Of a stretch of DNA of 34,104 nt, positions 1 through 34,104 are shown piece after piece. Position numbers and translations under genes: made by a program. Under the pieces are notes generated by a model, which worked only from the letters and a program-made list of their open reading frames with translations, searched no databases and was not told where the DNA came from. The stretch spans positions 1 through 34,104 of the forward strand of contig LLYT01000020.1 in NCBI GenBank assembly GCA_002049545.1, given 5' to 3'. The DNA comes from Deltaproteobacteria bacterium tcs-42. GTDB lineage: Bacteria; Desulfobacterota; Desulfuromonadia; Desulfuromonadales; Geopsychrobacteraceae. Positions within the stretch are counted from its first letter, which is position 1; every line of letters begins with the position of its first letter.

Positions 1-1
1 G

Positions 2-109
2 GAAGCAAAGCTCGAATACGTGGTGGCTACTATCGATGTCAAAGAACAAAGGTTGAAACTCTATCTGGACAAAGTTCAGATTGAAGAATTTGATTACAAA
101 ATTCGCTAA
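2..109 (+). pseudogene. C-terminal end of an IS transposase (partial at window edge)
   Basis: An open frame enters from the left edge and ends at TAA 107-109, giving the last 35 residues of a protein that finishes with ...EEFDYKIR. This charged beta-strand-rich tail resembles the C-terminal domain of DDE integrase-type transposases, but the match is by impression only. The stronger support is context: just downstream are two direct copies of a CGATGTC(C/G)TGGCACT motif that look like the end of an insertion sequence, and beyond them a gene that is cut off after its signal peptide. The gene may be complete outside the window. Confidence 0.4.
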
Positions 110-171
110 AATATTCGGTTGAGTTCACGATGTCCTGGCACTAAAAAGTGTCTACGATGTCGTGGCACTCA
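110..171 (+). mobile_element. Probable right end of the insertion sequence
   Basis: Two direct repeats, tcacgatgtcctggcact (125-142) and tacgatgtcgtggcact (153-169), lie between the transposase-like stop codon and the truncated signal-peptide ORF. Repeated motifs near the tip are typical transposase-binding sites of insertion sequences. Read from outside, the element would begin TGAGTGCCACGACATC. The other end and the target duplication lie outside the window, so the exact border is inferred. Confidence 0.45.
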
Positions 172-222
172 ACACATAATCATTACACTCGCCAATATCA
201 ATACAAACAGCTTTTTCATCAT
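169..222 (-). pseudogene. Signal peptide of a small secreted protein or lipoprotein truncated by the IS
   Basis: On the minus strand a perfect AGGAGGT ribosome binding site precedes ATG-ATG (222-217), and the frame reads MMKKLFVLILASVMIMC followed directly by TGA (171-169). This is a classical start of an exported protein: two lysines, then a hydrophobic core and a cysteine. Translation stops exactly where the IS-like end begins, so the stop is probably supplied by the element tip and the rest of the gene was displaced. A poly-C/poly-T tract (the complement of A9G10 at 243-261) lies just upstream of the ribosome binding site. Confidence 0.5.
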
Positions 223-532
223 CCTTACCTCCTGTGGTTAGGAAAAAAAAAGGGGGGGGGGCAGTATTTTACCGTTCCCCGTTAATAATGGATCCACATC
301 GGATGTCTTCAGGTTAGCGCAATAAGAACAAATGTCAACATTATAATAACGGTGTTTTGAATTTTGTCGAATTCCATTCAGTCAACATTTTTTGCTGCCG
401 GGAGCTTGTCGGGCTATACGGACTGAAAGGAAATTTGAGCCTTTAAGAGCAAATTTCTGCTCGTTTGCAGCCAGCTTGACAGCCTCCTGACTCAACCACT
501 CTATAAAATATCCACAACATCACTTTTGCGAA
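223..532. other. Intergenic region with an A9G10 homopolymer tract
   Basis: No credible gene is visible here. The notable item is an A9 run followed by a G10 run (243-261), immediately upstream on the minus strand of the truncated signal-peptide ORF. The rest is AT-rich and could hold the minus-strand promoter of that ORF (a TATAAT-like element near 335-345), but I could not assign a convincing -35/-10 pair. Confidence 0.4.
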
Positions 533-561
533 TTGACGTTATGAAAAGTTTATGATATCAA
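533..561 (+). promoter_or_regulatory. Candidate sigma-70 promoter of the KamA-like gene
   Basis: TTGACG (533-538) is followed after 17 bases by TATCAA (556-561). The -35 is one base off consensus and the -10 two bases off. Transcription would begin near 568, leaving a leader of about 130 nt before the preferred ATG at 697. Confidence 0.45.
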
Positions 562-567
562 CCCCTG

Positions 568-580
568 GTCGACTGTCGAC
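568..580. promoter_or_regulatory. GTCGAC-t-GTCGAC candidate operator
   Basis: Two GTCGAC palindromes one base apart form a 13 bp inverted repeat at the predicted transcription start of the KamA-like gene. The right half reads TGTCGACA, which resembles the short GT-N-AC palindromes bound by GntR/FCD regulators. A regulator of that family is encoded just downstream at 2095. That it binds here is inference. Confidence 0.35.
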
Positions 581-696
581 AATACAATATTGCTATGAAG
601 ATCGACTCTGGATCAACTGTCTGGATTGTGTCTATTTTATCTCTCACTGACCTTCAGATCCGGTCGCATCTCCATAATCAGAGAGGATTACAAGCT

Positions 697-1875
697 ATGA
701 AAACAAACAGCAGTGAGGCCGTGGATTCGAGTATGAACTGGCGTGATCTGAATTGGAAAGAGGAACTCAAAAACAATATTACCAGCGTAGAGCAACTCAA
801 GGACTTCATCTCTCTGACTCCCGAAGAGGAGAGTGACCTGCAGAAAATTATCGGCAACCATCCGATGAACATCCCACGTTATTATCTCAGCCTGGTCGAT
901 ACCGACAATCCGGCGGATCCGGTTCGTCGACTTTGTGTCCCCGATGTCGAAGAACTGGTGCTGGCAGGTGCCATGGGAGAGACTACAGGTGATCCGTATG
1001 GCGACGATAAACACGACAAGGGTAACGGTATTTTGCACAAATACCCATATACTGCGCTGGTGGTTGGTACTGAATACTGCGCCATGTACTGTCGGCACTG
1101 CTTTCGTAAAAGGATGGTCGGTCTGCCGAACAACCAGACGGTCAAAAACTTTCAGGAAGCGTCACACTACTTCCGGGCCCACCATGAATTGACCAACGTT
1201 CTGATTTCAGGAGGCGATCCCTTCATGCTGCCAACGCCTACGATCAAGGCGATGCTTGACGAATTGAAGGACATGGACCACCTGAATTATGTCCGTATCG
1301 GTACTCGTGCTCCGGTTGTTTATCCGATCCGGTTTTTCGATGATGAACTGATTGAAGTTCTGCAGGATTTCAACCGGGTCAAGCCACTCTATATTCCGAC
1401 CCACTTTAACCACCCGAACGAGATTACCCCGGTTGCGGCTGATGCCATTCTGCGCCTGCGTGAAGCCGGAATCACGGTTAACAACCAGGCGGTGTTCCTG
1501 CGGGGTGTGAATGATGATGTCGAAACCCTGACTGAACTGATGAACGGCCTTCTGCGTATCGGTGTCAACCCCTACTATCTCTATCAATGCATGCCGGTTT
1601 CCCGGGTTCGTCACCACTTTCAGGTTCCGCTGAAGGAGGGTGTTGATATTGTCGATGAAGCCCGCAAACAACTGGACGGTTACGGCAAGCGGTTCAAGTT
1701 CATTATTGGCCATGATATCGGGAAAATAGAGATCTGCGGGCGGATTGGCGACAAGCTGATCATGAAGCAGTTGCATGCTCGCCCTGAGCATCCCGAAGAA
1801 TCATCGCGAATGCTGGTTCGGCAACTGACAGAGAATGCCGGCTGGCTGGATGACTTGCCGGAGGTTGAGCTTTAG
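697..1875 (+). CDS. KamA-family radical SAM aminomutase-like protein
   Basis: A 392-residue protein of the lysine 2,3-aminomutase family: PLP- and [4Fe-4S]/SAM-dependent enzymes that move an amino group between adjacent carbons. The radical SAM motif CxxxCxxC is C128-C132-C135 (CAMYCRHC). K343 in a GHDIGKIEI stretch is the likely PLP lysine. In characterised lysine 2,3-aminomutase two aspartates hold the substrate side-chain amine. The first is kept here (D273 in GVND), but the second position appears to be methionine (YQCMPVSR, M299), so lysine may not be the substrate. I chose ATG 697 because gagagga precedes it at good spacing; an in-frame ATG at 595 has no ribosome binding site. No epmA, efp or ablB-type acetyltransferase is adjacent. 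The stop codon TAG lies in the tip of a MITE-like repeat. Confidence 0.85.
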   Translation: MKTNSSEAVDSSMNWRDLNWKEELKNNITSVEQLKDFISLTPEEESDLQKIIGNHPMNIPRYYLSLVDTDNPADPVRRLCVPDVEELVLAGAMGETTGDPYGDDKHDKGNGILHKYPYTALVVGTEYCAMYCRHCFRKRMVGLPNNQTVKNFQEASHYFRAHHELTNVLISGGDPFMLPTPTIKAMLDELKDMDHLNYVRIGTRAPVVYPIRFFDDELIEVLQDFNRVKPLYIPTHFNHPNEITPVAADAILRLREAGITVNNQAVFLRGVNDDVETLTELMNGLLRIGVNPYYLYQCMPVSRVRHHFQVPLKEGVDIVDEARKQLDGYGKRFKFIIGHDIGKIEICGRIGDKLIMKQLHARPEHPEESSRMLVRQLTENAGWLDDLPEVEL

Positions 1876-2030
1876 CAGGCTGTTGAAAAACAGCCAGTGG
1901 AGCCCATGGACGGGCGACCAAAATCGAGGGCTGGTTTCTAAGCCCTTGATTTTGTGAGCAAGACGGAAATCGCATTTTCGGCTTGCGGAGTTGAAATGGC
2001 CCAGGATGGGACTTTTTCAACATCCTGTTA
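1873..2030. repeat. MITE-like element family A, copy 1 (158 bp)
   Basis: The ends are inverted repeats: left tagcaggctgttgaaaaa, right (reverse complement) taacaggatgttgaaaaa, 16 of 18 matching. The terminal TA on both sides would fit a TA target duplication. The first 91 bases match the repeat at 34014-34104 with 3 differences, so the element is dispersed. It encodes nothing recognisable and is non-autonomous. Its left tip carries the TAG stop of the KamA-like gene. Confidence 0.8.
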
Positions 2031-2094
2031 GGTCTGCAGGGGCAAACCGGGTGAAATTAGGGCTTACAGGTATCTGTATGGAGATAATAACCTG

Positions 2095-2739
2095 ATGGCT
2101 GTTAACAAGTTAACCTTCAAGGACTATGCAAAAAAATATATTTTCGATGGGATGATCGATGGCCGCTACAAACCGGGAGATCAGCTGAACGAAAGCGTCC
2201 TGTCGAGCGAACTCGAAATCAGTCGAGCGCCGATCAGGGAGACCTTAAGAGAACTGACAAGCAGCGGACTGGTCGAATACAAACCCCGTGTCGGGCACTT
2301 TGTCGCGATACTGAGCAAACAGGAGGTGATTGACACCTATATGGCTCGCGGTGTACTTGAGGGGTTTGCCGCAGCTCAGTGCTTGCAAGGTAGTAGCGGA
2401 GAAGATATTTCGGTTCTGGAAGCTATGCCATCAGAAATGGAAGATCTTTCCCGGAAGGGTCAACTTAAGGAGTTGATTGATCTGGGTAATAAATTTCACG
2501 AATTACTTTTCAAGGGAAGTGCGAATAAACAGATTGTCACTTTCACCAAGCAGCTCAGTCTTATATCAGATCTCCTTTTCTATGAATATATTGGTACCCT
2601 TTATACTCCCAGAGAGATCAATGATCGCCATATGGAGATTGTCGAATCTATAAAAGATGGTGATGCCCGTCAGCTCGAAGAGTTGATCCGTGCACACTAT
2701 GTCGAATCGGGTGAAAAAATTGCTGCTTTGATTTCCTGA
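2095..2739 (+). CDS. GntR-family transcriptional regulator, FadR/FCD type
   Basis: 214 residues. An N-terminal winged helix-turn-helix (about 5-75) includes the family pattern YKPGDQLNE...LSSELEISRAPIRETLRELTSSGLV. A helical FCD ligand-binding domain (about 80-210) ends with the typical NDRHMEIVESIKDGDARQLEELIRAHY stretch. Such proteins are metabolite-responsive repressors, usually of neighbouring catabolic or transport genes, and carboxylic or amino acids are common ligands. GGAG lies upstream of ATG. The gene sits between the KamA-like gene and lysE on the same strand and ends in an intrinsic terminator, so it may control either neighbour. A TACAG-N4-CTGTA inverted repeat just upstream (about 2066-2079) is a possible autoregulatory site. 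The ligand cannot be read from sequence. Confidence 0.88.
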   Translation: MAVNKLTFKDYAKKYIFDGMIDGRYKPGDQLNESVLSSELEISRAPIRETLRELTSSGLVEYKPRVGHFVAILSKQEVIDTYMARGVLEGFAAAQCLQGSSGEDISVLEAMPSEMEDLSRKGQLKELIDLGNKFHELLFKGSANKQIVTFTKQLSLISDLLFYEYIGTLYTPREINDRHMEIVESIKDGDARQLEELIRAHYVESGEKIAALIS

Positions 2740-2771
2740 GCGTGAACAGGGATAAAACTCATATGTCGCTC

Positions 2772-2812
2772 CAAAGCCCCCCGCAACTAACCGTGGGGGG
2801 CTTTGATTTTTT
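2772..2812 (+). terminator. Rho-independent terminator after gntR
   Basis: A perfect 11 bp stem, caaagcccccc (2772-2782) with ggggggctttg (2795-2805), has a 12-base loop and is followed by attttttc. It lies 32 bases after the gntR stop codon, closing that transcription unit and separating it from lysE. Confidence 0.9.
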
Positions 2813-3160
2813 CTCGAGATTGACTTCCCCCCACCCATAACGCTGAAGAGTCCGGTCATTCCCTTGGAAAGGTATTTGACCGTCAGTCAAGCCCCGTAGA
2901 TAGCTTCATGCGTCCCGGTTAATGGTATTTTTGAACTCAACTGGAGTGAACTGGACAACCAGATTATTTTGTAACTATTCACCACCACGACTGATAGGGG
3001 CTTGTGGCACCCATGGAAAGGGCGTCTGTCGCCACGGACGGCGACAGTCGAACGGCCATGGACGGCGCAAAGTGGCCCTTGGAATAGGCGCCTCAAGGCA
3101 TTACTGAACAGTTGCATTATTTTTCTGGTCAGCCGGATTCTTCCATGGTAGTGAAACACC
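2813..3160. other. Intergenic region upstream of lysE
   Basis: No gene is visible. It contains a 15 bp inverted repeat TTGAC-cgtca-GTCAA (2876-2890) of the size used by TetR-type repressors, and a MITE (2970-3116) that ends only 44 bases before the lysE start codon. I found no strong promoter between the MITE and lysE, so the lysE promoter lies either inside or upstream of the element. Confidence 0.4.
2970..3116. repeat. MITE family B, copy 1 (147 bp, with 6 bp TSD)
   Basis: Terminal inverted repeats are tgtaactattca (left) and tgaacagttgca (right), 10 of 12 paired. The element is flanked by a perfect direct repeat TTATTT (2964-2969 and 3117-3122), a target-site duplication. It matches the copy at 26196-26297 throughout, except for about 45 extra internal bases that include a ctgtcgcc/ggcgacag hairpin and lie between two ccatgg motifs. 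Confidence 0.85.
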
Positions 3161-3781
3161 ATGATCAACTCCCTCATCATCGGTATGATTCTTGGCCTCT
3201 CCGCGGGGTTCGCCCCTGGCCCTTTAATGACTCTGGTAATTTCCGAGACACTACAGCACAATATCGGCTCCGGGATTAAAGTTGCTCTGGCGCCAATTGT
3301 CACCGACCTGCCGATCATCCTGATAGCGTTGTTCATTCTGGCACAACTCTCCAATTTTCACACCGCCCTGGGGATTGTCTCTCTGGGAGGCGGCCTTTTC
3401 CTGCTACGCCTGGGCTATCAGAACTTAATCACTCAGGGTGTCGATTTGAAGACCCGGGTGGCCAGCCCCAACTCTTTGAGCAAGGGGATTTTGACCAACT
3501 TTCTGAGCCCGCACCCCTATCTGTTCTGGCTCAGCGTTGGCGCACCAACCATGACCGCTGCCATGAACAGCCATCCATCTTCCGGAGTGGCTTTTATCGG
3601 TGGATTTTATTTTTGTCTGGTGGGTGCCAAAATCACTGCGGCCGTACTGACCGGAAAATCGAAATCTTTTCTGACGGGACACAGCTACCGCACGATTATC
3701 CGTTGCCTGGGTCTGTTTTTGATCATTCTGGCTGGAAAACTATTTTATGACGGTCTGACTCTGTTGCAGATCGTGCCATAA
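3161..3781 (+). CDS. LysE/RhtB-family amino-acid exporter
   Basis: 206 residues, the usual size of this family of inner-membrane exporters of amino acids and related metabolites. The N-terminus carries the hallmark GLSAGFAPGPLMTLVISETLQHNIGSG (about 12-38), followed by hydrophobic segments at about 42-64, 68-86, 112-132, 143-163 and 180-202, consistent with six helices. The start has only a weak ribosome binding site. The gene is downstream of gntR but separated from it by a terminator and a MITE. It is followed after 20 bases by the thioesterase gene, so those two are probably co-transcribed. The substrate is unknown; proximity to a KamA-like aminomutase allows export of a beta-amino acid as a guess only. 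Confidence 0.85.
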   Translation: MINSLIIGMILGLSAGFAPGPLMTLVISETLQHNIGSGIKVALAPIVTDLPIILIALFILAQLSNFHTALGIVSLGGGLFLLRLGYQNLITQGVDLKTRVASPNSLSKGILTNFLSPHPYLFWLSVGAPTMTAAMNSHPSSGVAFIGGFYFCLVGAKITAAVLTGKSKSFLTGHSYRTIIRCLGLFLIILAGKLFYDGLTLLQIVP

Positions 3782-3801
3782 GAATCCTCATGGAGGCACC
3801 A

Positions 3802-4305
3802 ATGAACCACAAAATCAAAAATTTTCAGCATATTTCTAAATACTGCCTGGTCTGCGGCACAGAAAATCAGTTCGGCCTCAAAACCAGATTCTTTGAAACA
3901 GAAGAAAAAGAGGTTATCGCCCTGTTTACCCCACGCGAAGAACACCAGAGTTATCCGGGGATTGCCCATGGCGGTGTTTCGGCAGCGTTGCTTGACGAAG
4001 TCATCGGACGGGCAATTATGGCACATTATGGTCAGAACACCTTCGGGGTCACCGTTGACCTACAAGTCAAATACAAGAAACCGGTTCCCCTGGGAGTTGA
4101 ACTCAAAGTGATTGGGCGCGTCACCAATGATCGGGGACGGATTTATGAGGGGACCGGAGAGCTTTATCTTCCCGATGGCAGAATTGCTGCGACAGCACAA
4201 GGAAAGTACATGAAACGGAACCTCGAGCAGATTACCGACAGTGACTTTATCGAAGAAGAGTGGTTCTTGCCGGAAGGTGAATTGCCGGGTGAGATAGTCC
4301 TGTAA
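3802..4305 (+). CDS. PaaI/YbgC-like hot-dog fold thioesterase
   Basis: 167 residues. The central stretch YPGIAHGGVSAALLDEVIGRAI is the PaaI-type hot-dog signature: the HGG loop and the acidic residue in the following helix (D/E in LLDE) form the thioester-hydrolysing site. A second strand set (TVDLQVKYKKPVPLGVELKVIGRV) follows. An N-terminal C-x2-C pair (YCLVCG) and a C-terminal acidic tail are extra. ATG 3802 is preferred over the in-frame ATG at 3790 because TGGAGG lies 6 bases before it. Acyl-CoA hydrolysis is the family role; the specific acyl group is not predictable here. Confidence 0.82.
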   Translation: MNHKIKNFQHISKYCLVCGTENQFGLKTRFFETEEKEVIALFTPREEHQSYPGIAHGGVSAALLDEVIGRAIMAHYGQNTFGVTVDLQVKYKKPVPLGVELKVIGRVTNDRGRIYEGTGELYLPDGRIAATAQGKYMKRNLEQITDSDFIEEEWFLPEGELPGEIVL

Positions 4306-4340
4306 TCAACAGATCAACAACCCCGTATTGGCCCGGCCTG

Positions 4341-5018
4341 TCATGTCGACTTTTGAACTGGTGACGCCCCCTCAACCGATCCGTTTTGGATCTTTATCAG
4401 ATTGCCACCCAAACGTTCTGCCTGAGCAGGATCGTGGGTTGACATGATGACGGTCGTACCATTTTTTGCCAGCTCGCGAAGCAACTGTTCAAAATCGGAT
4501 AGACTGTCATGATCAATATTGGCCATCGGCTCATCCAGTAACAAAACTTCGGGATTCAAAACCAACGCCCTTGCCAGGGCAACCCGTTGAATTTCCCCTC
4601 CTGAAAGATCCTTGATCGGCCGCTGTGCAAAATCGGCCAAGCCAACCTTTGACAGAACTGCGGAAATTCTCACTTTCTGCTCAGCCCGGGGCACCCGCCG
4701 GATTTTCAAACCAAAGGCAATATTGGTGAAGACATCTCCCGAAAACAGGTAAGGAGATTGTTCAACCAGGGTCATTTTACGGCGCCAAGAAAGGCTCTGA
4801 GCGGCAGAGGAATCAAGGGGTTGACCCGAAAAAAATAAAGACCCTTGCTGCGGGGTGAACAAGAGAGCCAGAATTTTTAAAAAAGTGCTCTTCCCGGCTC
4901 CGTTCGAACCACTGACAACATGGATTCTATTTTTGTCGATATCCAGTCGCGGCACTTTCAGGCAAAAGTTTTCGCCAAGGCGGTGTTCAATATTTTTCAG
5001 AGAAAAGACCGGTTCCAT
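4341..5018 (-). CDS. tupC: Tungstate ABC transporter ATP-binding protein TupC
   Basis: About 225 residues with all ABC ATPase motifs: Walker A GSNGAGKST (about 38-46), Q-loop VEQSPYL, signature LSGGEIQRVALARAL (about 139-153), Walker B VLLLDEPMA (about 159-167) and switch histidine STHD. It powers import through TupB. It follows tupB by a few bases. A GTG at 5021 and an ATG at 5018 are both possible starts; MEPVF from 5018 is preferred. It has no C-terminal TOBE domain, unlike ModC, which fits TupC. It converges on the thioesterase gene with 35 bases between stop codons. Confidence 0.87.
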   Translation of the reverse strand: MEPVFSLKNIEHRLGENFCLKVPRLDIDKNRIHVVSGSNGAGKSTFLKILALLFTPQQGSLFFSGQPLDSSAAQSLSWRRKMTLVEQSPYLFSGDVFTNIAFGLKIRRVPRAEQKVRISAVLSKVGLADFAQRPIKDLSGGEIQRVALARALVLNPEVLLLDEPMANIDHDSLSDFEQLLRELAKNGTTVIMSTHDPAQAERLGGNLIKIQNGSVEGASPVQKST

Positions 5019-5022
5019 CACA

Positions 5023-5742
5023 TCACCGTTGCTGAAGAAAGTTCAGACCCAGATTGACCAGCAGGGCCACCGCCATCAGAACCAGTCCGAGCGAAAGACC
5101 GAACGCAAATTCCCCCTTGCTGGTTTCCAGAGCGATGGCGGTGGTCATGGTGCGGGTTGTGCCGCGAATATTACCACCAAGCATCATCGCGATACCGACT
5201 TCGGCAATCACCCGGCCGAAACCTGCAATCACCGCAGCCATCACCCCGAAGCGGATATCGCGCAATAACTGCAGCGAAGCCTGCCAGGAGGTGGCTCCGA
5301 GTGATCGTAAAGTGGGGAGGATCCGGCGATCGGCTCCGATAACAGCAGCGTGAACATAATTGGCCACAATCGGTGTTGCCAGAACCATTTGCCCCAGAAT
5401 CATCGCCGCTGGGGTAAAAAGCAATCCCCAGCCACCCAGTGGCCCCTGGCGACTGAGCACTCCGAACAACAGCAGCCCGACCACAACCGTTGGTAAAGCC
5501 ATCAGGGTATTCAGCAGGGTCACCAAGGCTCGTCTGCCGCGAAACTTGCTGATCCCCAGCCATAAACCGACGGGTATCCCGAGTAGAGACGCCAGCAGAA
5601 TGGCAACGGTCGAAGTATAAAGCGAAGTCCAGACCGTTATTAATACATCTTTGTCAAAGCCGACGATCAGCTTTATTGCCGCCAGTAATGAATCGTACAG
5701 ATAGCCCAATGGTATTCTCCAGGAGACTGTCGAACTTTCCAT
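5023..5742 (-). CDS. tupB: Tungstate ABC transporter permease TupB
   Basis: 239 residues. It is an inner-membrane permease with about five helices and the coupling (EAA) loop at LRSLGATSWQASLQLLRDIRFGVMAAVIAGFGRVIAEVG, followed by MMLGGNIRGTTRTMTTAIALETSKGEF, which is typical of TupB/WtpB. The ATG at 5742 has a poor ribosome binding site. A TTG at about 5709 is preceded by TGGAGA at ideal spacing and would begin at GYLYDSLL, where I expect family members to start, so the true protein may be 11 residues shorter. It is separated from tupA by a 168 bp MITE-like palindrome. Confidence 0.87.
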   Translation of the reverse strand: MESSTVSWRIPLGYLYDSLLAAIKLIVGFDKDVLITVWTSLYTSTVAILLASLLGIPVGLWLGISKFRGRRALVTLLNTLMALPTVVVGLLLFGVLSRQGPLGGWGLLFTPAAMILGQMVLATPIVANYVHAAVIGADRRILPTLRSLGATSWQASLQLLRDIRFGVMAAVIAGFGRVIAEVGIAMMLGGNIRGTTRTMTTAIALETSKGEFAFGLSLGLVLMAVALLVNLGLNFLQQR

Positions 5743-5772
5743 GAATCTACTGCGAAATCGTCCGACACCCCC

Positions 5773-5940
5773 CTAGTGTCGTGTCATGCATGAAATGGCG
5801 GAAAATTGCGCCGGAATTTTGCGTGTCAACTGCGTTACGGTTTTCGCTGCATAGCCGTAGCTATACAGCGGAAACCGTAACGCAGTTGACGCGTAAAAGA
5901 ACCAGCAAGTAGCGACACTTCATGGGTGACACGACACTAG
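5773..5940. repeat. MITE-like palindromic element family C (168 bp) inside the tup operon
   Basis: The tips are perfect 14 bp inverted repeats (ctagtgtcgtgtca at 5773; tgacacgacactag ending at 5940). Inside is a second near-perfect palindrome of two arms of about 31 bases (gtcaactgcgttacgg... from 5825, mirrored to about 5890) around a short loop. The whole would fold into a long hairpin in RNA. TA or CTAG at both ends could be the target duplication. The right tip supplies the TAG stop of tupA. No coding capacity is seen. Confidence 0.85.
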
Positions 5941-6737
5941 TCCTCAACGTAAAAAAGTTGTTCGCTTCCGTGACGAAAACCGGAGATCAAAACCCGAGCC
6001 GATTGACTGGTCAGGTAGTCGAGTAACTTTCGTCCCAGATCGGCCTTGACGTGCGGATGGCGCTGAGGATTGACCATGATGGCGCCGTATGGATTGTACA
6101 GCCTGGTATCCCCTTGGACCGCTATCCGCAATGGAGTTTTTTCTTTAAATGCCAGATAAGTGCCACGATCGGTCAGTGTATATCCCTGTCGTTCTCCTGC
6201 CATGACAATGACTTCACCCATCCCACGACCGGCCTCCAGATACCAGTTCCCGGCGGGAGCCACTCCAGCAGCAGCCCAGAGCTCCTTTTCCCTGGTATGG
6301 GTTCCAGAATCATCACCCCGGGAAACAAAAGTAAACCCGGCAGCGGCAATATGGGCCATCGCAGCGGCGGCATCCTTTTGCCCCTTGATTCCAGCTGGAT
6401 CATCGGTCGGTCCAATAATAACAAAATCATTGTACATGATATCCCGCCGGTCAACGCCAAACCCTTCGGCAACAAACCGGTCCTCTTTGCCGCGGGCATG
6501 GACCAGAATCACATCCACATCACCCGTCTCCCCCAGTTTGATCGCTTTGCCGGTGCCAACGGCAATCACATCGACCTTGCAATTGTTGTGTTGTTCAAAA
6601 GGGGGCAGCAGAATTGTCAATAAACCCGAATTCTCTGTTGAAGTCGTCGTCGCCAGTCGTAGATGGTCAAACGCCGAGGCGGAGCTGCAAAACAGGAGGA
6701 AGATCAGGAGTGACATCAGGATTGTGCTTCGCTTCAT
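5937..6737 (-). CDS. tupA: Tungstate-binding periplasmic protein TupA
   Basis: 266 residues. A signal peptide (1 to about 22, KRSTILMSLLIFLLFCSSASA) is followed by the TupA hallmarks LATTTSTENSG, VGTGKAIKLGETGDVDVILVHA and MYNDFVIIGP. In the family the TTTS and GTGKA loops bind the oxyanion, and TupA proteins prefer tungstate over molybdate. ATG 6737 follows AAGGAG with 9 bases between and gives a clean signal peptide; an upstream in-frame ATG at 6761 has none. The gene follows modE by 65 bases and is probably co-transcribed. Its stop codon lies in the tip of the family C element, so the last residues (VED) may differ from relatives. Confidence 0.9.
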   Translation of the reverse strand: MKRSTILMSLLIFLLFCSSASAFDHLRLATTTSTENSGLLTILLPPFEQHNNCKVDVIAVGTGKAIKLGETGDVDVILVHARGKEDRFVAEGFGVDRRDIMYNDFVIIGPTDDPAGIKGQKDAAAAMAHIAAAGFTFVSRGDDSGTHTREKELWAAAGVAPAGNWYLEAGRGMGEVIVMAGERQGYTLTDRGTYLAFKEKTPLRIAVQGDTRLYNPYGAIMVNPQRHPHVKADLGRKLLDYLTSQSARVLISGFRHGSEQLFYVED

Positions 6738-6802
6738 CTGTTTTTTCTCCTTTTTGCTCACCCCGAACTGTGCTCAAGGGCAGGTTCCGGGGATAACCCG
6801 TA

Positions 6803-7606
6803 TCATTCAACTCCAACGATGACACTGGTCGACTTGATGATGGCGCAGACTTCATCCCCCTCCTGCAAGCCCAGATTACGGACACTGCTGTCGGTAATTG
6901 TTGCGGTCATCGTTTCACCGGCACCGATATCAAGGACAACCTCCCCGACGACCGTACTTTCGGTGATTTTTGCAATCTGGCCGGTAATCCGGTTCTTGGC
7001 ACTGATCTTCAAAGCAAGGTGATTGTCGGCAATCATCACCGCAGAGGCTTTCACCACCGCATAAGCTGAAGATCCAACCTCCAGCCCTAAAGCATCAACA
7101 CTGTCAGTACTGATCACCGCCGTCATCTGATGTCCCGATTTCAACTGCAGAACAACCTGAGAGACCGAAATATCGCGAACAATGTCACAGACCGTTCCCG
7201 AAAAAACATTTTTGGCACTGATGCGCATGGAGATCCTTTGTAGCAGGGGAAGATAGTTGTTGAAATCGCCCAGTGATTCTTCCAGCCGCGCAAGCATCCC
7301 CCGATGCTCCGCGTCAACCAGTCGGTAGAGATGAACAACCTTTTTCCCCGCATCGGTCAGCCGGGTTCCGCCGCCGCCAGAACCACCCGTAGCAGCCACC
7401 GTTAGAGGCTGATCAGCAAGATTATTCATCAGATTCAAAGCATCCCAGGCCGTTTTGTAACTCATCCCCGCTACCTTGGCGGCCGTAGAAATAGAGCCAC
7501 ACTGATCAATCTGTTCGAGCAGATCAATCCGATTGCCACCCAGAAAATTCTGCGCTCCTTTCTGCACCCACAAAGGGGCTGTCACCACAACTTTAGATTG
7601 ATTCAT
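6803..7606 (-). CDS. modE: ModE-type molybdate/tungstate-responsive regulator
   Basis: 267 residues, the full ModE length. An N-terminal LysR-like winged helix (about 20-115) contains LLEQIDQCGSISTAAKVAGMSYKTAWDALNLMNN and the wing GGSGGGGTRLTDAGKKV. Two Mop/TOBE oxyanion-binding domains follow (about 128-190 and 198-266), each beginning with an ISAKN-x2-(S/T)G motif. The family dimerises, binds molybdate or tungstate and represses uptake genes. It is the first gene of the unit ahead of tupA, and a ModE box overlaps its own promoter, so negative autoregulation of the whole tup operon is expected. Confidence 0.92.
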   Translation of the reverse strand: MNQSKVVVTAPLWVQKGAQNFLGGNRIDLLEQIDQCGSISTAAKVAGMSYKTAWDALNLMNNLADQPLTVAATGGSGGGGTRLTDAGKKVVHLYRLVDAEHRGMLARLEESLGDFNNYLPLLQRISMRISAKNVFSGTVCDIVRDISVSQVVLQLKSGHQMTAVISTDSVDALGLEVGSSAYAVVKASAVMIADNHLALKISAKNRITGQIAKITESTVVGEVVLDIGAGETMTATITDSSVRNLGLQEGDEVCAIIKSTSVIVGVE

Positions 7607-7730
7607 AACCCGCCAGAGGATTAGTATTCAGGGAAGATAGCAGCAAAACCGGGATTGCCCCGCAAGGGTGGGGGCAGTCCTGACACCATCCTTATGTACT
7701 CCCTGAATACAGATTTCGAGGATACAACCT
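7607..7730 (-). ncRNA. Structured 5' leader of modE-tupABC, possible riboswitch
   Basis: The transcript predicted from the promoter at 7737-7765 has a leader of about 124 nt. A perfect 11 bp stem (gtattcaggga 7624-7634 with tccctgaatac 7700-7710) encloses an inner 10 bp GC-rich hairpin (7652-7661 with 7671-7680, one C-A mismatch on the minus strand, a G-U wobble if read on the plus strand). The closing stem ends only 17 bases from the ATG, close to the ribosome binding site. Molybdenum-cofactor riboswitches precede such genes in related bacteria, but I cannot match this RNA to that consensus. The wobble pattern leaves the direction open, so it could also be a palindromic repeat. Confidence 0.4.
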
Positions 7731-7733
7731 CAT

Positions 7734-7757
7734 CGTTATATAGTTGAATACATAACG
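7734..7757. promoter_or_regulatory. ModE-binding operator
   Basis: The site reads CGTTATAT, 7 bases, TACATAACG: the same half-sites and spacing that I recall for the E. coli modA operator. It overlaps the -10 hexamer and spacer of the modE promoter, so bound ModE would block RNA polymerase. Confidence 0.88.
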
Positions 7758-7765
7758 AATGTCAA
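7737..7765 (-). promoter_or_regulatory. Sigma-70 promoter of modE-tupABC
   Basis: On the minus strand TTGACA (7765-7760), a 17-base spacer and TATATA (7742-7737) form a near-consensus promoter. The predicted start is near 7730. The ModE box covers the -10 element. Confidence 0.8.
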
Positions 7766-7836
7766 TGGGGAGTTGTCCCGGGTTTTTCCGGTGCATCGGG
7801 GACGTTGCGCCCAAGCGTGAAAAATGGAAGTGTGAA

Positions 7837-9048
7837 TTACTTTTTCGGCCCCTGTGGCAATCGCAGGGAGATACATCCGGCAAGCAAAACAAATCCCGCT
7901 GAAACCCACAAGCAGCCAACCAGTCCCGCCAGTTGAAATACAATCCCCGACAGTAGAGTGCCGATTAAGCGCCCGGCGGCGTTGGCCATATAGTAGAAGC
8001 CGACGTTGAGTGAAACTTGGTCGGTTTCGCTGTAGGCGAGAATCAGATAGGAGTGGACCGAGGAATTGATGGCAAAGATCAGGCCGAACAGTGCCAGTCC
8101 GACAACCACCGTCATCCAGGGTGAAAGCTCAAGGGCCACACCGACAGCAATCAACGCTGTCAGGACGGTGAGAGCAAAGGCTCCGGTACTGGCGGTGCCA
8201 CCGCGAGGCGTGCCGCCCCGTAGAGATGATTGCAGCAGCTTCGGTGCCAATGCCTGCACGCCACCATAGCCGATCACCCAGAGGGCGAGAAAACCGCCGA
8301 TCTGAGTGTGACTCCAGTTCAAGGATGCGGAGAGGAATACCGGCAGGCCGACGACGAACCAGATATCACGTGAGCCGAACAGGAACAGTCGCGCCGCCGA
8401 GAGCAGGTTGATGTTGCGACTCTTGGAGAAAATGGCGGAAAACCTGGTTTTCGTTTTCGCCATGCCGATCTCTTGCGGTAGAGAGATCATGGTTCCCGCC
8501 AGAACCAACACCAAGCCTGCCGCCAGCAGCCACAGAGAATTGCGGAAACCCAACAGGGTCAGCAGCAGGCCACCGAGGAAAAACCCCGCCCCTTTAAGGG
8601 CGTTTTTCGAACCGGTCAGCACCGCCACCCATTTAAACAGGGTACTGTCGGCATTTTCCGGCACCAGCACCTTGATGGCGCTCTTGCTGCTCATCTTGGT
8701 CAGGTCTTTGGCAATGCCGGAGAGTGCCTGCAGGCCCATCACATAGGCAACCGATAGCAGGGGTGGCCAATTCGGGTCGAGCAGACCAAGGCTGAAAAGG
8801 GCGAGGATCTGCAGGGTAAGTCCGCTTAACAGGGTAACCTTCAGCCCCATATTCGAACCGATCCAGCCCCCGATCAGGTTGGTGAGTACACCAAAGAATT
8901 CGTAGAGCAGAAACAAAAAAGCGATCTGCACAGCACTGTAGCCAAGATCATGGAAATGGAGCAGCACCAGCATGCGCAGGGCACCGTCGGTGAGGGTGAA
9001 GCCCCAGTAGGCGGCGGTGACAAGGCTGTAGTTTTTTATGTTGGTCAA
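7837..9048 (-). CDS. arsJ: ArsJ-type organoarsenical (1-arseno-3-phosphoglycerate) exporter, MFS
   Basis: 403 residues with about 12 membrane helices. The N-terminus (NYSLVTAAYWGFTLTDGALRMLVLLHFHDLGY), the LSGIAKDLTKMSSKSAIKVLVP stretch and INLLSAARLFLFGSRDIWFVVGLPVFL are what I know from ArsJ, which exports the unstable arsenate ester of 3-phosphoglycerate. ArsJ normally works with a GAPDH that makes this compound, encoded next to it; none is present here, nor an arsR. The start is TTG at 9048 with AGAGGA 6 bases upstream. Downstream is the modE promoter region. Either the GAPDH partner is elsewhere or the system is incomplete. Confidence 0.82.
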   Translation of the reverse strand: MTNIKNYSLVTAAYWGFTLTDGALRMLVLLHFHDLGYSAVQIAFLFLLYEFFGVLTNLIGGWIGSNMGLKVTLLSGLTLQILALFSLGLLDPNWPPLLSVAYVMGLQALSGIAKDLTKMSSKSAIKVLVPENADSTLFKWVAVLTGSKNALKGAGFFLGGLLLTLLGFRNSLWLLAAGLVLVLAGTMISLPQEIGMAKTKTRFSAIFSKSRNINLLSAARLFLFGSRDIWFVVGLPVFLSASLNWSHTQIGGFLALWVIGYGGVQALAPKLLQSSLRGGTPRGGTASTGAFALTVLTALIAVGVALELSPWMTVVVGLALFGLIFAINSSVHSYLILAYSETDQVSLNVGFYYMANAAGRLIGTLLSGIVFQLAGLVGCLWVSAGFVLLAGCISLRLPQGPKK

Positions 9049-9317
9049 TTTTTATCCTCTTCAATCAGTTTTCTATTTCTACCGGATTCGGCACTTTACC
9101 GACTGTCAGCAGCCTGAGTGGCGTTGGTCGCCAGCATCAGTGCCAGGGCGACGGAGAATCCACCGGTAATATACCATTTCGAAGCATAGATCGTATACCA
9201 GAGACCGGGGCCATTCCTCTTCGGTCATCATCACTGACGCAGCGGATTTTACACCTTGTTGCTATCGTCCTGTCACGTTAAAAGCCTTGGAATGAAAGGA
9301 TAAAGACAATACAAAAG
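9049..9317. other. Intergenic region with a possible gene remnant
   Basis: No complete gene. On the minus strand, just upstream of arsJ, a frame ending at a TAA near 9104 reads SKWYITGGFSVALALMLATNATQAADSR. It looks like a membrane or signal segment, but it has no start and is preceded by stop codons. It may be the remnant of a gene that once preceded arsJ; I cannot identify it. Confidence 0.3.
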
Positions 9318-9626
9318 TTGCCAGCCATGATACTGACAACCCTGCTGATCGCGTGTACAGCAACCGCTGAAGTCCCTCAGGGTATGGCAGGAGCTACTTT
9401 TGTCGGGCACTGCTACTCTATCGGCGCCAGCACTCTGGGTGGAAAACCGGATTTCATCTCCGTTGATCCGGTCTGGAGTAGCGCGCGGGAAGGCGATCGG
9501 GTTATATTTAACTCTGAGGGAATCTCCATAACTCAGCTTGAGAACTGGTTGAAAGAGGCTGACACTTATATCAGCCCCCTCGAAACGTCCATAATCAAGG
9601 ACCCTGCAAAGGAGATAACACAATGA
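9318..9626 (+). CDS. Small putative lipoprotein coupled to msrB (unrecognised)
   Basis: About 102 residues. The start MILTTLLIACTATAE contains a plausible lipobox (LIAC), and the remainder is a soluble domain of about 85 residues with HCYSIGASTLGGKPDFISVDPVWSS. I do not recognise the family. Its stop codon overlaps the msrB start (ATGA), and the msrB ribosome binding site lies inside it, so translation is probably coupled. The start is uncertain: TTG 9318 and ATG 9327 both lie too far from the AAAGGA at 9294-9300. An ATA codon at 9309 would have ideal spacing and would add the lysine expected in a signal peptide. Confidence 0.6.
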   Translation: MPAMILTTLLIACTATAEVPQGMAGATFVGHCYSIGASTLGGKPDFISVDPVWSSAREGDRVIFNSEGISITQLENWLKEADTYISPLETSIIKDPAKEITQ

Positions 9627-10192
9627 AAAGACGAGTTTTTTTAAAAAGTGCAGCTGTTTTGACCGGCAGTTTTTCGGCCTCTCTGGTCATGCTCGATATT
9701 ATGACTCCACGACGACTGGCAGTGCTTTCCGCCGCTCCAGCAATGGCCGCCGAACAAATCAAGGCATATTCCGTCGATAAAGGGACCTATTTCATGACCG
9801 AAAAAGTGACTAAAAGTACAACCGAGTGGAAACAGCTCCTGAGTCCTGAAGAGTTTCATGTCCTCAGAGAAGAAGGCACCGAACGCCCATATACCGGCAA
9901 ATATGACAAACACTATGAAGAGGGAACCTATCGCTGTGCCGGTTGTGACCTTGATCTCTACGCCTCGAAAGATAAGTTTGACTCCGGAACCGGCTGGCCC
10001 AGCTTTACCGCTCCGGTTGCTGACGAAAACGTTGCCACCAGGGACGACAGCCGTTTATTCATGACCCGCACAGAGCTGTTATGTGCGCGCTGTGATGGTC
10101 ACCTTGGTCATGTCTTCGATGATGGCCCTGCCCCGACCGGCAATCGACACTGTATCAATTCGGTCTCGCTCAAATTTGTTGCCACCATGTAA
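9623..10192 (+). CDS. msrB: Exported peptide-methionine (R)-S-oxide reductase MsrB
   Basis: 189 residues. The N-terminus MKRRVFLKSAAVLTGSFSASLVML has a twin-arginine-type RRxFLK motif and a hydrophobic stretch, with APAMAAEQ as a probable cleavage site near 43. The mature part is MsrB (SelR) fold: zinc cysteines in CAGC and CARC pairs, GTGWPSFTAP, HLGHVFDDGP, and the catalytic cysteine C177 in RHCINSVSL. It reduces methionine-R-sulfoxide in proteins, here outside the cytoplasm. AAGGAG lies before ATG. It is followed after 11 bases by msrA, giving a complete envelope methionine repair pair. Tat export is inferred from the motif alone. Confidence 0.92.
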   Translation: MKRRVFLKSAAVLTGSFSASLVMLDIMTPRRLAVLSAAPAMAAEQIKAYSVDKGTYFMTEKVTKSTTEWKQLLSPEEFHVLREEGTERPYTGKYDKHYEEGTYRCAGCDLDLYASKDKFDSGTGWPSFTAPVADENVATRDDSRLFMTRTELLCARCDGHLGHVFDDGPAPTGNRHCINSVSLKFVATM

Positions 10193-10203
10193 CGGAGGAT
10201 AAA

Positions 10204-10839
10204 ATGAAATTATCATTACTGGGTATCGCTCTGAGCATAGTTGTCTTAACTGGTCTTGCTGTTGGTGGCACGATGGGAAATGAAGAAATGATGATTGCCG
10301 AGCCATCAATGACTGCCAGGGCTATTTTTGCCGGTGGCTGCTTCTGGTGCATGGAATCCGATTTCGAAAAACTGGAGGGTGTCACCGATGTTATTTCCGG
10401 ATTCACCGGCGGCACCCTTGAGAATCCAACTTACACTGGGGACCACACAGGGCACTATGAAGCCGTCGAAATCAGCTATGATCCCGACAAGGTCAGCTAC
10501 CAGCAACTGCTCGATCATTACTGGATAAACATCGACCCCTTTGATGACCGAGGACAATTCTGCGACAAAGGACACAGTTACCTGGCTGCCATTTTTGTCG
10601 CCAACGATATGGAACGCAAACTGGCCGAAGCCTCAAAACGTAGCGTCGTCGAACAGTTCCCCGACCAGACCGTTGTCACACCGATTCTGGATATCTCCAC
10701 TTTCTATCCAATCAAGGGTAAAGAAAGCTACCATCAGGATTATTACAAGAACAGTCCCGTTCGTTATAAGTACTACCGATGGAGCTGCGGGCGGGATCAA
10801 CGCCTCAAAGAGATTTGGGGTGACATGGCAACTCACTGA
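10204..10839 (+). CDS. msrA: Exported peptide-methionine (S)-S-oxide reductase MsrA
   Basis: 211 residues. A hydrophobic signal segment (about 4-24) precedes the MsrA domain. The catalytic motif is GGCFWCME with C46; other family landmarks are GVTDVISGFTGG, YEAVEISYDP, YWINIDPFDDRGQFCDKGHSY and YHQDYY. Later cysteines (C in GQFCDKG and SCGRD) could serve as resolving residues. It reduces methionine-S-sulfoxide, complementing MsrB. Start ATG 10204 follows GGAGG directly at good spacing. The reductant donor of this exported pair is not evident; the small ORF upstream is a candidate partner only by position. Confidence 0.92.
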   Translation: MKLSLLGIALSIVVLTGLAVGGTMGNEEMMIAEPSMTARAIFAGGCFWCMESDFEKLEGVTDVISGFTGGTLENPTYTGDHTGHYEAVEISYDPDKVSYQQLLDHYWINIDPFDDRGQFCDKGHSYLAAIFVANDMERKLAEASKRSVVEQFPDQTVVTPILDISTFYPIKGKESYHQDYYKNSPVRYKYYRWSCGRDQRLKEIWGDMATH

Positions 10840-11231
10840 TCACTCTAAAGACAGACAAGGTGAAGGCCAAAGAAGCTGCTGTGGAAGAGAGCAAGTAAAA
10901 TGCGAAGATTTAGGGGGGTACAGGGTACCAGCTTGTCGGTGGGACGTAGGGGGGGGGGAGATTCAATATCCCCCTCCCTGCGACCGGTGAGAAAATGATC
11001 GACCTTCTCAATCATCTACCGGTCATCTTTTGCACCAAAAACAACAGGAAGTGCTGGACGAAATTCGGTTTGAAATGCGATAGTTTTCTTAGGACGCCTT
11101 TTCTCTCGTGTGATAACCAGATTATTAAGGCATCTGTTCCCACTAAGTGAGGCATTTTTCCCTCCCCTTCCGCATGAACAGGGCGTTTTCTTTGAATGGG
11201 ACAGGCTCCAGTCAGGTAAAGGAATCAAGTT
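10840..11231. other. Intergenic region with a G10 tract and an imperfect hairpin
   Basis: No gene recognised. A frame reading KTDKVKAKEAAVEESK and ending at TAA 10896-10898 may be a degenerate gene end. A G10 run lies at 10949-10958. Further on, gaccggt (10981) and accggtc (about 11018) can pair, followed by atctttt, a weak terminator candidate about 140 bases after msrA. The 3' end contains AAAGGA, the ribosome binding site of the next gene; no clear promoter was found. Confidence 0.35.
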
Positions 11232-12413
11232 ATGCCGCGAATTCTCTTTGTCGATGATGACCCGCGATTGTTACGCAGCATCAAGCGCAACCTGCGTGAC
11301 CAGAGCGACCACTGGCAGCTGCTGTTTGCCGAAAGCGGCACCGAAGCGCTGAAACTGCTTGAGCAGGAACCGGTGGAGGTGGTGGTTTCCGACTTTCAGA
11401 TGCCACAGATGAGCGGTCTTGAACTGCTGGCCCTGGTGGAAAATCTCTATCCGCAAACCTTGCGGGTCATGCTGACCGGTCAGCCGGGCAAGACCAAATA
11501 CTCTCAGACGGTCAATATCTGCCACTATTTCTTTCTCAAACCCTTAAAACCGGACGGGTTCAAACGCTTTCTGGGGCGTGCCGCGGAAGTTCTCAGCCTG
11601 CTCGACAATCCGGAGCTGACGGCCGCGCTGAACGCTCTCGAGGCACTGCCGATCCATCCCGACAGCTTCAGCAGACTGACCAGCTATCTCGAACAACAGG
11701 ATATTCACGGAAACCAGCTGGCTCGTATTGCCGGAAAGGATATCGGTCTGGCCCTGCAGTTGTTCAAGCTCTCCTGCTCCGCCAATTTCACCCTGGGGAA
11801 AGGCATCAACAGCCTGGAAGAAGCGATTGAATACCTGGAGCCGGAGACCCTGCGTTCTCTGCTGGCGACCCAGCATCTGCTCCATGCCAATGACCGCGCA
11901 ACCTGCGAAAAATTCAAACTCGACCTGTTGCAGCGGCACAGTTTTCAGGTCATGCAACTGGCGGAGGCCCTGGCTCGGCTCAGCAACCGACAAGATCTAC
12001 TGAGCGATGTCCGGCTGGCGGCGCTGCTTCACGATGCCGGGCGGATTGTCCTGGCTCACGCCCTGCCCGAGGCCTATAGCGAGGTCTTCGCCCGCCGCCG
12101 GGAACAACAACTCACCAGCTTCAATGCTGCCGAAATCCAGACCCTGGGGGCTGGGCACGCCGAAGTCGGCGCCTACCTGGCGGCCCTCTGGGGTGTGCCG
12201 CGCAACGTGGTCAATGCCATCCGCACCCATGTCCAGCCGCAGCCGCCGCCCCTGGTGGAGCAACCGGTCAGTCATCTGATCTGGCATGCCAATCACTTGG
12301 CCCAGGGGAGGCTGGAGGACCTGCCGGATTACGCCCAAAAGCTGCCCCAAGAGCCTAAATGGAGCGCCTTTTTCGCCCAGTTGCAGGGCGATTCCATGGG
12401 GGACGACAGGTGA
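11232..12413 (+). CDS. Response regulator with HDOD output domain
   Basis: 393 residues. An N-terminal receiver domain (1 to about 120) has the acidic pocket DDD (8-10), phosphoacceptor D54 in VVSDFQMPQMSG, the switch threonine in VMLTGQ and lysine in FFLKPL. An HDOD domain follows (about 140-340): GKDIGLALQLFKLSCSANF, INSLEEAIEYLEPETLRSLL, AALLHDAGRIVLAHALPEAY and GAGHAEVGAYLAALWGVPRNVVNAIRTH. HDOD proteins are signalling relatives of HD hydrolases, usually without enzymatic activity. AAAGGA precedes ATG. The downstream FapA-family gene overlaps its end by a few bases, so the two are probably translated together and act in one pathway. The cognate kinase is unknown; the kinase at 14267 is in a separate unit. 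Confidence 0.88.
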   Translation: MPRILFVDDDPRLLRSIKRNLRDQSDHWQLLFAESGTEALKLLEQEPVEVVVSDFQMPQMSGLELLALVENLYPQTLRVMLTGQPGKTKYSQTVNICHYFFLKPLKPDGFKRFLGRAAEVLSLLDNPELTAALNALEALPIHPDSFSRLTSYLEQQDIHGNQLARIAGKDIGLALQLFKLSCSANFTLGKGINSLEEAIEYLEPETLRSLLATQHLLHANDRATCEKFKLDLLQRHSFQVMQLAEALARLSNRQDLLSDVRLAALLHDAGRIVLAHALPEAYSEVFARRREQQLTSFNAAEIQTLGAGHAEVGAYLAALWGVPRNVVNAIRTHVQPQPPPLVEQPVSHLIWHANHLAQGRLEDLPDYAQKLPQEPKWSAFFAQLQGDSMGDDR

Positions 12414-14032
12414 ATTCCGGCCAGATGCAGACAGAATCAGCCCTGCTGTTGATCGAAGAGAGCGAAGACTACCGCCTGACGCTGACCAGTGACAGCCTGC
12501 AGCTCGAATGCCGCGCCCAGCTCGAGATTTTCCCGCCGCAAGAGGAGCTCCCCGACAGCGAAGACAAACAGTTGCAGTACGATGAGCAGCCGACAACTGA
12601 GCCGTCGCCCGACCGGATCAGGCACCCCCCTTTGCTGACCCCCCCGGATCTACTCTGGATCCTGCAGAAACACGCGATTATTGACAGCATCGACTATGCT
12701 GCGCTCTATGAATTTTGTGCCGATATCGACCGGAACCAAGAGCCGGAAACCCGGGTTCTGGCTCGGGGAGTCGCCCCGCAAAAAGGGGATGACGGCTGGT
12801 TTGAATTGCTGGTCAAACCTTTCGGCAGTGCCATTGAATTGCATGAAGACGCCGAGGGTCGGGTCGATCCCAAAAACCTGAACACTTATACCGCCATCGA
12901 GACAGGGAGGAAGCTCGGCCTGGTCCATTCTCCCAAACAGGGGATTCCCGGCCGGACCGTTCAGGGGCAACCAATCCCGGCCGAAGCGGGCTCTCCCTAC
13001 CAGTTGAAAGCCGGTGACGGAGTGGTCCTCAAGTTCGACGACCGGGTCGCCTTTGCCGAACGGGCGGGGCAAGCCGTCCTTAACAAAAACACCCTGTCAG
13101 TGGTAGAGCTGCTGACCATTTCCGGGGATGTCGATTTGAGCGTCGGCGATATCCACTTCAACGGCCTGGTCGACATTAAAGGGGAGGTCCCCGACGATTT
13201 TGACGTCAAGGCAGGTAAGGGGCTGCTGATCCACGGGCCGGTAGGGGCCTGTCAGATTGAATCGGGCGGCGATCTGGAACTTACCAGCATGGCCGGCAAG
13301 GAGGTTGGCACCATCATCTGCCGCGGAGATCTGCGCGCCCGCTTCCTCAATCAGGTCAATGTTTACTGTTATGGCAATCTGTACGTCAGCGGTGAAATTC
13401 GCAATTGCCGGATCAAAACCACCGGTAGCATTCTGGTCGAACGAGGTGCCGTTATCGGTGGCAGCTGTGTCGCCTACGGCGGTATTGAAGCCCAGACTTT
13501 CGGCGCGCCGTCCGGGCAAACTACGCTTTTAACCGCCGGTCTCTACTTTCCCGATGCCGACCGTTTCGCCTATCTGCGTCAGCGTCGCGGTCAAATTGAA
13601 CAACAGTTGATCTCAATCGGGGAAGCCATCGCCCCACTGAAAAAGCTGATCAAAAATAATCCGCAGCTCGCGGACACGGCTGAAACCCGTTTGATCCTGC
13701 TCCAGGAGCAGGTCGCCAAACTGGAAGAAGAGCGGCGGCGCACTCAGCATGAAATGCGGGCTTCCGCCACGCAGGAACCCGAGGGGCGCAACGCCAAGAT
13801 CAATGCTCATAAAAAAATCTGGGATGGAGTGCGGATCAAACTCGGTCAGGCTGACGAAACTCTCAAACAGGAGTTGCGCGGGCCGCTTTCGGTTATCGAA
13901 AACAGCACGTCCGGCGGTCTGCGCTTTCTGCCCCTGACGAATCTCGCCATCAGTACCGAGGAGCTGGAAGACCCCCTGGAGGAGCAGACAGAAAGCACTC
14001 CGCCAACTCAAGGGCGGGCGAAGGGATCATAG
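12410..14032 (+). CDS. FapA/DUF342-family protein
   Basis: About 540 residues. After a variable N-terminal region (1 to about 110) comes the DUF342 core: a right-handed beta-helix rich in glycine turns (GDVDLSVGDIHFNGLVDIKGEVPDDFDVKAGKGLLIHGPV...GDLELTSMAGKEVGTIICRGDLRARFL), then an alpha-helical coiled-coil (about 390-500: RQRRGQIEQQLISIGEAIAPLKKLIK..LQEQVAKLEEERRRTQHEM). The family includes FapA proteins linked to flagella, surface structures and cyclic-nucleotide signalling; the biochemical role is unclear. A GTG at 12410 overlaps the previous stop (GTGA) and has GGGGGA upstream; ATG 12425 is the alternative. Coupled to the REC-HDOD gene. Confidence 0.8.
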   Translation: MNSGQMQTESALLLIEESEDYRLTLTSDSLQLECRAQLEIFPPQEELPDSEDKQLQYDEQPTTEPSPDRIRHPPLLTPPDLLWILQKHAIIDSIDYAALYEFCADIDRNQEPETRVLARGVAPQKGDDGWFELLVKPFGSAIELHEDAEGRVDPKNLNTYTAIETGRKLGLVHSPKQGIPGRTVQGQPIPAEAGSPYQLKAGDGVVLKFDDRVAFAERAGQAVLNKNTLSVVELLTISGDVDLSVGDIHFNGLVDIKGEVPDDFDVKAGKGLLIHGPVGACQIESGGDLELTSMAGKEVGTIICRGDLRARFLNQVNVYCYGNLYVSGEIRNCRIKTTGSILVERGAVIGGSCVAYGGIEAQTFGAPSGQTTLLTAGLYFPDADRFAYLRQRRGQIEQQLISIGEAIAPLKKLIKNNPQLADTAETRLILLQEQVAKLEEERRRTQHEMRASATQEPEGRNAKINAHKKIWDGVRIKLGQADETLKQELRGPLSVIENSTSGGLRFLPLTNLAISTEELEDPLEEQTESTPPTQGRAKGS

Positions 14033-14157
14033 AATTAAAAGTTTATTAGCTCAGCCAATCTCCAATCCTGTTCTCCAGCCAACACTTCTCCACGCCGCAC
14101 CGCCTGGCTAATCCCCAACTCTCGGACGAGAGGCACTGACATAAAACCTATTATATG
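14033..14157. other. Short intergenic region after the FapA-family gene
   Basis: No gene, and no terminator with a convincing stem and T-tract, is visible between the FapA-family stop and the promoter at 14158. Confidence 0.4.
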
Positions 14158-14185
14158 TTGACAATGATTTAAATTTACATATACT
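14158..14185 (+). promoter_or_regulatory. Sigma-70 promoter of the histidine kinase operon
   Basis: TTGACA (14158-14163), a 16-base AT-rich spacer and TATACT (14180-14185) form a strong sigma-70 promoter, one mismatch from consensus in total. The predicted start is near 14192, giving a 5' leader of about 75 nt before ATG 14267. Confidence 0.8.
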
Positions 14186-14266
14186 TACTCTAATGATATG
14201 TTTCAAATCAAGCTGGTGTGAATTATTAAAGTGTTTGATTACTGCTGAATGAGCAGAAGGCAGGTT

Positions 14267-17002
14267 ATGAAATCCATCTTGTATAGTCACTCAACAGTAC
14301 GTCTTACCAAGCCATCATTCAATCGTATTCGGCATCGATTGTTATCCATACCAATCTGTCTTTTTTTACTATTGTTTACGATCCCACCTTTTACACATGC
14401 AGAAGAGACAATCCGCGTTGGATACTTTGACAAAAAACCGGTTTCTTTTTCTGGAGAAGAAGGTCACCCCCGTGGCTTTGCTGTCGATATTCTCACCGAT
14501 ATCGCCGAGGAAAACAGATGGAAACTGACATATATTCATGGCAGCTTTCCTGAGAGTTTCAAGCGTCTCAAATCGGGCAAAATTGACCTGATGCTCCCCA
14601 TCGGTTACAGCGCATCCCGTAAAGTTGACATCGACTATTCCGACGAACCTCTTCTGTCAAGCTGGGGATGTCTGTTCACCCAACGTGGCGGATCAATCAA
14701 GTCCCTTGCAGACATTTCCGGGCAGCGTATTGCTTATTTCAAAACAAGCCTGTTCTATAAATCTCTTCACAACATACTCAATGGACTCGGATTAACAGCT
14801 GATTTTATCGAAGTCGACAGTTACAACGAAATTTTTTCTGGAATCGCTGCTGGTCGTTTTGACGCTGGAGCCGGCGATCGCTTGGCGTTGGTAGGGTTAG
14901 AGCCAGAGGTCGAACAGGAAATTGACGGATCGATCGTCTTTCATCCTTTCGCGCTACATGTTGCAGTCACTGATGGCGACCCCAAAGATCTTTTATCCAA
15001 AATCGACCACTACCTCCACAAAGGTCGATCAACCCCCGATTCGCGCTATTCCAAACACCTGAATTACTGGCTGTCCGGCACAGCAGGAAGACCATCAGCG
15101 TTACCACAGACCTTGGCTATTACCTTAGTGCTGATACTTCTTGGTTCTCTCCTTTATATTCTCTCCCGGATTTCCGCTATTCGCCGAACCTTAGGTTTAA
15201 CCGAAATAGTTGAAGCCCGGGCCAGTCTCAATATTCTTATCATCAGCTGGGCGATAGGTGCCTTTTATTGGGTTGGGGATTCACTTGTCGAGTACTTTTG
15301 GGTCAATCCATCCCATAAAAGCTACCTCTCCCTATTCTTGTCCCGGGATAATCTTCACGAAGTAAGCATGCGCCTGTCGTTTGTCGGTGTTGTTGTCCTG
15401 GGTGGCATTATCATTTCACGAATTTTTGCGCGGTTGACAGCAGCACAGACGGAAACGAAAAAAACCGCAGAAAACCTGCGCACAACCCTTTACTCTATCG
15501 GTGATGCGGTCATTGCCACCAATACCGACGGTGCCATAGTCCGAATGAACCCGGTGGCAGCAAAGCTCACTGGCTGGACGGCTGAAGAAGCCAGTCAAAG
15601 ACCACTGACCGAGGTTTTCCATATCATTAATGCCCAAACAAGAGAACCGGTCGAGAACCCGACCAATCAGGTACTCGAAAATGGGAAAATTGTTGATCTG
15701 GCTAACCACACTATATTGGTCGCCAAAGATGGAGAGGAATACCAGATCGCTGACTCTGCTGCGCCGATTCGCGATGCCAACAGCAACATTACTGGTGTAG
15801 TTCTGGTCTTCCGCGATGTAACCGAAAAATATTCCTTGCAGGAATCGCTTAAAAAAACTCAAAACTACCTCTCCAATATCATTAACTCAATGCCTTCGGT
15901 ACTGGTCGGAGTCAATATTGATGGCGAGGTGACCCAATGGAACAGTGAGGCAGAACAGTTTACAGATATTGCTACTGAGAATGCTCTGGGACGGTCGTTA
16001 GCAGAGGTTTTCCCCCGGCTATCGATAGAAATGCCGCGTGTCCGTGAAGCGATACAGAATCGCCAGACGCAGTTCAACCCCAAGCAGACTTGTCCCGAAA
16101 GCGAAGAGACCTGCTATGAAGATATCACCATCTACCCTCTGGTTGCCAACGGTGTAGAGGGGGCGGTGATCCGGGTCGATAATGTCACCGAACGGGTTCA
16201 GATGGAAGAGATGATGGTTCAAACTGAAAAAATGCTCTCTATCGGTGGACTTGCGGCAGGCATGGCTCATGAAATCAACAATCCACTGGGGATCATCAGT
16301 CAGGCTGCCCAAAATGCTATGCGGCGCCTCTCAACAACCCTCCCTGCCAACCAGAAAATTGCTGCTGAGCTTGGAATTGATTTAAAACAGATCGATACGT
16401 ATCTTAAAAAAAGAGAAATTCCTCGGTTTTTGGAAAATATCAAAACAGCTGTCAACCGCAGCTCTGAAATCATTCAAAATATGTTGAACTTCAGTACAAC
16501 CAATGCCTCACAACGTGAAACCTGCTGTATCACAGACATTATCAAAGAATCGCTCACATTGGCTCACAGCGATTACGATCTGAAGAAAAAATTTGACTTT
16601 AGAAATATCCAGATTGAGACTCATCTGGCCGAAGACTTACCCCAGATATCAATCAATCGGATTGAAATTCAGCAGGTCGTTTTCAACCTGCTGAAAAATG
16701 CCAGTCAAGCCATGAATGACGTTAGTCGAGATAATTACCTACCCAAAATCACCATAACAGCAAGTGCTGATCAAGATAATTTAACCCTTAAGCTGACGGA
16801 TAATGGCCCAGGCATGCCGGCCGCAATTAAAGCACGGATCTTCGAGCCATTCTATACCACAAAAGAAATTGGTGCCGGGACAGGTCTGGGTTTGTCAGTT
16901 TCATACTTTATCATCGTAAAACGTCATCAGGGTCAGTTCCAGGTTGAGTCTGAAGAGGACAAAGGAACCAGCTTCACCATCACTCTGCCGCGAGGAAATT
17001 AA
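14267..17002 (+). CDS. Membrane histidine kinase with periplasmic solute-binding (SBP_bac_3) sensor and two PAS domains
   Basis: 911 residues. A signal or anchor helix (about 27-41) is followed by a SBP_bac_3-type solute-binding domain (about 46-268: IRVGYFDKKPVSF...LKSGKIDLMLPIGYSASRKVDIDYSDEP). Three membrane helices follow (about 282-303, 320-343, 367-387); the pair around GAFYWVGDSLVEYFW and HEVSMRLSFVGVVVLG resembles an N-terminal module common in Geobacter-type kinases. Then come PAS1 (about 404-525), PAS2 (about 533-650), a HisKA domain with H668 in MAHEINNPLG, and an HATPase domain (NLLKNASQAM, DNGPGMP, FEPFYTTK, GTGLGLS). ATG 14267 has AAGGCAGG upstream; ATG 14249 is an alternative. 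The probable partner is the HD-GYP regulator that follows immediately. The ligand is probably an amino acid or similar small solute, by family only. Confidence 0.88.
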   Translation: MKSILYSHSTVRLTKPSFNRIRHRLLSIPICLFLLLFTIPPFTHAEETIRVGYFDKKPVSFSGEEGHPRGFAVDILTDIAEENRWKLTYIHGSFPESFKRLKSGKIDLMLPIGYSASRKVDIDYSDEPLLSSWGCLFTQRGGSIKSLADISGQRIAYFKTSLFYKSLHNILNGLGLTADFIEVDSYNEIFSGIAAGRFDAGAGDRLALVGLEPEVEQEIDGSIVFHPFALHVAVTDGDPKDLLSKIDHYLHKGRSTPDSRYSKHLNYWLSGTAGRPSALPQTLAITLVLILLGSLLYILSRISAIRRTLGLTEIVEARASLNILIISWAIGAFYWVGDSLVEYFWVNPSHKSYLSLFLSRDNLHEVSMRLSFVGVVVLGGIIISRIFARLTAAQTETKKTAENLRTTLYSIGDAVIATNTDGAIVRMNPVAAKLTGWTAEEASQRPLTEVFHIINAQTREPVENPTNQVLENGKIVDLANHTILVAKDGEEYQIADSAAPIRDANSNITGVVLVFRDVTEKYSLQESLKKTQNYLSNIINSMPSVLVGVNIDGEVTQWNSEAEQFTDIATENALGRSLAEVFPRLSIEMPRVREAIQNRQTQFNPKQTCPESEETCYEDITIYPLVANGVEGAVIRVDNVTERVQMEEMMVQTEKMLSIGGLAAGMAHEINNPLGIISQAAQNAMRRLSTTLPANQKIAAELGIDLKQIDTYLKKREIPRFLENIKTAVNRSSEIIQNMLNFSTTNASQRETCCITDIIKESLTLAHSDYDLKKKFDFRNIQIETHLAEDLPQISINRIEIQQVVFNLLKNASQAMNDVSRDNYLPKITITASADQDNLTLKLTDNGPGMPAAIKARIFEPFYTTKEIGAGTGLGLSVSYFIIVKRHQGQFQVESEEDKGTSFTITLPRGN

Positions 17003-17003
17003 C

Positions 17004-18116
17004 GTGCATAATGAGTCCTGGGATCATGAATATATTATCCGTCATATTTTGCTGGTCGATGATGAAGCTGCAATCTGCAACAATCTGAAAGCGTTTCTTG
17101 AAGACTTTGGCTACGACATTTCTGTCGCCCATAACGGTAAAGATGGGCTGGAAATGTTCAATGCAAACGTCCCGGATCTCGTCATACTGGATCTGCACAT
17201 GCCAGTTATGTCTGGACATGAGCTTTTGACTAATATCACCGCAACACACCCAGAAATTCCGAAAATCGTTATCTCCGGAGTCGGCGTCATAAGTGAAGCA
17301 ATGCAAACCGTCGGTGAAGGGGGGTGGGACTTCATCTCAAAACCGATCCATGATCTCAACATCCTGATCCATAAAATCAAGCTTATTGAGGAAAAAGCCA
17401 CCCTGATCCGCCAAAATCGTCTCTATAAAGAACATCTGGAGCAACTGGTTGAAAAGAAAACTGCTGATGTACAAAGATTAAACCTGCAGATTATCGGCAC
17501 CCAGAAAGAGATCGTTGCAAAACTAGGTGATGTCATTGAAACACGATCTCAGGAAACCGGTAACCATGTCCGCCGGGTTGCCTATCTCTCCAGATTACTG
17601 GCTCTTGCCTACGGTCTAAATTCTAGCGAAGCAGAAATTATCAGAATGGCATCACCATTACACGATGTCGGGAAAATTGGCATTCCCGATGACATTCTCA
17701 ATAAATGTGGAAAACTGACCGAGGAAGAGTTTGAGAACATCAAAAGCCATACAAGTATCGGTTACAACATGCTCAAAGACTCAGATCAACCCATCATCCA
17801 GGCCGGTGCCATTATTGCTGAACAGCATCATGAACATTGGGATGGGTCAGGTTACCCAAGAGGATTAAAAGATGAACAGATCCATACTTATGGGCGCATT
17901 ACCTGCCTGGCTGATATCTACGATGCTCTCCGCCAAAAACGCCACTACAAAGAGGCTTGGAGTGAAGAACAAACTCTGAAATATATAAAAGAAAATTCAG
18001 GGACCATCTTTGAGCCAAAACTGGTTGCATTATTTCTAGAGAACATTGCTGAAGTTGAGCAGATTGTTTCAGATTATCGGCAACCAGATAAATTTATCTA
18101 TTGCTCCGGCGATTAA
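17004..18116 (+). CDS. Response regulator with HD-GYP domain (c-di-GMP phosphodiesterase type)
   Basis: 370 residues. Receiver domain (about 12-130) with DDE, phosphoacceptor D63 in VILDLHMPVMSG, and FISKP. A coiled linker (about 140-170) joins it to an HD-GYP domain (about 172-355): HD at 220-221 (HDVGKIGIPDDIL), SHTSIGYNML, HHEHWDGSGYP with GYP at 283-285, and CLADIYDALRQ. All metal ligands and the GYP signature are present, so hydrolysis of cyclic di-GMP is expected. GTG 17004 is chosen because GAGGAAAT precedes it at 7 bases and it begins one base after the kinase stop codon; a longer in-frame start at 16944 would overlap the kinase by about 60 bases without a ribosome binding site. Confidence 0.9.
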   Translation: MHNESWDHEYIIRHILLVDDEAAICNNLKAFLEDFGYDISVAHNGKDGLEMFNANVPDLVILDLHMPVMSGHELLTNITATHPEIPKIVISGVGVISEAMQTVGEGGWDFISKPIHDLNILIHKIKLIEEKATLIRQNRLYKEHLEQLVEKKTADVQRLNLQIIGTQKEIVAKLGDVIETRSQETGNHVRRVAYLSRLLALAYGLNSSEAEIIRMASPLHDVGKIGIPDDILNKCGKLTEEEFENIKSHTSIGYNMLKDSDQPIIQAGAIIAEQHHEHWDGSGYPRGLKDEQIHTYGRITCLADIYDALRQKRHYKEAWSEEQTLKYIKENSGTIFEPKLVALFLENIAEVEQIVSDYRQPDKFIYCSGD

Positions 18117-18163
18117 ACAGTTAATTCAGGCGGCATCTTCAAGATCATGGGTGGGGAAATGCT

Positions 18164-18199
18164 TTTAGATAACTAAGTCGCTAGCTCCGTTTATCTAAA
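18164..18199. terminator. AT-rich inverted repeat after the HD-GYP gene, possible terminator
   Basis: tttagataa (18164-18172) pairs with ttatctaaa (18191-18199) over 9 bp. It lies between the + strand regulator gene and the convergent mobB gene. The stem is AT-rich and lacks a U-tract, so a terminator role is weakly supported. Confidence 0.25.
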
Positions 18200-18322
18200 T
18201 GGAGAAAACCAATTCAGTCCAAAGACCGCTGGCTTCCATCTGTCAAAATCTGCTAACCGTCTCTAATTCCTGCAACTGCCAAAACAATTATCCGGGGAGG
18301 ATCCGGATCTTGCGGAAAATGG

Positions 18323-18835
18323 TTACGGCAATCGAAAGGTTTCAACAATCAAATCACACAGCGCGACAGCATCATCAAGATCAAAAACGGGGACATCCAA
18401 CTCCAAAGGGGAATCAGAAGCGACAGCGACCAGAGCAGGATCATGATTCTCACCACGGCAGAACAGGGAATCGCCACACGCCTGGCGGTGAACCTCAATC
18501 TTTGGCATCGTGCTCCGTTTGAATCCCTCGGTCAAAAGGATATCGACATCGCCACAATAGTTGGCCACAATCTCTTCCAGCGCAGGTTCTCCACCAGCCC
18601 CGCTCTGTTTCACCATGGCAATTTTTTCAGCCGAGGCAATCAACATCGTATCAGCACCGGCCTGGGTCAGTCGCCAGGAATCTTTTCCCTGATGGTCAAT
18701 TTCAAACTGATGGGCATTGTGCTTCACAACTCCGACCCGATAGCCGCGTAATTTCAATTCGGCTATCAGCTTTTCCAGCAGCGTGGTTTTCCCGGTGCCA
18801 CTTTTGGCAACGATTGAAACAACAGGGGGAAGCAT
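18323..18835 (-). CDS. mobB: Molybdopterin-guanine dinucleotide biosynthesis protein MobB
   Basis: About 170 residues, the usual MobB size. The GTPase P-loop is VAKSGTGKTTLLEKL near the N-terminus, followed by the family blocks GYRVGVVKHNAHQFEIDHQGKDSWRLTQAGADTMLIAS and DVDILLTEGFKRSTMPKIEVHR. MobB assists MobA in attaching GMP to the molybdenum (or tungsten) pterin cofactor used by DMSO-reductase-family enzymes. Start ATG 18835 lies 2 bases after the YciI gene stop, so the two are co-transcribed; an in-frame ATG at 18859 lies inside that gene and has no ribosome binding site. Its presence about 11 kb from the tungstate importer fits a W/Mo-dependent metabolism. Confidence 0.9.
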   Translation of the reverse strand: MLPPVVSIVAKSGTGKTTLLEKLIAELKLRGYRVGVVKHNAHQFEIDHQGKDSWRLTQAGADTMLIASAEKIAMVKQSGAGGEPALEEIVANYCGDVDILLTEGFKRSTMPKIEVHRQACGDSLFCRGENHDPALVAVASDSPLELDVPVFDLDDAVALCDLIVETFRLP

Positions 18836-18837
18836 AT

Positions 18838-19113
18838 TTACGGCAAGACCTTGTTCCATCGGTCTATCGTCGTTGTTGCAAACAGACCCGCTTTAGCATA
18901 AGGATCTCCGGCAGAAAAAGCTTCAGCTGCAGATTTATCGGCCAAATCAAGAATAACGATCGAACCGCACATATTTTCGTCGCCGTCCAGAATCGCTCCA
19001 GCGGCAAACAATTTTTCACCGAAACTCTTTAAATATTCCACATGGGCGGGGCGGTTTTCCTGACGAACGGGCAGATGCCCTTTTTTATCGATACAGCGAA
19101 TAACAAAAAGCAT
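18838..19113 (-). CDS. YciI-family protein
   Basis: 91 residues, matching the YciI family of small dimeric alpha/beta ferredoxin-like proteins: MLFVIRCIDKKG, the conserved R-x-x-H near ENRPAHVEYLKSFGEKLFAAGAIL with the catalytic-type histidine, and a C-terminal DPYAKAGLF motif. The biochemical role of most members is unknown. Start ATG 19113 is fixed by AAAGGAGA 7-10 bases upstream; a longer in-frame start at 19170 is unsupported. It is directly followed by mobB. Confidence 0.87.
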   Translation of the reverse strand: MLFVIRCIDKKGHLPVRQENRPAHVEYLKSFGEKLFAAGAILDGDENMCGSIVILDLADKSAAEAFSAGDPYAKAGLFATTTIDRWNKVLP

Positions 19114-19255
19114 ATTTTTAACTCTCCTTTTAGTTTTGATGGCGTCGAAAAAGCCCACCGCAAACGTCAATGTTCCCGGTTAAAAGGGAGCAGCACAAGA
19201 TCTGCAACCGGTACATTGATCCAGAATTGTGACGGCCATCAAATTATTTTTCACC

Positions 19256-20443
19256 TCAAGGGGTTTTGGGGGTTTTTACTTTGCCCTTAACCAGCCTTCT
19301 GATTTTTTTCTTCACTCCGTTGACCACAAAAGGGGTTGCACGACCTCGCTCGAGAAGCCGTTTTTTCATCATCTCCCGACGATTCAGTGGTGGCGTATAA
19401 TTTTCATTGCAATCAACCATCGACAAAGCCCCTTGATGACAAACCGATATGCAGGCGCCACAACCAAGACAAACCTGTTCTTGTAGCTGTACCGGTTGCT
19501 TTACCTCATCAATTTTCAGGGCAGCAACGTTACAGGCTGTGACGCAAAGCCCGCAACTGTTACACAGCTCCTCATCAACTTTAAGGATAAAGGGTGCCTT
19601 GGCAACCCCTTCAGAAAAACCGGCTTGCACCCCGGCCAACAACTCGCAACAGCAAGAACAACAGTTACAGATAAATGATGGCTTGTGGCGGATATTATCG
19701 GTGATATGGGTGAGGTTAAGCTGACGCGCCCGATCCAAAATTTCGAGAAGTTGTTCAGCTGTTTGTTCTTTGGCAAATCCCCGCCGTACCAGAAATTTGG
19801 CGCCGGTGCCAAGAGAGATACAGATATCCTCCATGGGAGCCCCCTTGATGCAATCTTCCCCCAAATGGTGCTTCTTGTGTCGGCAATAACAGAGACCAAC
19901 GGCTCCATATTCAGCACCATTGATAATCTCACGGGCGTTCTCATAACTGGTCACAGTGGAACTGGTCGGGATCTTGTCTTCGTAAACCAAAGCGCGGGTG
20001 AGTGGCGTTTTGCTATCAAAAAATTCCTTTGCCATCCCTTCCCGGGGAGTTTCATATAGATATTCCTGCATCAACCGGGAAATCTTTTCCTTGGGCAGGT
20101 CGGTGCGGTTTTTCATAAAGGTCAATTCAAAAAACCCGATCAACCCGGGTAACAACAGATAGTAAACCTCCCCTTCATAAGGAAGATCCATCACCAGACC
20201 CTTTTCACACATCTGTTCTAACTGCGGCTGAAGCTCCACCCCGGAAATACCCGTAACATCGGTCAACTCTGCCAGAGTTGCTTCTTCAAGTGGAAAACGG
20301 GAGGCAATAAAAGCTTCATTTTCGGCAAACAACAGGGACAGAATTTCCCGTAATTTTTCGCTGTCGGGGAGTCCGACCGGATATTTATTCAAACGATCTA
20401 TCAAGGGGACGATACTGCTCTTGCTGCCAACATGATGACCCAT
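19256..20443 (-). CDS. Cysteine-rich Fe-S protein with winged-helix-like N-terminus and two 4Fe-4S ferredoxin motifs
   Basis: 395 residues. The N-terminal part (about 35-100: LEEATLAELTDVTGISGVELQPQLEQMCEKGLVMDL) looks like a winged helix. The middle has CYCRHKKHHLGEDC (about 195-210) and CNCCSCCC (about 272-280). The C-terminal half has two ferredoxin motifs, CNSCGLCVTACN and CLGCGACISVCHQ, and a basic tail. I recognise this as a type found beside acyl-CoA metabolism genes in anaerobes, but its function is not established. As the last gene of a beta-oxidation cluster it is a candidate electron carrier for the acyl-CoA dehydrogenases, since no etfAB is in the window. TTAAGGAG precedes the ATG. 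A redox-sensing regulatory role is the alternative. Confidence 0.75.
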   Translation of the reverse strand: MGHHVGSKSSIVPLIDRLNKYPVGLPDSEKLREILSLLFAENEAFIASRFPLEEATLAELTDVTGISGVELQPQLEQMCEKGLVMDLPYEGEVYYLLLPGLIGFFELTFMKNRTDLPKEKISRLMQEYLYETPREGMAKEFFDSKTPLTRALVYEDKIPTSSTVTSYENAREIINGAEYGAVGLCYCRHKKHHLGEDCIKGAPMEDICISLGTGAKFLVRRGFAKEQTAEQLLEILDRARQLNLTHITDNIRHKPSFICNCCSCCCELLAGVQAGFSEGVAKAPFILKVDEELCNSCGLCVTACNVAALKIDEVKQPVQLQEQVCLGCGACISVCHQGALSMVDCNENYTPPLNRREMMKKRLLERGRATPFVVNGVKKKIRRLVKGKVKTPKTP

Positions 20444-20564
20444 TGTAACTCCTTAAAATATCTGTTCTCTGGTTGGCACTGATAGCCCCGGGTGGCCAAA
20501 GGCCGGATGAGGGGGCCTTTTTAGCGTTTCTATTTCCTTCACCCGGCCCCTCTGAGGAAGAATT

Positions 20565-22265
20565 TTATTCGGCCATCTGGTAACAGTCTTCCAGTTCAAT
20601 CACCTGCTTCCAGAGCTGTTCAAAGCTGGATTGATCCTGTGCTGGTTTTTTGATCATCAGTTGGAAAATCTCTTCCTGTGCAGGAAGGTTATTGTGGTTG
20701 AGAATCATCTGCAAGGCAAAATTGGCATAATCTCGAATCAGAAAATCAAAAATCTGTTCCAGCAGATCACTTTCAACCTGGTAGATTCGACTGTTTTCCA
20801 GAATCAGCTGAGCATAAACAACCAAAGTGAACAACTCCCCCGCCGCCAGCATATAATCGATATTTTTCATCTGTTCCGATGTTGGTGGTGCCTCAATCAG
20901 CAGCCTCCGGAACAGCTCCACCTGTTCCCGGAATATGCCGATATTTTCTGACTCGAAACCTTGATAGGCGCGTCGATAATCGGGGAAATGGATTTTTGCC
21001 AAACCTCCGGTGAACTGGCTGAACAGATAGTTATCATCGGCAATGTCGTTACGTCGGGGAATATCAGGGTAATCGACCGGTTCAAAGAAATAGTTGCGGA
21101 TAAATTTGACGTTCAGCGCCATATTGACGTGCTCGGTCCCTTCCAGTTTAGGGAGCATCCCGATATCGCGGAGTGCCATTTCGAAGTAGGTATCCTGCTC
21201 AAAACCTTTCGCGGCGATAATATCGTGGAGCTGATTCACCACCTTCTCCCCCTGCGAAGTCACCTTCATTTTGACGATCGGATTGAAGAGCAAATAACGC
21301 CGGTCATCATCAGAGGCACTGCGCAGATAATCGCCGGCACGCAGGGCAAACAGTTTGGCGGCATTTAAGCGGGCATAGGCTTCGGTCATGGTTTTACGCA
21401 CGTGGGGGAAATCGGTCACAAACTGACCATAAAGACTACGTTTTGCGGCATGATTGAGAGCTTCATAAAAACAGTGGGTGGCAATTCCGATGGCAGCAAA
21501 CCCAAGCTCGAATTTACCAATATTGACCGTACTTAAAGAGGAATCCCAGGCCAGTTGCCCCACTGAAAGAATCTCTTCTGGCGTAATCGGGTAATCGTGC
21601 AGACAGTATTCGGCAACATAAGCTTGACGGACACCGGAGGTGTCAATTTTTTTGACACACTCGTAGTTGGGGTGATCGCTTTTGACCACAAAAAATACAT
21701 ATTCACCGGTATCGGCAAGTTTGCCGAAAGTTGAAACCAGAGCGGCACAATTGCCATTACCAATGTAATATTTTGAGCCCCGTGCCAGCCAGGATCCGTC
21801 CTGCTGTGGATAAAGCATCACTTCACTGGAATAGAGATCGGCTCCATGATCTTTTTCCGACAGACCAAAAGCAAACACCCCGCCATCCTGGAGTTGTTGT
21901 GCGGTTTCGTGTTTAACGGCTTCGTTATCCCCCATCCAGATTGGCCCCAATCCAAGGATGGAAACTTGCCAGGCATACCAGTAGCAAAGACCATAAAAAG
22001 CCAGAACTTCGTTAAACTCACCAATCCGCCACATATCCCAGCGGGAATCGTCGGCGCCGTAGCCAGCCGGGGTGAGCATGGTCGCAAATACTTTTTCCTC
22101 TTTGATAAAAGCGAGGAAATCGTCATACCAGAGCATCGCCTGATCATCTTCCTTGATCTGTTTCAGCCCTTTCTTTTCAAAAAAACTGATGGTTTTCTCC
22201 ACCAGTTGACGTGATAGTTCGTCGGCATGTTCACGCTGATATTTGTGTGGATTAAAAAGGAGCAT
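20565..22265 (-). CDS. Atypical acyl-CoA dehydrogenase family protein
   Basis: 566 residues, longer than a classical acyl-CoA dehydrogenase (about 380) and divergent from the one at 26364. Family features are FAFGLSEKDHGADLYSSEVML (flavin/substrate loop), YYIGNGNCAALVSTFGKL, FELGFAAIGIATHCFYEALNHAAKRSLYGQFVTDFPHVRKTM, and LEGTEHVNMALN, where the glutamate of EGT is at the usual catalytic-base position. A helical C-terminal extension follows (about 410-566). ATG 22265 is fixed by CAGGAGGG; the upstream in-frame ATG at 22352 lacks one. It would insert a double bond into an acyl-CoA; the substrate range is unknown. It lies between the enoyl-CoA isomerase and Fe-S protein genes. Confidence 0.8.
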   Translation of the reverse strand: MLLFNPHKYQREHADELSRQLVEKTISFFEKKGLKQIKEDDQAMLWYDDFLAFIKEEKVFATMLTPAGYGADDSRWDMWRIGEFNEVLAFYGLCYWYAWQVSILGLGPIWMGDNEAVKHETAQQLQDGGVFAFGLSEKDHGADLYSSEVMLYPQQDGSWLARGSKYYIGNGNCAALVSTFGKLADTGEYVFFVVKSDHPNYECVKKIDTSGVRQAYVAEYCLHDYPITPEEILSVGQLAWDSSLSTVNIGKFELGFAAIGIATHCFYEALNHAAKRSLYGQFVTDFPHVRKTMTEAYARLNAAKLFALRAGDYLRSASDDDRRYLLFNPIVKMKVTSQGEKVVNQLHDIIAAKGFEQDTYFEMALRDIGMLPKLEGTEHVNMALNVKFIRNYFFEPVDYPDIPRRNDIADDNYLFSQFTGGLAKIHFPDYRRAYQGFESENIGIFREQVELFRRLLIEAPPTSEQMKNIDYMLAAGELFTLVVYAQLILENSRIYQVESDLLEQIFDFLIRDYANFALQMILNHNNLPAQEEIFQLMIKKPAQDQSSFEQLWKQVIELEDCYQMAE

Positions 22266-22311
22266 ATTTGACCCTCCTGAATTTGTTATAGAGAGTTTCG
22301 AGAAAAACAGT

Positions 22312-23091
22312 TTAAGAAAATTGCGAAAAATCGGCTTTGCGTTTTTCGGCAAAAGCGTTGATAGCTTCCTGCGCCTCAGGCCTGGCCAATTGTTGCAGAA
22401 ACAATTTCCCCTCTTTACCCATCACTTCAGCAACCTGCCGAGCCTGATTTTCTTTCAGCAGAGACTTTGTCAAGCGCACCGACGCTGGTGGTTGTGCAGC
22501 CAGTTGAGATGCTTTCTGCATGACCTGTCCGGACAAATCGGCAGCTGGAAAAGTACAATTAACCAGCCCAAGCTCCAACGCTGTTTCAACATCAAGTGTC
22601 TCCCCAAGGAGCAATATCTCTGAAGCACGTAAGTAGCCCACCAACTTAGGCAACAAATAACTTGATGCCGCCTCTGGACAAAGCCCGAGATTAACGAAGG
22701 GGAGTTTGAATTTGGCGGTTTCATCGGCATAAACCAGATCACAATGAAGCAGCATGGTGGTCCCAATACCAACGGCAGAACCACTGACCATGGCAATGAC
22801 CGGCTTTTGTGCCTGACTGATCGCCCGTAGAAAACGGAATACCGGGCTATGCTCTCCTGCGGGTGGATTTTCAGCGAAATCACTCAGATCGTTACCGCTG
22901 GTAAAGCAGTTCTCTGTCCCGTGAATCATAATCACGCGAACCTGATTGTCAACTTCTGCAGATTCGATAGCTGCGGTCATGGCATCGTACATTGCCAGGG
23001 TTAAAGCATTCAGTTTATCCGGCCGCTGGATACCAATCTTGAAGACCTCTCTATCGAGGGAGGTCGTTACCAACTCAATTTCATTAGCCAT
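22312..23091 (-). CDS. Enoyl-CoA hydratase/isomerase (crotonase family), isomerase-like
   Basis: 259 residues with the crotonase fold: oxyanion-hole segments CFTSGNDLSDF (about 62-72) and SGSAVGIGTTMLLHCDLVYADE (about 104-125). The hydratase glutamate expected in a QPE-type motif is absent (KLPFVNLGL), while CPEAASSYLLPKLVG supplies a glutamate at the position used by ECI2/PECI-type delta3,delta2-enoyl-CoA isomerases. That suggests double-bond shifting rather than hydration and fits the adjacent 2,4-dienoyl-CoA reductase. This residue assignment is from memory of the families. It is 15 bases after fadH and 46 before the acyl-CoA dehydrogenase, clearly in one operon. Confidence 0.83.
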   Translation of the reverse strand: MANEIELVTTSLDREVFKIGIQRPDKLNALTLAMYDAMTAAIESAEVDNQVRVIMIHGTENCFTSGNDLSDFAENPPAGEHSPVFRFLRAISQAQKPVIAMVSGSAVGIGTTMLLHCDLVYADETAKFKLPFVNLGLCPEAASSYLLPKLVGYLRASEILLLGETLDVETALELGLVNCTFPAADLSGQVMQKASQLAAQPPASVRLTKSLLKENQARQVAEVMGKEGKLFLQQLARPEAQEAINAFAEKRKADFSQFS

Positions 23092-23106
23092 TATTTGATC
23101 CCGTCT

Positions 23107-25113
23107 TTAGAGAATATCCCGACCTGCCGCAAATCCCTGGTGAATTGCATCAAAAACCATCGCTGGCCGATTTGCATCACCAACGACCTGGCAGGGAATC
23201 TGTTGTTCGGCGGCCATTTTCTGCACCGGATTACAGGTCCTGGTTCCGACAGCGAGAACAACCGTATCAGCTAAAATTTCCCGACGTTGTCCCGATTGTT
23301 CAATCACGACTCCAGCTGGGGTTATTTCGCGAACTTCAGCCTCAGGGCAAGTATCAATTGCGGCTCGTTTGACGTCTTGCAACATGCTCCAACGGGTCGA
23401 TTTACCAAAATTTGCCCCCAGTTTATCGATCATTTCGATCAAAGTGACGTGCTTGTTGCCTGTCGTAGCAAGACGATAGAGTTCCTCTGCAGTTTCGGCC
23501 TGACTTACCAGGAGAAACTTCAATTCATCTCCCGACAGGGTCCCCTGCTCGGCGAGCAGCAAAGCTGTTTCAATCCCGACAGCACCACCACCGATAATTG
23601 CGATCTTCCGCCCCGTAGTCACTTTTCCAGCCAGAACATCCCAGGCCTGTACGACATGCGGAAGATCGGTACCGGGGACCTTCGGCACAATCGGGGTTCC
23701 CCCCGTAGCCAGGATCAAGGCTTCCGGTTTTTGCTCTGCCAGTAACGGGGCATCAACCACTGTATTGGTCACAATCTGCACATCCAGATCTGCCAGTTGT
23801 TGTTGCAGGTCAACGGCCAGTCCCAGAAACTCTTCCCGCCCCGGTGGAGCACCGGCGAGATGGAGCTGTCCACCTAGAGTCAGACTTTGTTCATAAAGGG
23901 TAACTCGATGACCTTGTTCCGCTGCTGCGATTGCGGCACTCATTCCGGCAGCCCCACCCCCGACAACCATCAGCTTGCGGGGCTGTTCGGTCATCTGCGC
24001 CCGGGTTTCCGTTTCCTTGCCCACCCGGGGGTTACAGAGGCATTCGACTGGCTTCATCTTAAATAGATTATCAAAACAGCCCTGAGCACAAGCGACACAG
24101 TGGATGATTGTGTTGTCCCGATGTTCTCGTGCCTTGTTCGGCAGCTGCGGATCGGCAATCAAAGATCGCCCCATGGCAACCATGTCGCAGGAACCTGCAC
24201 CGATCAGCTGACGTGCCACATCGGGATCGTTGATCCGGTGACCAGCAATCACCGGAACGTTCACTTCGTTGCGAATATCCCGCGCCAGATAACTGAACAC
24301 TCCACGGGGGACCTTGGTGACAATCTGCGGAACCTGAGCTTCATGCCAACCGACATTGATAGAAAGGGCGTCGGCACCGGCATCGACCAATTGAACGGCA
24401 AAAGTCTTTAATTCATCACGCCCAATCCCATTCGGCATAAAATCATTGCCGTTGATTCTGACCAGTAGCGGAAAATCGGCGCCGGTTGTTTCTTTGACCG
24501 CTCGAATGATCTCCAGGCCGAAACGCATCCGGTTTTCCAGACTGCCGCCATACTGATCCTGACGTTGGTTGGTCAACGGCGAAAGAAACTCACTTATCAG
24601 ATAACCGGTACCCGCGAGAATTTCCACCGCATCAAATCGGGCGGCTTTAACTCTCCCGGCTGCAGCGGCAAACCGTTGAATGATTGCAGGGATTTCATCC
24701 GCCTCGAGTTCACGGGGCGTTTCGCGGGTCATCCTCGATGGAATTGGCGAGGGGGCCACCGGCTTTTTCCCACCCAGAAACATCGAAAAATTATACCGCC
24801 CGGCATGATTGAGTTGAACGCATGCCGCCGCCCCGCCGTCTTTGATCGCAGTCGCCAGATCTGTCAGGCCGGGGATAAATGCATCGCTATGGGCACCGAT
24901 ATTACCGGGGAGCCCCGAAAGTTCGTCAACAGTTGCGTAACCAACATTGATCATTGCAACACCGCCGCTGGCTCGCTCACGATAAAAATCGATCAGTTGA
25001 TCGGTCACAACAAATTTACGGCACATATTCATGTGCATCGCCGGCATCAGAATCCGGTTTTTCAGCTTCAGATGGCCCAGTGAAATGGGGTCGAATAGTC
25101 GATCAGATTGCAT
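23107..25113 (-). CDS. fadH: NADH:flavin oxidoreductase / 2,4-dienoyl-CoA reductase FadH
   Basis: 668 residues, the size of bacterial FadH. An N-terminal FMN-binding TIM barrel (1 to about 335) includes ILAGTGYLISEFLSPLTNQRQDQYGGSLENR with the catalytic tyrosine and INVGWHEAQVPQI with the catalytic histidine. The Fe-S ligands are CVACAQGCFDNLFKMKPVECLCNP. FAD- and NAD(P)H-binding domains follow, with two dinucleotide motifs, VVGGGAAGMSAAIAAAEQG and IIGGGAVGIETALLLAEQG. It reduces 2,4-dienoyl-CoA during breakdown of unsaturated fatty acids. It lies 24 bases after the MBL gene and just ahead of the isomerase. Relatives of this fold also act on other enones and amines, but the fad context favours FadH. 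Confidence 0.88.
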   Translation of the reverse strand: MQSDRLFDPISLGHLKLKNRILMPAMHMNMCRKFVVTDQLIDFYRERASGGVAMINVGYATVDELSGLPGNIGAHSDAFIPGLTDLATAIKDGGAAACVQLNHAGRYNFSMFLGGKKPVAPSPIPSRMTRETPRELEADEIPAIIQRFAAAAGRVKAARFDAVEILAGTGYLISEFLSPLTNQRQDQYGGSLENRMRFGLEIIRAVKETTGADFPLLVRINGNDFMPNGIGRDELKTFAVQLVDAGADALSINVGWHEAQVPQIVTKVPRGVFSYLARDIRNEVNVPVIAGHRINDPDVARQLIGAGSCDMVAMGRSLIADPQLPNKAREHRDNTIIHCVACAQGCFDNLFKMKPVECLCNPRVGKETETRAQMTEQPRKLMVVGGGAAGMSAAIAAAEQGHRVTLYEQSLTLGGQLHLAGAPPGREEFLGLAVDLQQQLADLDVQIVTNTVVDAPLLAEQKPEALILATGGTPIVPKVPGTDLPHVVQAWDVLAGKVTTGRKIAIIGGGAVGIETALLLAEQGTLSGDELKFLLVSQAETAEELYRLATTGNKHVTLIEMIDKLGANFGKSTRWSMLQDVKRAAIDTCPEAEVREITPAGVVIEQSGQRREILADTVVLAVGTRTCNPVQKMAAEQQIPCQVVGDANRPAMVFDAIHQGFAAGRDIL

Positions 25114-25137
25114 TGGATTTTCCTGTCTGTGATTGAA

Positions 25138-26079
25138 TCAGTCGACGGCATAGCCGAATTGATCGGCGACCTGAGAAAACAGGTCCATCTCAATCAGCAC
25201 ATCCCGCAAAATATCTGGCTCCGCTAGAAAATCGCGGAGAAAAACAATTTCGGATCCCTTCAGATAACTGATAAATGGATGGGTGGCTTCGTCCTTGAAT
25301 AATTGAGCGACAATCTCTGCTGCGGAGATATTCATCGACCACTGCTTGATTCGAGCTGCCCGCGCCAACAGTTTATCGACATAAAACAGTAAGCAGCTGT
25401 CGACACTATCGATCCTTTTACGATGGCCGGGCAAAATCTGTTTATCACGCAATGTCACCAGCTTGGTCAGGCTGTCACAATAAGCGACATAGTTTTTAAA
25501 GCGCTCTCCAGTTAACAGATCAACATCAAGAAGTGGCGTTTGAAAAATCCCCCGCAACATAACATCACCGGTAATCGCCCAGTCGTCGCCGATCAACACC
25601 ATGTCACTTTGAGAATGGCCCGGGCAGGCAAGGGTCGTTAATCCCAACTGTTGCGGAAGGCCTTCTTCAATAACTTTAAAGTTCTCGGGCAACGGAGGGA
25701 AAACGCTACCGTCATCCATACTGCCCCGGAATTGTTCGAGAAAGGAAGCCTTAAAGCCGATCTGCAACAGCAAATCGTACATCAGCTCCAGCCGTTCGGT
25801 ATGTCGGGTAATTTTGAGGTGATCGCGAAAGGGGAGGTAAACCGTGGCAGAAGTTTCTTCTCCCAACCATCGCGCCAGTCCATAATGGTCAATGTGACAG
25901 TGGGTCACAATGACGTGCTTAAGCCGCTCAAGATCGAGATTTTCCTGCAAATACTGCTTCCCGTTAGCGGTCGGTGGCCCGGTATCAAAAAGAACCAGTT
26001 CACCATCGATTTCGGCACTGTAGCAGTGGACTGCACCGACAGCGTATTCGGTATTTATAGTGTGTTGAGTGGGGGGCAT
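25138..26079 (-). CDS. MBL-fold metallo-hydrolase in the fad cluster
   Basis: 313 residues. Metal ligands of the metallo-beta-lactamase fold are all visible: VIVTHCHIDHYGL (HxHxDH), CPGHSQSDMVLIG (third histidine), WAITGDVMLRG (bridging aspartate) and ILPGHRKRID (final histidine). A helical C-terminal domain (about 225-313) is added, as in LACTB2-like and similar hydrolases. It probably hydrolyses a thioester or ester; position in a beta-oxidation operon suggests acyl-CoA or a related CoA ester, which is inference. The ribosome binding site is weak. It is separated from the upstream dehydrogenase by 284 bases of repeats, so it may begin its own transcript with fadH and the rest. Confidence 0.82.
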   Translation of the reverse strand: MPPTQHTINTEYAVGAVHCYSAEIDGELVLFDTGPPTANGKQYLQENLDLERLKHVIVTHCHIDHYGLARWLGEETSATVYLPFRDHLKITRHTERLELMYDLLLQIGFKASFLEQFRGSMDDGSVFPPLPENFKVIEEGLPQQLGLTTLACPGHSQSDMVLIGDDWAITGDVMLRGIFQTPLLDVDLLTGERFKNYVAYCDSLTKLVTLRDKQILPGHRKRIDSVDSCLLFYVDKLLARAARIKQWSMNISAAEIVAQLFKDEATHPFISYLKGSEIVFLRDFLAEPDILRDVLIEMDLFSQVADQFGYAVD

Positions 26080-26128
26080 ATAAAGTCAGATTCCAAGAGC
26101 AGCGGGTAGCAAGAAAATCAAAAGCATC

Positions 26129-26351
26129 AACGCAGAGGCGGAGCGTTGCAGAGAAAGCAAAAGCCAGTTCAATTAAACTTGAAACAAAAAAGATTTGTAA
26201 CTATTCACCACCACTACTGATAGGGGCTTGTGGTACCCATGGCCGGCGCAAAGTGGCCCTTGGAATGGGTGCCTCAAGGCATTGCTGAACAGTTACAAAG
26301 ATTTTTGCCTTTCTCTGCGTACTCCACACTTCTCCGCGTCTCTGCGTTAAA
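26129..26351. repeat. CGCAGAG-type palindromic repeat interrupted by a MITE
   Basis: Left arm aacgcagaggcggagcg...gcagagaaagcaaaa (26129-26162) is mirrored by the right arm tttgcctttctctgcg...ctctgcgtt (about 26304-26348). Repeats rich in CGCAGAG units are scattered in many bacterial genomes. The family B MITE with its own target duplication lies between the arms, so it inserted into this older palindrome. Confidence 0.55.
26196..26297. repeat. MITE family B, copy 2 (102 bp, with 6 bp TSD)
   Basis: Terminal inverted repeats tgtaactattca and tgaacagttaca (11 of 12 paired) are flanked by a perfect direct repeat AAGATT (26190-26195 and 26298-26303). The sequence aligns to copy 1 (2970-3116) but lacks about 45 internal bases between two ccatgg motifs, as if deleted by recombination between them. 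Confidence 0.88.
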
Positions 26352-26363
26352 AGACTTTAAAAA

Positions 26364-28142
26364 TCAGAAAATATATTTTTCCGCATCGTTGGCAGCCGCC
26401 GCCAGAGTCCGTTTAGCTTCCAGCAATCCACTGGCATCGTACTTGGTATAACGGCGCACCCCGGAAAGAATCATCGTCAGGGCATCCCCTTCCTCTACCA
26501 TGTAAGCCCCTTTTTTTGCTGCGCTGGCAGCAACTTCGGTCGCATTGAAAGTAGCAACCTTGACTGCGGCCCGCAGTTGTTCCTGTTTGGCCGGGCTCAA
26601 GGTGTCGATGATCTTCTCTGCTCGCAAGACTGCACTCTCAATGGCAAAAATTTGAATCACGATATCTGAAGCTGCCATGAGAATTTCCTGCTCATCGGCC
26701 AGTTTATCCATATATTTCTGGACACCAGCACCGGAGAGGATCAGGAACAGGGTTTTCAGGTTCTGTATCGTCATCTTTTCGGCAATAAATGGAATCGACT
26801 CATCGACATCCTCAAATGAAGGGGTCATCAACGATTCAAACGCCTTCATCGACTCGGCCTGTAACGGCAGCTCCCCTTTCATCGCCCGCTTCAGAATCAT
26901 TCCTGAAGTCAACAGTCGATTGATTTCGTTGGTTCCCTCAAAAATCCGGTTGATCCGTTCATCACGATAGTAACGCTCTGCCGGATACTCACTACAGAAG
27001 CCGTAGCCCCCGTGAATCTGCACCACTTCGTCAACGGTTTTTGCCAGAACATCACTACAGAAAACTTTGGAGATACCACACTCGGGTGCATACTCCTCAA
27101 TCGCTTTCAGGTACTGGTCGTAATAATCGTCAACCCCTTTGTCGATAGTCGCAATTTTGTCATCGAGCAAACCGGCTAATCGGTAAACCAACGATTCAGA
27201 GGCATAAATAGATGCGGTCAAATCGGCAATCTTCTCCTGGATTGCCCCAAAAGAGGAGATCTGACGATTGAACTGCTTACGCTCGTTGGCATAACGGATC
27301 CCTTCCCCCAGAGCCATTTTAGACGCTCCCGTCACCCCGGCACCAAGCTTGAAGCGACCGATATTCAGCGAGTTGAACGCTATTTTGTGACCTTTGCCGA
27401 TTTCGCCGAGAACATTTTCCACCGGCACTTGACAGTTATCGAGGATAATCTGCGTGGTTGAGCTCCCCTTGATTCCCATCTTTTTCTCTTCATTCCCAAC
27501 AACCAGACCTGCAAAGCTTTTCTCGACCAGAAAGGCGGTAAAATGTTGCTTGTCCACTTTGGCAAAAACGGTGAACAGCTCAGCAAATCCACCGTTGGTG
27601 ATATACTGCTTGGTGCCATTGAGAATATAGTTTTTCCCATCCTCAGAGAGAACTGCTGAAGCCTGGGCTCCCAAAGCATCACTTCCCGAACCGGGTTCGG
27701 TCAGGCAATAGGCGGAGCACCACTCTCCGGTAATGATTTTTTCCAGATATTTTTCCTTCTGCTCTGTCGTCCCGTAGTAAATCAAGGGGAGGGTCCCAAT
27801 CCCGGTGTGAGCAGCGTAGGCAACAGAAAAAGAGCCACTGGTCGAAATCTTTTCCCCAACCAGCATGCTGGAGGCTTTATCTAATTCGAGACCACCTTCT
27901 TCTTCCGGAGCATCCATCATCAACAGCCCCAGTTCTCCACACTTTTTCATCCCTTCAACCACATGCTCGAAGTTCTGTCCCTCAATTTCATCATGATGCG
28001 GGATGATTTCATTTTCGACAAACTGCTCGGTCGTCTCGGCCATTGCCCGTTGCTCGTCGGTAAAATCTTCGGGAGTAAAAATATCCTGACATTCGCTCTC
28101 AGCGATTAAAAATTCGCCGCCCTTCATAATTTTTCCAGCCAT
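26364..28142 (-). CDS. Acyl-CoA dehydrogenase, VLCAD/ACAD9-like length
   Basis: 592 residues: a classical dehydrogenase core plus a C-terminal helical extension (about 430-592) as in very-long-chain enzymes. Core motifs are AYCLTEPGSGSDALGAQ (FAD and substrate loop), GIKGSSTTQIILDNCQVP, QIHGGYGFCSEYPAERYYRDERINRIFEGTNEINR, with the catalytic-base glutamate in FEGTNE. It catalyses the first oxidation of saturated acyl-CoA, normally passing electrons to ETF. AGAGG lies before ATG 28142. It is preceded by a palindromic repeat and followed by the MITE-containing gap. Expected to be the main dehydrogenase of this cluster. Confidence 0.9.
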   Translation of the reverse strand: MAGKIMKGGEFLIAESECQDIFTPEDFTDEQRAMAETTEQFVENEIIPHHDEIEGQNFEHVVEGMKKCGELGLLMMDAPEEEGGLELDKASSMLVGEKISTSGSFSVAYAAHTGIGTLPLIYYGTTEQKEKYLEKIITGEWCSAYCLTEPGSGSDALGAQASAVLSEDGKNYILNGTKQYITNGGFAELFTVFAKVDKQHFTAFLVEKSFAGLVVGNEEKKMGIKGSSTTQIILDNCQVPVENVLGEIGKGHKIAFNSLNIGRFKLGAGVTGASKMALGEGIRYANERKQFNRQISSFGAIQEKIADLTASIYASESLVYRLAGLLDDKIATIDKGVDDYYDQYLKAIEEYAPECGISKVFCSDVLAKTVDEVVQIHGGYGFCSEYPAERYYRDERINRIFEGTNEINRLLTSGMILKRAMKGELPLQAESMKAFESLMTPSFEDVDESIPFIAEKMTIQNLKTLFLILSGAGVQKYMDKLADEQEILMAASDIVIQIFAIESAVLRAEKIIDTLSPAKQEQLRAAVKVATFNATEVAASAAKKGAYMVEEGDALTMILSGVRRYTKYDASGLLEAKRTLAAAANDAEKYIF

Positions 28143-28185
28143 AATAATTACCTCTTCTATCTATCGATTAATTCAATTCATGATT

Positions 28186-28253
28186 GTAGGGGCGCTGCTT
28201 GCTGCACCCCGTTTCCGTTATTTCGAGCAGGGCGCGGCAAGCAGCGCCCCTAC
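28186..28253. repeat. Palindromic repeat downstream of thiolase, copy 1
   Basis: gtaggggcgctgcttgctgc (28186-28205) is mirrored by gcggcaagcagcgcccctac (28234-28253), a stem of about 20 bp with few mismatches. It shares its arms with the repeat at 29453-29518. In RNA it forms a strong hairpin between the thiolase and dehydrogenase genes, and could stabilise or attenuate the operon transcript. Confidence 0.8.
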
Positions 28254-28256
28254 GAG

Positions 28257-29429
28257 TTATAATTTTTCAAAAATTCCCGCAGCACCCATGCCCCCGCCAA
28301 TACACATGGAAACCATGCCGTAACGCAATTCACGGCGTTGCATTTCGTGCAGCAGCGTTGCTGTCAACTTAGCTCCCGTACAGCCAAGGGGGTGTCCCAA
28401 GGCGATAGCGCCACCGTTGACATTGAGGGTATCGGTATTTAATCCCAACTCTTTGATTACCGCCAGAGACTGGGCAGCAAACGCTTCATTCAGCTCAATC
28501 AGGCCGACATCGCTCTGTTTCAGGCCAGCCAGTTTCAAAGCGGCCGGAATCGCCTCAACCGGACCAATTCCCATAATTTCCGGTGGGACTCCCTTGACTG
28601 CAAAGGCGACAAAACGGGCCAGCGGTTCCCCACCAATTTGTTTGAGAAACTCCTCCGAGACGACCAGAGCCGCTGCTGCGCCATCGGTCATTTGTGATGA
28701 CGTACCGGCTGTCACCGACCCACCCTGTTTAAATGCCGGCTTGAGCTTACCCAGCCCCGCGGCGGTCGTATCGGCTCGCACGCCGTCATCAATCGCAACT
28801 TTTTCGCTGTTTTTTTGAACTTTCCCTTTAACAATGGCGGTCTTTTCCACTTCAACCGGGATGATTTCATCGGTAAAGCGCCCCGCTGCGATGGCCGCTG
28901 CCGCTTTTTTATGGCTTTCGACCGCAAAAGCGTCCTGATCTTCGCGGCCGATTTCGAACTTGTCGGCGACCAACTCCGCGGTGATCCCCATAGAGGCAAA
29001 CGCCTCGGGCCATTCGGCGACCAGTCCAGGATTAGCACTGTATTTATTGCCTCCCATGGGAACTGTGGTCATCGATTCGGTCCCGCCAGCAATAATACAG
29101 TCGGCAAAGCCAGCCATAATCCGCTCGGCGGCCAGAGCAATACTCTGCAAGCCTGAGGAACAAAAACGGTTGATGGTTTGCGCCGGAACCTGGTAAGGAA
29201 CTCCTGCCTTCAACGCTGCAATCCGCGCAACATTCATCCCCTGCTCCCCTTCGGGGAAAGCACAACCGAGTACGACATCATCAATCCTCATCGGATCTAT
29301 TTTGGTGCGTTCAATCAGCCCGGCAAGTGCGGCTGCAGCCAGATCATCGGGGCGCATATCTTTGAATTTGCCTTTGTTCGCCCGGCAACCGGGAGTACGG
29401 TAAGCGGCAAGTATATAAGCTGTTTTCAT
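28257..29429 (-). CDS. fadA: Acetyl-CoA C-acyltransferase (thiolase)
   Basis: 390 residues, standard thiolase length. The acylated cysteine is C90 in NRFCSSGLQS; the second half has NVNGGAIALGHPLGCTGAK with the catalytic histidine and MCIGGGMGAAGIFEKL with the second catalytic cysteine. It cleaves 3-ketoacyl-CoA to acetyl-CoA and a shortened acyl-CoA, the last step of a beta-oxidation turn; in reverse it could act in synthesis. AAGGAG precedes ATG 29429. The gene is bracketed on both sides by copies of the same palindromic repeat. Confidence 0.92.
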   Translation of the reverse strand: MKTAYILAAYRTPGCRANKGKFKDMRPDDLAAAALAGLIERTKIDPMRIDDVVLGCAFPEGEQGMNVARIAALKAGVPYQVPAQTINRFCSSGLQSIALAAERIMAGFADCIIAGGTESMTTVPMGGNKYSANPGLVAEWPEAFASMGITAELVADKFEIGREDQDAFAVESHKKAAAAIAAGRFTDEIIPVEVEKTAIVKGKVQKNSEKVAIDDGVRADTTAAGLGKLKPAFKQGGSVTAGTSSQMTDGAAAALVVSEEFLKQIGGEPLARFVAFAVKGVPPEIMGIGPVEAIPAALKLAGLKQSDVGLIELNEAFAAQSLAVIKELGLNTDTLNVNGGAIALGHPLGCTGAKLTATLLHEMQRRELRYGMVSMCIGGGMGAAGIFEKL

Positions 29430-29452
29430 CGTCTATTCTCCTTCAAATGCCT

Positions 29453-29518
29453 GTAGGGGCGCTGCTTGCCGCGCCCTTTTCCGGCGATAGGACAGGGCGC
29501 AGCAAGCGGCGCCCCTAC
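29453..29518. repeat. Palindromic repeat upstream of thiolase, copy 2
   Basis: gtaggggcgctgcttgccgc (29453-29472) is mirrored by gcagcaagcggcgcccctac (29499-29518). It has the same arms as the copy at 28186-28253 but a different loop. It lies between the fused dehydrogenase/hydratase gene and thiolase, only 23 bases from the thiolase start, and ends 11 bases before the stop of the preceding gene. Confidence 0.8.
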
Positions 29519-29529
29519 AGATTCAAAAT

Positions 29530-31917
29530 TTAATTCCGTAGCGGCTTACCTTTTTTCAGCATATGCTGAACCCGCTCTGCCGTCTTTTTGTTGCCACACA
29601 ACTTGAGGAATGCCTGCCGCTCCAGTTGCAACAGATAATCTTCCGAAATCGGGGTTCCCGGCAGCACATCTCCGCCGGTTATGACATCGGCAATAATTCC
29701 ACCCATCTCTGCTTCATACCCGGTGACAAAACCACCCATTTTCATGTTCCAGAGTTGACTCTTGATACTGGCAGCGATGCCACGGCCCGGCGCTGGAATG
29801 TTTTCAGCCGGTCTCTGTGGACGATAGTTGGTTGCCAGTGCCAGAACTTTTTGCTTGGCATCGGCAATCAGACGATCAATATCCATACTGATACTATCAC
29901 CGTGACGCATGTAACCCATGCCGCTGAGCTCGGCTGCTCCCATAGAAACTTTTGCCATCCCGATCTGCTGGAAATTTTTGAAAATGAAAGGAGTCACGTC
30001 GGTATCAAACTGGTTTGCCAATTCTACGGCTCGCAGACACATCTCCTTAGTACCGCCTCCGGCAGGGAGCAATCCAACTCCAATTTCTACCAGCCCCATG
30101 TAGGTTTCTGCATAGGCGTTCAGTGCATCGGCATGGAGAGAAAACTCACAACCACCTCCCAAAGCCATACCGAACGGTGCGGCAACCACAGGGACCTTGG
30201 CGTATTTCACCGCCATCGTCGCCTTCTGGAAAGCACGGACACTCATATCGATATCTTCGTATGCCCCTTCCGCCAGGGCAACAGCCAACATCATCAGGTT
30301 GGCGCCGACAGAGAAGTTTGCCCCCTGGTTACCGATGACCAGTCCGACACCCTCTTCCTCGGCACGTTTGATCGCTTTGTGGGTCAGCGCAAGGATATCG
30401 CCACTGATAGCATTCATCTTCGAGTGAAATTCAAGGCCAAAGACTCCGTCGCCCAGATCGACCAGTGAGCAGTTGGAGGTTTTTTCGACAACGCCCTGAG
30501 CTTTTTTCAACCGTTGCAGGTTAATCTGACCCTCTTTTTGCGGAACCAACTGATAGGTTTTTTCCAGTAAATCGTAATATTCCTGCTGTCCAGCTTCGTT
30601 GTAGCGATAGAAAGCTTCCACACCAATCAGGCATTCCGGTACCTCAACACCCTCTTTTTGCGCCCGCTTGACAAAGTCCGGAACGCCGATGGCATCAAGC
30701 ATTTCAAAAGGGCCGATCTCCCAATTGAAACCCCATTTCATGCCATTGTCGATATTGACAATATCATCCGCAATTTCGGGGACACGATTTACGGTATAGA
30801 TGAGAGTGTCACGCAATGAACGCCAGGCAAATTCGGCCCCTTTATCCTGACCATTGACCACCATTTTGACTTTTTGTGCCGGGTCATCAACCATCTTGAC
30901 CGCAGCAACTGAAGGAAATTTCGGCTTTTCGGCAGGCTTGAATTCACCACTGGTGTAATCGTAATAATAGATCTGACGCTTGCCGTCAATCTCCCCTTTT
31001 TTGTAAAAACCCTGCTTGGTCTTATTACCATGCAGTCCATTTTCAACCATCTGCTCTATGAATTCCGGGATCTGGAATGTCTCGCGACATTCATCATCGG
31101 GCAACAATTCATAGGTGTTTCTACAGATATGCACCAGCGTATCGATACCAACCAGGTCTCCGGTACGGAAAGCTGCCGATCCCGGTCTCGCTGTCGCCGG
31201 CCCGGCAACACTGTCAACCTCTTCAACTGTCATCTCCAGATCGAGCATGTGCTTAACCCCATTGAAGATGGAATAAACACCGATCCGATTTGCGATAAAG
31301 TTGGGGGTATCTTTTGCATAGACAATCCCCTTGCCAAGGCGACGGCTGATAAAATCGGCCAAACCAGAGACAATTTCAGGATCGGTATATTGGCTGGGAA
31401 CGATCTCCAGTAAACGCATGTAGCGTGGCGGATTAAAAAAGTGCGTCACCAAAAAGTTGCTCTGCACTTCTGCGGGCAGCATCTCAGCCATTTCGTTAAC
31501 CGACAGACCACTGGTATTGGTCGACAGGATCGCCCCTGCAGCCAAATTTGGTACAACCCTGGTCAGCAGATCTTTCTTGATCGGCATATGTTCAATAACG
31601 ACTTCGATCACCCAGTCATACTCTTTGAGCTGACCCAGGTCGTCATCAAAGTTGCCGACACTGATCTGGCCAGCATACTTTTTCAAGTATAAGGGGGCCG
31701 GTTTCATCTTCAGCAAACCGGCCAATCCGTCACTGGCGATTCGATTCCGTACCTGGGGACTTTCCAGACTCAAGCCCTGCTCGGTTTCTTTGTCGCTCAA
31801 TTCCCGCGGGACGATATCGAGCAATAACACTTCCAGTCCAGCATTGGCGAGATGGGCAGCGATTGTTGCCCCCATAACCCCGGCACCAAGTACGGCAACA
31901 CGATTAATTTGCCTCAT
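29530..31917 (-). CDS. Fused 3-hydroxyacyl-CoA dehydrogenase / enoyl-CoA hydratase (FadN-like order)
   Basis: 795 residues. The NAD-binding 3-hydroxyacyl-CoA dehydrogenase comes first: VAVLGAGVMGATIAAHLANAG near the N-terminus, LVTHFFNPPRYMRLLEIVP with the catalytic histidine and glutamate, and a helical part to about 440. A crotonase domain follows (about 480-700): GANFSVGANLMML, APFGMALGGGCEFSLHAD and GLVEIGVGLLPAGGGTKEM with a hydratase-type glutamate. E. coli FadB has the opposite order (hydratase first); this order matches Bacillus FadN-type proteins. It hydrates enoyl-CoA and oxidises the 3-hydroxy product. GGAGG precedes ATG, which overlaps the fadD stop (ATGA), so the two are translationally coupled. 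Confidence 0.9.
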   Translation of the reverse strand: MRQINRVAVLGAGVMGATIAAHLANAGLEVLLLDIVPRELSDKETEQGLSLESPQVRNRIASDGLAGLLKMKPAPLYLKKYAGQISVGNFDDDLGQLKEYDWVIEVVIEHMPIKKDLLTRVVPNLAAGAILSTNTSGLSVNEMAEMLPAEVQSNFLVTHFFNPPRYMRLLEIVPSQYTDPEIVSGLADFISRRLGKGIVYAKDTPNFIANRIGVYSIFNGVKHMLDLEMTVEEVDSVAGPATARPGSAAFRTGDLVGIDTLVHICRNTYELLPDDECRETFQIPEFIEQMVENGLHGNKTKQGFYKKGEIDGKRQIYYYDYTSGEFKPAEKPKFPSVAAVKMVDDPAQKVKMVVNGQDKGAEFAWRSLRDTLIYTVNRVPEIADDIVNIDNGMKWGFNWEIGPFEMLDAIGVPDFVKRAQKEGVEVPECLIGVEAFYRYNEAGQQEYYDLLEKTYQLVPQKEGQINLQRLKKAQGVVEKTSNCSLVDLGDGVFGLEFHSKMNAISGDILALTHKAIKRAEEEGVGLVIGNQGANFSVGANLMMLAVALAEGAYEDIDMSVRAFQKATMAVKYAKVPVVAAPFGMALGGGCEFSLHADALNAYAETYMGLVEIGVGLLPAGGGTKEMCLRAVELANQFDTDVTPFIFKNFQQIGMAKVSMGAAELSGMGYMRHGDSISMDIDRLIADAKQKVLALATNYRPQRPAENIPAPGRGIAASIKSQLWNMKMGGFVTGYEAEMGGIIADVITGGDVLPGTPISEDYLLQLERQAFLKLCGNKKTAERVQHMLKKGKPLRN

Positions 31918-33785
31918 TTTGTTCCTCCATTTTCAGATTGTGGCTGGGCGTCCTGGCCGTTGCCATTATCCAGATAAAGATGTTCGATTTTATCTTTGTA
32001 GCTATGATAGATCTCTTTGCGTTTCAGCTTCATTGTCGGCGTCAGCTCCCCCCCCTCGGCGGAAAATTCGCGCGGCAGAACAATGAATTTCTTGATCGAT
32101 TCGTAAGCGGGAAGGTCCTGATTAAACAGCGCAATCCGTTGGGCAAATAGTTGCTGCACCTGGTCATTAGCAACCAGATCATCCACTCCCAGATAGTTGA
32201 TCCGTTTTTCATGGCTGAATTCAATCAACCGTTCCAGATTAGGCGTCAGGATGGCAACCAGATAAGGTTTCTTGTCCCCATGGACATAAGCCTGAGAGAT
32301 GTATTTATCCAACTTGAGGGTATTTTCCAACGGCTGAGGGGCAATATTTTTCCCCCCTGCGGTGACGATAATTTCTTTTTTACGATCGACAATGTAAACA
32401 AACCCTTGATCATCAATCCGGGCGATATCACCAGTTTTAAACCAGCCATCGACAAAAGCATCGGCAGTTGCTTCTTCATTGCGGTAATAACCACGCATAA
32501 CCATCGATCCTTTGATCAGCAGTTCGCCATCATCAGCCAGCTTGAACTCAGCGTCCCCTAAAGCCCTCCCCACAGAACCAAAGCGATTTTCGTACAAACT
32601 GTTCAAGGTGACAGCGGGGCTGGTTTCGGTCAGTCCATAGCCCTCAAAAACCGGAATACCGATGATCCACATAAATTCATTGATAGTTTTATCCAGTGGA
32701 GCACCACCACAGATAAAAAATTTAAGGTTCCCACCAAAGCGATTGCGAATCTTTCGGAAAACCAGCTTGTCATAGAACCAGTATTTCAAACCGAGAAGCC
32801 CGGTTGGCTGGCACTTTATGTACTTCTGGTAGATATACTCACGACCCGTTTCGATCCCCTGATGAAACATCTGCCGCTTAAACGGGCTCAGCAAGTGGGT
32901 ATTTTCGTAGACACGTGAATAGATTTTTTCAAACAGGCGGGGCACACTCACCATCGTTGTTGGCTTGACTTCAACAATATTTTCGACAACCTTGTTGACA
33001 TCTTCGGCAAACGCGATCTGTCCACCCCCCATCAAGACGGCATGGTATCCAGCCGAACGCTCTAACACATGGCTCAGGGGGAGAAAACTTAAAAATGTCC
33101 CCGCCATAGACTCCTCACCTGCGCGCTGCACCCCGTCCCAGGCGTTAATCACCATGTTGTGCTGAGTCAGCATCACCCCCTTGGGCTGACCAGTCGTCCC
33201 GGAGGTGTAAATAATGGTAATCAGATCCTCCGGGTCGATCGCTGCAATCTGTTCTTCGATCTCCCCTTGTTCGTCGGCTGTGATGGGGTGAGATATCTCA
33301 GAAAGCTGATATAGGGTGTAAACCGGCAAGTCGCGCTCACCCAGAAAACGCTCGAAGGAGATGACCAACTCAACTTGTGGAATCTGATCACGAACCGCCA
33401 GCAATTTTTCGTACTGAAGCCGGTCGGAGACAAAAACAATCCTCGAACCACTATGGTTGATGACGTAAGCAGCTTGAGCCCCGGTATTCGTCGCATAAAT
33501 CGGGACACCGATCCCCAATGCAGATTGAATTCCCAAATCGGCAATAATCCAGCCGGCGCGGTTTTCAGAAAAAATAGCGACTTTGTCCCCCGCCTGCATA
33601 CCCGCCTTGCGCAGACCACGCGCCGCCATTAAAATCCGGGTGTAGAATTGCTCGTAGCTCAAGGTCAGGTAAGCGCCACCTCTTTTATAACTAACGGCAG
33701 GCTGATCGGCATATTTTCCCGCATTGATCTGCAACATCTGCGGGATAGAGCGATAGGGAAGAGCTTTTTTGTCAGCAATTTTCAT
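31914..33785 (-). CDS. fadD: Long-chain acyl-CoA synthetase (AMP-forming)
   Basis: 623 residues, typical of long-chain AMP-forming synthetases of the FadD15 type. The ATP/AMP motif is TIIYTSGTTGQPKGVMLT (about 188-206); other family blocks are FEGYGLTETSPAVTLNS, GWFKTGDIARIDDQGFVYIVDRKKEIIVTAGGKNIAP and a C-terminal lysine-containing stretch TPTMKLKRKEI. It activates fatty acids to acyl-CoA for the enzymes encoded downstream. It is the first gene after the promoter at 33896-33923. The ribosome binding site (agagat) is modest. Its last four bases overlap the next gene start. Confidence 0.92.
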   Translation of the reverse strand: MKIADKKALPYRSIPQMLQINAGKYADQPAVSYKRGGAYLTLSYEQFYTRILMAARGLRKAGMQAGDKVAIFSENRAGWIIADLGIQSALGIGVPIYATNTGAQAAYVINHSGSRIVFVSDRLQYEKLLAVRDQIPQVELVISFERFLGERDLPVYTLYQLSEISHPITADEQGEIEEQIAAIDPEDLITIIYTSGTTGQPKGVMLTQHNMVINAWDGVQRAGEESMAGTFLSFLPLSHVLERSAGYHAVLMGGGQIAFAEDVNKVVENIVEVKPTTMVSVPRLFEKIYSRVYENTHLLSPFKRQMFHQGIETGREYIYQKYIKCQPTGLLGLKYWFYDKLVFRKIRNRFGGNLKFFICGGAPLDKTINEFMWIIGIPVFEGYGLTETSPAVTLNSLYENRFGSVGRALGDAEFKLADDGELLIKGSMVMRGYYRNEEATADAFVDGWFKTGDIARIDDQGFVYIVDRKKEIIVTAGGKNIAPQPLENTLKLDKYISQAYVHGDKKPYLVAILTPNLERLIEFSHEKRINYLGVDDLVANDQVQQLFAQRIALFNQDLPAYESIKKFIVLPREFSAEGGELTPTMKLKRKEIYHSYKDKIEHLYLDNGNGQDAQPQSENGGTK

Positions 33786-33895
33786 TTTTAATCTCTATCC
33801 ACGATTTTCTTTTTTCCGTTAACTTGAAAAATATCATTATCCTCAAATACAAGTCGCAATCAGCAACAACCCACAAGGATAATCTTCATCCTGCT

Positions 33896-33923
33896 ATTGT
33901 ACTTACTTTTACGTACACGTCAA
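33896..33923 (-). promoter_or_regulatory. Sigma-70 promoter of the fad cluster
   Basis: On the minus strand TTGACG (33923-33918), a 16-base spacer and TACAAT (33901-33896) form a good promoter with one mismatch per hexamer. The predicted start is near 33889, about 105 bases before the fadD ATG. Confidence 0.75.
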
Positions 33924-33931
33924 CTAAAAGT
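33905..33931. promoter_or_regulatory. Candidate operator overlapping the fad promoter
   Basis: ACTTTT (33905-33910) and AAAAGT (33926-33931) are exact inverted repeats around an ACGT-ac-ACGT centre, 27 bp in all, covering the -35 element and spacer. This is where a repressor of fatty-acid degradation (TetR- or GntR-type FadR) would act. No such gene is adjacent, so the protein is unknown. Confidence 0.4.
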
Positions 33932-34013
33932 AAAACATTTTTCTGTTTTTTTACTGGCGGGGCTTCTCCATAAGGGATGAGGTGGCACAAAACAGATGAG
34001 GGGAGGGGTTGCC

Positions 34014-34104
34014 TAGCAGGCTATTGAAAAACAGCCTGTGGAGCCCATGGACGGGCGACCAAAATCGAGGGCTGGTTTCTAAGTCCTTGATTTTGTGAGC
34101 AAGA
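34014..34104. repeat. MITE-like element family A, copy 2 (truncated by window edge)
   Basis: Begins tagcaggctattgaaaaa and matches the first 91 bases of the element at 1873-2030 with 3 differences, in the same orientation. The right end is outside the window. Confidence 0.85.

What the first reader, a model, noticed from the sequence alone, without database searches (positions are those of the whole stretch)
2964..26303. MITE family B: two copies, each with a perfect 6 bp target duplication
The copies at 2970-3116 and 26196-26297 share tgtaactattca/tgaacagtt(a/g)ca termini and most of their interior. One is flanked by TTATTT on both sides and the other by AAGATT on both sides. Two different exact 6 bp duplications at the predicted borders are strong evidence for true transposition of a small non-autonomous element. 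Copy 1 sits just before lysE, copy 2 inside the fad cluster. No autonomous parent is in the window.
Basis: seen in the sequence. Interest (0 to 1): 0.68.

Follow-up and report, generated by a model that had tools for sequence, protein, structure and literature searches.

The report
Tiny jumping DNA with RNA hairpins
The two repeats are copies of a small jumping DNA element, present dozens of times in this bacterium, whose full-length form carries a conserved pair of RNA-type hairpins that look like docking sites for the regulatory protein CsrA, so a transposon may be spreading regulatory decoys; the jumping is well supported, the docking is only predicted.

Summary
The repeats are real and transposed, but the duplication is 8 bp, not 6. 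The element is GTAAC…GTTAC, 145 bp (2971-3115) and 100 bp (26197-26296), flanked by ATTATTTT and AAAGATTT. In this genome at least 66 places match; 32 of 41 bounded copies have exact 8-bp duplications. A related empty site for copy 2 is intact. IS66-family insertion sequences with the same ends occur in relatives, two with 8-bp duplications; none was found here. The surprise is the interior: full-length copies hold a three-way junction with two ANGGAN-loop hairpins. In 121 copies from other genomes the loops vary only at the two N positions (others ≤2%), stems covary (20 sequences), and G-U outnumbers A-C 302:51. Relatives match Rfam TwoAYGGAY, proposed in print to bind CsrA. In one gammaproteobacterium the same head rides on unrelated MITE ends. 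Against a regulatory role: no orientation bias (38 sense, 36 antisense), loops kept in assemblies without detected csrA, headless copies also moved. CsrA binding is untested.

The parts
2971..3115 (+). Copy 1: full-length 145-bp element, ends GTAACTATTCA / TGAACAGTTGC
2963..2970 (.). 8-bp target-site duplication ATTATTTT, left of copy 1
3116..3123 (.). 8-bp target-site duplication ATTATTTT, right of copy 1
2998..3022 (+). Outer stem of the RNA-type fold, 5' arm
   Evidence: structure, window row of alignment A2
3076..3100 (+). Outer stem, 3' arm (some mismatches in this copy)
3026..3047 (+). Hairpin 1, CTGTCGCC-ACGGAC-GGCGACAG; CANGGANG match at 3033-3040
3052..3075 (+). Hairpin 2, loop ATGGAC at 3058-3063; CANGGANG match at 3057-3064
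26197..26296 (+). Copy 2: 100-bp internally deleted form, no CANGGANG site left; identical to the element at L002 elsewhere in the genome
26189..26196 (.). 8-bp target-site duplication AAAGATTT, left of copy 2
26297..26304 (.). 8-bp target-site duplication AAAGATTT, right of copy 2
26111..26358 (.). Older short palindromic repeat (CGCAGAG type) into which copy 2 inserted; uninterrupted paralogue at L392

Best explanation
The repeat family is a non-autonomous IS66-type element (MITE) of the ISBst12 kind. A single-gene IS66 transposase acting in trans on the ends GTAACTATTCA / GTAACTGTTCA copied it into AT-rich 8-bp targets in a recent burst (at least 66 places here). Between the ends the full-length form carries a TwoAYGGAY-like RNA module: a 25-pair outer stem topped by two hairpins with ANGGAN loops. 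When a copy is transcribed on its GGA strand, the RNA should present two CsrA (RsmA) sites 24 nt apart and so tether or titrate CsrA. SHOWN here: ends, 8-bp duplications, copy number, a related empty site, insertion sequences with the same ends in relatives, covarying structure, loop pattern, G-U strand asymmetry, a csrA gene in this genome. INFERRED: that such a transposase (or a lost relative) moved these copies, that the RNA is made, that it binds CsrA, and that this has any effect.
For: Mobility: 32 of 41 copies with exact 8-bp TSD; empty-site paralogue with one AAAGATTT; nearest relative of a copy lies in the same genome for 40/40, 40/40, 36/37 and 6/6 copies in G037, G079, G000, G072, less clearly in G024 (5/7) and G017 (1/4). 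Parent type: six of the 23 IS66 loci examined (of 27 fetched) end in GTAACTATTC(A/T), two with exact 8-bp TSDs (L307, L313), one with 6 of 8 (L306), three without; NCBIfam IS66 transposase 282.6-285.4 bits for the three tested, ORFs of 472-518 aa; IS66 transposase in 14 of 44 element-bearing versus 4 of 92 other genomes of the order (not corrected for kinship). RNA: 39-pair fold on 20 sequences from four genomes of three genera, 92.7% of cells paired, 18 pairs changed on both sides (shuffles 9.3, 0/500), slid controls 36.7-47.2%. Loop positions in 121 copies depart from the commonest base by 2,34,0,2,2,42% and 2,38,0,1,2,45%, the ANGGAN pattern. GU:AC cells 302:51, columns 27:6. Rfam RF01731 over threshold in relatives: L174 50.9, L160 47.4, G280 11 of 12 matches; 2 of 10 genomes searched have a match over threshold, 7 more only below it. 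The RMfam paper predicted that TwoAYGGAY binds CsrA (PMC4333381, passages). csrA found in G000. Unrelated MITE ends around the same head in G278.
Against: Copies between co-directional genes are 38 sense to 36 antisense, so insertions show no selection for a read-out strand. In this genome G-U also exceeds A-C by cells (102:23) but not by columns (GU>AC in 11, AC>GU in 12), so mutations since the burst show no upkeep of the fold. Sixteen of 44 element-bearing genomes have no csrA match (my tally; many are incomplete), and copies there keep GGA in the loops. The headless 100-bp form occurs twice, identical, with different TSDs, so the head is not needed in cis for movement. The window copy scores only 19.2 bits against RF01731 (threshold 43) and this genome has no match at E 0.01. 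Copies for the loop and GU counts were found by a head pattern and structure model, which favours intact heads. The insertion sequence with matching ends was seen in only 4 of 44 element-bearing genomes (G018, G072, G079, G106) and in one without detected element (G128). No transcript or binding data.
Confidence: 0.6

Rival explanations
1. Ordinary IS66-type MITE whose palindromic interior is passive ballast; the fold and loops look conserved only because copies are young, descend from few masters, or were chosen with a head pattern and structure model.
For: No orientation bias; no fold upkeep by columns in the own-genome burst; headless form moved; ascertainment by model R1.
Against: Covariation across three genera in alignment A2; within one genome (G079) outer stems differ yet pair while the loops vary almost only at N2 and N6; strand-asymmetric G-U excess; same head on unrelated MITE ends in another class.
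Confidence: 0.25
2. The head is functional but not through CsrA: another RNA-binding protein, or single-stranded DNA structure used at replication or transposition, keeps it.
For: Loops retained in assemblies without detected csrA; G-T pairs are also tolerated in single-stranded DNA (recalled).
Against: The fixed and free loop positions fit the CsrA motif class that others matched to TwoAYGGAY (PMC4333381, passages; the CANGGANG wording is recalled); headless copies still moved.
Confidence: 0.13
3. As first read: a MITE with 6-bp duplications and an unknown, unrelated parent.
For: The 6 bp named are duplicated in both copies.
Against: The outermost bases vary with the target; 8-bp duplications in 32 of 41 copies.
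Confidence: 0.02

Closest known systems
IS66 family, ISBst12 group (for example ISDge4, PMC12898284, passages seen)
   Same: Ends of the same type (ISDge4: GTGACTACTCAGCA / GTAACTGCTCAGCA) and an 8-bp direct repeat; the insertion sequences found here in relatives have one IS66 transposase ORF.
   Different: No transposase, 100-146 bp; shares only about 11-16 terminal bases with those insertion sequences, so it is not a simple internal deletion of the ones seen.
TwoAYGGAY RNA, Rfam RF01731 (PMC2864571, table row seen; PMC4333381, passages seen)
   Same: Two adjacent hairpins with AYGGAY loops and an outer stem; relatives exceed the Rfam threshold.
   Different: The passages seen name human gut, Gammaproteobacteria and Clostridiales/Clostridia and say nothing of mobility; here it lies inside a transposing repeat in Desulfuromonadales, and the window copy is below the Rfam threshold.
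CsrB/RsmY-type CsrA-sequestering sRNAs
   Same: GGA motifs in hairpin loops, generally in pairs (PMC4383904 and PMC4333381, passages).
   Different: Those are a few sRNA genes per genome (two to four named in PMC11882849, passages); these are dozens of dispersed copies with no shown promoter or expression.

Membership tests
MITE (non-autonomous DNA transposon) | Short, inverted terminal repeats, no transposase ORF | tested here: met
   100-146 bp; ends GTAACTATTCA / GTAACTGTTCA
MITE (non-autonomous DNA transposon) | Target-site duplication and empty site | tested here: met
   32 of 41 exact; related (paralogous) empty site L392 for copy 2; copy 1 not testable
IS66 family | 8-bp target duplication | tested here: met
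   8-bp DRs called characteristic in PMC11946415 (passages)
IS66 family | Terminal GTAAGCG as cited for IS66 (PMC11946415) | tested here: not met
   Ends are GTAACTATTCA; this resembles the ISBst12-group example ISDge4, not classic IS66 ends, so the claim is 'IS66-type, ISBst12-like', not classic IS66
IS66 family, ISBst12 group | Autonomous relative with same ends and single IS66 transposase ORF | tested here: met
   L307, L313 with exact TSD; L299, L306, L308, L309 ends alike; ORFs read in L307, L313, L299 only; none in own genome
IS66 family, ISBst12 group | Movement by that transposase | not testable with these tools
   needs a transposition assay
TwoAYGGAY RNA (RF01731) | Two adjacent hairpins with AYGGAY loops | tested here: met
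   ACGGAC and ATGGAC in copy 1; not in copy 2
TwoAYGGAY RNA (RF01731) | Rfam gathering score 43 bits | tested here: not met
   window copy 19.2 bits, 0 matches in G000 at E 0.01; relatives L174, L160, G280 exceed it, so the copy is called TwoAYGGAY-like, not a member
CsrA-binding RNA | GGA in hairpin loops, paired sites | tested here: met
CsrA-binding RNA | Binding to CsrA | not testable with these tools
   no experimental data

The most novel reading that the evidence does not exclude
MITEs of unrelated transposon families have repeatedly taken up the same double CsrA-site RNA and spread it to dozens of places per genome, so that a selfish element's cargo acts as a dispersed CsrA sponge (or brings inserted genes under CsrA) in Desulfuromonadales. 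In the nearest studied group no CsrB-type sRNA has been characterised (stated for Geobacter sulfurreducens in PMC13407953, passages), although three have been predicted there (PMC11934962, passages).
Probability: 0.2. Interest if true: 0.88.

Novelty: new variant of a known kind. Interest (0 to 1): 0.64.

Why it matters
It gives the orphan TwoAYGGAY RNA a genomic life style (cargo of small transposons, of at least two unrelated kinds) and may link a global post-transcriptional regulator to mobile DNA. If CsrA binds it, each burst of transposition would change the cell's supply of CsrA sites at once, a route for transposons to rewire regulation that can be tested directly in isolates of this order. 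Even if it does not, the ANGGAN loops and covarying stems in a selfish repeat need another explanation.

Tried and rejected
IS66 transposase in the own genome: none. TwoAYGGAY-like head inside the nine IS66 loci searched: none, so the MITE is not a deletion of those. Host-level selection by orientation: not seen (40 of the 42 printed copies of each of G037 and G079 were fetched; L245 was lost by the pattern, one G037 and one G000 copy overlapped a gene call, and copies without genes called on both sides were dropped). Loss of loops in csrA-less assemblies: not seen in 20 copies fetched from five such assemblies; the head pattern showed only part of some, missed L324, and L334 has TTGGAT instead of ANGGAN in loop 2, but GGA stands in every loop shown whole. 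The 20 csrA-positive copies looked the same, with L335, L347, L348 and L353 not read properly. csrA association: 28 of 44 element-bearing against 39 of 92 other genomes of the order (my tally from the lists; weak and not corrected for kinship or completeness). Empty site for copy 1: no relative in the genus search keeps a match upstream of the element. For copy 2 four relatives have 101-140 bp between the flanking matches against 278-287 here, without an alignable target. A palindrome kept by template-switch repair was considered; it should not leave a strand-biased G-U excess (reasoning, not tested). Literature: the ten searches listed no paper of the held open-access library that I could see to tie TwoAYGGAY or CsrA sites to a MITE; several lists were capped (for example 15 of 1,683 papers, 40 of 897) and only passages of 12 papers were seen. 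PMC5864184 and PMC11882849 passages describe ordinary Csr sRNAs; PMC3189936 passages describe MITEs of other families.
Full report
OBSERVATION. Comparing many copies shows that the base before GTAAC and the base after GTTAC change from copy to copy; they are target, not element. The element is therefore GTAAC...GTTAC, and the duplication is 8 bp: ATTATTTT for copy 1 and AAAGATTT for copy 2. In the same genome, 41 complete distinct copies could be bounded; 29 are 145 bp, the rest 100-146 bp; 32 have identical 8-bp flanks, 4 match 7 of 8, 5 match fewer, and none of 1640 mismatched pairings match. The rows printed make 66 distinct places, 77 with the end-pattern sites. These lists are capped (40 candidates scored), so 66 is a lower bound; the 90 model matches may count both strands of one palindromic copy. 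Several matches lie at contig ends, so the assembly seems to break in them.

EMPTY SITE. Copy 2 interrupts an older palindromic repeat. A paralogue of that repeat in a species of the same genus (L392) aligns to the joined flanks over 150 columns at 78% with a single AAAGATTT at the junction. At the orthologous site four relatives have 101-140 bp between the matched flanks where this genome has 278-287. Copy 1 could not be tested: in relatives the match starts only downstream of the element.

PARENT. The 8-bp duplication and GTAA start pointed to IS66 (8-bp DRs called characteristic in PMC11946415, passages). The IS66 transposase model finds nothing in this assembly but hits 18 of 136 genomes of the order. 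Of the 23 loci examined (of 27 fetched), six have ends GTAACTATTC(A/T). L307 and L313 have exact 8-bp duplications, AATAAAAG and CTTGTTTT; L306 matches 6 of 8; L299, L308 and L309 have none. These six are 1702-1728 bp. In the three read (L299, L307, L313) one ORF of 472-518 aa is named IS66 transposase by NCBIfam. That resembles the ISBst12 group, whose member ISDge4 has a single ORF, ends GTGACTACTCAGCA / GTAACTGCTCAGCA and an 8-bp repeat (PMC12898284, passages). L299 even starts GTAACTATTCACCACC like the window element. Beyond about 11-16 terminal bases the MITE looks unrelated to them, and they hold no such head. Movement in trans is therefore inferred. Element-bearing genomes have an IS66 transposase more often (14 of 44 against 4 of 92, Fisher p 2.9e-5), without correction for kinship; only four of those 14 have the matching ends (G018, G072, G079, G106), others have GTAAGCG or were not bounded, and the fifth genome with matching ends (G128) has no detected element.

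THE INTERIOR. Homologues in other genera keep a core while the ends decay (the copies were chosen by the core, which favours this picture). The core folds into a 25-pair outer stem topped by two hairpins. On 20 sequences from four genomes of three genera and 39 pairs, 92.7% of cells pair, 18 pairs have double-sided changes (shuffle mean 9.3, 0 of 500), and sliding the partners gives 36.7-47.2%. In 121 copies from other genomes both loops are A-N-G-G-A-N: departures from the commonest base are 2, 34, 0, 2, 2, 42% in loop 1 and 2, 38, 0, 1, 2, 45% in loop 2. Outside the loops other head positions vary too, among them the paired 37-52 and 34-55, which change together. G-U cells outnumber A-C cells 302 to 51 (27 columns to 6), which points to the GGA strand as the folded strand. 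In the own genome the 44 copies have 102 to 23 cells but 11 to 12 columns: a few fixed G-U pairs and otherwise no bias, as for young copies.

IDENTITY OF THE HEAD. Rfam TwoAYGGAY (RF01731) matches relatives above its threshold: L174 (Geoalkalibacter, 50.9 bits), L160 (gammaproteobacterium, 47.4) and 11 of 12 matches in that gammaproteobacterial genome (G280). Of ten genomes searched with it, two have matches over the threshold, seven only below it, and this genome none at E 0.01. The window copy scores 19.2, so it is TwoAYGGAY-like and not filed as a member. The RMfam paper (PMC4333381, passages) had already proposed that TwoAYGGAY binds CsrA. I had written down the CsrA reading from the loops before that match (note).

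DISTRIBUTION. The model finds the core in 44 of 277 genomes of the class, all in the own order (136 genomes), with 13 candidates scored per genome. In four other genomes searched deeper it gives 84-142 matches of 150 candidates, strands perhaps counted twice; the printed rows show 42 distinct places each for G037 and G079 (my count). A pattern scan of named genomes gives 28 stretches: 24 from Desulfuromonadales or records labelled Deltaproteobacteria or Geobacteraceae, 4 from Gammaproteobacteria. Copies are mostly closest to others of the same genome, as separate bursts would give.

A SECOND CARRIER. In gammaproteobacterial genome G278 the same head lies between other inverted repeats, AACCTGAACTCGGGATAAGA. 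Of its 14 RF01731 matches 13 have the pair, 12 of them 203-206 bp long and one 184 bp, and 7 of 11 testable have an exact 4-bp duplication (six of the form ANNT, one AATA; two more were cut by contig ends). So one RNA head rides on two unrelated MITE types. In this window a third repeat (family A, 1874-2031) also has two GGA-loop hairpins; all four SCCANGGANGGS sites of the window lie in these repeats (0.5 expected).

AGAINST A REGULATORY ROLE. Between co-directional genes, copies are 38 sense and 36 antisense (G037 13:11, G079 17:12, G000 8:13). csrA is found in 28 of 44 element-bearing genomes and not in 16 (my tally), many of them incomplete; copies from five csrA-less assemblies keep GGA in every loop shown whole. 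The 100-bp form, without any CANGGANG site, occurs twice, identical, with different duplications: it moved without the head. So the head is not needed in cis to jump, and what keeps it is open.

VERDICT. The mobile element is secure (my confidence about 0.95). The RNA nature of the head is likely (about 0.7). CsrA binding is a sound, untested prediction (about 0.5), and a biological effect is open (about 0.2).

Noticed in passing
window 1873-2034 and 34014-34104: A different repeat family (ends AGCAGGCTGTTGAAAAA / AACAGGATGTTGAAAAA) also folds strongly (z -7.2) and also carries two GGA-loop hairpins, GCCC-ATGGAC-GGGC and CCC-AGGAT-GGG. Only the first copy is complete; the second is cut by the contig end.
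   Followed up: partly
L401, L409, L415, L417-L427 (G278): TwoAYGGAY heads between inverted repeats AACCTGAACTCGGGATAAGA with 4-bp duplications: an unrelated MITE with the same cargo.
   Followed up: partly
L399, L414, L428-L436 (G280): TwoAYGGAY copies in another gammaproteobacterium share sequence outside the fold (for example ACAAAAGCAGGATATGG on the left), so they may be part of yet another dispersed repeat; ends not determined.
   Followed up: no
window 26111-26196 and 26305-26358: Copy 2 sits inside an older CGCAGAG-type palindromic repeat that has further copies in the same genus.
   Followed up: partly
G000 contigs C3, C13, C50, C72, C118 and others: Several contigs of the assembly begin or end in or next to an element copy, so the repeats probably limit the assembly.
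   Followed up: no
L163 3474-3814: Two TwoAYGGAY-like heads 319 bp apart in Neiella litorisoli.
   Followed up: no
window 5773-5940: Nested inverted repeats, 39-nt arms 90% complementary with 4 nt between, flanked by 28-nt arms.
   Followed up: no
window 28180-28253 and 29447-29520: GTAGGGGCGCTGCTTGC palindromic repeat units on both sides of the ORF 28257-29429.
   Followed up: no
L289, L291, L295: Classic IS66 elements with GTAAGCG ends and 7 or 8 matching flank bases in relatives.
   Followed up: no
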